From: Lepisosteus oculatus
Lineage: Eukaryota > Chordata > Actinopteri > Semionotiformes > Lepisosteidae
Direction: 5' to 3'
Length of the DNA: 64,000 nucleotides
Assembly (NCBI RefSeq): GCF_040954835.1
Contig: NC_090714.1
Span: forward strand, 4,018,501 to 4,082,500
Shown here piece by piece: positions 1-64,000 of the stretch. Made by a program: the position numbers and the translations under genes. Every line of letters starts with the position of its first letter. Position 1 is the stretch's first letter. Below the pieces are notes generated by a model, which was not told the DNA's origin, did no database searches, and saw nothing but the letters and a program-made list of their open reading frames with translations.

Positions 1-1062
1 TAATAGAAACTGGACACAGGCAGACCTGACTGTCCAGAAAGGAGAGGCTCGGTTACCACAGTGTGGACAAAGATACTGGACACAGACAAACCTGGCTGTC
101 CAAAGACTACATGTTCAGTGGTGTAGTGCTGCGAACAGAAACTGGACACAGGCATCCCTGACTGTCCAGATACGACATTTTCAGTTACCACAGTGTGGAC
201 ATTCTCAGTTATGTCTGGACAAATAAGACTGGACACAGGCAGCCCTGACTGTCCAGAAATGAGAGGCTCAGTTACCACAGTGTGGACAAGAAAACTAGAC
301 ACAGGCAGCCCTGACTGTCCAGAAACGAGAGAATCATTTTCCAGAGTCTGGACATAGAAACTGGACACAGGCAGCCCTAACTGTCCTGAAACGAGAGGCT
401 CAGTTACCACAGTGTGGACAAGAAAACTGGACACAGGCAAACCTGGCTGTCCAGAAACTACATGCTCAGTGGTGTAAGACTGTGAATAGAAACTGGACAC
501 AGGCAGCCCTGACTGTTCAGAAATGACAAGCTCAGATACCACAGTCTGGACAAAAAATACTGGACACAGGAAGCCCTGACTGTCCAGAATTGAGAGAATC
601 AGTTACCAGAATCTGGATATAGAAACTGGACACAGGCAGCCCTGACTGTCCAGAAACGTCAAGCTCAGATACCACAGTCTGGACAAATAAGACTGGACAC
701 AAGCAGCCCTGATTGTCCAGACACTAAAAGCTCAGTTACCACAGTCTGGACAAGTAAACTGGACACAGGCAATCCTGTCTGTCCAGAGACGGCATGCTCA
801 GTGGTGTAACACTGCTAATAGAAACTGGACACAGGCAGACCTGGCTGTCCAGAAACGACAAGCTCAGATACCAGAGTCTGGACAAATAAGATTGGACACA
901 GGCAGCCCTGATTGTCCAGAAACTAAAAGCTTAGTTACCGCAGTCTGGACAAGAAAACTGGACACAGTCAATCCTGTCTGTCCAGAGACAACATGCTCAG
1001 TGCTTTAACACTGGACATAGAAACTGGACACAGGCATCCCTGATTGTCTAGAAACGAGAGAC
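1..1062. repeat. Minisatellite array, block 1
   Basis: Direct tandem repetition of a unit of roughly 60-75 bp. Most units run CTGGACACAGGCAGCCCTGA, then CTGTCCAGAAA, a variable stretch, then TTACCACAGTCTGGACAA. Some units carry an extra segment reading TCAGTGGTGTAACACTG, which gives a loose higher-order pattern. The array is already in progress at base 1, so its left end lies outside the window. Units differ from one another by a few substitutions, so this is an old or slowly homogenised array. No coding frame persists through it. Confidence 0.93.
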
Positions 1063-1579
1063 TCAATAAGCAAAGTGTGACAGAGGAGCCTGTCACTGGG
1101 TACAGGTAGCACAGAAAATACAACATTGATACACCTTCCATTGAGCGGTTGCTAGATAAGTTCCTGAGGGTGCACACTCAGAGCTTGACTAGTAACTGCT
1201 ATTACCTAATTTCATATATATTCATGTACATAAACATACCTAATTTCATACACATTCATATACTTAAAACTGGCATGAGTGAGTATTGTGGTGTGAATGG
1301 AGAGCGCTCTCAAAATGGATGTTATTCACGGTTTGTTGGTTGTTGGTGGTTAGGTAGTGGTATATCAACGGAGAGAGAGAGAACAGGTAGGTAAGGAGGA
1401 TTTACCTTTATTTGAATAATTACTTTTGTTTCTTTTTTGGAGGTATTGTTATCTGGTGTGAAGGACTTGGAGCCATGTGAATAGACTGCACTTGTTTTGC
1501 TTGGGTGCTTTTGCGGTGGAGCCAGTCTGAGATAAAACGGTCCTACTTTGGCCTTACTCAGGCCGTTGTGTTACACATA

Positions 1580-1850
1580 ATATGGACAAAGAAACTGGAC
1601 ACAGGCAGACCTGACTGTCCAGAAACGCCAAGCTCAGTTACCGCAGTCTGGACAGAGAAACTGGACACAGGCAAACCTGGCTTTCCAGACACAACAGGCT
1701 CCTATACCACAGTCTGGATAAATAGGACTTGACACAGGTAGAATCGAGAGAATCAGTTACCAGAGTCTGGACGTAGAAACTGTCCAGAAACTAGAAGCTC
1801 AGTTACCACAGTCTGGAAAAGAAAACTGGAATAAGGCAAACCTGTTCAGA
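1580..1850. repeat. Minisatellite array, block 2, degenerate
   Basis: The same unit as in block 1 resumes here after about 500 bp of unrelated sequence. Units are more degenerate, and one has lost most of its first half near 1740-1790. The block ends where the last recognisable exon of the CYP2K-like relic begins on the other strand. Confidence 0.88.
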
Positions 1851-2734
1851 CTCCCACACTCCTGGAGGGGCAGAGAAGGTGAACTTCTGCAACAGCGAGG
1901 TGAAGATCAGGAACAGCTCATCCTGGCCAGGCTCTCTCCGAGACAAGCCCTGCGTCCTGGGACAGCAAACAACACAGGTTAGCCCTCCTCCTCATGGTCT
2001 GTGAGTGTCTGTGCTGAATTCTGCACTGCAGCACTGGGTGTCACTGTGGTTAGGCTGTATTGCCCACCCATCATGATACTTGCGAATGTTTCATATGACC
2101 CATGTATGCTATTTAAATGTTCAGAATTATTTTCAATTAATTCCTATCATATGCAAAATGAGACATAAACAGTGTCTTTTACAAATGAGCTGCACCCTGT
2201 GGTCCTGTACCTGCAGAATACGCCATGAAGGCGTCCTTCTTCACAAACTGGCCCTCAGGGTCCAGGAAGTGAGCAGGGTTGAATTGATGAGGCCTCTCCC
2301 ACTGGGTCTCATCCTGGAGCACTGAGGTCAGCAGAGGAAAGACAGGGGACCTTTGAGAGAAGAGAGGCAATAACAAGCAAAAATAAGGTTCCCTGGATCC
2401 AGAAACTGGATCTGCTGGTTTCCACTCTACTAAAATTCACTACAGCTTTATTTGAACTAAGTTTTCTGTCAATGACACCTTTTCAGCCTACATAATCTTA
2501 CAGAAATTTGACCAGTTATATTGTTAGATTTATACACAGAAAAATAATTTTGCACTACTCTACTGTATATTGTCTATACCTGGTTTAGAACCATCAGTTC
2601 CAACCTTATATGTCATTTAGATCAGCCTTCATTTACTTCACTAAAGCTCACTAAGCTTCGGATGAGGGGATATTTAGCCATCAGCAGCAGCCCCCAGCAG
2701 AGTGTGGTGCCTGTTGTTTCAGTCCCAGCAGCAA

Positions 2735-3090
2735 GTAGGGCTACAATTGTGTTTATCAGATTATCCTCTTGGAAATGGGAATCTGTCCTGAAAGCAGAAT
2801 TGAAATTAAAAATTGAAAGCAGATTAAAATAAATGTTTATGAAGATGATGATTTATAACTCGGCAATTATTGTAGTAGGATTGGTACTATATTATTTGGT
2901 CTGTAATTGATCTTTGTTGTGAAACACATGCCTTTCTCATTTAGGGCTATAATTGCGCTTATCAGATTTTCACGGAAATGTGAATCTGTCCTGAAACCTG
3001 AATAAAGAAATGTTGTTTCATGAGGATGATGATTTATAACTCGGCTATCAGTATTGTAGCAATTATACTATGTATTATTATCTGGTCTCA
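2735..3090. repeat. Tandem duplication inside the CYP2K relic
   Basis: About 180 bp starting within the I-helix exon (near 2735) and running into the intron is repeated, diverged, from about 2942. Both copies carry TTATCAGATT with GAATCTGTCCTGAAA close by, then GATGATGATTTATAACTCGG, then a stretch reading TATTATxTGGTCT. The second copy holds only a fragment of the exon and cannot be spliced as a P450 exon. Confidence 0.7.
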
Positions 3091-3309
3091 TTAAACTGGA
3101 GTTAAAATTGAAAAAACAAGTTAGAGAATTTTGAGTCACAGATCAGATATCAATTAACATTTTTATTATTTTCTCTAGTCAGAGAAGAAAAGTGAGCTGT
3201 TTTTCCTAGCCAGTCACTGGAAAGACAGACGTCCACGGAAACTGATCCCCTCTGTTCTCTTACCCCCTGATGTTTGATCAAAAAGCATCAATAAATCCCC
3301 TTTTGTCGT

Positions 3310-3846
3310 TCTCTTGTAAGGTCTGCCAACTTCTACAGGTGCACTGCTGAGAGCATCCTGACTGGCTGCATCACTGCCTGGTCTGGGAGCTGCTCCGCCC
3401 GGGATCGCAAAGTACTGCAGACGGTGGTGCAGTCAGCGCAGCTCCTTACCGGCTGTGAGCTACCAGGCATCCAGGAAATCTACTCAGCTGGATGTCTGAA
3501 GAAGGCCAGGTCCATTCTCAAGGACCCCAGTCATCCCAGTCATCCCGAAGCATTCGGTCCAAGTCCAACAGACTACGGAACAGCTTCTACCTCCAGGCAA
3601 TAAGACTGCTAAATAGCCAACCTGTAGCTCCTTTAGCAAATCACCTGTAATGGCTAGTTTTCTTCAATTACTATTACATCTATTATTATGTAACCTTATT
3701 TTCATAACCTCAATTTTGTGATTTTTATGATTTCTGTGATCGTTGTGATTTTTGGGAGCTCGCGGAACAGACATTTCATTGCCAGCAACTACTGCTGCAA
3801 GCTGTATTGTTGTGCATTTGATAAATAAACTTTGATTTGATTTGAT
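3310..3846 (+). mobile_element. CR1/L2-like LINE, 3' end fragment
   Basis: The plus strand encodes the C-terminal end of a non-LTR retrotransposon polyprotein: FYRCTAESILTGCITAW, then CSARDRKVLQTVVQSAQ, then a degenerate run through the HPSHP stretch typical of these elements. A short A+T-rich 3' UTR follows. The element ends in ATAAACTTTGATTTGATTTG, a short 3' tail repeat of the kind CR1/L2-type LINEs carry. It is 5' truncated and sits where the middle exons of the P450 relic would be expected. Confidence 0.78.
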
Positions 3847-4899
3847 ATTCTTTGGATTTAAACTTGAATGTCTCGTGAGTGTATCCAGGACACACTGTCA
3901 GTCCATTTTAACCCTGAACAGCACAGTATACAGGTTCTCTGGTGTCAGGTGGTTTTTCTGCCAAAGAAAACAATACAGCATCAGTCTGGAATACATCCTG
4001 CGGTTGTGTCTCTCTATACCACCACCCTTGTGTGCTCCCAGTTTCACCTCTCGAACCCCAGTTCACCAGTGCTCACTAGAGCCCAATTCCACTAATCCCT
4101 TCCTGACTCTGTCCCTGATTACTGTCACTGTCGAGGCCTGTTCACAGCTCAGGGGCTCCTGGAGAGAAAAAGGTATCGGCACTCCATTACTTGAAAGAAA
4201 TAGTTTGTAATGAAACCACATAAACAAATATTGAAAGGAAATTAAAAATGCATTTACTGCATGCAAGGACAGGGAGTTTGAGTACAGCAAGACTCTAAAA
4301 GAGAGTCTTTAAGGAATTGGAGAGGAAGAAACTGAAAAACACATGACAGAAAAACAATATATGATTAATCCTTTTATCTTCACAGTGCTATTAACACCTC
4401 AGTGAGGTACTGGATTTCCTCGATGATCTTTCCCTCTCTCCCTGTTGTCATTAAGAACAAAGACAACAATAACAAATCAATCTCATTCAACTGTTCCTAC
4501 ATCTAATTTCTTATGACATCTTACAGATCCAGCGAGAGCAGGTTTCCTAGAATCGGCAGGGCTGGGGGTCCCGGAGGTGTCTTGACAGACTCGGGTGTCG
4601 ACCCCATGAAGACATAAACCACAGAAATCACTATCACTGCAGCCAGAGACAGCGCCACGGTGGAGACTTGCAGAAAACCTGGAAGAAACACAGCTCGCTG
4701 GTCGAAGTGACACCTTGGAATATTTGAAAAAGAGCAGGACATATTCTGATATGATTAAGCACCACAGCACTAAGCAAATACTAAAAACAGAATTAATGTC
4801 TTTCCCACATTTATAATCGTCTGCGTTTCACATTTTTACAAGTTTATGCCCTCCCCCTTGTTTTCATCGGTAAAATATTTGCTAGTCCAACTGGAATTA

Positions 4900-5980
4900 A
4901 ATACTGGCATTCCAAACATAGCACCGTTTTCCAGTAGAACACTCTTTTTTTCTCGCAATTAGTACAACCATGTCTGCAATAGCACAAGCTACTCGGCTGT
5001 GCAGAACAATTCATTTTTACTATCTAGTTACAGTGTCATGATTGTTGGGGGGTTTGATTTTGAATACATCCCCCACTGTATACAGCACTTTATTCTCCTT
5101 TACCATGAGTAGGAAGTTTGCAAACTGGGATAACAGTGCTTTTATGAATGAACAAATAAACCCATCAACACGAGAAGAGAAGTGTTCAATAATGAACGGT
5201 GTAGAGCCAGTAGAACTAGTCGGTGATAGTGGCATTGCTCTGAATCTGACCAGCTCACCAATACAGTATGTACATTTCATAGATATGTTGAAGCAACAGC
5301 CTGGGTGCACCAGCGCAGACCGCGCTGGACGTACAGTAGGTTTAGTTTCAACCCCTTCAAGAGACCCACCACTTTCGCTAGTGCTGTGCCGGCTGGTGCT
5401 GCTTTCGTTTCCCAGATATAGCGCCGTCATTTTTTTTTTTCGGGTGGTCACGTGACTTTGGCCGCTAGTGACCCCGTCCGGGCGCCCCGAGCACTCTGGG
5501 TAAGATTGTCTGCGATTGGCTCTGCCCGGGAGGGCGCCGGCTGATTTCGCTCTTAGTTTCTCAATCTGTCCGTCTTAAATATGCAAAGCAAGGGATGTTT
5601 AAAGATAAGACCCGTCTTCCGATCTACGTGTTTAAAAATACTAGAAACTTCCTGTATTATAAGTGCTCATTTAAGCAAAGCCTATTCGGAAACGTGAAAT
5701 GGCATCAGGAAGTCGTTATTTAAGGGACATTATTATTATTAAGTTGACCTGCTGTAGATAGTTCATAGCACATCTGCGGAACAACATTGGAAACTCTTAT
5801 GTCTCACACACGCAGACCTCGGAAATATTTGAAAATATATATTTTTTATTTTCAAGAAAACAATTGAACATGTATCTTTTTCAAAAACCGCCATTTACCC
5901 ATGTCTTAGTATTGGAGTAAAGTTGATGAAGTAAACTCTATTGAAACGGTAATTGAACATTACGATTACAATTTTTTGCA
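4900..5980. other. Gene-free stretch with a CpG-rich core
   Basis: 5280-5560 is CpG-rich and holds CACGTG-containing and inverted CCAAT (GATTGG) motifs near 5450 and 5515, so it could be a promoter. I cannot tie it to a transcript. No convincing exon or protein is visible on either strand. The rest is A+T-rich and featureless. Confidence 0.35.
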
Positions 5981-6995
5981 ATTCAATTGAATTAATAACA
6001 AAGTATTCATCCCCAGGGAGTCACATAATGAATGGTAAAAGATTAGATATTAGCGTCAATCTTACTCCAGAAACAGAATTTAAGTTTTGATCAAGCAGTA
6101 AGAATTCTAATGTTAGTCTGCTACTCAATCTTGCCTGTGATTACTCCACGTCACTCATTGACAGTGGTTGCCCAGCTCTTTTCACTGTATATCCTGTGTA
6201 TACAGTGCATAACACTATATAGAACTTTGATAACTTTTTAAATTCATCTAAATGAAGTTGCATCTCTGTCTCAGAGATGACAATTATGAGTTAATATAAA
6301 GCTCCTAAATACCTGTCGCACGCTGTTTCCACTAGTACATAGTCATAGACACCCTTTTGTACCACAAGCACTCTTTGCACTTGACTACAGTAACTTTAAT
6401 ATCTTATAGAATATTCATTATTAATTAATTAAATATTAATTATGCTCCATTGATTGCAAAACTAGTTATTATATCCTCATCGCTATTCTGTTTTCTGTGC
6501 ATACAGCAGTTCACATTCTATTTACATGCATCGCTTTTGATTTTTACATCTTGAATCTGAGGGATTAAACTTTTTGTGGATCCTTGTGAAACGCCCGTGG
6601 GAATAAATCATTTCGTGACACCTACTTATATAAAGGAACTAAAGGGATACTCTGTCCAGACACAAGCCGGGGTATAAAACACTTAGATTAATTTTATTCG
6701 TTCATGTAATTTTATTTAAAAAAAAGTTGTCTTGAGAATCACTTCAAACATTTTAACCTCTTTCATACATGACATACTACCTCGCCGAACTCTATTACAA
6801 ATTTGGAAACTTTATTTTTTACTGTGATGTCACGAAAAAATAATGTCATGTCCAGTCACAAAAAAGGCTAGAAAAGATCTTTACAGAGGCGTTTCCGTAG
6901 CTTTATTGTTTGAAATGAGAGTAAACAGGCGAACCGCCTCGTCTCGGGACTGTGACTTGGCTTTAGTCTGAATAAGAGATGTACATGGCCGGTAT

Positions 6996-7395
6996 TCTGC
7001 GTGGCCGGCCTGGTGGCTCCGCGGGCTGAACCATCGGACACTTCTAAAGTTCAGAGAGCAGATCGACTCCCGGAGAGTCGTGTGAGTTGAAGTCGAGCCC
7101 CGAGCCTCCCCGTCAGTCTGAGACCTAATTCCCGGTCTGAGACCTAATCCCCGGGTGAAGCTCTCATGCTGTCGGGGTGAGTTTGTAGAAGGGGCTGTTC
7201 TCTACCACGCCGGCCGTTTTGGGGGGCTCCATTTTCGGGGCCTTCCAAAACAGGGCAAATGGGGGGTTTAAGTCCTTTATAAATGCATAGATCGGAATTC
7301 AATTCGAAAAAGCAGCCCCTTATACCACTGTGACACCTGCAGGATAGGTGTGGCACTAGCAGTGAAAGAGAGGTGCAGTCCTAACTAGGAGCGAC
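6996..7395. mobile_element. tRNA-like SINE block
   Basis: On the plus strand at about 7006-7085 the run CCTGGTGGCTCCGCGGGCTG resembles a pol III A box, and CAGATCGACTCCCGG about 50 bp on resembles a B box. On the minus strand at about 7355-7270 a second pair appears, CACAGTGGTATAAGGGGCTG and GAATTGAATTCCGATC. Together they look like two tRNA-derived elements placed tail to tail. The block recurs nearly unchanged at 24378-24775. The boxes are imperfect and neither half folds obviously into a full tRNA, so these are not called tRNA genes. Confidence 0.45.
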
Positions 7396-7656
7396 AGGGG
7401 TCTCTCTCCAGCACATTTCTCTTGATTCGACCAGCTGGCCGCAAGCTAAACGAGTCCGGCGAACAGTTTTGTAGGGGAATGTCACTGAATTGGGTTCTCT
7501 GGAAACCCTTAGCCGTTATATGCTTTATTTGTGATTTGGTGAGTTCAAGTTTCTATTTATCTTCAGTAACGTCAGCCCTTGTATCCGAGTGTACAGCTGT
7601 CAATCATGAGCCGAGCCCGCCCCCAGAGTGACCTTCCTCAGCGGACACGCCCCGTC

Positions 7657-7692
7657 CACCTGTTCCACAGGTGCGCCCGGCAAGATGGCGGC
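7657..7692 (+). promoter_or_regulatory. Promoter core: paired E-boxes and YY1-type site
   Basis: CACCTG and CAGGTG form a 17-bp palindrome (7657-7673). It is followed directly by AAGATGGCGGC (7682-7692), the form of YY1 site usually found at transcription starts. GC-rich sequence surrounds both. The ATG inside the YY1 site opens a frame of only nine codons before a stop, so it probably does not start a real protein. The arrangement is repeated exactly in copy 2. Confidence 0.6.
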
Positions 7693-9930
7693 GGGGAGAG
7701 TTTCTGCGGCGTGAGGTGCGTTTGCGTTTGATTTCTAATTTTCTTATTTTAAATGCAAAAACTCAAATTTGACTTTGAGGAAAGTGAGACAAAAATATTT
7801 TGTTGTTGCAACGTTTGTTAACTGCATTTGTTCCTGTTGAATTTGTGTTTTAGGACGCCGAAATGATTGTCCTGTCTGTTTGAGCGTGCTCTCGAAGTTT
7901 TAGAAGTCTGCATTCAGCGTTCTTATACTACCTTTCATGTAAGTATGTTTTTATAAGATAAGATCTGGTTCTTTTAACGAAAAAAGGCTGGAGTTAACTT
8001 TCAAACATTTGATTCTAAAGTTAGTAGCTGTGAAATCTCCGCTTGTCGGATTCGGGCTGTAATAACGGTTTCCGCTCCAAAATAATAAAATATTGTAAAG
8101 GTTTAATTTAATCATTCGTATGTTTTTATTTCTCCAGGTGAGAAAAACATGTCAAGAACGAACCTCCAGTTATGAAAGTGTTTTTCCAAGGTAAGTTATA
8201 TTTCTCCCTTGCACTATACTGTTTGAATTTGTGCAACTCGACGAGGCAACACGTATTTCCCGACGTTTTAACGCCAGAGCGGGTTTATACTAACTATATA
8301 GTATAATATATATTATAATATATATTTTATTCATCTGTTGAATTCATTGGGTAAAGATGGATAACAACTTATTTGCACGATGGTTTTCAATGCGCGGAGT
8401 TAAATCGAATATGATAAACGCTATGAGTGGTGCTTGATTTAAATGTAAGAAGTAGAATTTCACAAATGGAACTTTTGTTAATTGCATTTCTTCGTTTAAT
8501 TTGTGTTTTAGGGCGCCGAAATGAGTGTTCTGTTTGAGCGTGCTCTCGAAGTTTCAGAAGTCTGCATTCAGCGTTCTTGTACTGCCTTTCATGTAAGTAT
8601 GTTTTTAAAGACATGGTATATCTAGCTCTGTTTCCTTTAACGAAAAAAGCTGTAATTTATCTTCAGTCATTTGCTGTATAAAGTTAGTAACTGTGTATCT
8701 AACTGATAGTATCTGCTTTTCCTAATTGGGTTATATTTTCGCTTTCCGTTCCGAAATTCCAAAACTTTTGCCAAGATTAAATGTACTAATTCGTATGTTT
8801 TCTTATTTCTCCAGGTGACAAAGGGATTTCAAAAACCGGCCTCCAGTTAGAAAGTTTTTTTTTTCCGAGGTAAGTTTTATCCTTGTCTTTTGCTATACTG
8901 TTTATATTTGTGTATTAAAGACGACTCGTATTAAACAGCTTTTTAGCACCAGAACGGTTTTATACTAACGTTATCACTTCTTTTCGTTTACTTGTGCTTT
9001 TGCTGAATACAAATAGGAAACACAAAAGCGCTGGTTCTTTTTTATGGATTCTTTTATTCATAATAGGCTGAACCTACTTTCTAAATATTGGAGTAGTGGG
9101 ACTGGGATGTATCTGTGATTTCTCATGCTGTTACCTATTGGTTTCTTGTTGAATTTGACCGTGTTTGCATGGTTCTTAATTTAGGCAGCTTATTTGTAAA
9201 GTGAATAGACTTCAGAACTTCAAGTTAATCGATTCTGCAAGTCCGATATCTTGTTAACTTGATATCTTTTCTTTTGCCTACAGGTCTGCGGTTCCTGCTG
9301 CTCTGCGCTCCTAAGATCTCTTTTCCGATCCACTCCAGCAACTCATCGTGCGTTGGCAAGTTTTCTCGACAATGTGTGCTTTTCCTTGAACTTTATTTTG
9401 ATACCCGTGGCTTGATCTGTAATGTCCCGATTCAGTGCTGTATTTGTTACCAGTGGCTTGATCTGTAGTGTACCCTTTGTATACCGATTTATGTTACTGT
9501 TAACCTGCATGTTTCCTGTTGACTGCTGCCATTGTATGTGCTGCGGCTCCTGGTTCTCGGCGCTCCGACTATCTCCGGCAATTAATTCTTGACTGTGTGC
9601 TTTTCCTTGAATTTGTTTTTTATATCGGTGGCTTGATCTGTAGTGTACCCTTTGTATACCGATTTATGTTACTGTTAACCTGCATGTTTCCTGTTGACTG
9701 ATGTTATTGTATGTGCTGCGGCTCCTGGTTCTCTGCGCTCCGACGATCTCCAGCAATTTTTTCTTGACAATGTGTGCTTTTCTTGCATTTTATTTTTGTT
9801 ACCAGTGGCTTGATCTGTAATGTCCCGATTCAGTGCTGTATTTTATTCTTGACCTGCATGTTTTCTGTTGACTGCTGCTAATGTATGTGCTGTGAATTTT
9901 GCAATAAAAATTCTCATTTCATTGTCTGCA
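7676..9930 (+). ncRNA. Spliced non-coding transcription unit, plus strand, copy 1
   Basis: Inferred exons: 1, about 7676-7715; 2a, 7854-7938; 3a, 8138-8190; 2b, 8512-8592; 3b, 8815-8869; last, 9284-about 9930. Internal exons are flanked by strong sites: TGTGTTTTAG before and CAT/GTAAGTATG after exon 2, TTTCTCCAG before and GTAAGTT after exon 3, TTTGCCTACAG before the last. Exons 2b-3b and their intron repeat 2a-3a. The last exon contains a unit of about 180 bp repeated about three times (visible from GCTCCTGGTTCT at 9541 and 9718) and ends with AATAAA at 9903. Every ATG in the joined exons meets a stop quickly. I therefore call it a lncRNA-like gene; function unknown. No C/D or H/ACA snoRNA boxes were seen in the introns. 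A dead protein gene is possible, but splice sites are conserved between the two locus copies. Confidence 0.6.
9903..9908 (+). terminator. Polyadenylation signal, plus unit copy 1
   Basis: AATAAA after GAATTTTGC, with T/G-rich sequence (ATTTCATTGTCTGCATTGTC) 10-35 bases downstream, as expected for a cleavage site at about 9925. It is conserved in copy 2. Confidence 0.65.
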
Positions 9931-10620
9931 TTGTCCTGTATTTTCGAAGGTGCGAAGGGTTGTCTTGCGCGTGCGCCACGCACCGCAAGGCGACAACCCA
10001 TCGCACTAACCTGGAAAAGTGCGAGGACGCCCGCCTTTTTAGATAGTCTGGGGGGGAATAGGGTCCCTAGGAGGGAGCGTGGGTCTAGCCCTGGGGGGAG
10101 GAGAAGGGAGGATAGCTCTAGCCAAGCCCCCTCACTCCCAGCAGGCTGGAGATGGCCTCGGCCCGAGAGAGAGGAGGCACCCAGGGCGGACTCAGCCCAT
10201 CAGTCACAGTTGCAACTGACAGCTTTCTAAGTCCACACCCCAGGAGACCTGCCTCTCTGCAGGGACCAAAGCCACCACCAACCTGCCATCCTCTCCTGCC
10301 GGGAGCGAGTGGGCCTGGCTAGAGCTGCAGTCAATCAGCCAGCCCCCGCCTACCCCTCTCCAATGAGGGGGGGTGGGCGAGGCTCGGCTTGATTGCTACC
10401 ACACCCCGAGAGAAACCCCAGATACTAAGTTTTTTGGCGGGAAAATCTGGACACGCTTAAAAAGGGGGTAGCCTTTGACCTTTTCAAGTCAAAAAGCGAT
10501 AGGGCGTCCCCTTGCGGCCACAAACTGTAAGCAAAATCTCTCCGCCAAAAAACTCACCAACACCGGGGTTTTTCAGGGCCAAGGGGGTACAGAACTCTGC
10601 ACAAAAAAATGAAAGAACAA
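9930..10620. other. Conserved GC-rich interspace between convergent 3' ends, copy 1
   Basis: Between the two predicted poly(A) sites lies GC-rich sequence that is about 98% identical to 26190-26885. It holds CCAAT-type motifs (TCCAATGAGG near 10358; GTCAATCAG near 10331), a consensus E2F site TTTTGGCGGGAAAA (10432-10445) and a perfect 13-bp inverted repeat (10428-10440 with 10542-10554). The frame starting near 9868 is open for 120 codons, but it is interrupted relative to copy 2 by a 14-bp length difference, so it is not a conserved protein. Confidence 0.6.
9950..10006 (+). other. Long hairpin just 3' of the polyadenylation site
   Basis: The left arm reads GTGCGA, A, GGGTTGTC, TTGCG, C, GTGCG. 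After a CCA loop the right arm pairs with every block in reverse: CGCAC, CGCAA, GACAACCC, TCGCAC. That is 24 base pairs interrupted by one A/A mismatch and two small bulges. The position is about 25-80 bases after the predicted cleavage site. The matching place in copy 2 has lost several pairs. Confidence 0.6.
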
Positions 10621-12260
10621 CATCAAGGTTCAATCAACCATTTATTGAGCGAAAATGGCATACAAAGCATTACAATAGTCGGACGCATAGGCGTCGAAGT
10701 GAAAATGAACATGCATTTCAATTACAAAGTGTCAAAGCACGGCTACATTAACGCTAAACACTGTTACAAGTCAACAGAGTAAGAAAACATTTGCAAGCTA
10801 CTGCATGTTAAAACGGAAACATACAGCACGTTACTGTTTCTCCGAGGCTTCTGTCGAGACAGAGACCGGAATGAAGACTGGAACTTTGTTGCAATTCCTG
10901 TAAAAAAACAGAAAACAGTATTAACTTTCGGTTAAAAACAGGATCTCGAAATTATCCTAGCTAGTTCAAAAGATACAGTAATAAAGCGATTAGCCTGGTG
11001 CAACAGAGAATGTTCGTGTTCAACAAGGTATAGAAGCAGTTACATTTGAAGTGTGAAGACCGAAACACAATACAGCTGTCGATTAGAAATATCATTTCCA
11101 TTTTGATTAGCATATTCTTTTTCTGCAACAACGTATTTAACACACAAATAACCAATCCATATATTTAGAGGTTCCGTTATCTTAATTGTTGTGATGCAAT
11201 TTGGAAGCTAAAAATGAATCTGTTTCTAATGAATCTGTATTATGCCAATCACAGAAGCTTAAGTGATCGCAGTTTCAGCAGAAAATGTTTTCTATAAAAA
11301 GCAGGCCTACAATGTTGTCGGGTCAAACCCATTTCTGCCCTGGAGAAATCTAGTATCGCCTAGTTTGAGTCTTCTTTTGACAAAGTACATCACTTTTCCA
11401 ACAACATCAGTACACAGTGTACTTCAATACGATACGTGTAAACGAATAAAAAGGTTTATACTTACACAGATAATTCAAGCAGCTGTGCCAAGCGTGTCCT
11501 GCCCAAAGATACCAAACTGGAAACACAAGAACACAAGTATTTAGATCATTGAAAGATACTTTAAACTACGTTTTCTTAGTTGAAAACGATGTTTTCATCA
11601 GAGCAGATAGCGCACAATATATATGATATAAGACAGATGTAAAGAAATTAATAAAATGTTTATACTTACGTTTATTCTTCCATTAAGTGCGAGTCATGTC
11701 CAGCCCAAAGACACTAAACTGAAAACCCCCATTGAAAACAACCATTGAAATTAAAAATCATTAGCTGCAAAGCTAATATTACCGAGCGAATATAAGAACA
11801 TAATCTCTAGACCCACTCTGAAAAATAATGAAAATAATGGCTGTTTGTTTGGATAAATGCACACGCGTGGTTTTATGAACAAAGTTCACCAAGTTTTTGA
11901 TAAAGATTAAAATACGGATAAGCGACGTTTTCATTCTGCTATAACAGAGCTTTTCTTCGACGTAAAAGGAATAAACACGTTGTATGTGACAACAAGTTCC
12001 TTTTTAAAAATAAGTGAGGCGTTGGAAACTAAAAAATGTAAAAATGCCGGTAAAATGCTATTTAGCTCCCAAAGAAAACTCGTATATTACCCCTTTCATC
12101 TGCTACGTTAAGACAACATAATTACACGAGTTAAATTTAATATACATTCAAATAAAGGAAAATAAGAAATAATCATAAAAGACGCGGAACAAACGCACTC
12201 AGCTCCCTTCTCTCCCGCAGAACCTGGCGCACAGGTGCGCGGGGCGTGGCCTGCGAGAGA
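10620..12260 (-). ncRNA. Spliced non-coding transcription unit, minus strand, copy 1
   Basis: Read from right to left: CpG-rich start near 12260 and exon 1 to about 12199 (donor GTGCGT); exon 2, 11718-11670; exon 3, 11516-11466; last exon, 10897-about 10620. Exons 2 and 3 both begin TTTRGTRTCTTTGGGC after a CAG acceptor and end at identical GTAAGTATAAAC donors, so they look like an exon duplication. The last exon follows TTTTTTTACAG and ends with AATAAA (10646-10641 on this strand). No usable open frame was found. It converges on the plus unit of the same copy. Its promoter shares GCCCCG and CACCTGT motifs with the plus unit's promoter. Confidence 0.55.
10641..10646 (-). terminator. Polyadenylation signal, minus unit copy 1
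   Basis: AATAAA on the minus strand within GCTCAATAAATGGTTG, about 250 bases into the last exon. It is identical in copy 2 (26911-26916). Confidence 0.6.
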
Positions 12261-12300
12261 TGTCATGCAGGTGGGCGTGGTTACAGACTGACGGTTCCGG
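12200..12300 (-). promoter_or_regulatory. CpG-rich promoter of the minus unit, copy 1
   Basis: GC-rich sequence with GGGGCGTGGC and GGGCGTGG (Sp/KLF-like CACCC boxes) and CAGGTGCGC. It closely matches 28520-28625 in copy 2, while the A+T-rich intron beside it is far more diverged. Confidence 0.5.
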
Positions 12301-12759
12301 TTGCTTTTTTTCTGACTCCACCTGGAAACTTGTTAAAGAAATCGTGCCTGTTTACAGAAGCCCCCGTGAGTTACAAGTTTCAAAATCGTTTTTTGTCCCC
12401 GTAGACTACTGAGACACTTACTGTTCTATAACCTGATCTACCTAAACTCTGCAACAAGAAGTCAGATTACTCAAAAGTAAAGAGGCTGTTGGTTTAAACA
12501 AAATGGCTGGTTTGCCTGTGCCACTCTCCCACAACTCTTTGTGTAAAGAACTTATAAATACACTTCCCCATGACATCCTTTCACGTTTCACATGGTTCAT
12601 GTCAAAGTAGTCCACACTGTATTACTGCAACTTATTTTCTCAACTGGTTAACTGCAGTAGCTACTTAACTCATTAGGATGATTTTCAACACTAGTTTACT
12701 GGACTGAAGTACATACAGTATTACATTCTACTAAATTAAAATTTCTCAACCTCAGTGCA

Positions 12760-13110
12760 ACAAAAGAGGAGGTGGAAGAACATTTGTAAGAACCCATAGT
12801 GACCCCAGAGACCAGGAGGAGCTGGAGACGATGGCTTCACTCGCTAAACCAGACAGACCCACCAGTGCTTTTGAAGAGTTGGAACCTACCTGGCAGGAGA
12901 TGAACAATTTCCTAAGAAGGTCTAGAGCAAGATCAGCGCCACAGGCAAATGGTGTCAAGGACAAGACTCCCAAGTACTGCGAGAGGCTCAGGCTCAAGCA
13001 GCAGGGAGGAAGAACTCAGTCAAGGAAAGCTGGCTGATTGCAAAGAGGTGTGTGAGGCCATGAGGGTAGTGGCTGCCACTATGGACATCTTAGGCTCAGA
13101 GTCTACAGTT
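12760..13110 (+). mobile_element. Degenerate LINE reverse-transcriptase fragment
   Basis: The plus strand reads TSAFEELEPTWQEMNNFLRR, then SRARSAPQANGVKDKTPKYC, then ERLRLK. This resembles the start of a non-LTR retrotransposon RT domain, which normally continues with a KLW...W.KGKV.D.W block. Here the continuation appears only in another frame (GKLADCKEVCE), so there is at least one frameshift, plus stops. It is a dead fragment of a different LINE family from the one at 3.3 kb. Confidence 0.6.
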
Positions 13111-13780
13111 CGCTGATGTCTCTGTCTTCTCTGATCTCCTCTGAGATCAAGCCCTAGGTCCCTCACATCGCTGAGTTCTTCACTCATGGTGTCCTGAGCT
13201 CAATGAGCTTCACCTCCAGCTCTCACCCTCTGGCTAGTCCTTGTCAGGGAGAAGCAGCGGAACGCCCTCGACTCGATCAATCCAGTTTGACCAGAGCTTC
13301 TCTATCGCCTTCTTTGCCTTACTGGCAGGCCGACTCAGCAACGACCGAGGCTGCTACTCCTCCACACCTTCCTGCACCTCAATGACACTTCTCAGTCTCT
13401 CCAGGAGCCTCCCTGCTCCTCGCCACCCCTCCAGGAGCCTCCTTCTCCCCCCTGTAGCCACTGGTCCTCTCATGACCAGCCCTCGGGCTTCCAGGTCCTC
13501 CTCCAGCCCCTGACATCATCTCCTGACACCTCCGGGCCGGGTCTCACACAAACCAGAGTCTCCAGAGTCTCCAGAGTCTCACTCTCACACTCAGACTCAG
13601 CTCATCACACCCAGTCTCCAGCTCCTCACTGTCGGGCTGAGCCTAGACACACTCATGTTAGAACCACACAGCCCCTCAGTGCCTCACTCTCGTGTCCTAG
13701 GCTGTGCACACACAGCTTCCAGTGGACCTTTCCTGTGCCCAGTCACCACTGCGAACTATCTCCACCCTCACTGGAGCTTT
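13110..13780. other. Gene-free stretch, C/T-rich
   Basis: Pyrimidine-rich sequence with short internal repeats (TCCAGGAGCCTCC twice near 13400-13440; CCAGAGTCT repeated near 13555-13575). Open frames here are low-complexity Ser/Pro/Leu translations with no recognisable domain. Confidence 0.4.
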
Positions 13781-13789
13781 AGCTCCCTC

Positions 13790-14024
13790 TCACTCTCATT
13801 CCTGGCCAAGTAGCCTGGTCAGTACCTGGATGGGAGACCTCCTGGGAAAAGCCAAGGTTGCTGCTGGAGGAGGTGTTAGTGAGGCCAGCAGGGGGCGCTC
13901 ACCCTGCGGTCCATGTGGGTTCTAATGCCCCAGTATAGTGACGGGGACACTATACTGTTAACACGCGCCGCCCTTCGGATGAGACATAAAACCGAGGTCC
14001 TGACTCTCTGTGGTCATTAAAAAT
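13790..14024 (+). mobile_element. 5S rRNA-derived SINE, 5' portion
   Basis: Begins with sequence matching the 3' part of 5S rRNA (AGCCTGGTCAGTACCTGGAT, then GGGAGACCTCCTGGGAA), which carries the internal control region. The body follows: GTGGGTTCTAATGCCCCAGT, then CACTATACTGT, then TTCGGATGAGACATAAAACC, breaking off after CTGTGGTCATTAAAA. The rest of the element is absent here but is visible at 44.6 kb and 63.6 kb. Confidence 0.72.
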
Positions 14025-14039
14025 GTGGTAAGTAATAAG

Positions 14040-17000
14040 GGTAGAGGAGGCACATGAGCGAAAACTCAGGCAATATCAGTCCCTCATCCCTGAATGTGTC
14101 AGAGAAATGGATGGAGAGCATGCAGTGTCCCAGCTGAAGCTGGCTGTAGAGGTTTTGTGGGACAGTCACTTTGGAGAGGCCTGGGGCTGCTTGGTGTCAA
14201 ACGAGCAGCAAAGAGAAAGTTAGTGGCCAAGGTCTGTGAGCAAGTAAGTGCAGTATCCATCTGGATACTGGCTCTGGGTGACAAGGAGTGAGCTTTGGCT
14301 GTAAGGAGACAGACCTGAGTTGTTATAAGTGGATCTAACAACACATGTGCTATAAACAATCCAGTGAATCTAGGAGAAAATGAGGGTTATATATCTTCAC
14401 ACCTCTGTGTTAGTTTATATAAATGCTCCTCTGGTAGGATTTATACTAACAAGACATGTCTTGCGAGTTTCTTGCCCTTCTGAGAGGGGATATGTGACCA
14501 TTTTGGAGGAAGATGTTCATGGTCCATCTCCCATTCCTGAAGTGTTCAAACTGGTAGAAGCAGTAAGAGCAGTTCATTCATAATGGGTTGTGCCCGAAAC
14601 AATTTTTTTTAGGGGAAGAAAGGATTTACAGAAATCAAGGGATGAATCTGAAAACTGATGGGGTTCATGAGGAGAAGCCAAAACCTTAAGCTAACACAAA
14701 GAAAATGTTATTTCAGACTGGTGATTCAAAAAGTCACCCTGCTAGTTTAAGGTTAAGTGCCTGCTTACCAAACCACCAGACCACTTCTCAGTGCAAAGGG
14801 AAGGAAGCTGTTCAATGGGAAAAAACTGTTAAAATCATCAGCCAATACAGGGCATCAAAACACTGATTGCATAATCTATGTCTCAATATTATCCCCCAAT
14901 CTCCTTAGCTACCTCAAATTTCAACACTCTCAACAATAATTTTTATTTTTTAAATACAGGAGACTCTATTAGCAAAACAGGGTTTTGTCATGGGTCTGCA
15001 GCACCGACTTTTGCCTTTGCGATTCCTCAGCTGAGAACACTATTCCAATCATAGCAGACATGGACAAGTGTTCTGACGGAGGAAGAGGAAGAGGAAGAAT
15101 ACTGGGTAGGGATGCAGAAGTGGTTTTAGAGTTCATCACAAATCTGTATATGTTTAAGGAATATATATAAACCATTACGAAATCATTATCTTTTTCTACT
15201 AAACGATTTCTGAAACAGATTGAGGTATGGTGAAATGTTTAGGAACTAATAACGTTCAAGGAAAATTGATTAAAGCAATGTTGCACTGTCCCTAGAAGGC
15301 TTCTGTAGGCACCTTGCATTTTGGCTCAAGCCCAGGTTGTGGTGTTTCTCTGAGCCAAGGTGGCTTCTGAGCAGACAGGGATCTGGAAGCAGGTGTGCAC
15401 TATCGAGCTGGACACACCCGGGCATTCCACATGAGGATTTTAGGGCTTTGGGGATAGGTTCCCATGGAATTAGCCCAGCCCCTGTAATTAACGAAGAGGC
15501 TTATAAAAGTGAAGTTTGGGAGGAAAGTATTTATGTTGTGCTTTGAATTGAAGAGGAGCATGAGAATTATTCAGTGTGAGTTTTGCCCATGCTCCTGTGG
15601 CTTTGGAGTAGTGGGATTTGTTTGGTGAGAAGAGCAAGATGTCACTGGTTTGGAGCATTCAACCAGAACTGTTCCTGAAGCCAGTTGATCCTCTGTGGGA
15701 CTTGACAAGCTGAGCTGTGGTTTGGAAATACAGTAAGTGATGCTGTCCAGTAGGGGGAGCCACATATGCTAGGATGTGTGTGCCAGCTCCTGGGTCAGCT
15801 ATGTTGGGGTGAGTTAGAGCTGTGGAGGAAATTGGCATTGCAACACTGACCAGGAGATGTTCAGGGTATCGTATGCAAAACCAAGCTGAGCTTGTCCACA
15901 TTCGTCTTTCTGTATCTTCTAGATGAGGGTTAGCTGGCTGCACTGTTGTACCGCCTCTGGAGGCAGTAGGTCCTTCAGCACAGGACTGACACTCCGCACA
16001 ATTGAGTCTCCCTGGGGATGTACATTGCATTGATCTTTCCTGTATGTCTTGGCAGCATGCTCTTATGGAATCCCTTCCCTAGTCACAAAAACCCCATTCC
16101 AAGGGACCGGGGACAAGGACAGCTGAATTGGGAAGGGCCCAGTATGCTACTGACTTTGGGATGCAGAAACCCAGCTTGACCCTGCTGCACAGCCAGTGGG
16201 GAGAGATCCCTCCACTGAAATTCCAGGTAGGGCACTGCGGTACTTAGCTCAGCTGTTGAAATGACTGGAAAATGATGCTACTCTGGATAAAAGCATCAGC
16301 CAAACAGTCCAGTCCCTTTTTGCTAAAGGCTGCTTCCTCACAGCAGTATCTCCACTGGACAGTGATGGAAACCGACCTTCAGTGATGGTAATGTTCTGGA
16401 TGAGTTTGAGCATGCTCTCCATGCTTGGGAGTCCAATGTGTGACTGGCCTGGGTATGAGTGTCCAGTGTGTGGTGTCAGGACTTGGTCATGTAATCTTTC
16501 CTCCCCCCCCCACCCCACACTTCTGAAAGAGCCCCTTTTAATCACCATGGGGGAAGAATGGAGACGTGTGCTGTGATGCTTTTTATTCCTTCCTGGGAAG
16601 ATTGGCGCAACTGAAGCTCTCCAAGAGTAATGGGAGATCAGCACTGCAGCTTTGATGTGGAACCAAGATCTGTGGTTTGTATGGGGCTCCTCTGACCTGT
16701 CATGTTACAAGACAGGCTCAAGGACATCTGTGTCATGTCTGTACAATAAAGTCTTGTGTGTGTACAGCTGTTAACTCTGTCCTCTGTGGTGCCACTGTAT
16801 AGACCCTGATGCTTTATTGGACTGAAGATCAGTACCTTCAGGGGTAGCTTTCATTGGGCTACAATGCAACGTGGAGGGGAACTGCTGGATCTTCTCATGT
16901 ACTGGTCAGTCTTAAAGGGACAAATGGGACCTGGCACTAACCCAGGAACTTCAGTTGACACACCTGTAATGCAAGTCTCTGCCTAATTAGTCTGTGCAAC

Positions 17001-18000
17001 TGCACAGACCTCATCCTGGAACACCAATGGAAGTAGTTTTACATGTCCTCCACTATTTACCTAGGACCACTGGGGGGAGTGGAGAGAGAGTGCAGTTACA
17101 TAAGTTGATCACTCACTGATAGGAGCTCCTTAAAGGGTCCTCATTTTGTTGTGACTCCTATAGAGTTTGACATCAGCTGGATGCTTAGTCCAAGTCATTA
17201 AATGGTCTTCTAATAGGTAAAAAGAGAACCTGCAGCACTCAGCCTCCCCCCAAAATGTGGTTGAGAGAGTCTCCATTTAATCTAGACCATATAGGGTTCT
17301 GTTACTAAATTGCACTGAGAGTAGATTTATTTAATCTGGGTACATGGCACAGTTACCATTCTTCCTTAGCTATTTTGTATGACTACTTTGGCATTGTAGG
17401 GGCAGGCATGTAATGTTAATACAGTAAGAAGGGAATTCCAAAAAGCTTGCATTAGTGTTATATATGCAGACGTGTCTCTGAAATAGACTGTGCAAGCAGC
17501 GCTGTACCTTTTACATTGCAGAATCTTGGTCTCTTGTGTTAAGAAGGGTTTCATCCTACTGCAGTTATTTCACTACCACACAAGGCTCAGTCCTCTTTTG
17601 TAGGTGGTGTTTGACATAGTGGCGGGGATTCACTTTATCCATCGTGAAAATGCAGCAGAAACTGGTGACATGCACCAACAGGCCCTCTCCCAGTTAGAGG
17701 AAAAGAGAAATTAAATTAATGAAAAACAAGCCTAGGTTTAGCCATGAATTTAGCCAGGACTCCAGCATAACATCCCTACACTTTAATCTTTATAGACCTT
17801 AAACATCACCCTAATGACTGAACCTCTTAGAGCAAGGGGTAAGATGGAAGAGCACCTACTACAGTTTTCTCCAACCCCAAACCCCACTTGCAGCAACAGT
17901 CTGGATTCCAGTTCTGTACTGGTCTTGAGTAGGCTCAGACTTGCCTAATGTGAGATCAGGCTACAAGGTAGTAATACTATGTTTTATTTTCCAGATCTGC
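14040..18000. other. Intergenic stretch, no gene recognised
   Basis: About 4 kb of unique-looking sequence. Short open frames exist on both strands (for example 15659-16030 and 16249-16644, minus), but none has a recognisable domain or clear splice context. An AATAAA at about 16745, followed by GTCTTGTGTGTGTAC, looks like a poly(A) signal. There is a C-run near 16500. I see no RNA gene here. Confidence 0.3.
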
Positions 18001-18009
18001 TTCCTGACT

Positions 18010-18354
18010 GAAGAGCTGAGGAGTTCTTATTGGCAAAGTTTAGAATCCAGAGCCACGCTCTGTCAACTGGTGGCTGGAGTACCTCTATCTCCTATTGGTC
18101 AGCTGTTCATATACTGAGGAGCTGTTTCTATTGCAAGTTTTATTATTGGTCAATAAGAGGAGGCATCTCTGAGACTTTAGATCTCATTAAGATGGCGAAA
18201 CTGAAGTACTGCAACATAAAACACCGCAATAATGATCGAAGTGGAACAAGACAGAGCAGCGCTCGTACCTGCAGGCCATATAAATCAAACTCAGAGATGA
18301 CAGAGAGTAGAAAGTGAAGCCAAGCTGCACACAAACTACAGCTGACTGGATATG
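18010..18354 (+). promoter_or_regulatory. CCAAT/TATA promoter with exon-like segment
   Basis: Three inverted CCAAT boxes (ATTGG at 18029, 18094 and 18145) precede a TATA-like CATATAAATC (TATAAAT at 18279-18285). A strong donor TATG/GTGAGT follows at 18354/18355, so a first exon of about 45 bases starting near 18310 is plausible. An alternative is a 41-codon frame beginning at AAGATGGCG (18192) and ending before 18320. Immediately downstream lies LINE debris, so the rest of any gene was displaced or lies beyond it. I do not recognise the gene. Confidence 0.4.
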
Positions 18355-18559
18355 GTGAGTACGTGATTTCCCATTTGGAAAAGGACATAGGGAACGTGTT
18401 GGAAGACAACAGGAAAACAAAGACAAAGAAAGGGCAGGGGGAGAAGAGAGAAGAAGAAAAAAAGGTAAAGAAATAATCAAGAGCAGATAGTATAAGATAA
18501 AAAAGTAAAAAACAGACCTTTTGATCTGACACGCCATTAACTCACCAGATCGGGAACTC

Positions 18560-19110
18560 CTGTCTGTTTCTTTATGACCTCGCTACCTGCCATGGGAGTT
18601 TGGGCAGGCGTTTGCAACTCTGCTGTAGATTTCTCCTGATGCCGATTATAAAACTGCCTCAGAAATTCATTTGGGAGATTTTAATGGCTGTTTGCTTAAG
18701 TCAGTTCTCCCCAATGATCATCAGTCTGTAAATGGCTACACAAGAGGTTCTAGGACATTAGATCCCTGTTATGGTAACATTAAGAATGCCTGTAAAGTTC
18801 TTATGAAACCACCGACATGATGATCTGATCTAATCCAAAAAGAAAGAGCAGGAATTCAAACCTATAATAGATTGAGAGGGGAAAGTGATTCAGAGGAATA
18901 TATAGGAAGAATTGAAACATGATAAAAGAGATTATAATTCCAAGGTGGAGAAAGTAATGAATAGAAATAATGTACAGGAGGCGTGGCGTAGGATCTAAAC
19001 CATGATTGGCCAGGTGCCCCTTAGAAATGGGAGCTGGCTGGAGCACACACCCCAATATGTAAATGAACTGATTTTTTATTTGCTCTGTTCGAGAGTAGAG
19101 AACCAGGAGA
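18560..19110 (+). mobile_element. CR1/L2-like LINE, endonuclease-region fragment
   Basis: The plus strand reads YLPWEFGQAFATLL, stop, ISPDADYKTASEIHLGDFNG, then SVLPNDHQSVNGYTRGSRTL and DPCYGNIKNA. This is the form of the endonuclease domain in CR1/L2-type fish LINEs (GDFN and the TR...TLD.CY.N.K motif). A degenerate downstream part near 18975-19080 reads like the W.G...M.G / NEL linker before the RT domain. Internal deletions and stops make it dead. Confidence 0.68.
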
Positions 19111-19119
19111 ACCTATTTT

Positions 19120-21810
19120 TAACAATGTGATTGGCCCCACTGGTGTGTCTCCTTTTACTGTAACATCTAAACAAGTGGAGTGCGTGTTTTTTGTGTTTGA
19201 AGGACTCGAAAATGAATGTGCCTGGAAAATCTGGAAGGCAATACTTTGCAAAAATGAACAAGTCATGAAGAGCTTAGTCCTGTATTTTATAAATTATTCC
19301 AAAAGTCACTGGACATATATACAGTTCTGAGTTTGTGGAAGACATCTGCACATTTGCATAACTCTAGTTAAAAACTGAAAGTGGATGAAAAAAAGGGAAA
19401 GATAAAATAGCACACATAGTTACTTTTTGAATTCAAGAAGGGAGGTTTGTACGGGTAAGAAGGCATGATTGGATCTATTTTTGAGGGAGAAATTGGACAG
19501 ATTTTTCTTCCTTTGAGAAGAAATGTATTTTTTCATATGGCTACATTATCTGTTTGCCAGGGTGTTTTGGAGACAAGTCGCTCTGTGTTTGTTTGTTTTA
19601 TTTTATCAGGGTAGACCTGTGTTTTTAACTGTTATTTGTCTCAAGTGTGTTCTGGTCTTGGGTTCCATCTACTGATCAACCTTACAGATGCCTGTAACCC
19701 CCGCGGCATCACACTTTCATTTAGTTTACATGTAATACTTATTACCTAAGAGCGACGTGTTTCAATCTGAGATTTAGCTTTTTTATTTTAAATAGAAAGC
19801 CTGACATTACTTTCACTTTCCTATTTTCACAGCAACAGTCTGGCCTCCTGGAGACTCCTGTTGAATTCGCTCTCGGCCTGTTCTCACTCCTCCAGCTGCT
19901 CTGTCACCCCTGAGGCTGGAGGAAGGGCTCTCCTGTGGGTGAAGTGTCCTGGGCTCCTGTTGGGTGAGCAGTACTTCATCAGCGCAGCTGCTGGAGGATA
20001 TTACAGAGCTAAAGGTCTTAGGTGGCACTGTTCCCTGTGGCCCATAATGTCCATACCAAAGCCCCAGTACAGAGAGTGAACTTAAAATATCCTGGGCCCT
20101 ACAGTGCTCAGACAGGTCATTTCACCTCAAACTCGTGAAGTTATACCTGAGCTTCACGATTGCCGAAAGGTAATTTTACATGCTCCTGGACTTGTACTAA
20201 GCATGTCACTTCCAGCCTTACCTGATGCAGCTCTAGTTGAGATATAATCTTGTTATGGACATGAATGGTATGATTTGAGAGCCATGTCATCCTAGCAGAA
20301 ACCCATCACTGACACTTGTGCTATTATTATAGACAGCTTTAATTGGTTTCTATCACAGTTATTTAAGCCAACATTTTACATACAGCTATATAATTAATCA
20401 TAGATAATGATTGAACAATAGGCTTTGTATTGCTTCTATTTTCCTCTGGGCTTGAGCAACTGTCCCTCCCTGCTGCTGACAACCCAATTCTACAGAATAC
20501 CTGTCATGAGTTGCTTTGAACTGTGGGAATTCTGTTTGTAACTGCACTTAAATGTGTGTATCTGTATGTATATAGGTGCAGAGTTAAACTAGTCAGGTGA
20601 AGGCCAGAAACTGAGTACTACAAATGGATGTTGGGCACATCGTTAGGACTGATTTTTAGGCTCATGATTTTCAATATCAATTACTGTACATGAAACAGCC
20701 ATGAAATGGTTTCATAGCAGTTTTGCTTCTACAGTAAGTAGCCATGTCACAGTGAAATCTGTTTTCATATTTGTTAGTAGAAGACTGTATTTCTATATTA
20801 TGTAATTCTCAACAGTGCTGATGATCACAGGCCTTTCCCCTGCGTTCTTGAGCTGGGGGGATCATGAGGACCACCTGGACACTCAGCACAGTCTGCAGCC
20901 TCACCTGCATGAGAGGTCATTCTGAACAACAGGTTCTTACGTCAATAGGAGGGAGTTTTGATGTAGGATTTTGTCTTTCAGGGGTTTAAAATATATCACA
21001 TCCCTAATTCTTTTAAGAAAGGTTGATATGAAAATGTTGGAATTGTTATGAAAACAACAGAGTGATCATTTTATACACATTCTCTGGTCAGTAACAGCTT
21101 TGCACCTGGAGTAACAAATGTTGAAAGTTGTATCTCTTCATGTCTCTTGTTTTTCAAGGAATCAGTGGATAGTTTAATGTTTCTTGTTTTGTTTTGTGAA
21201 AAAAGGGAAATGTAAACTAACTTTGTAACCACACAAAGAATGGTTTTCCTCCTGAAATGTCTTTTTCTGAGTAAACTTCTGGTTTCTTTCATTGTGTCTA
21301 TGCTGTGGGGACTAGACAGATCTCTCAGAGACCTGGATAGACATTAAGATTGAATTACATTTGATACGTGTTCGTCCTAAAGTAGTAAACAGTAAATATT
21401 GTTTAGAAGAAGAGCTGTTGAGTTGCATTCTGCTTCATGCAGAATAAAAATTAATCCCTTGAATATTCAGAATGTTTATTTTTTCTGTCACTAATAGTTA
21501 AGTTTCTTCTTTTAAATATATGTGCATCTTAATCATTAGTAGTTAAATTGCTTATATTCTTGAGTCCACACCCAAAATGCCTATTTAAATGTGGAATAGT
21601 GTTCAGAGCTGTTGTGTTGTGAAGCAGATTGTGGGTGTGTGCATTATAGCACAAGACAGGTGCGAATTAACCATGCAGTGCTCTTTCAGAGGACAGTGTG
21701 CTCTTCTCATACAGTGCTGTAATCACTGTTCTTTCATGGTGTTCTCAGCCACAGGAAAGCACATGAAACATCTCTGATGGCTTTACATTCTCTCTCAACT
21801 CCCTGCTAAT
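19120..21810. other. Intergenic stretch, no gene recognised
   Basis: A+T-rich sequence. A possible acceptor (TTTTCACAG at about 19832) precedes a GC-richer segment to about 20020, with a 72-codon frame on the plus strand (19861-20079); no domain is recognisable. Nothing else stands out. Confidence 0.3.
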
Positions 21811-21818
21811 CCCTTCTA

Positions 21819-22221
21819 GGTCTCAGGAGTCAAGGTGAACCTGCCCAAGGTAGAGCTGCTCTTCCAGATCCTTCTTATTGCCAGAAGCAGGCTGGGCAAG
21901 AGCAATATTCACTTCGAGAGAGCTATGACATTAAGCAAATGCCTCTACAGAATTATTTTACCAACATCAGTTGTGCAATCAAGCAGTTGCTTGACCACAG
22001 GCTACATGCCTTTGTGTACATTCAAGCAACAGCTGGAGATTTACAGGCAAAGTGCAGGGAAGAAGCTTGTGCAACAACTACCATGGATGAAGATGAAGCA
22101 CCTTAAATTCATGACTGAGTGGCACTCTGAGCAGCCTAAAGGGGTAAAGGAGACAGATGCAGGCTCATTAAAGAAACAGGAGGCTGATCTTATGTGGAGG
22201 CTCACTTCCAACATGAAGTGA
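21819..22221 (+). CDS. Unidentified open frame, possible last exon
   Basis: After an acceptor-like TCCCTTCTAG at about 21819 two overlapping plus frames stay open. One runs to a TGA at about 22221 and contains LEIYRQSAGKKLVQQLPWMK and a charged end. The other runs to a TAA at about 22107 and reads ESYDIKQMPLQNYFTNISCA, then IKQLLDHRLHAFVYIQATAG, then EEACATTTMDEDEAP. The second looks more like a folded protein end, but I recognise neither. Composition is closer to coding than the flanks. It could be the 3' exon of a gene starting at the 18 kb promoter, a retrocopy, or chance. No AATAAA is evident just after it. Confidence 0.28.
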
Positions 22222-22304
22222 TCCAAGATACCCAAACAAATTGGTTTAAGAAACAATCCAAAGACTACTTTATTGCAAAAATCGAAATCGAAACGGTACA
22301 GGTG

Positions 22305-22421
22305 TAACACGACCGGCTGTTATCCAGACGCTCCGGCGGCCCGCAGTCTGGAGCTCCAGGAGAGGAAACGTTTCAGTCAGGACAGCCGGCCGGAGAGACG
22401 GTGGCCACCCGGGACCGCGAG
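22305..22421 (+). other. CpG-rich, exon-like segment with donor
   Basis: An abrupt rise in CpG content begins at about 22305 and ends at GACCGCGAG/GTGAGTGCGG, a near-perfect splice donor at 22421/22422. CpG-containing sequence continues, more weakly, to about 22860. It could be the first exon of a plus-strand gene reaching into copy 2 of the duplication. A second donor-like site (ATACAG/GTAGCC) lies near 22945. No protein is recognised. Confidence 0.33.
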
Positions 22422-24377
22422 GTGAGTGCGGCTGGTCTCCGGGATCAACTGCTGCTGCTTGAACAGTGTAGAAAAAGCGTTTCTAATACATGTAGGCGCA
22501 AGTTCTGGCCTCTCGCCAAAGCCAATACAAAGGTAGCACCTGTTTTTTAAAATAACCTATTTATTCGCTGGGAGGTGTTCAACGGAGCGAAACCATATTT
22601 CCCCCACCCTCAGATTAAGTGAGCGCAGCTGTGGGTTTCTTCATCACATTCTATTGCTTTACCATACTGAGAAAAGTCCATTGGTCCTGGGATTTCTCCG
22701 ACTACGAACACAAAGGTCTCTTTAAACCCGAAAGCAAGAGGCTCTGCAAGCAGAGTGCAGACCGGTTGGAGTCTCACCTTCGAACTGACCGCTCATCTGT
22801 CCGATTTTACGCCACACGGGAGCTCTGCGCTTCGGCGGTCAGGCTGGTGTAGAGGACAGGAAGTCTGGGAAGCTGAAGAGGAGAAACTAGTGAATAAGAC
22901 ACCTGCTAAAACACCAACAGACCCGAGAAAGCATTAAAAATACAGGTAGCCATTTTAAATAGTAACAATAACCCGTTCTATTTCGCCTGTTGAAAAAGAT
23001 ACGAAAGTTACTGGTTCAGTTTGAATTCAACGTCTCTTTCAAAGCCAGTTACTGTCCGCCTTCTTAATTATTCTGATGCCTTCTCTCGTTTCGTTTTGAA
23101 CTGTTCCCATCCACATATGAAGCAAATTTGACCGACATTCTGCTTACCAAATAAAGCAAAACATCCCGGGAGTATTTTCCTGTCGCTGCAAAGCCGCCAT
23201 TTAAGGACAAAAACGCAATACTGCTGCCAGAACAAGTTTTAAAGGACACTAATTGAAGGCGGATAAAGATTGATCACACCTAACTGTGGACTGTTAATTA
23301 ATTAGACATGTCTATAACACGGACTGGATCCTGGAGTTGACATGGATCCCTCAGTCTTTCCGACACAAGTAACTGGAGTCAATCCCGTTCCATACTTTTA
23401 ACTGAACCGCTGATGAAATAACCTTATCGAAACTTTAATTGAGGATTTACGATTTGTGTTCAGTTTAATTCAAAATACTATATCCATCCCCATCTATCAT
23501 CAATAGTAAAAGGTTTCAAGTTAGCGACACCTTTGCGCCAGAAACAGTGTTTCAGAATTCCGTCTTTTGGCTTTGGGTCAAGCAGTAAGAATTATACTGT
23601 AAGTGTTTGACAGTCAGTCTCACCTGTGATTACTGTACTGTGATTACTGTACTGTACGTCACTCACTGACCGTGGTTCCCTTTTCACTGTAGAACCCGTG
23701 TATACAGTGTAGAACACGATATAGACTTTTAATGACTTTTTAAAGTAATCAAAATGAATTTGCATCTTTTCGAGACACTTACACTATCAATTAATATAAA
23801 ACTCTGTTTCCACTACTTCATTGCCAGCGGTCTGATATTCATAAACAACACTTTCACCACCTGCACTCTGTGCATTTGACTGCATTTTGACTACAATAAC
23901 TTTCACATATTATGGTATATGAAGTAATAGCGTCTCTAATAGTAATAATAAGGAGCGAAGTGATGCTTCATTGATTGCAAACTTATTTCATTACATCCTT
24001 CTCACTATTCTGTTTTCTATGCACACACCAGTTCACTTTCTATTTACATCCATTGCTTTTGATTTTTAAATCTTTCATCTTTAAACTTCTATGTTGAACC
24101 TTGTCAAACGCCCATGGAAATATAAATATACTATGTCGTGACACCTGCTGTTTGTAAGGAACTATAGGGATATTCTGCCCGGACACCAGCTGGAGTACAA
24201 AACATATAGACCGATTTAATCGTCCATGTAGTTTTTTTTTTTCATTTTTATTTGTCTTTAGATTCATAGAATACATTTTGTTTAAAAAATAATGCTTGAT
24301 GAGAGAGCAAACAGGTGGAACCGCCTCGTCTCGGGACTGTGACTTGGCTTTAGTCTGAATAAGAGATGTACATGGCC

Positions 24378-24775
24378 GGTATTCTGCGTGGCCGGCCTGG
24401 TGGCTCCGCGGGCTGAACCATCTGACACTTCTAAAGTTTAGAGAGCAGATCGACTCTCGGAGAGTCTTGTGAGTTGAAGTCGAGCCCCGAGCCTCCCCGT
24501 CAGTCTGAGACCTAATCCCCGGTCTGAGACCTGATCCCCGGGTGAAGCTCTCATGCTGTCGGGGTGAGTTTGTAAAGGGAGCTGTTCTCTACCACGCCGG
24601 CCGTTTTGGGGGGCTCCATTTTCGGGGCCTTCCAAAACAGGGCAAATGGGGGGTTTAAGTCCTTTATAAATGCATAGATCGGAATTCAATTCAAAAAAGC
24701 AGCCCCTTATACCACTGAGACACCTGCAGGACAGGTGTGGCACTAGCAGTGAAAGAGAGGTGCAGTCCTAACTAG
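24378..24775. mobile_element. tRNA-like SINE block, copy 2
   Basis: Counterpart of 6996-7395 with only scattered substitutions (for example CCATCTGACAC for CCATCGGACAC, and GACTCTCGG for GACTCCCGG in the B-box-like stretch). The substitution next to the B-box core slightly weakens its match. Confidence 0.45.
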
Positions 24776-25013
24776 GAGCGACAGGGGTCTCTCTCCAGCA
24801 CATTTCTCTTGATTCGACCAGCTGGCCGCAAGCTAAACGAGTCCGGCAAGCAGTTTTGTAGGAGAACGGCAGTGAATTGGGTTGTCTGAAAATCCTCAGC
24901 CGTTAAATACTAAATTTATGATTTGGTGAGTTCAAGTTTCTATTTATCTTCAGCTGTCGTTCATGAACCGAGCCCGCCCCCAGAGTGTCCTTCCTCAGCG
25001 GACACGCCCCGTC

Positions 25014-25049
25014 CACCTGTTCCACAGGTGCGCCCGGCAAGATGGCGGC
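25014..25049 (+). promoter_or_regulatory. Promoter core of the plus unit, copy 2
   Basis: The CACCTG/CAGGTG palindrome (25014-25030) and AAGATGGCGGC (25039-25049) have the same spacing and sequence as in copy 1, although the sequence upstream differs by a deletion of several dozen bases. Confidence 0.6.
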
Positions 25050-26185
25050 GGGGAGAGTTTCTGCGGCGTGAGGTGCGTTTGCGTTTGATTTCTAATTTTC
25101 TTCTTTTAAATGCAAAAACTCAAATTTGAGTTTGAGGAAAGTTAGACGAAACTGTATTGTTGTTGCAACTTTTGTTAACTGCATTTGTTTCTGTTGAATT
25201 TGTGTTTTAGGACGCCGAAATGAGTGTCCTGTCTGTTTGAGCGTGCTCTCGAAGTTATAAAAGTCTCCATTCAGCGTTCTTATACTACCTTTCATGTAAG
25301 TATGTTTTTAAAGACATGGTATCTCTAGCTCTGTTTCCTTTAACGAAAAAAGCTGTAATTTATCTTCAGTCACTTGCTGTATAAAGTTAGTAACTGTGTA
25401 TCTAACTGTTAGTATCTCAGCTTTGCGGAATCGGGTTATATCGCTTTCCGTTCCGAAATGATCAACTTTTGCCAAGATTAAATTTACCAATTCGTATGTT
25501 TTCTTATTTCTCCAGGTGACGAAGGGATTTCAAAAACCGGCCTCCAGTTAGAAAGTGTTTTTTTTCCGAGGTAAGTTTTATTCTTATCTTTTGCCATACT
25601 GTTTATATTTGTGTATTAAAGACGACTCGTATTTCACAGCTTTTTAACACCAGAACGGTTTTATTTTAACGTTATCACTTCTTTTCGTTTAGTTGTGCTC
25701 TTGCTGAATACAAATAGGAAACACTAAATCGCTGGTTCATTTTATGGGTTATTTTATTCCTAATAGGCTGAACTAATTTCTAAATATTAGAGTAGTGTGA
25801 CTGGGATGTCTGTGATTTCTCATGCTGTTACATGTTTGTATGTTTCTTAATTCAGGCAGCTTATTAAAAAAGTTAAGACTTCATTACTTCAACTTTAATC
25901 GATTTTACAAATCCGATATTTTGTTAACTTGATCCTTTTTCTTTTGCCTTCAGTTTTGCGGCTCCGACGATCTCCTTTCCAATCCACTCCAGCAACTCGA
26001 CGACCGTTGGCCAAGTTCTTCTCGACAATGTGTGCTTTTCTTGCATTTTATTTTTGCTACCAGTGGCTTGATCTGTAATGTCCCGTTCAGTGCTGTATTT
26101 TATTCTTGATCTGCATGTTTTCTGTTGACTGCTGCTATTGTATGTGTTGTGAATTTTGCAATAAAAACTCTCATTTCATTGTCTG
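25033..26185 (+). ncRNA. Spliced non-coding transcription unit, plus strand, copy 2
   Basis: Inferred exons: 1, about 25033-25072; 2, 25211-25295; 3, 25516-25570; last, 25954-about 26185, with AATAAA at 26160-26165. All splice sites match those of copy 1, and exon 2 is the same length as exon 2a (85). The intron after exon 2 resembles the 2b-3b intron of copy 1 more than the 2a-3a intron, which suggests that the extra pair in copy 1 is the 2a-3a one. The joined exons contain no useful open frame. Same interpretation and uncertainty as for copy 1. Confidence 0.6.
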
Positions 26186-26189
26186 CATT

Positions 26190-26885
26190 GTCCTGTATTT
26201 TCGAAGGTGTGAAGTGTTGTCTTGCAGCGTGCGCCACGCACCCCAAGGCGACAACCCATCGCACTGTCCTGGAAAAGTGCGAGGACGCCCGCCTTTTTAG
26301 ATAGTCTGGGGGGGAATAGGGTCCCTAGGAGGGAGCGTGGGTCTAGCCCTGGGGGGAGGAGAAGGGAGGATAGCTCTAGCCAAGCCCCCTCACTCCCAGC
26401 AGGAGGGGAAGGCAGGCTGGAGATGGCCTCGGCCCGAGAGAGAGGAGGCACCCAGGGCGGACTCAGCCTATCAGTCACAGTTGCAACTGACCGCTTTCTA
26501 AGTCCACACCCCAGGAGACCTGCCTCTCTGCAGGGACCAAAGCCACCACCAACCTGCCATCCTCTCCTGCCGGGAGCGAGTGGGCCTGGCTAGAGCTGCG
26601 GTCAATCAGCCAGCCCCCGCCTACCCCTCTCCAATGAGGGGGGGTGGGCGAGGCTCGGCTTGATTGCTACCACACCCCGAGAGAAACCCCAGATACTAAG
26701 TTTTTTGGCGGGAAAATCTGGACACGCTTAAAAAGGGGATAGCCTTTGACCTTTTCAAGTCAAAAAGCGATAGGGGGTCCCCTTGCGGCCACAAACTGTA
26801 AGCAAAATCTCTCCGCCAAAAAACTCACCAACACCGGGGTTTTTCAGGGCCAAAGGGGTACAAAACTCTGCACAAGAAATCAAAG
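26190..26885. other. Conserved GC-rich interspace, copy 2
   Basis: Nearly identical to 9930-10620. It keeps the E2F site (26703-26716) and the 13-bp inverted repeat (26699-26711 with 26813-26825). It has about 14 extra bases near 26404 and a degraded version of the 3' hairpin (26207-26264). Confidence 0.6.
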
Positions 26886-26889
26886 AACA

Positions 26890-28590
26890 AAATCAAGGTT
26901 CAATCAACCATTTATTGAGCGAAAATGGCATACAAAACAAAGCATTACAATACGTCGGATGCACAGGCTTCAAAGTGAAAATGAACAAGCATTTCAATTA
27001 CAAAGTGTCAAAGCACGGCTACATTAATGCTAAATACTGTTACAAGTCAACAGAGTAAGAAAACATTTGCAAACAACTACAAGAAAAAACACAGAAACAT
27101 ACAGCACGTTACTGTTTCTCCGAGTTATTAGTCGAGGCAGCGACCGGAATGAAGACTGGAACTTCGTTGCATTTCCTGCAAAAAAACAGAAATCAGTATT
27201 AACTTTCGGTTACAAACAATCTCGAAATGATCCCAGATAGTTAGACCGAGCTTCTGTATTGACTGACACATTTAGAAAATAAAGCAATTACCCTGGTGCA
27301 ACATAAAATGTTCCTATCCATGAAGTACTTATATTTAAAGTCTACATTTGAAGTGTGAATACGGGAGAGACAATAGTTAGTGTATCGATTAGAAACTACC
27401 ACATTCGAAAGTGTTTCTTTCACTATTTCCTTTTCAGCATATTCTTTTTCTGAAACAGTTCAGTTAACACATAAGCAATTATGTTGACACACCTGAAGAA
27501 GGCTCCACGGCCGAAACGTTGTGTTCTCTTTCTTCTTTTTTTCAGCATGGAATAAACCTATTACTTGTTCCTTTGCAGCCTACGCATGCTGACGCAGCTA
27601 CCCACCTGAGCAATTAATTAATATCTTTATAGGTTTCTATAAACAGCAGGCCTGCAGTGTTGTCGGGTCAAACCCATTTCTGCCGTGAAGAAATCTAGAA
27701 TCGCCTAGTTGAGTCTGCTTTTGACAAAGTACATCACTTTTCCAACAACAGCAGTATACAGTGTACTTCAACACGAATAAAAGGGTTTATACTTACACAG
27801 ATAATTCCAGCAGCTGAGCCAAGCGTGTCCTGCCCGAAGACACCAAACTGGAAACACAAGAACACAAGTATTTAAACGAGAACTTAAAGATAATTAAAAC
27901 CAAGGTTTTTAGCAGCAAACGACGTTTTCACTAGGGCCGATAGAGCAGAATATATTTCAAAAAGATGCGTGTAGAGAAATGAATAAAATGATTATACTTA
28001 CGTTTATACTTCCATGATTCAGTGCGACTCGTGTCCTGCCCGGACACTTAACTGAAAACACAAAAACAGCAGAATTTAGAATTTAACGACCACTGAAACT
28101 AAAAAAGTATTAGTTGCCAGATAATGTTTACTAGGAATATAAGAACATAATCACACAACATACTCTAGAAATGATTAAAAATCTTTAACGTTCTAGGTAG
28201 CCTATTTTCGGTTTTGGATAAATGCACAAGAGTTCACGAAAATTAAGATAAAGATACATACGTAAATTGACGTTTGCATTCTGCCAATACAGCAGTGGCT
28301 TTACTGCTACAACAGAGCTTTTCTTCGATGTAAAACGAATACACACGTCGTTTGTGTAACACAAGTGGCTTGAATTAAAAAATGCTATTTAGCTCCCAAC
28401 GAAAATACGTGTTTTACCCTTTTTGCGAGGTATAAAGTACATATTTACATTGGTTAAATTTATATCTACATTAAAATAAGGGAAAAATAAAAAAAGAATC
28501 ACAAAAGACGCGGAACAAACTCACTCAGCTCCGCTCTCTCCAGCAGAACCTGGCGCACAGGTGCGCGGGGCGTGGCCTGCGAGTGATGTC
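26890..28590 (-). ncRNA. Spliced non-coding transcription unit, minus strand, copy 2
   Basis: Right to left: start near 28590, exon 1 to 28525 (donor GTGAGTTTG, better than in copy 1); exon 2, 28051-28002; exon 3, 27847-27797; last exon, 27175-about 26890 with AATAAA at 26916-26911. Exons 2 and 3 again begin alike and end at GTAAGTATAA donors. A mobile-element insertion (27483-27606) lies in the intron before the last exon and leaves the splice sites intact. Confidence 0.55.
27483..27606 (+). mobile_element. Dispersed repeat with GAAGAAGGCTCCACGG core
   Basis: Contains CACCTGAAGAAGGCTCCACG, GCCGAAACGTTGTGTT, a pyrimidine run, CAGCATGGAATAAACC and GCAGCCTACGCATGCTGACG. It is absent from the same position in copy 1, so it inserted after the duplication. 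A reverse-complement copy lies at 31710-31820. I recognise it as a recurrent vertebrate repeat but cannot assign its family. Confidence 0.6.
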
Positions 28591-28877
28591 ATGCAAGTGG
28601 GCGTGGCTACAGACTGACGGTGCAGGTTGCTTTTTTTCTTGGGTCACCTAGAAACGTTTATGATTTTATTTACTTTTATTATTTTATCCTTAAAAAATCG
28701 TCATTTTCGCTTCGCAACTTGATACTTGATAACACTGCCAACATGAAGAGAGGTCCGTACAATTTCATTTCAAACCTATTGTGTTTCCATGAGAAATGAT
28801 ACAATACTGTTGGTAGTGTAGTGTATTGTATATTATTTTTTTTATTTTAATTCCAGTGTATGAGTATATTATACACA

Positions 28878-29228
28878 GTTTATCCATCTGTTTTTAACTA
28901 CAGTTCTGGGCTGTGGTGGGTGCCAGAGCCTATTCTGGCCAGCAACAGGCACAAGGCAGGTTACTCCCTGGAAGGGATGCTGGTGTATCGCAGGGCACAC
29001 AGACACAGACATGCACACATCCACACCAGGGGCAGTTTTCCCAGGAGCCTATTAACCCACCAGCATGTCTTTGAACAGTGGGAGGAACCTTGAGCACCCA
29101 GACTAAACCCACATGAACATGAGGAGAACATACAAACTCCACACAGACAGCACCCCAGGTCTGGAACTGAACCCAGGGCCCCAGCGCTGCGAGGCAGCAA
29201 TGCTAAACACTGCGCCACGGTGACACCC
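28878..29228 (-). mobile_element. tRNA-derived SINE, minus strand
   Basis: On the minus strand it opens with a tRNA-like head (GTGGCGCAGTGTTTAGCATT, then GGTTCAGTTCCAGACC). The body follows with TCTGTGTGGAGTTTGTATGT and TCTCCTCATG, then AATAGGCTCC, then a degraded tail. The same family is at 36388, 48425, 50285 and 55437. Confidence 0.75.
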
Positions 29229-29429
29229 TGCGTAGTTTGTATAATAAATTGTCAAAAACCCGTAACAAATTAAAATGAAGAAGAATAGTGACTTTGCTGT
29301 ACTAAAGGACACAATCTGAAATTAATAAAGCATGTGTTTTTTATATTCACTGTTCATCCAGTGCCTGGTTTATTTTTCTCTGCAGTTTCTTTTGTGATTA
29401 TTAAAAACATCAGTTTCCCGGTAGTCCAA

Positions 29430-29660
29430 TACTTCATATGATCCTTTGAAGTGAACAGGAAACACTTCTTTACCCACAGGGGTGAAGGAGAGTGGAACAA
29501 GCTGCCCAGCCATGGTGTTCCAGCTGATAACCTGGATTCTTTCAAGAAATGTCTGGATGAGATCCTTGATTAGTTCCTTAAAAAATAAACGGACTAGATA
29601 GGTCGAATAACCGTTTGAACGGCTAAAATGGTTCTTATGATCTCTGCAAGAGAGTGTGTA
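29430..29660 (+). repeat. Dispersed repeat (GGAACAAGCTGCCCAGCCATG family)
   Basis: AACACTTCTTTACCCACAGG, then GTGGAACAAGCTGCCCAGCC, then TTCAAGAAATGTCTGGATGA matches the segment at 57760-57990 and is a recurrent repeat in fish DNA. It is probably a piece of a retroelement; the family is not assigned. Confidence 0.55.
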
Positions 29661-30615
29661 TTATATTTCCACTTCTGGAAGGCAGAATGAATAAACTTTC
29701 TTCTGACTAGAATCCAGTGGCGGCAGCCCTGAACACATTTTTCAGATATTCTAGCATTAATACTAATTCTGACCCAACAACTAGCCATACATTCAGACCT
29801 CAATGTACACACAACGACACACAGCTCTGGTTTCTGTGTCAACAACACCACGAGGCTTAGGAATGAGCAAAATAAGGATTAGTACAGATAGACTGAGCTG
29901 TAAATGGTTCTAAACTGAAGTATGCTCACCGCACTGTCAATAGACACTTTTAAACCAGCCATACTGACTCTCCAGTAACAGGCCCAGGGTGCTTTTGATT
30001 CAGCTCACACCTAATTCCTTTCTTTATGATAGTCACATCTTAGATACTAGAATTTCTGAATGAGAGACATTCATAAAAGTGCAAGATAGTAAATATCTTG
30101 AAATAAATGGAAAGGGTTGGGTCTTCCCAGGGGCGAAACCAATAAATGTTACATGGAGTTCCAGAGCTGTGTCATCAGTCAGTTCGGGGGACTTGACTTG
30201 AATTGGCTCAGGGTAACTTTTCTTTAGAGGGATAACAAGAGGTAAGAACAGATCTAGGCCATTTCATCTGTCCTGCTCATTTGCATGTTTGTAGATCAGT
30301 TAATTTCAGCATTACTGAAGTGTTCAAGACTTTTTCTTCCCAAGTCTTCAAGAAGAACAATTTTACTCAATTAAGGATAAAAACAATTTCATTACTCGCC
30401 TTTTTTTTTTGCTGGCATTGCTGCTTCCTATGTTTTGGCATTTTTCTGTATGTACACATGTACTAGGTAACATACAGTACCATTTCTGTAACTGAAGAGC
30501 TTTAAGTTACTTTTAAAGTCTCCTTCACTTTCAAATTTTCAATTTCTAATTTGCCCACCCTATCAATCACAATTTAATTGAATCACTGCTTTCACACAGA
30601 GTAAGAAAGAATGCT
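29660..30615. other. Gene-free stretch
   Basis: A+T-rich sequence without a recognisable gene, repeat or RNA. It ends at the predicted 3' end of NUBP2. Confidence 0.4.
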
Positions 30616-30630
30616 TTTGTTTTGTTCCGA

Positions 30631-30636
30631 TTTATT
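30631..30636 (-). terminator. Polyadenylation signal of NUBP2
   Basis: AATAAA on the minus strand (within CTGTAATAAATCGG), about 375 bases after the stop codon. It is the first such signal downstream, implying a 3' UTR of about 400 bases. Confidence 0.55.
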
Positions 30637-31010
30637 ACAGAAATAAGGGCTTTAAATTAGAAAGCTGTACAAGTACAATCCTTGACCATTTGTCTGCTGA
30701 GTTGACAGGATATTTCATTTATCACACAGCTCAAGAACCTGGTTTGAAGCCAGTACTAGTGCTGCTATTTAAGAGGAGTCCTCATGCAATAGTGTGTGTT
30801 TGCTCTCTGCTCAGTGAGACAGCTGAGAAGAGGAGACTGAAGGATAACTCCAACCCAAAGGCGAGTGAGACTTGTGCATAAGCAAGAGAACCAAGGGGTT
30901 TTAATGACAGAACACAGCATGGTCCGTGTATAAAAACGTCCAGTTTGTTTCTCTGAAGGGAAAGGCAGCAGGTAGAAGGTGGGCATGCGGCTGGCAGGGC
31001 GGGTCAGGGG

Positions 31011-34000
31011 TCACCCGCGCTCGGCGATGCTGGTCATCACTGCGTGAGCGATCTGATTGATGGCGCCGAAGGTGGCGCTGTCTGGGAAGGCCTGCAGGAA
31101 ATCTCTTCCTTCTTCTAAACTGGAGGTGAGCTGGGGATCCAGAGGGACACAGCCTGCGGCGAGAATGCAGAGATCCAGGATTTATAGTTCACTTCTTGGT
31201 TCATCTTTCTTCATGGAGCCAGAAATGATGAAAATCAGCAAAAGCAAGCCTTGTTAGGCCAACACTAATTTGGTTTGCAGTTTAATTACACTGATTACCA
31301 TCACGTGACAATGTCAGCATGTACAGTATGTGAAAGCTTGTTGGCAGGCTTTCAGCTGGCAGACTTTTAGATCATTTGGATTGATCAGCTATATACAGTA
31401 CAAAGAGTAATAGCAGAAGCACAGGAACGAATTGTAAATCAGCCCAGCCTCCTATCATTTATAATAATACCAGAAAAAAACCCCATAAAAGCTTAACTGT
31501 TATAAACAGCACAGATATCCTTTATATCTTAAACACCAAGACAACTCACCTAAAAATGGTGAATCTGTCAGCTTGGCCAGTTCCTCTCCACCCCCTTTGG
31601 AAAATATATTTGTGCATTCCTGAAACAAAACAGGGCAAGTCTGTAAACATCTGCTATAAGGCTAGACTGCAAACACTAGCAGAGAATTTCAAGTAGGTAG
31701 CTACTGTACGTCAGCAAGCATAGGCTGCAACGGAACAAGAAAAGGTTTATCCCACGTTAGAAAGAAAAGAGACGCAACATTTCGGCTGTGGAGCCTTCTT
31801 CAGGTGTCAAACACGTCCCTTCTTTTCAGCATGGAATAAATTCACTTGTTCACTAGTAGAGAATATCACATTTCATCGATTAGCATGTTGCAAGAGCAGG
31901 AATCCGGAAGGGTTATTGATATTTTCTTGATATTAAATTATGACCTATTTTTAAATGCAGTCAATAAACTTTATGAACTGAATGAAAAGCTGGTAACTCT
32001 GAGAGTAATTAAAACCTTTTATAGAAAACACACACTACAGATCAGAGACCCAGCAACAGATAATTAAAGGCTGTCCTGTATCACTGGTTAATCATTTCTA
32101 TCCTAGAATCTCATGGTATTCAAGGAGACTTTCCACAGCCAGTCAAAGTTTTCTGCTGTGAGCAGAAGCACACAGACACCAGGGCCAACGCTGATTCCAG
32201 AAGGACTTGCGGAGAAACCAGTGGAAGTTCCATTTCACAGGGTTTCCAGCAGGCGGACACAGTGGACTTACCGAGCAATGCGGACAGACAAACCCACTCA
32301 TATTCTCCACGATTCCCAGGACACGCAGGCCCGTCTTCTTGCAAAATGCGATCTCCCGCCTCACGTCTCCTGTGGAAACGGCCTGCAAGAAGAGGTAGAG
32401 ACACATCTGGGATCCATCTCCAGCACGCTCTCTCTGCAGATCTGCTATTATGTTTGGCGAAATTAGTTTATTTAATCAACTAATGCCTGATCTCCATTCT
32501 GGAGTGTTCACTATCTTGTTCTTGGTTTAGTAACATTACACAAACTAACAGTTTTTCGGGCAGTGTGATATTATCTTAGTACCAGGCTATTCATTTTTAT
32601 TTAAGAATCATAATATACAATTACTATTTAAGCAAGAATCTTATATTTCATATGTTAAAGCTTTTTTGACCATGTTTCCAAAATGAGGATGTTTGAGTCA
32701 AATCTAATTTTTTTTAGCTTTATTTTACGTATAGAGAGACAACGTATTGCTTTAAGAGGCAGCGCGATTTTATCTTTTATTATTTATGCAGATACAGCCT
32801 TATGCAATCAGGACCTTTGCCAGAATTTAAGACAGATCGGCTAAAAAAATTGAAAATTAAGCCTGTTTTTTTGGCGAATTTCTGACAATTCAATGAGTTT
32901 TGAGGCACAGTTCTCATCTACTTTCAGTCCTCAATAATTCTTTGTTATGGCTCATACTGTTGTTAGTCACCCAGCATGAAACACAGCCTTGAAAAGGTTC
33001 CTTAAAGGCTAGAATTCAGGAAAGCGGAAAATGCGGGCACTGTGTACTATTAACAGATCAGGGGATAATACATGGCATTAACACACTCTGCTGTGATAGT
33101 TCTGTTCAATAACCTTACAGTATCCTGGAAGGGAATCAGTCTGCTGTATAACTCATGTAACAGTGAACTCAGAGGTACGCACAAGGTGTATACTTTCATA
33201 TGCATCCCATTAAGAACACAAAAGCCCTGGAGGAATAGAGACATCTTTAGATTTAATTCTAGAGGCAGATATCTATTGATAAGGGGGCAGCTCAGAGTAA
33301 CAGGTTCTGGACTCTCAGCAGGAAGGGTGTGTGTTTTAGTTCCTCTTGCAGAATCACTGCTGTTGTACCCTTACAGGTGGTACTTGAGCCCAGTCGCGCC
33401 AGTCCAGTCCCTCTGTAAAAACAGGCAGCAGCATTGCTGGGGATCATCCTGAGATGAACTAGTGGGTGAAGACGTGTACTGTCGTTCCACTCCACGTTAC
33501 AGAAAACTGCCTGAGCCAACAGCAGAGTAAGGACTTCATCTAGATGTGTGATTTAGAAGCCGACGCCAACACTCTCGAAGAAAGGCCCAGCAACTCCGGG
33601 GTTGCGAATGGACGAGCTGTGGCTTGGCACGACGAGGCTCTGTGTTTTGGCCCCTGACCTGGGGGGTGGTGACCAGGATGGCGCCGTCGACCCTGTGCTT
33701 CCGCAGGCTCTCCACCACGGCCAGGTGCTCGTCCGACGTGCCCGGAGGCGTGTCCACCAGCAGGTAGTCCAGTTCGCCCCAGGCCACGTCCGACACAAAC
33801 TGGCCTATCAGAGCTGGTGAGCCGCAGGCAGGGCGGGACAGAAAACGACAGAGAGAGATGGGGTAGAAGTCAGCAAGATCGCTGGTGGGGATTGCAATGT
33901 AAAACAAGCCTCAGCTACTTCTATTTTTTTTTTCCATTTAATAACGCACATATCGGTAGCCAACATGGTCAACGACACATAAACAACTTACACCCTTGAG

Positions 34001-37000
34001 TCTGATTTAGGAAGTGCTTTCTCAGACATCTCCGAGACAGTTTACTTTGTGGTATACCAAAAGATAACTCAGCATTGAAGTGAATAATTTATCTGCGCTA
34101 TTTTAATGAGTAAGAAGATCGGCGCGAAATATAGATTACCGGGGCTGACATACCTGTAGTTTATTTTACTTTTTAAAAGAGAAATCTGTTGTTCAGCAGC
34201 TCACTTACATATACATGCTACTTAGTAGTGGTGCAGTCAAAGCAATTCAGTTGTCACTCCAGACAAGTTTTGAGTGCGGGTTAGGAGTCCGATCTGTGCA
34301 TAAGTACATATGCCACCAGTCTGAGAAAAGGCATGACTACATAGCAAGATTAACTCTGGAATTTTTTTAAAGCAACCAAAAATTGCCAGAAAACATCCTC
34401 CTACTTTCAAATATTTGGCTCACGCCACTGGACTGCAGTCGGGTCGATTTCGATTTCATTTTGAGTGAAGGCCAGCACCTTATGGACAATCCCTCACCCC
34501 GAGCTTCCTGCACAGCCCCAGGGCTGTAATCACAGCGCTCCGGATTCCATGTCCTTTCTTTCTGCACGCATACTCGTGGAACTGCTCATGAACTTTATAA
34601 ATGTTTTCGGCACTCTTCAGAAGAACTGCATTGAGGAACAGGAGCCGCCCAGATAACCACAGACCTGCTTTGTGCTCAAGTTTCCTCCTGGCTCCTGAGT
34701 TTACCTGTTTTCTTGGGGCCCCTCCAAATCACGGCGTCATCCGGGTTTTCCAGAAGGAACCCGATGGACATGAGGGCCAGGCTCTTGTGCGCGTCGGTGT
34801 AGACCGGCACCCATCCCGCGTCGCACTGGTGCACCTCCTGCCGGCCCACACTCAGCATGCGGGGGATACTGGGGCCACAGAGGTCGACATCGAGGATCCC
34901 CACCTGAGGAGAGCGGCGCAGAGGGCCATCACATCACGGGCGCCACTCGGACACCACCCAGCGGACGAGCGTTCAGCCACCAGGCTTACGTCAGCGACAC
35001 AGCGCCGCAGATCGGCTGCTTCGTCGGTTCCAAGAGTGTCATTTTAAACCCCCCTCGCTGGCCTTCTCCGTTTGATTTTACTCCACTGGGAACACCCGGT
35101 TGGGCCCACCCTCGCTCGCTGGCTAAGGGATGTGATGTACTTTCTCCACCTTGAAAAAATGAGGTTTTCCCTCTGTGGCTGAACTGCAAAACTTAATTCT
35201 GCCTGGCAGCCCCCTTTAAACTTCTCCCAGAGCTTGCAGCTCGACCCAGACATATGAAAGACCTTGAAGACTGTGGCTCACTTCTTCTGTACTTTCACTA
35301 CCTTTTTTTCCTTTTTCTCTTTTCCCTTCAGCATTTCTCTTCCACATCTCTGGTTTCCTTTTCTCTACGCCTCGATTCCTGATTTTATACTGTTGTTGGA
35401 TTTACACAGTTTGTTTAGGCACCAAGTCTGTCATGCCAAGGTGATTGTTCAACATTTGTTCATTATTATATACGGTACTGTGTAATATTCTGTTTCTCCC
35501 CCTAAAAACCAATAAACTGAACATAAACCCCTCCCTGAGATCTCCACCTCAATGTGCTTTGTGCTGCCACACCGTCCTTCTGCATATTCAAATTTGACCA
35601 TTTAATACATTTAACATCTCGTCAAAATATCACAACAAAGCCGCGGTATCACTGGCATATTAACAGTACATTTACAACACTAGTTGGCCTCTTTAAAGAA
35701 CTGTATCAGGGGAGGTTTGCTTTACTTACAAGAGGAAGCAAGAGGAATAAAGACAGTAGACAACGAGTGCACCCACAGCAGGTGTTCTAGCAGTTCTGTA
35801 CATTAGGAAAGCACCGTGCACACAGGTGGCAATACACTATTCCTCTTCATCCCATCTGGATGTTAAGTCGGTTTCAGTTTCGGGACCAATTTCAAAACAG
35901 GTGCCCTCCTCCCGATTGTGACCTCAAGCCCGCTGGCACCAGGGAAATTGCTGTTTAAGACGTGAAGGGCGAGCTTGGTCCACTGCTATTAAATCACCAC
36001 ATCCCAGTACACTTCACAGCCCTGATATCTGGGCAAACCCTAATAATCTGCAGCTTCCAAACGCAAGGAACCACAAGAGAACACCAGTGTGTTTTATGCA
36101 TCTCCCACCCCATGGCTACACACTCATGGGTCTCAGAATGCTTTTGCAGGCATTCATTCCTCACCTTCTTGCCAGCCTGCCGGAGTGCCAGGGCCAGTTC
36201 TGTGGTCAGAGTGCTCTTGCCCACTCCTCCTTTGCCCGAGAGCACCAGGACCACGTGCCGAACCTGCGCCAGGTTCCCTTTCTCTGTGGAGAATCAAGGA
36301 GAGTACATTCCGGACAAGATGAGAGAAGCAAGAGAGAAACCATGGCCAAAATTCAGCAGCAGATGGCAGCACAAACAAAGAATTATATCCATCCATCCAT
36401 TTTCTAACCCCTTCATCCAATACAGGGTTTTGGGGGGAGCCAGAGGCTATCCCAGCAAGCAATGGGCTTGACACTTCCTGGAGTGTATCGCAGGGCACAC
36501 ACAGACACACACTCACACCAGGACCAATTCTCCCAGAAGCCGATTAACTGAAGGATTGGAATTCTGGAAGAATAGCGTTTTCTCTTTGTTACACAATATT
36601 ACTGGCTTTAAGATATGTATTAGTTGGCTATTTTCTTTGTCCACTGAACTCTATGCTGCTTTGTGTCCCCCTCTGTGACCCTTATCTTTTTCTCTCGGTA
36701 AGGGGAATGTTTTCTGCTACAGATGACTGTTTGAAGAAGATGGACAAAAAGGAGAGATAAGAGGGGCAGCAGCTGCCTATAAGCGCAAAATATCAAGAGA
36801 ACCACCTGGAGCAAAAGGCTTAAAGTTCAGTTTAGATGTCGTGGAGAAATAGATACAATGGATAGCGCAGGTGTAGCTGTTGTTTAAAGAAGCAAACATT
36901 ATAAAGCCTGAGGGTTTAGAACATTCTTGTTTGACATGACACCTTAAAAAAGATGCAATGTAGTTCAAAGAGGACTATTCTAATTTATTTGGCTGACAAT

Positions 37001-37950
37001 TTTATTCAAAGCAACTTAAAAAAGCACCCATGCATTCAGCTGGATATTTTACTACATCATTCCAGGTGACGTCCTGTATAGCAATCCCGTTATCGGGACT
37101 GGGACCCACAACCTTCACAATGGCCACTGTTCCCGCAAGCACACAAATTAACCCCATATTTAATAAATGTATCGCCCTCGGTGTACAGTTCATTCTGTTC
37201 AGGTTCGCGACAAGTTCCTGAAAGCGTCATGGGATCAGAAATCAACATCCGAGTGAAAGGTCTCCTCGCAGCCACTTGTAAACCCGGAATGAAAACGCTT
37301 CTCTATAAATCAACCCACGCCGGGTTGATCGCCGGATGGGATTGTCAGAAGACAGGAAGTAGGAAGAATGTTAAAAAAAGTACATCGGTGCTTGCTCCAC
37401 CGAGGTGGAAAGCGAGTACTGCCGTCCACCCAACCCACGATACAACAGGAGGATGTATCCGAGACTTGCGCTCTAAAGCTATTTAGCAACAGAGAAACTT
37501 GAAAATCTGGGTTCTCAAAAGTGATCAATCATACCTACCCTGTCTAAAACTGTGACCACAAATTTAAGCTTCCCAGGGTGAGGGAGGTAGTTTCTAAACC
37601 CAAAAGCGTCTTTGATGGAGATTAGATTAGATGGAACTATTATTATTATCGTTATTGTTTCCAACGCAGCAGGGCTGATGAAATTTCTTGTTTCGCACGG
37701 TTTTTTTTTACTGGGCGAGAAACTGACTTCCACAACTAGGTCTGACCAAATAAAATATAACAATTATCATCCATTCATCAAGCCCAACAGTGTACTGTGG
37801 TCCGATTTTTTTTTGTGCATATCAGCGGTTCGTAACAAGCACTAGCTAAGGATATTACAAAAGCTGAGCATACGAGCCAGTTTAGCAACAATGCGGATAA
37901 TGTTTTACACTGTTCTCAAGTCTGAGATACATACCCTCTTCTGAATCCAT
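31011..37950 (-). CDS. nubp2: NUBP2, cytosolic Fe-S cluster assembly factor
   Basis: P-loop NTPase of the Mrp/NBP35 family (yeast Cfd1). With NUBP1 it forms the scaffold that builds 4Fe-4S clusters for cytosolic and nuclear proteins. Coding exons on the minus strand: 37950-37935, 36283-36165, 34903-34705, 33813-33659, 32382-32272, 31619-31550 and 31153-31011. Phases join cleanly to 270 residues, against about 271 in human. Residues 22-30 are the deviant Walker [23 protein letters not shown] follows at about 50, and [13 protein letters not shown] lies in exon 4. The bridging-cluster motif CPHC is at 196-199. It lacks the N-terminal cysteine cluster of NUBP1, as expected for NUBP2. The start is chosen as the ATG of MDSEE; exon 1 codes only five residues plus one base. 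No break seen. Confidence 0.95.
31710..31820 (-). mobile_element. Dispersed repeat, reverse copy of 27483-27606
   Basis: Reads in reverse as CACCTGAAGAAGGCTCCACA, then GCCGAAATGTTGCG, the pyrimidine run, and GCAGCCTATGCTTGCTGACG. It lies in the NUBP2 intron between coding exons 5 and 6. Confidence 0.6.
36388..36550 (-). mobile_element. tRNA-derived SINE, 3' part, minus strand
   Basis: Starts at the ATCCATCCATCC tail and runs through ATCCAATACAGGG, GCTATCCCAGCAAGCAATGG and GTATCGCAGGGCACACACAG, stopping before the tRNA-like head. It sits in NUBP2 intron 1, 105 bases before coding exon 2. Confidence 0.7.
36990..37180 (-). mobile_element. Second SINE type, degenerate
   Basis: ATTTGGCTGACAATTTTATT, then CAAAGCAACTTA is the tail of another fish SINE, with a degraded tRNA-like part on the far side (TGGGACCCACAACCTTCACA). 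A better preserved relative is at 57205-57405. Confidence 0.5.
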
Positions 37951-37959
37951 GCTGACACT

Positions 37960-38170
37960 TAATTCGCCTGACTTCCTGATGTCCGACGAAAGCGAAAAGG
38001 TGTGACGTTATCGGAATTACAGCGCTATTGTCCAATCCTAAAAGGCACAGTTTCTTATTCCCGCCCCCTTTCACTCTACGCCAATTAAAACCCGATCTCT
38101 TTGGAAGAGGCAGGCATGACGTAATTAACAAATAAGCTCTGTATCCAATGAAAAGCCGGACCATTTTATA
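37960..38170 (-). promoter_or_regulatory. NUBP2 promoter region
   Basis: Upstream of the NUBP2 start lie three CCAAT boxes (plus-strand CCAAT at 38032, 38081 and 38145), CRE-like TGACGTTA (38003) and TGACGTAA (near 38118), and a CCGCCCCC GC box (about 38061). No TATA box is evident. The window from here to 38700 is A+T-rich and empty. Confidence 0.5.
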
Positions 38171-38739
38171 GTTATGCCATGCATATTCTTATATAAATTG
38201 TAAACAAGCCTTGTTAAATTGCTACAATAGTATATTTTGAAACCACTGTCAAAATGAGATAACGATTTAATAATAACACCTCAATTTTGGGGCAACGTAT
38301 TTTAAGTTATATAAGCTGGTACCGGTACCGATCCCATTATTATGGTAAAATTACATTAAAGATAAAACATTACATACACATGTCTGGAGGTGCAAAGCCC
38401 GCTATTACACCTATCTGAGTGATATTACGGTATATTCGAACTCCTGTATGTTACGTTTTTGTATTTCCACATATTATGGAATATAAGAATTCCATATAAA
38501 TACAGCAAGGCTAATTTTATGACCACAGCGCAGGGCAACAGGTATTTAATAAATGCAGTGTGGCACAAATTGTTACCGCGGTTGGAAACTGATCTGGATT
38601 GTGTAGGGACTTTCCAGGACTGTTTCAGCATTCCTCAGAATCTCAGTCCTGTTAATGAAAATGCCGCATCGCACTTGACCTACAACGAAGACACCCCACA
38701 TAATCGCCCCGCTCTCTTGTAAGACATTGGGGCTCTAAG

Positions 38740-39020
38740 AGCCTGTGAACACGCCGGAGCCAACATGGCGAACAGATTTGCAGTTGCACCCGGATTGGTT
38801 TTCCCTGCCTGCGCCTTTCGCCATTGATAGAAAGCCCCAGCCAGTCTCAAGCGCACGCATGTGATTTGATTGACGGCGGGGCGGAGCGTCGCGATTGGCC
38901 GCCCCGCCACTGGCCCCACCCCCCAAGGTGCCACTGCCCAATAGGCGCGACGAGGGAGGGCGGGCCTTGGAAATGCATTGTTTACGTCGGCCTTGAAAGT
39001 AGGTCAGCGCGTAGTGACTG
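38740..39020 (+). promoter_or_regulatory. SPSB3 CpG-island promoter
   Basis: CpG-rich, with inverted CCAAT boxes (ATTGG at 38794 and 38894), CCAAT at 38939 and GGGCGGGGC-like GC boxes. There is a CCAACATGGCG YY1-like site at about 38760. It faces away from NUBP2, so the two genes are divergent, with starts about 1 kb apart. Confidence 0.6.
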
Positions 39021-39198
39021 GCATCTCGCAGGGAGCTGTGTGGTGGGACCGGAGAAATATATTATTTATTTAGGAAAAAAGAGCCTCACTGTGGAAGGGG
39101 AAGAAATCAACAGTGTCACGGATCAAGGTGAACTAGAATCCAGGGGAAGGTGACGCGGAGACGGACAAGAAGCAAAGCTGTGGTTCAGGTGAAAGGAG
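39005..39198 (+). other. Probable non-coding first exon of SPSB3
   Basis: Follows the CpG promoter and ends at AAAGGAG/GTATGT, a strong donor; GGTTCAG/GTGAAA ten bases earlier is an alternative. The next acceptor with the right frame is at 42544, before the SPSB3 start codon, so this would be a 5' UTR exon with a 3.3 kb intron. Confidence 0.45.
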
Positions 39199-41929
39199 GT
39201 ATGTGCCATTTGAAACCTGCTGGAGTTGTTGTTTTTTTTTACTACCAAAATCGGCAGGAGGGATCCGCGTCCCAGTATTTCCCGATGCAACCGTACAGTT
39301 GCATGACATCCTTTTCGGCTAAAAGGCGCCGTCTTTTCTGCTGTGGTGCCCCTGCCTCAGTGAAGCTGGTTGCGCTGGCGAGCAAACGGTATGGACCCAG
39401 CTGGGGGACGAGGGAGGCGGACGCTGGCTGGAAACTTACTGTAGCCGGGCCTGCCGCTTTTATGGCCAAAACAAGAGACCAGAAGCGTGCAGATCTTGCA
39501 TCTGAACGTAAAGCTGCAGACCTGCGTGTTGATGAAGTGTGGAGACGGTCGGTGTGCGGGTCTGAGGTGTGTTGTAGCCGCAGCAGCAGTACGTTCTGTG
39601 CAATAAAGCACCCCGCGTTTTGTATTGAGAATGATGTTTGTGTCAGGAGTAGTCTGAAATGTGCGTGCATCTTTTTTTTTTTTAATACTAGTACATGTTT
39701 AAGCCTGGGGAGGATGCCGATTCTTTGCGGTTCCCGTTAAAAGCTGTTCAATCTGTAGTTGTGGGTTGGGTGTGTAAAAATAGGGTCAGACGGGGCTGAA
39801 CATTAAAAAAAACGTGTTTTATGCGCATCTGTGCCAAGGCTGTGTCCCGGTTAAACTCCGCTCAGGGGTGTTTTCTACTGTCCGAATAATAACTGCGTTT
39901 TTGATACCATCAAACATGCAAACAACTATTTCCGCATATTTTCGCAACCCTTGAAAGCAGTTTTATGCAGTTTTTGAAAAGGCACTACTGATTGTCAGCA
40001 TTGCGTAGAATGTTATTAAAAATGACAGGTGCAGCAGTAATCATAGTATCAGCGACTGATAGTAATCATCGGTAAACCTATGACCTAAAAGGACTCTCTC
40101 GCTAAAATGGTCAATATAAGAGAAACAAGTAAACACTTCAACGTCTCCCTCAATACATATATTTTTCATTTCTTCATACTTCGGGCTTTTGTTAGTATTG
40201 TCTTCCTGAATATTATCGTCTTCCCATATGAGACCTGCGAACAGCTGTTGACTGGTTGTCAACCAGACTGCGGAGAAACGGTACACCTACAGATGAAACA
40301 GTTTACTTCAGGACGGTTTTACTTAAAAGTTGCCTTTTATCCGCCGGAGAGCGATGTATAGTCCTAAACTGCGAAAACAAAATGTCTCGGGGCAAAGAAC
40401 GAATATTGACATTGCTACCATAATAAACAGCGCTCTGTCGGGCTGTGAAAGTAGTGCCAAGCTGAATGTGGGTTAAGTCCCTTCTTGTATTCACTGACAG
40501 CAGTGACTGCACGTTGCTCAATGCCTCTGCCTGCTCGGATTAGTCTGTCTCCGTCTTGCATAGCTGTGAAGGGAAACATGCTTGTCTGTATGTGACTGAA
40601 GGTTAAGCTGCATGTGGTACCGAGGTGTGGGTGCAATATAGCTGGTGAAGTAACTGTGCAGTTTTAAAACGAGGTGGCGCTGGAGTAGATGTTTTTGGGG
40701 GCAAAGCTTCTTTTGAGTGTGACCTGGGAGGGTAAGGATTGTTCTTTTCATTTGTGTTTTTAAAGTCGAAGTGAATTGGAAGTTTGCATCTTCTCCTTTT
40801 GCTCGTCAAAAAGTGTAAAACCAGGACACAAATGAGTCTAAATGGTTGTTTTTTAAAAATGCCGACTTGTATAATGAAACAACGTCTGTATGTTTGTTTT
40901 TTTCAACCACGAGTTGGAAAAAAATATTGATGGCTCTCACTGTTGTGGGCGAAAGCCTCATTCATGTTTAAAGTTCGACTTGCCTCACTATTTAAATAGC
41001 ATTGCTTACAGAAGAAGTTCTGAACTTCTGCAACAGCACAAACCTTTGGGGAGTTTTCATTTTACATCGGAAATCTGTGTTTAGTAAATAAGAATTAGAT
41101 CCCAGGCCTGCCTCCCAGTACAGTAGTTGTCTGGGTCAGGAGAGCTATTTTCGGAGCTGTGGAATCTAGATTTGAAAGTGTGCTATAATCACAAGGTTTG
41201 CCCCAGGCTTGTGCAGTACAGGGAGAAATGCATGATAAACAGTTTTAACCCTGCTATGATCAGCTGGACGAGTCTGCTTGTTCTCTACATTGACATTCTG
41301 CATCAACTGCTGGTACTGCTGTGACTGCTGGTAACAACTAAGAAAGCATGGTGCAATTTGAAAGTCACGTTTTGCTTTTACTGCACCTAATATATGCTGC
41401 GTAGACTATAGAGCATAGCATATATTTTTTGGTGACGAAGCCATCATCTGACAATGTTTCTGTCGAGAACGTGTCTCCACAGGATTCAGTAGTTTCTAGG
41501 GACTGTTTCTGTTGACTTTCCAGCACTGTACAAAGTGGGTTTTTGGCCTTGCCTGGTTGAGCTAGGCCATTAAAAATCCCGAGGCTATCTATAAGAAGTT
41601 CATTCACAGTTCTTAAAAATGAAAACAGATTTCTGTTGGGGCAAGAATGATAGACACGTACCTTCCATTTTCTGAAGGCAAACCCTAAACACTTCTAGAA
41701 GGGAGTTGCTCTCAATTTCCCTGCCTCGGTTTGCCATAATGGGGTCTGACTGATAAGGCAGATTGGATCAGGGTTGTGAAACTGCTTTTAGACTCTGTTT
41801 TGTAAGAATACAGCGTTCTCTGTAAAGGTAATTCTTATTAGAAACTCCTTATCTGTAAATGCTGTCAAAGGAATATCTTAGAAAAATGTCTTTAGTTGCT
41901 GTCCAGGACGTTGTGAATTACGGAATTAC

Positions 41930-42430
41930 TGCACTATATTAGGCCCCTACAGAGAACAAGAGGTACTATCAGAAACATATGGAGCAAGCACAGTGCTGAC
42001 CCAAGCAGGTCTTTCTCTAAGCGGTGGTTTATGTGCCAGTATTAATATCCATCCTCTGCTTATTACGTAAGCAGAGAGGTGCCTACTGTAGCAGCGCTTG
42101 GCGGTTGCGCCCACGGGCAGGTACTGTGACTGCACCCAAGCCAGCTGAGCACGCAGATCTCTTCGGATTCGCGATCTGTACGTCGGTCTCTTCGGATCCG
42201 CAATCTGTGCGCCAATAAAAAAAGAACAACTTTGCTCTGTACAATAAAGCCAGCGCTCGTTGCATCCAGCGCCGTGACTCGAAGGGGGGCGAGGTAGTGC
42301 GATTATGGACCGTTGTTCCCATAACTTGTTGTCCATCTCTCGCCGCCAGCAAGATCCATATAACAGGGTGCTGGCTGGAACGAATTCTGGTCCCGGACAA
42401 GATTGGAAAGGACGATTTGATTTAACCCTG
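41930..42430 (+). mobile_element. Possible solo LTR or LTR-like element in SPSB3 intron 1
   Basis: A CpG-containing block inside A+T-rich intron sequence. It holds a near-duplicate pair (CTCTTCGGATTCGCGATCTG at 42159 and CTCTTCGGATCCGCAATCTG at 42189). AATAAA follows at about 42216 and again at 42243, then CCAGCGCTCGTTGCATCC. This order, regulatory repeats then AATAAA then a GC-rich segment, is typical of an LTR U3-R-U5. I could not fix TG...CA ends or target-site duplications, and no internal retroviral genes are present. Confidence 0.33.
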
Positions 42431-42557
42431 CTGTCGACGGAATTCTAGTTCCAGGTTCCTCGATCTCCGGACTAGATATCGGCAATTGCTGCCTTGTCAC
42501 TGAGCAAGCCGCCCTAATCCCTTTCTCTGCGCTGATCCGTGCAGCCGCCTGCCTGCC

Positions 42558-45500
42558 ATGTCTAGGCGGAACAGGAGCAGCCGGGCGTGGCGCTACGTCT
42601 GGAGCGGCATCCGGCGCGACGCCGACGCCCGGGCGCTGGTTTTGGCCTCCGAGAGCGAGGAGTGGGGCTACGACCGGCTGCAGGTCAGTGAACGTCGCCG
42701 CTGTCAGAGGGGTCTGGGCTGGGGCTAGTATAGCTCGGACATCGGCTATTTTTGTCTAACTGTGGTGTCAATTTCCTGAATGTCCAAAGCAGATGTGTTA
42801 AAATTAATACGTTTCCCACTTAAAAGCTTGTTAACATTTTACTGAAGCACCAGAGGGAGGCTCTATACTATACAGGGGTTCTGGGAGATAAACAGTGTTG
42901 GGGCTCCTGTGTGCCGAAGGAGACATTTCAGCACCAGTTGTGGTGGACAGCTCCTAAAATGGATGGGCGTGTACCAGGAGACTGATGGGGGAAATGACCT
43001 TGACGCTGATGCCCAGACACGCAAAAGCAAAACCCCTCTTAACTCAGATCAGGATGGTCCGAGGTGTCCTGGAGACAGGAAAGCACAGAGCACTTTTAAA
43101 AAGTAAATATCTGCCTGATGATGGAAGCAGTGCTGTACTACAATGACCAAAGCCATTAAACTGGCGTCTTATCGTGTGGCTTGGGGTGATTCATTGTTCA
43201 TCGGTGTTTCAGATCAAGACGACTGTCTCCAACTTGAGATCTGGGTTTTGGTGGTTGCGGGGTGCCTTCAATAATATTCCTCACTGCAGATTAAGGAACT
43301 AGAGGACTGCTCAAAGTCAGCCTTTTTTATAAAAGTGTCTACTGTAGGTGTAAACTGGCGGGGGGGTCGGGGGGGTTGCTAATTTCCCTGTCCTGGTTTG
43401 GAGTTTTTCCCGCTAGTAAAGCCGGTTCGCTAAAAACAAAAAACAAACCCCCAAGACAAAGCTTCTTCCTCTCGGTCACTAGAGTGACGCGCGCGCTCTC
43501 TCTCGCGCCGGCGACGGCCCTGTTGTCTCAGTACAGCGACTCCGACTCCGAGCCGGAGTACCCCAGCATCGCCCCGGCCGTGCCCAGCGCGGTCCCGGTG
43601 ACGGGCGAGTCCTACTGCGGCTGCGACTCCCAGGCCGAGCCCGCCTACAACCCCCGGCTGAGGGGCTTCCACCGCGTCAAGGACTGCCACTGCGGAGAGG
43701 ACGACCAGGGTGAGTTCTGCCCCCCCCACCGTTGGTATGGTCCGTCACATGGGTGGTACGAGCCGCGGCCCAAGTGGATCCTCTCCATGTTCAAGAGAAC
43801 TGGGCAGCACAGTGAGGATTGTTTTTCCTGGCTTCGAGGCTATCTTCAGATTCTGGGATTGGAAAGAATAACGGGTGCATTTGGGACCACCAGAAAAGAA
43901 ATATGATGCACAGGAGCTTGTAAAACCTCCGATTTACGTCGCCAAATAGATGACATTTCCAGGTAGGCGCAGCACCATTGTTCCGCTATTCAAAACGAAG
44001 GCAGAAAACCTCCCCCTGAGGTGAAGCTGCCCTGTTACATTGTCACGCGAGCAGGCTTGTGAATCCAGTCAAGAACTGATTTGGTAGAGTCATGGGCCGC
44101 CTCCCCCCTCCTGGCTTGTCACGCGGCCAGGGCCCAGAGCGAAGGTCCCAGCGGCTTCCAGGCTTTCTGAGAGTGTGTAGGTGTCTCCAGGGCAAAAAGG
44201 GGAGCAGGAGGTAAAACTGCTGACTTTGCTAGAGGTGAGGGTGTTGTTGTGTTTCTGCCCAGACTTTGACTGGGTGTGGGATGACGGCAACAAGTCCACC
44301 GCCACCCTGCTCAGTTGCGACAACCGCAAGGTGAACTTCCACATGGAGTACAGCTGCGGCACGGCGGCCATCCGGGGCACCAAGGAGCTGGCCGAGGGGC
44401 AGCACTTCTGGGAGATCAAGATGACTTCTCCGGTGTACGGCACAGACATGGTGGGTACCGGGAGGGCCGCCAGAGGGGTAAAGGATACAGTTCGGAAGGG
44501 TGGTCTCGGGGGGGGCTGCCGAAACTTCTCGATTGTAGGATGGATCGTTTTGAGCTTGCAGAGTATTTAACTCAAATAGCACTCAAAGCGCTTTCCAGGT
44601 AATGGGGACCCCCCCCTCCACCACCACCAGTGTGCAGCCCCACCTGGATGATACGGTGGCAGCCATGGTGCGCCAGTGCATCGGCTCATAGTCAACACAC
44701 AGGAGTAATGAAGCCAGTTCGGAGATGGGGATTATTAGGAGGCCATGATTGGGAAATTTGGCCAGGACACCTGGGTTAACACCCCTACTCTTTGAGAAAC
44801 GCCCTGGGAATTTTAATGACCACAGAAAGTCACAGCTCCTCCGTAAAGATAGCACATTTTTTCTACAGTATAGTGTCCCCATCACTATGCTGGGGCATTA
44901 GGACCCACACAGAGCACAGGGGTGAGAGCTGCCTGCTGGTCCCACTGTGTGTATTGTGTTTCGCGGGGTCATATAGCTTGTATGGAATCCAGCAGGTCCC
45001 TGTGGACTGAAAACTCATTGTTGATGCTGCTGTTGCAGATGGTTGGAATCGGCACATCAGATGTGAACCTAGACAAGTACAGGCACACCTTCTGTAGCCT
45101 GCTGGGAAAGGACGAGGAAAGCTGGGGACTGTCCTACACGGGTAAGATCACAAATCTCGTCATCGTCGCATCCTTTACTGCCTGGTTGCGTGTGTGATTC
45201 AAGTGAGGGAAGGTGCGGTTTTGAGGTGGTCGTTCTGATGAACAGCAGGCATGGATGTCCAGGTTGGATTCAGATCATTTGTTCAAAAACCAGAACGTCA
45301 GCTCTTTGAGAGTCCGTCCTTGTTCACAGGTGAATTAAAGGTCACAAGAATGATTCCCTGACCAATCCCACCAGCCTCAGATTTTCTTCAGAATCGGCTA
45401 CGTATCTGAGTGAATATTATTTAAAGGGCGGAATAAACGTATAATCTATAGCGTCTGGGTGATTTCACTAGACCGAAGCTATTCTGCAGAAAATTCAGCG

Positions 45501-48500
45501 TACACAGTATTTACCAATGCACAAAGGCAAATATTTTGTTGTTTCCTTAATTCTCTTGAGCTAGTCAATGGAGCTTTTCCTTTGGCAGTTCTGGGGAGTG
45601 CCAATATAATTACTACAGTGGTTCATACTTTCTCCTGTGATCACTTGAAGTTGTTTTTGTTGCTCCGCTGGGCATGTTGCCCTGTTTAACATATTAGAAA
45701 CTTGATTTCTGGTAGTAGGAATAGCCATGTAGTATTTCACATTCTGTCAGTGTACAGCACACGGCTCATGGGCTCGTGATGCTCTCTCCTGTTGCTATGG
45801 CACTTATATCTATAGCAACAGGAAAAATTAACACCAATTGGCTAATCTCCCACAAGATAAAGAGATTTGTTTTACTACATTTATCTGGATTATTTAGCAA
45901 GGACATGATGCATAAACAGAAAGCCCATGCTTATATTAAAAGGCAGTGGCAACTGTAAAAAAGATGGTTTGTTGAAGGTTGCTATTTCAACAATACATTC
46001 AAGGCCTGAGTTAAATTACAGCCTTGCCTGTAAATTTGGTGCATCTCATTTACTACCAGATTGGACCACATCAGAATGATGACGTGACACATTTAAGTAA
46101 AAACAAACTTCTAGCAAGAGTTTTTAGTTCCTTCTATTCTCTAGAATTCTCCTTCTATGTATTTTAGCATGCTAATTTCACTGATCGTAAGAATTTGTGC
46201 CCAAAATACCACTCCAGTATTTCCTGAAAATCCTGCAATGGGATTAAGGCATGACGGCAAGCTTTCCTCTATAGGCACTACCACAGCTGAGGGAACAACA
46301 CAGCGGTGTGTTCATGCATAAGGGGCAAATGGTTAGAGTGTATCTGATCGCTTCCGCAGGCCTGCTTCATCATAAAGGAGACAAGATCAACTTCGCATCG
46401 CGGTTTGGGCAGGGCTCCATCATCGGGGTGCACCTGGACACCTGGCACGGCACCCTCACCTTTTTCAAAAACCGCAAATGCATAGGTAAGGAGCACTGGC
46501 CGGAGTTCCACTGGGGAACTTGTAAGAGGAGAGTTTTTACTCTGGTGTCCTGGCTAAATGCCACTCTGGGCTTGTCCAATCAATCTTCTCAGAAGTTCCC
46601 CCCCTTGACTCAGTGCATAATGGCTGCTGCTGGTCCCCCAAGTGAGTGCTGTTTCAGTGGAGGATGAACTGCATTCCCCCCTATATGTGCAGCAGTTGGG
46701 AATGAAAAGAACTATACAAACCTATTGACCCTGTTTGGGTGCCCCTTGTCTTAGAGTGAGGGGGAGGGGCACTCTGGCACTGGTGTAATCTGAGCTGCGT
46801 CAACAGAAGAGAATAAGATGGACTTTTACAGCTCAGGGTTATCTGGCGAGACAAGCTACCTCCAGTTTCCTGAAGTTAGACCAGAGATGAGAGATGATCA
46901 GATGCTTTAACACCGTTTGAGTCTGGAACAGGGGCCGGCCTACGAGATCGACACTGTATTTAGAGGAGAGAGCAGAAAGAGAGAGAGAGAGAGTGACGAG
47001 GAGAGACAACAGGGGAGCCTGTAGGCAGAGAGTTTCCAGCACTACAGCAAATGTTCACCTCTGCGATTCCTCATTGATGGAGCAAAACAGATCAGGTATT
47101 CGGCACTGAAGGGATAGCTTAAATTTAGCGGGGAAAAAAAACTTTCTCTCCTGTTTGTGGGAATATTTTCCTTTTAAATCCACAAGGCAAAGTCTGTCAT
47201 GCTTGCCTGTACAAGGATACATTCCTGCACAGAGTGATTGGCTGTCTCCTATTAGCACCAGTTTAGAGTGTGGAGTTACTGAGGATTCTCTATTATATGA
47301 AAAGTCTCCAGATGAAGATTCATGCCTGTTTTCAAGTATGATGGGGTTTGTCAGTGTTGCTGGTTGAGTTCGAAGGTTATAACGTTCCAAGTCCTGGCAC
47401 ACACTCAAACTGCACATAATACAGGCATCTCCTGATTTACAAAATATAATTCTTTCCATGAACCCTCCGATGGGTTCCCAGCATCCCAGGAATCCCAACA
47501 CCCCAGAAGAAAAAAAAAAGAAATTTACTATAATTATAATGTTTTTGTGCTGCATAAAAGTATTACTTTGTTACTGACCATTAAAGCCTGAGGGGATATT
47601 TTATAACTTACTTGTAAATAATCAGGTTTCAGGATTGAGTGTGTGATTGTTCCTTAACTTTTATTAACCATCTAATGTTACACAATAGTCCCACATTTAG
47701 TATAGTATTAACAAAAAGCTAATACTATGAGGACACCTGAACCCAACTATTAAAAAAGGCCTTTTGGATATTTAAGCCAAATGGGCTGGTTGCATAATGG
47801 CAAATTGCAAAATCTGCTGTCTCAAGCGTGTTGCAGCTCATTCGCTGGGTTTGATAAAACACGCTGGGATGCGATAGCGCAGATTATCTCTTAAAACCAG
47901 CATATGCACAGTGGCGACTGCAAGTGCTGCTTTTCATCGCCAATCCTCTTTGACCGATTACCAAAGCACAGGCACTATTGCGTGGGCATCCGGGTGAACA
48001 GGGATGTATTCTATGTCTGTATTCCAGATCCATGTTTTGCTTTTACTCGAGGACATAGGACACTGTCAGGTCAGACAAGGCAAAAGTGCAAATTCAATAG
48101 TGCTTTCGTCAACCTGCAATGTATCAAACATTTGTGTTTAGCACCAAGTTAATTCTAGGAAATGAAAAGCAGTATTTGTATTGTTTAGCCTTTTGTCGGA
48201 GTGGAGCAGCATAGTGCTTTTTAAAGCCCTGACAACCGTGTGATTTTAGTAGCACAGGTAGCATTGAGAAACACTTTTGACACGACATATGATAAAGAAT
48301 GGAGTACGAGGCTCTTTGGAATGTATCCCGAGTCTCTCAGTTTTTAAAATCTTCACATGTGGTTCATTTTACTCAAATCTTCTCATGTTCTCGATTTCCT
48401 CGACAATTTATTTTTAAAGCATCAGAAAAAGGAGGCGGAACAGTGGCTCAGTGGTTAGCACTGATGCCCCTCAGCACTGGGGCTCTGGGTTCAGTTCCTG

Positions 48501-49529
48501 GGGTGCTGTCTGCATGGAATTGGTATGTTCTCCCTGTGTCGCATGGGTTTCCGCTGGGTGCTCTGCTTTCCTCCTACCGCCCAAACACACGCTGGTAGGT
48601 TAATTGGCTTGTGGGGAAAGTTGCCCTGGTGCGAGAGCGTGTCTGTGGCTGTGTGTGAAACGTGACGGACCCGAGTCCCATCCGGGGGGGTGTCCCTGCC
48701 GCTGCTGCTTGCTGGGATAGGCTCCAGCTCTAAGCAGTTAGAAAGTGGATGGATGCATCACAGCCACACGAGCCAGTGTTTCTTTTTTAATGTAGATGTA
48801 GTTTTGATGCGGTTTCACATCACCCGTGGGTTTCTGTTTAAACGGATCACGTGTAACTGCTGCAAGTTAACTTGTCCTCCAGGCTTTTACTCACTAACTG
48901 CGCAACCCGTGCCTCCCCACAACTCGGATGTCCTGCCCACTGCTGCGATCGCCTAAGGCTACCCTTTCCAGAGACTGGGGAGTTAGTTGTGGACGGACTG
49001 CTGCACTTTAGTTTGCCTCAGACGTGGCGGTTCTTTCCCAGTGATTACTCCCCCCCAGGTTGTTGTTGAAAGCAGGAGTGTAGCAACGCCGGACCCGTCC
49101 AGACCCTTAATCCCTGTTGGTCTTGTTGCCCCCCTTACAGGCGTTGCTGCCACCCAGCTGCAGAACAAAAAGTTCTACCCCATGGTGTGCTCCACGGCAG
49201 CCAAGAGCAGCATGAAGGTCATCCGCTCCTGCTTTGCGCCCACCTCCTTGCAGTACCTGTGCTGCGCCAAGCTGCGCCAGCTGCTGCCCGACTGCGTGGA
49301 CACTCTGAGCGTGCTGCCCCTGCCCCCGGGCCTGCGCCACCTCCTGCACAACAAGCTGGGCTGGGTCCTCAGCCTGAACAACGCCGCCGCCCCCGAGGGG
49401 CCAGAGACCCCCGACTCCCCGGCCACCCCCTCCTGCTCCTCGGCGTCCCTCCCTTCCTCGGGGAGCGACTCCGAGGGCTGCGCCTCGGACCCGGAGGCCT
49501 GCCAGAGGAAGCGCTGCCGCTGGACGTGA
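42558..49529 (+). CDS. spsb3: SPSB3, SPRY domain and SOCS box protein 3
   Basis: Substrate adaptor of a Cullin-5/Elongin B-C ubiquitin ligase: the SPRY domain binds target proteins and the SOCS box docks to the ligase. Human SPSB3 has been reported to act on nuclear cGAS and on SNAIL. Coding exons: 42558-42683, 43532-43709, 44263-44450, 45039-45141, 46360-46485 and 49141-49529. Phases close exactly to 369 residues (human about 355). The start is the ATG of [11 protein letters not shown], 13 bases after a good acceptor. The SPRY core (about residues 102-260) includes [37 protein letters not shown] and [19 protein letters not shown]. The SOCS box (about 272-318) has [13 protein letters not shown], then the Cullin-5 LPLP motif at 299-302. 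The tail is Ser/Pro-rich and ends KRCRWT. Intact. Confidence 0.96.
44610..44935 (-). mobile_element. 5S rRNA-derived SINE, body and tail, minus strand
   Basis: On the minus strand: GTGGGTCCTAATGCCCCAGC, CTGTGGTCATTAAAATTCCC, GTGTCCTGGCCAAATTTCCC, TCATGGCCTCCTAATAATCC, then ACACTGGTGGTGGTGGAGG and a tail AAAGCGCTTTGAGTG. It overlaps 13790-14024 in its first half and 63560-63915 in its second, which lets the full element be pieced together. The 5S head is missing. It lies in an SPSB3 intron. Confidence 0.72.
48425..48757 (+). mobile_element. tRNA-derived SINE, near full length
   Basis: Head AACAGTGGCTCAGTGGTTAG then GGTTCAGTTCCTGGGG give recognisable A- and B-box-like stretches. The body contains GCTTTCCTCCTACCGCCCAA and GGTTAATTGGCTTG. 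The tail is TGCTGGGATAGGCTCCAGCT, ending GTGGATGGATG. It lies in the last SPSB3 intron and is the best preserved member of the family in the window. Confidence 0.8.
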
Positions 49530-50015
49530 GAGCCCTGGAAGAGCCCCACCGCCCCCCAGCCCCACCCACACGGACTCGGACTGAAACGAAAAGGACGGGC
49601 ACAGCTGTCGGCACAGGTGGACCTCCCCGCTGATGCCTGCTCTAGCCCGACTGTCGCTGTCCTTTTTTTGGGGGGAGGGATTTCCTTCTTCGTGTCTTTA
49701 GGACATTCAGTTCAGATCTGCTCCCACTCGGTGCAAGGCCGTCAAGACGGCTCTCCGACTTCTCCCAACCTCCCCCCACCGCCACCACCACCCACGGCAT
49801 CACATTCGTCATGTTTCCCATCCTGATACGCGGATGCGGAGGTTCTGCATCGCCCCGAATGTGGGTGCGGCCTAGAATGTGGCATGGGCCTGTACTGGTA
49901 TCCAGTATATATTCTGCCCTGTCCCCACCAGAGCTATTCTCTCCTGCCAGTCCTACGCCACTGACTGATACCCAGTGTGGTGGGCCAAAGAAAACTGAAA
50001 GAGTGTCATTCCTGG

Positions 50016-50021
50016 AATAAA
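50016..50021 (+). terminator. Proximal polyadenylation signal of SPSB3
   Basis: AATAAA 490 bases after the stop, in CTGGAATAAACCTG, followed by T-rich sequence. A distal AATAAA near 54260, with a T/G-rich follow-up, could serve a long 3' UTR isoform. Confidence 0.6.
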
Positions 50022-50284
50022 CCTGTAGTTTAGTCTAGTTATCTGTTTATCTAGATTTTAATATAATCATTTTAAAACTCGAGTGATGTGAGTGGGCACG
50101 GGATTTAACAGATTCCCAAATAGATTCGGCTTTACAGCCATACCAGTTCCAGCAAAGACATCTTTATTGACGGAGTGATTTGGCTCGCCAGTCAAGGGTT
50201 GAAACATGTAACTCTTGCTTAAAGTCTCCTCCAATGCTATTGGATCCAGCTGTAGGAAGTATTTTTATTCTGAATCTTATTCCG

Positions 50285-50568
50285 AAAGGAATGGCATGGT
50301 GGCCCTGTGGCTAACTTTTTGCTGCTTTGCTTTGCTTGGCACTGGGTTCGATTCCTGGGGTGCTATCTGTATGGAGTTTGTATATTCTCCCCGTGTTCAC
50401 GTGGGTTTCCTCCCACAGTCCAAAGACTTACTGGTAGGTTCACTGGCTTCTGGAAAAAACAGGCCCTGGTGTGCGTCCTGTGATGGACTGGTATCCCCCC
50501 CTTGTGCCTGTTGCATGCTGGGATAGGCTGCCGCATTCCTTTGAGGTTTAGAAAGTGGATGGATGGGA
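50285..50568 (+). mobile_element. tRNA-derived SINE, plus strand
   Basis: GGCATGGTGGCCCTGTGGCT head, GGTTCGATTCCTGGGG B-box-like stretch, TGTATGGAGTTTGTATATTC, CGTGGGTTTCCTCCCACAGT, then TGCTGGGATAGGCTGCC and GTGGATGGATGGG. It lies just beyond the proximal SPSB3 poly(A) signal. Confidence 0.78.
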
Positions 50569-50569
50569 T

Positions 50570-53500
50570 TAAAGGAAGCACTTTCAGTCTGTGGCAACCT
50601 ACCGAAAGCGGTTTTATTTTATTTTTTTGGCCCTGCCTGTGTTTTATCTTTCCAGTATCCAGACAAAAAGAATGAATGGCAGAGGTTCCCAGATTAAACC
50701 CGTTCAACTCCAGACCACATGTAGGAGCAGAAATCTGCTCTGAGCCAGAACATTTAATAGATCTTTATTAAAGAGGATGATAAGAGCAAATAACTGTGGA
50801 TGTGCTGAGAGACGATACCAGTGGGTAACTGCTTAGCGTGGATATCCCAGAGTTTATCAGGTGCATGGTAAGTGTTGCATATAGAATTTTAGTTGGAGTG
50901 CCTGATTCTTCAGTATATTTTTTCTTGTGTACGAATGGCAGATATGGGACTTTAATCTGTAGCATCTTGATGCTGGGTTGGGTGGCTCTTTCTTTCCAGA
51001 ATAAGCAACGTGATCAGGTCTCCTTCAGCCTATGCATCACTGCATTGTATCTTGACAAAAAAGCCCAAACCGCTTTTTTTTTAAATAAGAAAAGGGTTTT
51101 TAAATGACTCCAACAGCGTAACGACATTTCCGGAAGGATTTTAAATTCTGCTTTTTAGGGTATGTGACATTTTCTGTGCAAATGCTTTAACCTCGGCAAA
51201 GAAAACATCCCAACAATAGAGCTCTGGGATGCGTTGTAAGGCTCTAGGAAGACTGGATCCAAGAAGGTGTTTAGGTATAGGAAAATATTGTAATTCTGCA
51301 GAACGGCAGGCGCTTGCAATTTTGAGTTGAAGTCTTTTTTTTCTCCTGGCTCCTACAAAACTAGCCTTTTTTCCAAGAACCTATCTGCATTATGTATACA
51401 GTTACACAAAAGTGAAAATGTAATAATTCTCTATCCAGATTAACACCCTGTAGCAGTTTGCAGAGCTCACACCTCATATACTGCATGTAAACAGAAGGAT
51501 GCGAGAGATCTAGAGAATATCCTTACTCTTTCTGAACGTGAGCTGTGGTTTTTAAACAGATCTTAGTTCCTGCAAATGTGAGTCCTAAAGGTTTTAAGGA
51601 GAGGTCCGTTTTATTTATGCTGATGGCTTTATCGTGTTTTCACAATCATGAACGCAATCTATGCTTCAAAATTAAAATAGGAAGTTTTCGCTTTAAAGTA
51701 AATACAACTTAAAAATAAACACTAGCACTTTTAATATGATGAAATTGTTTTATTCTATAGTACGAAATTCATATATTTTAGAATTAAAAACCCTACATCT
51801 TCCATGTTGCTTCCATGTTTAGTGCACAAATAATTGTATGTCTTTAATTGGTAACAATTGTATTGTGCACAAAGACATGATACACTCCCAATTCAATGGA
51901 GGTGGGATCCCAGGTTATAATTTTGTGCTGCAGTGTAGATTGAACAAAAAACCTTGACTTTTTTTAATGCCAGGTGAAGGAGAATGAGTTATACTGCTTA
52001 TAATTTCCTTTGTAAAAAAAAAATGTGGTATTTTGTAATGTAGCAATTTATTAAATATAATCATCACGTGTTTTAATCCAAGATATAAACTTTCTGTATA
52101 ATTGGATATTCTGTCGTGAGGGAAATATTTACAGTGTAGGTACCACACATAGCAGAAAAACTGATGCAGTGGCGTTCTTACAGATTCTTGTCTGGATACT
52201 ATTGCAGTTCATCTATTAAAAAAATCATATAGGAAACAAAGTATCCTTCTTTCCTCAGTGGCAAATCCAGTTTAAATATATGTACAAAGTCAGAGTGTAT
52301 GCTTTGCCTGTAATATACATGTTTTTTTTTTTCTATAAACTGATATTCTGCATTTCATACATTTCTAGACAATGCAGAGAGGAGCGGATCGTTAGGGCAG
52401 GGTAATGAGCTGTCATTTATGCAGGTCTGGGTCTCTGCATGTACACGTGTTCGTGCAGACTTGTCTCTTGTCCCATAACGTTACTGCACGCATTCTGGGA
52501 ATTCAACGATTTGTAAGTAGGGGGCAGAGAAAGATGTTGAAATTCTCTCTGAAGCAGAATTGAAGGCCCCCTGGCTTCCAGCAGCTGTCACGCCTGATCT
52601 CCCAAAATTGGGAAAGGCTGTGAAGGGCGCAGAATCCTTTTCTCTGCAGTAGCAGGAGAGATTGGGATTGTTTCACTGGAATTCAAAGAATAGACCCACG
52701 TGTAAGCACTTCCCTCAGTATGGCGAGATGGACCATTCCACTGTCCACTGGTAAGGGTGTTTGCTGCCTATCCACACCGTTACTGGTAAAACTATACATC
52801 TAGGGCTCAGCTAACTTTCTTAGCTGGGTCAGTGTCTCATGGGAATATACTGGCTCCAGGATATATTCTCTACATTGATGCTTTGGAGCTGTGCATTCTA
52901 ATATACATCCAAATCTAGGGTCCACTTTAAAGTTGGACTAATGTCGCCACGGAAGTCATTAAAATGGGTTCAGATACAGTCCTGTGATGCTGGCATCTGT
53001 TTACATTTTACTGGGCCTTGAATACCCCTCTCCTGCTCTGACTGATTGCCACACAAAAAGTAATTATCTTACAGTGATCGGGCCCAAGTGCTTATTCATT
53101 CCTACTGTAACTGAGCAACATTGGTATAACATGTCTATTACTAATTTAACATTCGCTACATTTCTTTATGTACTGTTTCCTTTTTTTCCCCCACTTCCAT
53201 ATACTCAGAAACCTATTTGCATCTCAGATTAGCAGGTATTATGTACCCAGGTGTCAAAAACTTCATCTGTGTTATCGGGGGAAATGCTCCACAGGCTTGA
53301 ATATACATTTCAGTGTGTTTTAGACAAAGCAATGCCCCATGCTAATAGCTTAGTGCACATAAACAGTAAGGCTACAGTAAAGTAGCCAGGGTCTGATCCT
53401 CTCCCCCAGTTCCTATACAGGCAGTTCAGAAGCAGGTTCTAATCAACTCCTGATCTTGGCTTGAAGCAATTACTTCTCATTTACAGTAGCATTGCATTTC

Positions 53501-54600
53501 CGGTATTGCAAATGAAGAATTCCCCCATATCAGGGCAAACTGCGAATTTCAGAAGAACCTGAACTGCTCTTAATGCTGATGGTTCCCCAGTTACACCAGG
53601 ATCAGGATCTCGTCTTATTTTAGCAGGTGTACAGAACCACTTACATTTCTCCACTTCTAGCAAACCTGTTTTTACAGCGAGTAGTGGACAGTAGTCCCTC
53701 TCCCTCTCGATTCATCGGCTCACGTGCAGGAAGAGGAGAGAGAACTAAACGACATGACTGTTGTCGTTAATTTGTAGCGTTATCAGCCCATTGGGAAGCA
53801 AGCGCTTTTAGTAACTTTTACATTTTTTGCAACTGCGCAATTGATTTTTTTTTTTTATTTGCCCCAGTGTCTTCATTGGTGACCGTGCGTTTACACAAAT
53901 ACCACACAAGCGCGGGCTCACAGATTTGAAGTCATCAGTATGGTTACATTCAAATATTTTTTTTAAGGTGTGGACAAAGCTTACAATGCTTCTTTCATTC
54001 TGTATTCAAGCTGAGGTGGGGAAAGGGTATTTGGGGAAACGGGGATGTCTTAATTTTTCTTTCCTCTGTCTTTTTTTAATTCATTGTAACGTTTTTTTTT
54101 TTGTTCTTCGGTGAAGCTCTTCTGCTCCTACACACGACACATTGTGTATTTAGTCACTTCCTCTTTTTGCTCGGGTTGTGTGTTGCTGGAAGCATGAATA
54201 TTCATTAAAGGTTTAATATCAAAAGACAAGTTTAAAATGCCTTTCTGTTTCTTTTTTTAAATAAAGAGGTTGAGACTGAGCGCCGTGGTGTCTTGATCTT
54301 GTATGTGTCAGTCCTGTCATTATCGGTGGGCCTTCAGTACATCACCCACACGTTTCACAGGTTTAAACCAAGAATGTTAAAGCCAGGTACCATGGGGAGA
54401 GCTCTTGCTCTGAGTGATTTAGTACACTTTAATCAGAGTGAATGAAAGGCTAGGCTGATTACAAATCCTAGTTGTTTGCAAACTTGTGTGCTTTGTTGCA
54501 GTTGCACCTCCCTTTGATTCAAACCTCAGACAGGAAAAGAACTGCTCAGCTTCTTCAAAGTTGCATCCAACAACAAAGCAGCTGCATTTTACATTCATCT
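50570..54600. other. A+T-rich space between SPSB3 and EME2 3' ends
   Basis: About 4 kb without recognisable exons. It could be an extended SPSB3 3' UTR ending near 54280 (AATAAA at about 54260). There is a G-run at about 54650 and T-runs near 53845 and 54090. No tRNA, snRNA or miRNA-like hairpin was identified by eye. Confidence 0.4.
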
Positions 54601-54605
54601 TTATT
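54600..54605 (-). terminator. Candidate polyadenylation signal of EME2
   Basis: AATAAA on the minus strand about 425 bases after the EME2 stop codon; the first such hexamer downstream. Confidence 0.45.
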
Positions 54606-55028
54606 AACTTTTCATAATCCTCAGTTCCTTAAACGCTTGACACTAGTGTTTGGGGGGGGGGGTTTGACTGGAGAAAGGTTTTCAAAAATTGCATGGCAGA
54701 CCTGGACACACAGTTACTTAGTTCCAGTTACGAAGGCTTATTTAAGAATCGTAAAAATAACTTGTACAAAAGATTAAAAAAAAAAAACAACCCGTGTGTG
54801 TGATGTTCAACTTGATATCCAACATTACCACAGTAGATGTTAAATAAAGGTTACCTCTGTAGAAATTATACTGGCATAGAAAGCAGTACAGTAAACAAAT
54901 GAACAAATTCCTGTTTCTTTAGTATCCAAAAGAGGAACATTGGATCTGGGGTCCTACCGGGAGCCTCGGAGAGACTTTGTTTCAGGAACCGCGGCGCCCG
55001 CGTGGATTCGAAGCAGCCGCGCTCCTCC

Positions 55029-58000
55029 TCAGTCCAGCACGAGGTGGGGGTTGTCGGCGTGCAGGTAGCGGTACACCCTGTTGGAGATCTCGGGACCCAC
55101 GCGCCTCGCCCGGTCGCCGTTCCTGACGGTGAGATCCGACAGGAGGGCCTTCCTCTCCCGCTCCGAATCCTTCTCCCGATAGGCCTGGACCGGGGACACA
55201 ACAAGGGTGGCGTCAGGAGAAGTGGGATCCGCTCTTGGGTTTGGGGATTTTGCCCAACTCCATCCGCGCGGAAGGAAGCGGCTCGATCGGGCAAGCCATT
55301 CCTGTTTCCAGCCATCAAAGACTAACTTCCCCTCGCTGTGCTCTGCTCCTTCAAGTTTTTTTTACCTGCTGAATAATATCCTCTCGTAGAGCCCTCTCGT
55401 AATCGGAGAGCCCTGATAAATATCAATATTATTCATCCATCCATTTTTCCAACCTCCTTATCCAATACAAGAGACACTGGAGCCTGTCCCGGCGAGCGAG
55501 CCAGGATACACCCCAGATGGGACGCCAGTCCATCACAGGGCTCATATGGACACAAATGTGCGCACACACTGACACAAGGGCCAATTTTCCCAGAAACCAA
55601 TTAACCTACCAGTATGTCTTGGAAATGTGGGAGGAAACCAGAGCACCTAAAGGAAACCCATGCCATGGAGAAAACATTCAAACTCTACACAAATAGCGCC
55701 TCAGGTCTGGAATTGAACCCAGGGCAACCCAGTGCAATGCTAACCACTATGCCCCCTTGCAATATTAACATGGGTAAAGGCGGAACTGCAGTCCCAATTT
55801 CTCAGACCTCTTATTAAATCTTGGTAACAAAATAAATTCATTGACGGCATCAGAAAATTGTATCAATTCCAAATGAAGCAAAAATCGGGAACTTGTATCC
55901 CCACGAACCACCGTGTTGTGGCAAACCCCTGGTCTGGCCCTTCCTGCTCGCCAGCCGCCGTAAAGGCTCACGTAATGTGATGTATGAGCAAACAAGTACA
56001 GGTTGTGCCGCACACATTTTGCCACAGATGTGTTCCAACGGGATCTGCAGGCGGAGTTAACAAGTTGTATTTGTCAGCAAAAATTTTTCTCAAAGTCAAG
56101 AGCAGTATTTCTATTGGATTCAAAGAGATGGATTCGCAAGCCTGCTTGTTTACAATGTAATAGTGCCGCGTCATGTCACAGGAAGTTTAGTTGCCTCATT
56201 CTTAATTGCAGAAAATGTGCACACACCTGGAAATGTCATCAATTTTGTGGGGGTAAATTGGAGGTTTTACAAGTTACTGTGCACGTTTTACTTCCGCTGG
56301 TTTGAAATGCGCTCACCAGCGCCGATTCTTCCCAACCCTGAAAGAGAAAAAGTGCGCCGGCAGTTCCCCTTTAAAACACGCCTCCCCCCCGCCGGGCGCC
56401 GCGCATCGCCGCGGTTACCTTCAGCAGCTGCTGGGGCGAGGGGTGGGCGGCAGACACGGCCGCCGCGACGGCCGGGCTCACCCGGTTCAGCTGCTGGATC
56501 TGCCTGGTCCACACCTGGCGCAGCCCTGCGCCGTCCTGCCCCACGCGGACCCCCCCTGCCCACGCGCCGTCTGGGCAGAAGGGCAGCTCCACTCCCTCAG
56601 TCAGCTGCCTGCACACACACAAGCACAGGGCATGGCTTCCTCAGGGCTGGACCGGCGGGTACTGCTGGCTCTGTGGACAGCGGAGGTCCTGACTGCTGGG
56701 TGAACGTGCTGTACACAGGTTGCGTGTTGCCTCCTAACTAATTCAGGGCTCAGGTAGCTCAGGGGCACACAATTCAAGTCCTGGAAGGCCAGGAGGTTTT
56801 TTCCTTCACCTGATCACTTAATTACCCAACTGCACACATTAATTGCTTAATTGGGCCTTACCTTGCTCTAATGAAGATTTAGATACCGAAAAACACCTAC
56901 TGAATAGCAGCTTTTGAGTTGGGCTTTCCTGAATTAGCTCACAACCTGACAAGCCTAAAGGCTTAAAGACCACCTCTTAGGACAAAATGTTTTGTATGTT
57001 ATTCTATTTGACTATTCATACCATGTCTGGCACAAACCATCGTTGCCACCTATACTTCAAATCTGTTAGTTGGGATAATTCCTTGATTTCTGCAACCATG
57101 CAAGCAATCTTCAGCCAAAGCATACATTTTGATGCAATGGATGTATTTATTTTGCCAATAATTTATCTACAACAAGATTTAAATACTACTATAAAAGGCA
57201 CAGAGCTATATATTTATTTGGCTGACACTTTTATCTAAAGCGACTTACATTTGCACCCATTTCCACAGCTGGGTATTTTACTGGAAGAATTCAGATGAAG
57301 TACATTGCTCAAATGTACAACTGCACATCTCACCCGGGATTGGAACCCACGACCTCCCAGTTCCAAATCCAGAGTCCTAAGCACTGCTCCACACGCTTAC
57401 CCACAGCTAATAAAAAAACATGGAGAAAGGATTCCAGGAAACCATGATTCCAGGGATCACAGAACCTACTTGAAGGGGCGTTTAGCCAGGGCCCTAGTCA
57501 CAGCGCACATGTGGTCACAGAGCTCATCCCAACTGGGCAGGAACATCACAGAGATGTTCCTGTGAAGCTGCAGGAACACCAGTGCCTACGGGAAAATGGA
57601 AGATCCATCAGCCTTCACAGGACTTTCAAGACGTCCTGGTCCAATGTCCATCCCTGATCTGAATGCCACTTATTCCTGGTTAGGTTCAAAGCAGGCATAT
57701 CCTGAAAGGACAACTGCTCATCGCATGCCAGGCACAATTTAGTGAAACTGACTGACTTAGGTAGCACAAAGAAAAGGAGGGAAACAAGAACAGGAGGCAC
57801 GTCTTTTCCAAAAGGGTTGTGGGAGTCTGGAACAAGCTGCCCAGCCATGTTATGAAACCATGTTACCATGATTTATTTCAAGAAAGGGCTGGATAAGATC
57901 TGTAGGTCAGTTAATTGTGAACTATAAAATGTGCTAGATGAGACAAAAGACCCCCCACTGTTTTAAGCCATTCTCATGTTGTTATGAACTAATAACATAA

Positions 58001-61000
58001 GAAATAGTGAAATAATTGCTCTGGGTGGCACCAAGAGAAAACCCCTAGAACCACTGGGAGAGGAAGTAAGATCCACATAACCAAGAACTGAGCATCGTCA
58101 CAAGACGAGCAGCTGAAAACGTCTTTTGACAATACACACCTAACAGGCAAGCACCTTTGGTTTTGTACCGATCTGAAATCCAGCTGAGATTTACTTACCT
58201 CTTCTATATCAAGCTCTTTCAGTGCCAGGTCTGATCCCATGCTCCTGTCCCTTCTCTCTCTTCCCCTGAGTGTCCTGGACAAAAGAAGGAAGCCAAGAAC
58301 TCACAATCTTGGCAGTCGTGCCATTCCGACACTGGGTGCTCCTGGTCTCCAGGCAATTGCAGAGATGAGAAATATTCTATTGCACAAAGATTTTAGTCAT
58401 TTCAGGCTTGATAACATTTTCTAGGATGTCACCAAGGACTGTATCATCACTTTCATCTGAATTTTAGGGGAAATTTGCACTGACAGATGGAGAGTTTTCC
58501 TGTTTTCCTGTTTCAGCAGCATAATTTTATATACAAAAGCCTGCAGATGGCAAGCCTAAAATGAATCACGCTGCTAGGAAACAACAGGATATTTTCCATC
58601 TATGACCCAAGGATACTGATATGCCATTCTGTAAATTAACAAGCAAAAAGAAGCTTGTTGACCAAGGTAGCCCATTTGGTCAATAGTAGGTAATTGATCC
58701 AAACATCGCATCCAGTTGATTCTTTAAAATAGTCACAGTATAGGCTTCAAAAACTTGGCTGGGTAGCTTTTTTGGGGGTCCTGGGTTCCTGCATGGAACT
58801 CGAACTTTATTGCCATATGTAACCAGTACAATGGAATTCTTACTTACAGAAAGTCTCTCGATTGTTAAAAAAAGTGTAAAACACAAAGTGCAGACAGTGC
58901 ATCAAGACAATATACAAACAAAGAGTAGACACTGTACAAGTAAACAAGTGAACAGTTCGAATGTAAACAATGACTGCAATAAATAAAATTACAATGAGGT
59001 AGATGGTGTAGGTGTGTTGTTCCATACTCCAACAACCCTTTGGGTAAAGAGCTGAAATCCAACAAAGCTGAAGGAAACTTATAATCTTGTACCTCAGAGC
59101 CTAAAACCCCTTGTACTGTACAAATACAGTGAGAGAATCACAGTTTCAGTTCTTTTGCAGTTATGCAAATATTTGAAGGGAAACATGTATCTGAGCTCAC
59201 AAAATGTGCACGTAACATTTACCAGCTGTTAGGGTTGGGGCCAATCACTGCCAGCGTGACCACCTTCTCTGGGTCTCCCTCAAGAAACTCACACAGCTGG
59301 GTATACAAGGAGCCTGGTGGGGCTTCTTCGCCAGTCCTGTCCTGTCCCTGAACCAGGAGAAATGTTTATGTTAAAACCCTCTGTTTCCATGAGTCACTAT
59401 AGGATTCCAAACAAATATGTCCTGATTATTCAGAAGTCTGTGGGAAAAAAAGCTTGAAATTTAAAAAAGAATGGTGCTTTGAAGAGAAAATGTAATTTCT
59501 AAGTGCAGGTTTTCAGAATTCTTTTTGTCAACACTGACCAGGATAAAACTATCTGTGCTACTGTGTAGCATAAGCTCCTAAAAACATAACTCCACTAACG
59601 TAGCAAATATCTCTGAAAAAACATCAACTTGGGTAAGGTAGATAGATTGAAAAAAAAATGAGCTGAGGAAGTTGCCAAATTAGGGATTTCTTTGCCTTTA
59701 CCTTTGAAATAAAAAACTACATCGTAACTATGATAACTGTCACAGTCAATGAGGAGGACTCGACTGACAAATGCTTTCATCTACTCCCAACACATTTTAG
59801 ATCTTACTTATTGTTTCTAAACACTTACTGAGTGACATCCACCTTCTGCAGGAGATTGGCATTTATTTTTCCCAAGGGAGAATTCAAGAAATCTATTAAA
59901 AAGAGGTGCAATGTAGAAAAGCCATATTGTTCGTTTAATGCACCTAAGACATTGCATTCGTTCAATGTCTGTCAGGCTAAATGCTTTACTGTACTGTTTT
60001 GGGATTCATGGATTTCCTCTTGTGTGCTTAAAGTGCACACAAATGCAGGGATAATTCATCTGACAAGCCTACTGGCAGATCCATTTCTCTCCTTACAGGT
60101 TTTATTGAGAATGTCCACCAATGATTTAACCTGAATGTGAAATGAAGACCACACTGAAGGACAACAGTGCCAGCTCAGCACCATGGCATACTGTAGGAGA
60201 GACCTCATGGTGTCTTGGCAATGTTGACGAACAGAACCCTGTGACGCCCACCTTTTTAATGGCCACCACCATGTCGAGGAAATCACTCAGTGTCACCACC
60301 ATCAGAACCTGCTCCTCTGTCACTGGGCTCGCCTCATCCTCCTCAACCTGCAGAGCAGACCAGCCAGAAAGATTCAAAGGATTAGCCACACCATTATGGC
60401 CTTCCCTATGATGAAACCTATGAGGGCTGTGGTACAGAACACGAAAGACCTGGAAATCCACTCCGGTCTGCTAATTTTCATGAAAGTTTTTGAACAGAAA
60501 CTAGTTTGAGTGCCCAGCCCGACTCGAGTGCGTTACCTGGGGCAGGTCTCTCTTCCAGCTGATGCTGTGGCTAACAGGCTGCTCCTCGATGATAATCCTC
60601 CATCCCAGAGCCTCCACGGTCCCCAGCAGTAGGTCAGAGCCCTCATCCTGGAGGACAGCTGCAAGGCCAAACTTCAACATGAGAGCGTGCACAGGGAGGC
60701 CCCAGATGGAGCTCCCCCTCCATCTTGTGACAAGTCAATGATTCCATTCAGACTTTCATTTCCCTGATGGAAATGAAATCACCGACAGGAGGCCTGCTCA
60801 AGAGTCGCTCACTGTACGGTCCAAGAGTTAGCTGGAAAACAACGCAGACCCAGTCAGGCACATGCTGACGACCCTATCCCCGATGAACAGCCGTTATTAA
60901 AACGGCGCTGTGTCACTATCTAGCTGGCGTTTCTAATGTACAGCTGACGGCCGTGCGGAGAAATTAAGGTGCTACCTACTTGCCGAGAAAGTAAAAACTG

Positions 61001-61607
61001 GGAGTACGTTTTGCACCTACCTACAGTAATATGGCTTACACTAAGCTGTTGGTCCCCAATGTACCGTTTCTCGCCCGCCACCCCGTAGGTTTTTAAAAGG
61101 TAGTTCTCATTGATAACCCCGCGTACCTGGATCTATGCAGACAGTCAAGTATTTCAAACACTGTTCGGGGCGGTAGCATTTGAGTCGCTCGGCCGCCTCT
61201 TTTCTCCTCTGCTGCTCGAGTTTTCTCTGTTCTTTTATCTGAAGTCTTTCTTTCTTCAGCTGCTCCCTGGCTTCTCTCACGCACCCAGCACGGACTCTGT
61301 CGGCTTCTACCTCCTCCCGAGTTCGCCGTCTTCTCTTGCCGGGGCTCGGGGTACCAGGGCCATCGGCGGCTGGGGGTGCCAGCGGGCGTTTGTCCGCCCC
61401 TGCCTGCTCCGTGCAAACTGGCACAATCTCAACATTTTTATTACAGTCCTCCGTCTGTTCAGTGCTCGTCTGGTCAACGCTTGGTGGCACTTTTTCTTGG
61501 CTCTCGGAGCTACAGGCGCACGTACGCCGGCCCTGGGTCTCCGAGTCGCTTTCAGCTTCAGACTCCGATATTTCCCAGGTCTTCGCCCTCTTCAAAAGTA
61601 GGGACAT
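55029..61607 (-). CDS. eme2: EME2, MUS81 partner, structure-specific nuclease subunit
   Basis: Non-catalytic partner of MUS81. The heterodimer cuts branched DNA, and EME2 is linked to replication-fork cleavage and restart. Minus-strand coding exons: 61607-61127, 60658-60537, 60347-60252, 59347-59223, 58274-58199, 57585-57470, 56608-56419 and 55184-55029. Phases join without a break to 453 residues (human about 379-444 by isoform). Exon 1 encodes an acidic, Ser-rich start and a basic coiled-coil stretch (REEVEADRVR to KEAAERLKCY). Exons 2-6 form the degenerate ERCC4-type nuclease fold (MVVTLSDFLDMVVAIKK; VVTLAVIGPNPN; ALVFLQLHRNISVMFLPSWD), without the GDxnERKx3D active site of MUS81/XPF, as expected. 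Exons 7-8 carry the helix-hairpin-helix end, closing NRVYRYLHADNPHLVLD. EME1 is the main alternative; context favours EME2. Confidence 0.9.
55437..55770 (-). mobile_element. tRNA-derived SINE, minus strand
   Basis: Full orientation from the ATCCATCCATTTTTCC tail through TCCAATACAAGAGACACTGG, ACGCCAGTCCATCACAGGGC and AATTAACCTACCAGTATGTC to GGTCTGGAATTGAACCCAGG and the head. It lies in the last EME2 intron. Confidence 0.78.
56742..56935 (+). repeat. Dispersed repeat of fish type
   Basis: AATTCAAGTCCTGGAAGGCC, then TTCACCTGATCACTTAATTA, then TTAATTGGGCCTTACCTTGC is a sequence type that recurs in fish intergenic DNA. Family not assigned. Located in an EME2 intron. Confidence 0.45.
57205..57405 (-). 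mobile_element. SINE with GCGACTTACA-type tail, minus strand
   Basis: The tail reads ATTTGGCTGACACTTTTATC, then TAAAGCGACTTACATTTG. On the minus strand the head is AGCAGTGCTTAGGACTCTGG, then GGTCGTGGGTTCCAATCCCG, a clear B-box-like run. It is distinct from the ATGG-tailed SINE. It lies in an EME2 intron. Confidence 0.68.
57760..57990 (+). repeat. Dispersed repeat (GGAACAAGCTGCCCAGCCATG family), second copy
   Basis: Shares GGAGGCACGTCTTTTCC, CTGGAACAAGCTGCCCAGCC and TTCAAGAAAGGGCTGGATAA with 29430-29660, same orientation. Confidence 0.55.
58795..59060 (-). mobile_element. LINE 3' UTR fragment
   Basis: On the minus strand it ends TACATATGGCAATAAAGTTC, the usual finish of fish CR1/L2/Rex-type LINE 3' ends. 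It is preceded by ACTTACTTTCTG-like and TTTGTGTTTTACAC stretches. No coding part remains. It lies in an EME2 intron. Confidence 0.5.
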
Positions 61608-61609
61608 GT

Positions 61610-63130
61610 TTTTAACCTCGGCATTTTTTTCTGAACTATGCTGCTTTCACGTTTAAAATGGCTATTAAAAGCTGCTAGACTAGCATTTCATACAGTCCTC
61701 GATATTTTTATTGTTCTTTTAGCAAATGTGTTTGTGCAAATATCTATTTTAAATTAGGTTTAAAAATACGCATTTGTTCCGAATCACGGGAGGCTGTTCA
61801 AATGCACTTTAAAGTTGTTATACACAGGTGTATATATAATCGTATGCCAGTATCGATGTCTCTTCAAATATAACTGAAGTAAACCACGATTCGTGTTGGT
61901 AAGTGCACACATACGGTACACCACTTAAACATTTAAACCATTTACAGCGTTTAAAATACTCATTAACCTAGACGATACCAGGATACTAGGGCTTGATCTC
62001 TGTGGTCTCAGTGCTGAAAACTGCGACTTCACCACAAATGACATTAAACACTTTTTTTTCTAAATATTGTGCTGAACTGCTGTTTTGAATACGAGACAAA
62101 GCCCTCCGATGTCTCCACCAATTCACATGATAGCGCTCCAGTCGGAACCATGTTACGAAATGTAAACGTTGACGGAAGAAATTGGGTGCTGGAACGGTCA
62201 AAGGAAGTTACGTTGTGGCTGAGGTTAACTGCAGAAAAAAAGGTTAGAGGTGTCTTTCATTGCTGAAAATTATATGCTGTTATTCTTAAACGTTAAAAAA
62301 ATTATAATGAATACGGGTTATAGAATTTCGTATACCTTAACAAAAGCATTGTTTATTAAGTGCTTGTGAGAAGGGAGATGAGGGGTAGATGACGTTTTGA
62401 AAAATAACCCGAGAACATTCTTACACCACACTGCTTTTCCCACGTGTTTTTTGCATAAATGTATTCATATAACTGAATAGTGTCTGACAAAATGTAAAAA
62501 GGTCAAACGAAAAAAAAAACGAGTTAAACGTGATTTAGAAGTGACTTTGAACAGCCGGTTTGTGATCTCTCGTTTCCAATGCAGGTCTAACGAGCACTGA
62601 AAATCCCTCTGACTTGGAATTAGATCACACGTGTTTTCTGTTTAAATACCCCTTAATGCCAGGTCCAGACGTCGTGTTTGGCTTGTCCCACTCTTTTCAT
62701 TAGAAGAGCACTTCAGTGTCGTGGCGAGTCTGTTGATGGCTTGGTCGGTGCTGTCACCGGTGCACAGCTAGCAACAACAACGCTCAGTAGGAGTCCAGAG
62801 TGCATTTTTTCTGAAATTGTGCCACTCTGGAATCAGTTGATGAGCTTCCACACATACAAGTAGCTATAATCCATGGGACAGGTACAGGAGATATATGAAT
62901 TGGTTAAATCCATCAGGAAGTCATCCAGACATAATGAACTGGGCTTGGCTTTGAGTGCAGAATGGTTTTCTCAGACAGAAGCGAGTGCTGTTCGAATGCA
63001 TTACTCCTTCTGAGTGCTACAGAAGGTCTGTTTAAACGATCCGAATGGGATCATGCATTTTTAGGTCATGTTTTCCACTGTTCCACAACACCCCGAGCCG
63101 CTCCACCGTAATGCTGGTGGGTTTTGTTTC
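61610..63130. promoter_or_regulatory. Divergent EME2/MRPS34 start region
   Basis: About 1.5 kb between the EME2 ATG and the first MRPS34 coding exon. Near 62140-62235 lie CGGAACC, GACGGAAGAA and AAGGAAGTTACG (ETS-type GGAA sites, common in promoters of mitochondrial-protein genes), then a possible donor AAAAAAG/GTTAGAG. This could be the non-coding first exon of MRPS34. The rest is A+T-rich and shows no gene. Confidence 0.38.
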
Positions 63131-63133
63131 AGG

Positions 63134-63451
63134 ATGACACGGAAGAAACGCTTGAGGCCAATCGCCGAGATGGCCCGGAAGATCCGGGAGTACCGAGCGC
63201 TGAAGGAGAGGCCGCGGGACTCCCAGCGCTACGCCCTCGATTACAAGACCATGACGCGGCCTTACACGGGCAAGCAGCTGCCAGTGCTGGCCTGGGAGGA
63301 CGTGCGGCGCGAGACCCGCCTCTTCTCCCTGCTGTCCGGCCTGAGGTTGTTCGGCATAGGGCGTCTGTTCACCCGGAAGTCCTGGCTGAGTGAGCACCAG
63401 GAGCCCTGCTACTGGCAGGTCACCAAGGTCAAGGTGGACTACACCGCTGAG
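63134..63451 (+). CDS. mrps34: MRPS34, mitochondrial ribosomal protein S34, first coding exon
   Basis: Small-subunit protein of the mitochondrial ribosome, needed for stable 12S rRNA and mitochondrial translation. Residues 1-106 are encoded here, from [20 protein letters not shown] through [32 protein letters not shown] and [17 protein letters not shown]. They align along their whole length with the start of the vertebrate protein (usually about 218 residues). The start ATG is two bases after a TTTGTTTCAG acceptor, so a non-coding exon precedes it. The exon ends at GAG/GTCGGT; GTCG/GTAATG five bases on is an alternative. The remaining exons lie beyond the window. Confidence 0.93.
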
Positions 63452-63559
63452 GTCGGTAATGGGTGACAGACAGCGATCCCACCGCTGACACAAGTAGATT
63501 TTGTTTTGCGTAAATACCACGGAGTACAGTGTAGGCAGCGATAGAGCACTGATGTTTAA

Positions 63560-63915
63560 TTTTACTGTTCAGGTGTTTAATGTAATGCTCCCAGGTCTAG
63601 TCCTCATGAGCTATGACGCCCTGGTTTTTAACGGTGTCCTGGCCAAATTTCCAATTGGCCCTTACTAATCATGGCCTCCTAATAATCCCCCTCTATGAAT
63701 TGGCTACATTACTCTGCTCTCCTCCCCACTGATAGCTGATGTGTGGTGAGCGTTCTGGCGCACTATGGCTGCCGTCGCATCATCCGGGTGGATGCTGCAC
63801 ATTGGTGGTGGTGGAGGGGAGTCCCCATTACCTGTAAAGCGCTTTGAGTGGAGTGTCCAGAAAAGCGCTATATAAGTGTAAGCAATTATTATTATTATTA
63901 TTATTATTATTAAGT
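63560..63915 (+). mobile_element. 5S rRNA-derived SINE, 3' half
   Basis: GTGTCCTGGCCAAATTTCCA, TCATGGCCTCCTAATAATCC, GCACTATGGCTGCCGTCGCA, GCACATTGGTGGTGGTGGAG, CTGTAAAGCGCTTTGAGTGG, AAAAGCGCTATATAAGTG, then an (ATT)n tail at 63884-63912. The 5' half is missing. It lies in MRPS34 intron 1. Confidence 0.72.
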
Positions 63916-64000
63916 CATCAGCAGCTTGTGACTTGGGGGAAATGTATGAACCAGGACAGATGATAGGCTTTTTAAAAACAAATATTGTACCAGAACTGCA

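What the first reader, a model, noticed from the sequence alone, without database searches (positions are those of the whole stretch)
5980..28640. A duplicated locus with two convergent spliced non-coding genes per copy
Seen: two copies about 17 kb apart, each with a plus unit and a minus unit pointing at each other. In both copies the exons have canonical donors and acceptors, CpG-rich starts and AATAAA signals, all conserved while introns diverged. No joined reading frame survives. Inference: four lncRNA-like genes kept as a matched convergent pair after duplication. I know of no described system with this layout next to NUBP2/SPSB3.
Basis: partly seen in the sequence, partly recalled or inferred. 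Interest (0 to 1): 0.78.

Follow-up and report, generated by a model that had tools for sequence, protein, structure and literature searches.

The report
Chromosome-homogenised facing noncoding gene family
A fish genome, likely that of the spotted gar, carries about 64 to 80 copies (two of them here) of a unit in which two noncoding genes, predicted to be transcribed and spliced, face each other across an inverted-repeat DNA core; the cores are mostly more alike within a chromosome than between chromosomes, likely because neighbouring copies overwrite one another.

Summary
A promoter 30-mer of the unit occurs 80 times in the genome (49 on contig C19, the rest on C26, C27, C20, C21, C2) and a core 29-mer 64 times, with 0 control matches each. 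The genome is most likely spotted gar. In 30 C19 copies, 9 of 11 splice dinucleotides and both poly(A) signals are kept in at least 29 of 30, against 12 of 427 intronic control dinucleotides. No long reading frame was found, no Rfam match at gathering score, and no Pfam match in ten frames.

Between the two poly(A) signals lies a ~0.7 kb inverted-repeat core that folds far below shuffled sequence (z about -5 to -30) and holds TTTCCCGCCAAA, an E2F-type site, in 55 of 55 cores examined. Cores are homogenised: C19 within/between divergence 0.16, introns 0.78.

I read it as a constrained convergent lncRNA pair whose foldback core likely acts as a gene-conversion hotspot. Transcription, splicing and function are untested.

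The parts
6965..7455 (.). Copy A: conserved upstream block B1 (GC-rich, role unknown)
   Evidence: 0.87-0.96 mean identity in 60-bp windows over most of the block in 8 units, 0.69 in one window; divergence .062 within C19.126 to C26/C20
7630..7715 (+). Copy A plus unit: promoter and exon 1, donor GT at 7716; contains AAGATGGCGGC
   Evidence: least diverged part between chromosomes (.045); its 30-mer occurs 80 times in the genome
7854..7938 (+). Copy A plus unit exon 2
   Evidence: splice pattern; acceptor kept in 10 of 10 units
8138..8190 (+). Copy A plus unit exon 3
   Evidence: splice pattern
8512..8592 (+). Copy A plus unit exon 4 (repeat of exon 2)
   Evidence: acceptor 29/30, donor 30/30 copies; internal repeat
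8815..8869 (+). Copy A plus unit exon 5 (repeat of exon 3)
   Evidence: acceptor and donor 30/30
9284..9925 (+). Copy A plus unit last exon, AATAAA at 9903, with internal ~175-bp repeats
   Evidence: acceptor 30/30, AATAAA 30/30; repeats; 3' end inferred from the signal
9945..10620 (.). Copy A core between the two poly(A) signals: foldback (inner inverted repeat about 10114-10326)
   Evidence: fold z -10.2 (minus) / -6.4 (plus) against -2.4 to +2.4 in 9 other windows; -15.3 / -4.8 with 20 shuffles; inverted repeat; homogenised within C19
10430..10447 (-). Copy A block kept in all subfamilies, with E2F-type site TTTCCCGCCAAA (10433-10444, minus strand)
   Evidence: second longest run of columns agreeing in at least 53 of 55 cores; TTTSSCGCSAAA in 55 of 55 cores and, in the 64-kb window, only here and in copy B
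10539..10557 (-). Copy A partner block GTGAGTTTTTTGGCGGAGA, inverted to 10430-10447
   Evidence: longest such run, 19 nt; shuffled longest runs mean 7.3, 99.9th percentile 16
10620..10897 (-). Copy A minus unit last exon, AATAAA at 10646-10641
   Evidence: acceptor 30/30, AATAAA 29/30; 3' end inferred from the signal
11466..11516 (-). Copy A minus unit exon 3
   Evidence: acceptor 30/30, donor 29/30
11670..11718 (-). Copy A minus unit exon 2 (optional)
   Evidence: acceptor 19/30, donor 22/30
12199..12300 (-). Copy A minus unit promoter and exon 1, donor at 12198
   Evidence: donor 30/30; GC instead of GT in the C20 unit
5303..16915 (.). Stretch around copy A over which homology to other units was seen (at least; both limits are ends of fetched loci)
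   Evidence: L036 from 5303, L033 to 16915
24351..24852 (.). Copy B: block B1 (position by homology to copy A)
24987..25072 (+). Copy B plus unit promoter and exon 1
25211..25295 (+). Copy B plus unit exon 2
25516..25570 (+). Copy B plus unit exon 3
25954..26182 (+). Copy B plus unit last exon, AATAAA at 26160
26203..26890 (.). Copy B core (inverted repeat 26372-26597; E2F-type site 26704-26715, minus strand)
   Evidence: (locus L002)
26892..27175 (-). Copy B minus unit last exon, AATAAA at 26916-26911
27797..27847 (-). Copy B minus unit exon 3
28002..28051 (-). Copy B minus unit exon 2
28525..28625 (-). Copy B minus unit promoter and exon 1

Best explanation
Each unit holds two noncoding genes, predicted to be transcribed and spliced, that face each other across an inverted-repeat core, and this core likely acts as a gene-conversion hotspot that overwrites the 3' ends of neighbouring copies. 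Shown by sequence: 64 core and 80 promoter matches on up to six contigs; splice and poly(A) signals kept in nearly all copies examined; no long reading frame; a core that folds strongly on both strands; a TTTCCCGCCAAA site with a facing partner in all 55 cores examined; cores more alike within C19, C26 and C20 than between chromosomes; left and right arms of a unit with different histories. Inferred: both genes are read by RNA polymerase II, at least in the germ line; the foldback forms a DNA hairpin that is cut and repaired from nearby copies; the E2F-type site is bound and ties the locus to the cell cycle. What the RNAs do once made is not shown.
For: Genome-wide copies: 40 scored places each; pattern counts. 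Signals kept in 30 C19 copies. Signals across chromosomes: of 9 constitutive sites, 8 in 10 of 10 units and 1 in 9 of 10 (GC donor in the C20 unit); 9 of 9 in the lone C2 unit. Noncoding. Foldback: one inverted repeat of about 640-690 bp in 13 of 14 C26/C20 cores (not L056) and 570 bp in the C2 unit; fold z -16 to -30 in the four of these tested. Homogenisation: within-C19/between-chromosome divergence .16 in the core.39 last exons.49 B1.61 and .65 promoters.78 introns (6 C19 units against 1 C26 and 1 C20 unit). Mean core divergence .027 within C19 (34).027 within C26 (12).018 within C20 (2).049 within C27 (5), against .080 (C19-C27) to .180 (C19-C26) between chromosomes, leaving out the C19-like unit at C26:6.0 Mb. 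The core tree sorts by chromosome, 4 label changes against 18.8 shuffled, and by neighbourhood within C26 and C19. Mosaic arms: L001-L004 left .238, right .031; L004-L030 left .021, right .235. Strand-specific change in introns of both units, A>G .41 against T>C .32, p .019, and more T than A on the sense strand in each of 29 copies, as expected of germline transcription (recalled). E2F-type site; consensus TTTSSCGC from passages of PMC3905855. Palindrome hairpins cut by SbcCD/Mre11-type nucleases: passages of PMC6315862.
Against: No expression data. No match to the joined plus exon 1-exon 2 junction anywhere in the genome at up to 3 mismatches, so no trace of a spliced transcript there. Between chromosomes the core (.166) is no more conserved than the last exons (.170), so its closeness within C19 is homogenisation rather than special constraint. 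Marks of exchange are spread over the unit, not only at the core: neighbouring windows correlate up to .75, distant ones -.16 to .47. C27 is not one clade: L037 differs from the other four C27 cores by .086-.095. The second strand asymmetry in introns, C>T against G>A, is not significant (p .16). Low core divergence within a chromosome could come in part from selection or from recent duplication.
Confidence: 0.5

Rival explanations
1. The core is the working product: read-through of the minus unit (or of both) makes a long hairpin or double-stranded RNA that feeds small interfering RNAs or another double-stranded-RNA pathway, as at hairpin RNA loci.
For: Fold z -10.2 minus and -6.4 plus in copy A, 0 of 20 shuffles as good on either strand, -16 to -30 in C2, C26 and C20 cores. 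Changes in 40 cores favour G-U over A-C on the minus-strand structure, 24 against 11 events, p .041; on the plus-strand structure 14 against 24. In the core C>T exceeds G>A on the minus sense, 22 against 9. Six parallel changes in the two arms between C26 and C20. Inverted repeats and bidirectional transcription as double-stranded-RNA sources: passages of PMC10618873.
Against: Both genes carry poly(A) signals before the core. Covariation is weak: in 25 representative cores 2 double-compensatory pairs on the minus strand, and the plus strand has more (6). Three of the six parallel changes are adjacent and may be one event. Left arms of C26 and C20 are more alike (.91) than the two arms of one unit (.83-.87). 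The two longest kept blocks look like fixed sequence rather than fixed pairing.
Confidence: 0.2
2. The core is a DNA control element (E2F-type promoter, enhancer or replication element) and the two RNAs are by-products.
For: TTTSSCGCSAAA in 55 of 55 cores on five chromosomes; it occurs only twice in the 64-kb window, once per core; 61 exact copies of the 29-mer around it; longest kept blocks of the core.
Against: The same blocks are facing halves of one predicted helix, so pairing could explain them. The second block matches TTTSSCGC at 7 of 8 positions only. Splice-site constraint far from the core would need a separate reason. Binding is untested.
Confidence: 0.15
3. An old dispersed repeat or segmental duplication family without function, homogenised by ectopic gene conversion.
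For: Copies lie in both orientations over 16 Mb of C19 and on six contigs, with no protein family in ten frames; the limits of homology vary.
Against: Constraint follows exon, splice, poly(A) and promoter borders in many copies and on several chromosomes, against 12 of 427 control dinucleotides. Neighbouring C19 copies often lie 14.7-19.4 kb apart (9 of 35 gaps), as from an old tandem array.
Confidence: 0.15

Closest known systems
Hairpin RNA / endo-siRNA loci of Drosophila simulans (Nmy, Tmy) and related multicopy conflict families (PMC10618873, passages only)
   Same: Inverted repeats as RNA sources, multicopy families on particular chromosomes, gene conversion
   Different: Here the repeat lies between two predicted spliced genes with poly(A) signals; no target or small RNA is known; a vertebrate
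Palindromic ampliconic genes of the human Y (named in PMC10618873, passages only)
   Same: Inverted organisation with gene conversion keeping copies alike
   Different: Arms here are about 0.3 kb and 68% alike overall (82-88% in the outer 130 bp); homogenisation is seen between dispersed units, hardly between arms; chromosome status unknown
Tandem noncoding host-gene arrays such as SNORD115/116 (recalled)
   Same: Repeated units with noncoding exons and splice signals
   Different: No Rfam family at gathering score here; introns are the diverged part; two facing genes per unit
Convergent lncRNA pairs in vertebrates (recalled, general)
   Same: Two RNA genes facing each other with short noncoding exons
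   Different: Known to me as single loci, not as a family of dozens around a foldback core

Membership tests
lncRNA gene | Conserved promoter, canonical splice sites, poly(A) signal | tested here: met
   minus exon 2 fails (19/30, 22/30)
lncRNA gene | No conserved reading frame | tested here: met
   longest ATG frames 56, 29, 16, 15 aa; 0 Pfam families for 10 chosen open frames
lncRNA gene | Transcribed and spliced | not testable with these tools
   no RNA data; indirect for: intron strand asymmetry; against: no copy of one joined junction
Hairpin RNA / endo-siRNA locus | Long inverted repeat | tested here: met
   13 of 14 C26/C20 cores in one piece, C19 and C27 in parts
Hairpin RNA / endo-siRNA locus | Pairing kept by compensatory change | tested here: inconclusive
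   2 double changes minus, 6 plus; 6 parallel arm changes; G-U bias p .041
Hairpin RNA / endo-siRNA locus | Dicer-size small RNAs and a target | not testable with these tools
   no small-RNA data
snoRNA or microRNA host gene | Match to a known small RNA family | tested here: not met
   0 Rfam matches at gathering score in the window; 8 weak ones at E <= 5 in 5-30 kb
Transposable element | Shared ends, target-site duplication, own protein | tested here: inconclusive
   limits of homology vary among 8 fetched units, no protein family in ten frames; target-site duplications not looked for
E2F-controlled element | TTTSSCGC site kept in all members | tested here: met
   55 of 55 cores examined
E2F-controlled element | Bound by E2F | not testable with these tools
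   no binding data
Concerted-evolution (gene-conversion) family | Copies more alike within than between chromosomes, with mosaic histories | tested here: met
   C27 only in part (L037 stands apart)

The most novel reading that the evidence does not exclude
A self-renewing noncoding cassette: an E2F-timed foldback is cut in S phase or meiosis and repaired from neighbours, so a chromosome keeps its own version of the core and of the 3' ends of two facing lncRNAs, giving chromosome-specific hairpin RNA; on C19 this may be tied to the spotted gar's candidate sex chromosome, which the text I could read does not name.
Probability: 0.12. Interest if true: 0.88.

Novelty: new variant of a known kind. 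Interest (0 to 1): 0.66.

Why it matters
If real, this is a vertebrate family of dozens of paired noncoding genes with splice signals kept in the units examined on five chromosomes, in which gene structure, foldback DNA and concerted evolution can be told apart by region. It offers a direct test of whether a short inverted repeat drives gene conversion between dispersed genes, and of what a multicopy lncRNA pair does in a slowly evolving fish. Three narrow searches of the held library (listings only) showed no paper on such a gar family; that is weak evidence that it is unreported.

Tried and rejected
Known RNA family: none in Rfam at gathering score; the weak MIR1144 and SNORD88 hits (E 0.99 and 2.2) were taken as chance. 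tRNA: none in 5-30 kb (bacterial settings). Coding origin: rejected; ten frames were sent to Pfam out of 218 of at least 70 aa listed for 12.3-64 kb, none from copy A's units themselves. The first exons of the C2, C21 and C26 (L059) units have no stop, unlike those of copies A and B; in the C21 unit, the only one of these three where exon 2 was found, the joined frame meets a stop. Two-copy duplication: rejected. Ultraconservation of the core: first suspected from 30 C19 copies, dropped when the C26 and C20 units showed it diverges as much as the last exons. Co-evolving repeat arms: weak. Exchange only in the core: dropped, since correlations fall off everywhere. Sex-chromosome link: the VGP Phase I preprint (PMC13320880; [quoted passage not shown] supplements were not open to me. 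PMC12265721: a word search of its main text gave 0 for gar.

Rows dropped: L031-L034 from the core set because they repeat L003, L008, L010, L016; L016, identical to L015; exon 4/5 sites could not be compared because the number of exon cassettes varies, and the two minus exon 2 sites, lost in several units there, are not among the nine 'constitutive' sites. In one search three exon ends of copy B were one base off; one search repeats it with the right ends and gives the same lengths. Tree support is rough (the bootstrap had not settled). In one search two C19 places were set 3 kb from the promoter match; later gave their cores within 1 kb of that. Shuffle z-scores vary with the run: copy A minus -15.3 and plus -4.8 with 20 shuffles, -10.2 and -6.4 with 40.
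Full report
What was claimed and what is there. The window sits at 4.02-4.08 Mb of a 17.87-Mb contig, C19, in a 1.2-Gb genome. An open frame at 63 kb is identical, over the 80% of it that aligns, to mS34 of Lepisosteus oculatus, listed on a 17.87-Mb contig, so the genome is most likely spotted gar.

A family, not a duplication. The central 1.2 kb matched 40 scored places of 83 candidates, 34 on C19, 5 on C27 and 1 on C26. The upstream part matched 40 scored of 112 candidates, 35 on C19, 4 on C27, 1 on C26; all but two C19 places lie beside a core found. A query with a C27 core reached further copies on C26 and C20. Pattern counts over the whole genome then gave 80 places for a promoter 30-mer at up to 3 mismatches (49 C19, 18 C26, 8 C27, 3 C20, 1 C21, 1 C2; 44 exact) and 64 for a core 29-mer (36 C19, 18 C26, 7 C27, 2 C20, 1 C2; 61 exact), with 0 control matches each. 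At least eleven C19 units show two promoter matches 0.86-1.28 kb apart, so promoters outnumber cores. On C19, 31 of 36 copies lie in the first 6.4 Mb, 19 on one strand and 17 on the other, and 9 of 35 neighbour gaps are 14.7-19.4 kb. Homology reaches at least 5303 on the left and 16915 on the right in some units. This fits an old tandem array of 16-19 kb units that was later scattered (inferred).

Gene signals are kept. In 30 C19 copies, 9 of 11 splice dinucleotides are kept in at least 29 copies, against 12 of 427 control dinucleotides in the introns; the two exceptions are both sites of minus exon 2 (19 and 22 of 30). The plus AATAAA is kept in 30 and the minus one in 29 of 30. In ten units (six from C19, one from C27, two from C26, one from C20), of nine constitutive sites eight are kept in 10 of 10, and the minus exon 1 donor in 9 of 10, being GC in the C20 unit. 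The lone C2 unit keeps 9 of 9. The C21 unit has lost the upstream block and most of the last exon and core and looks decayed. Mean divergence among the 30 copies is .023 in the core.057-.074 in the end of the plus last exon, the minus last exon and the minus start.11-.16 in the other exons tested (.28 in minus exon 2).16-.24 in introns. The plus promoter with exon 1 is the least diverged part between chromosomes.045. There is no ATG frame beyond 56 aa in the joined models and no Pfam match in ten open frames chosen around both copies.

The core. In 13 of 14 C26 and C20 cores it is one inverted repeat of about 640-690 bp (not in L056), and in the C2 unit one of 570 bp, at about 68% identity between arms. 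The C19 and C27 cores looked at keep the inner repeat of about 225 bp (in copy A only its outer 32 bp pass the cut-off) and parts of the outer arms. It folds far better than shuffled sequence: in copy A z -10.2 (minus) and -6.4 (plus) with 40 shuffles, while nine other windows lie between -2.4 and +2.4 on both strands; -15.3 and -4.8 with 20 shuffles. Cores of C2, C26 (two) and C20 give -16 to -30, C27 L037 -10.6 and -15.1, copy B -6.6 and -15.8. In 55 cores on five chromosomes, with consensus identities .826-.94, the two longest runs of columns agreeing in at least 53 of 55 are 10539-10557 and 10430-10447, the two facing halves of one predicted helix; the third is the minus poly(A) signal. 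The second holds TTTCCCGCCAAA. The E2F consensus TTTSSCGC is taken from passages of PMC3905855. TTTSSCGCSAAA is found in 55 of 55 cores and only twice in the 64-kb window, once per core. Whether a protein binds there, or pairing alone explains the blocks, is open.

How the core evolves. Among six C19 units the core differs by .027, between them and one C26 and one C20 unit by .166, a ratio of .16. The ratio is .39 for last exons.49 for block B1.61 and .65 for the promoters and .78 for introns. Over all 55 cores, means are .027 within C19.027 within C26.018 within C20 and .049 within C27, against .080 (C19-C27) to .180 (C19-C26) between chromosomes; the single C19-like unit at C26:6.0 Mb differs from C19 by .047. 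The core tree sorts by chromosome: 12 C26 cores in one clade (100/100), 34 C19 cores together with that one C26 unit (99/99); 4 label changes against 18.8 in shuffles. C27 is the exception, L037 standing apart (.086-.095 from the other four). Within C26 the 11-13 Mb copies form a subclade, and the distal C19 copies fall outside the 0.7-6.3 Mb cluster (support rough). Arms of one unit have different histories, e.g. L001-L004 left .238, right .031, and window-to-window correlations fall off along the whole unit. So conversion or exchange touches all parts, and the core most. Between chromosomes the core is not more conserved than the last exons, which argues against reading its closeness within C19 as extreme constraint.

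How it most likely works. Shown: the anatomy above. Inferred: both genes are transcribed. In introns, A>G exceeds T>C on the sense strand in both units (.41 against .32 combined, p .019), and each of 29 copies is T-rich on its sense strand; C>T against G>A points the same way but is not significant (p .16). This is the mark expected from germline transcription (recalled). Inferred: the foldback makes a hairpin that is cut and repaired by recombination, as passages of PMC6315862 describe for palindromes in E. coli and hairpin ends in yeast, and the repair template is a nearby copy. Against: one joined exon junction has no match in the genome, no RNA data exist here, and the tools cannot see breaks.

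Rivals. A hairpin-RNA source is plausible from the fold, the G-U bias (24 against 11 events, p .041) and the minus-sense C>T excess in the core (22 against 9), but compensatory change is weak and not strand-specific (2 pairs minus, 6 plus). A DNA control element is plausible from the E2F-type site. An inert repeat family is disfavoured because constraint follows gene borders.

Setting. The window's other genes look like NUBP2, SPSB3, EME2 and MRPS34 (read by eye; MRPS34 confirmed; order as in human, recalled). [quoted passage not shown] a link to C19 is only a lead.

Noticed in passing
1-1845: Tandem repeat array with many overlapping self-matches at the left end of the window.
   Followed up: no
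12735-13034 +: 100-aa open frame with a WQEMNNFL..SRARSAP stretch, with relatives in L031 and L059; looks like an old LINE fragment (recalled); no Pfam match.
   Followed up: partly
13800-13869 +: Weak 5S rRNA match (23.4 bits, below gathering), followed by SINE-like sequence; perhaps a 5S-derived SINE (SINE recalled).
   Followed up: no
14150-16915: Right part of the unit shared with L033, L035 and L060, with a plus-strand AATAAA at 16745: perhaps a third gene of the ancestral unit.
   Followed up: partly
18080-18340: ATTGG boxes and an AAGATGGCG start-like motif between the two copies: possible further promoter (read).
   Followed up: no
L015/L016 (C19:12.83 Mb): Two cores 6.9 kb apart in opposite orientation with zero divergence over both flanks: a young palindrome or an assembly effect.
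   Followed up: no
C19, e.g. 2573571/2574620, 5472050/5473114, 6248837/6249901: At least eleven C19 units show two promoter matches 0.86-1.28 kb apart.
   Followed up: no
L061 (C2:48.20 Mb): A lone unit with signals kept and a foldback on a 78-Mb chromosome; possibly close to the ancestral locus.
   Followed up: partly
L036 (C26:6.00 Mb): A C19-type unit on C26, 90% identical to copy A over 5.7 kb including introns: a later move between chromosomes.
   Followed up: partly
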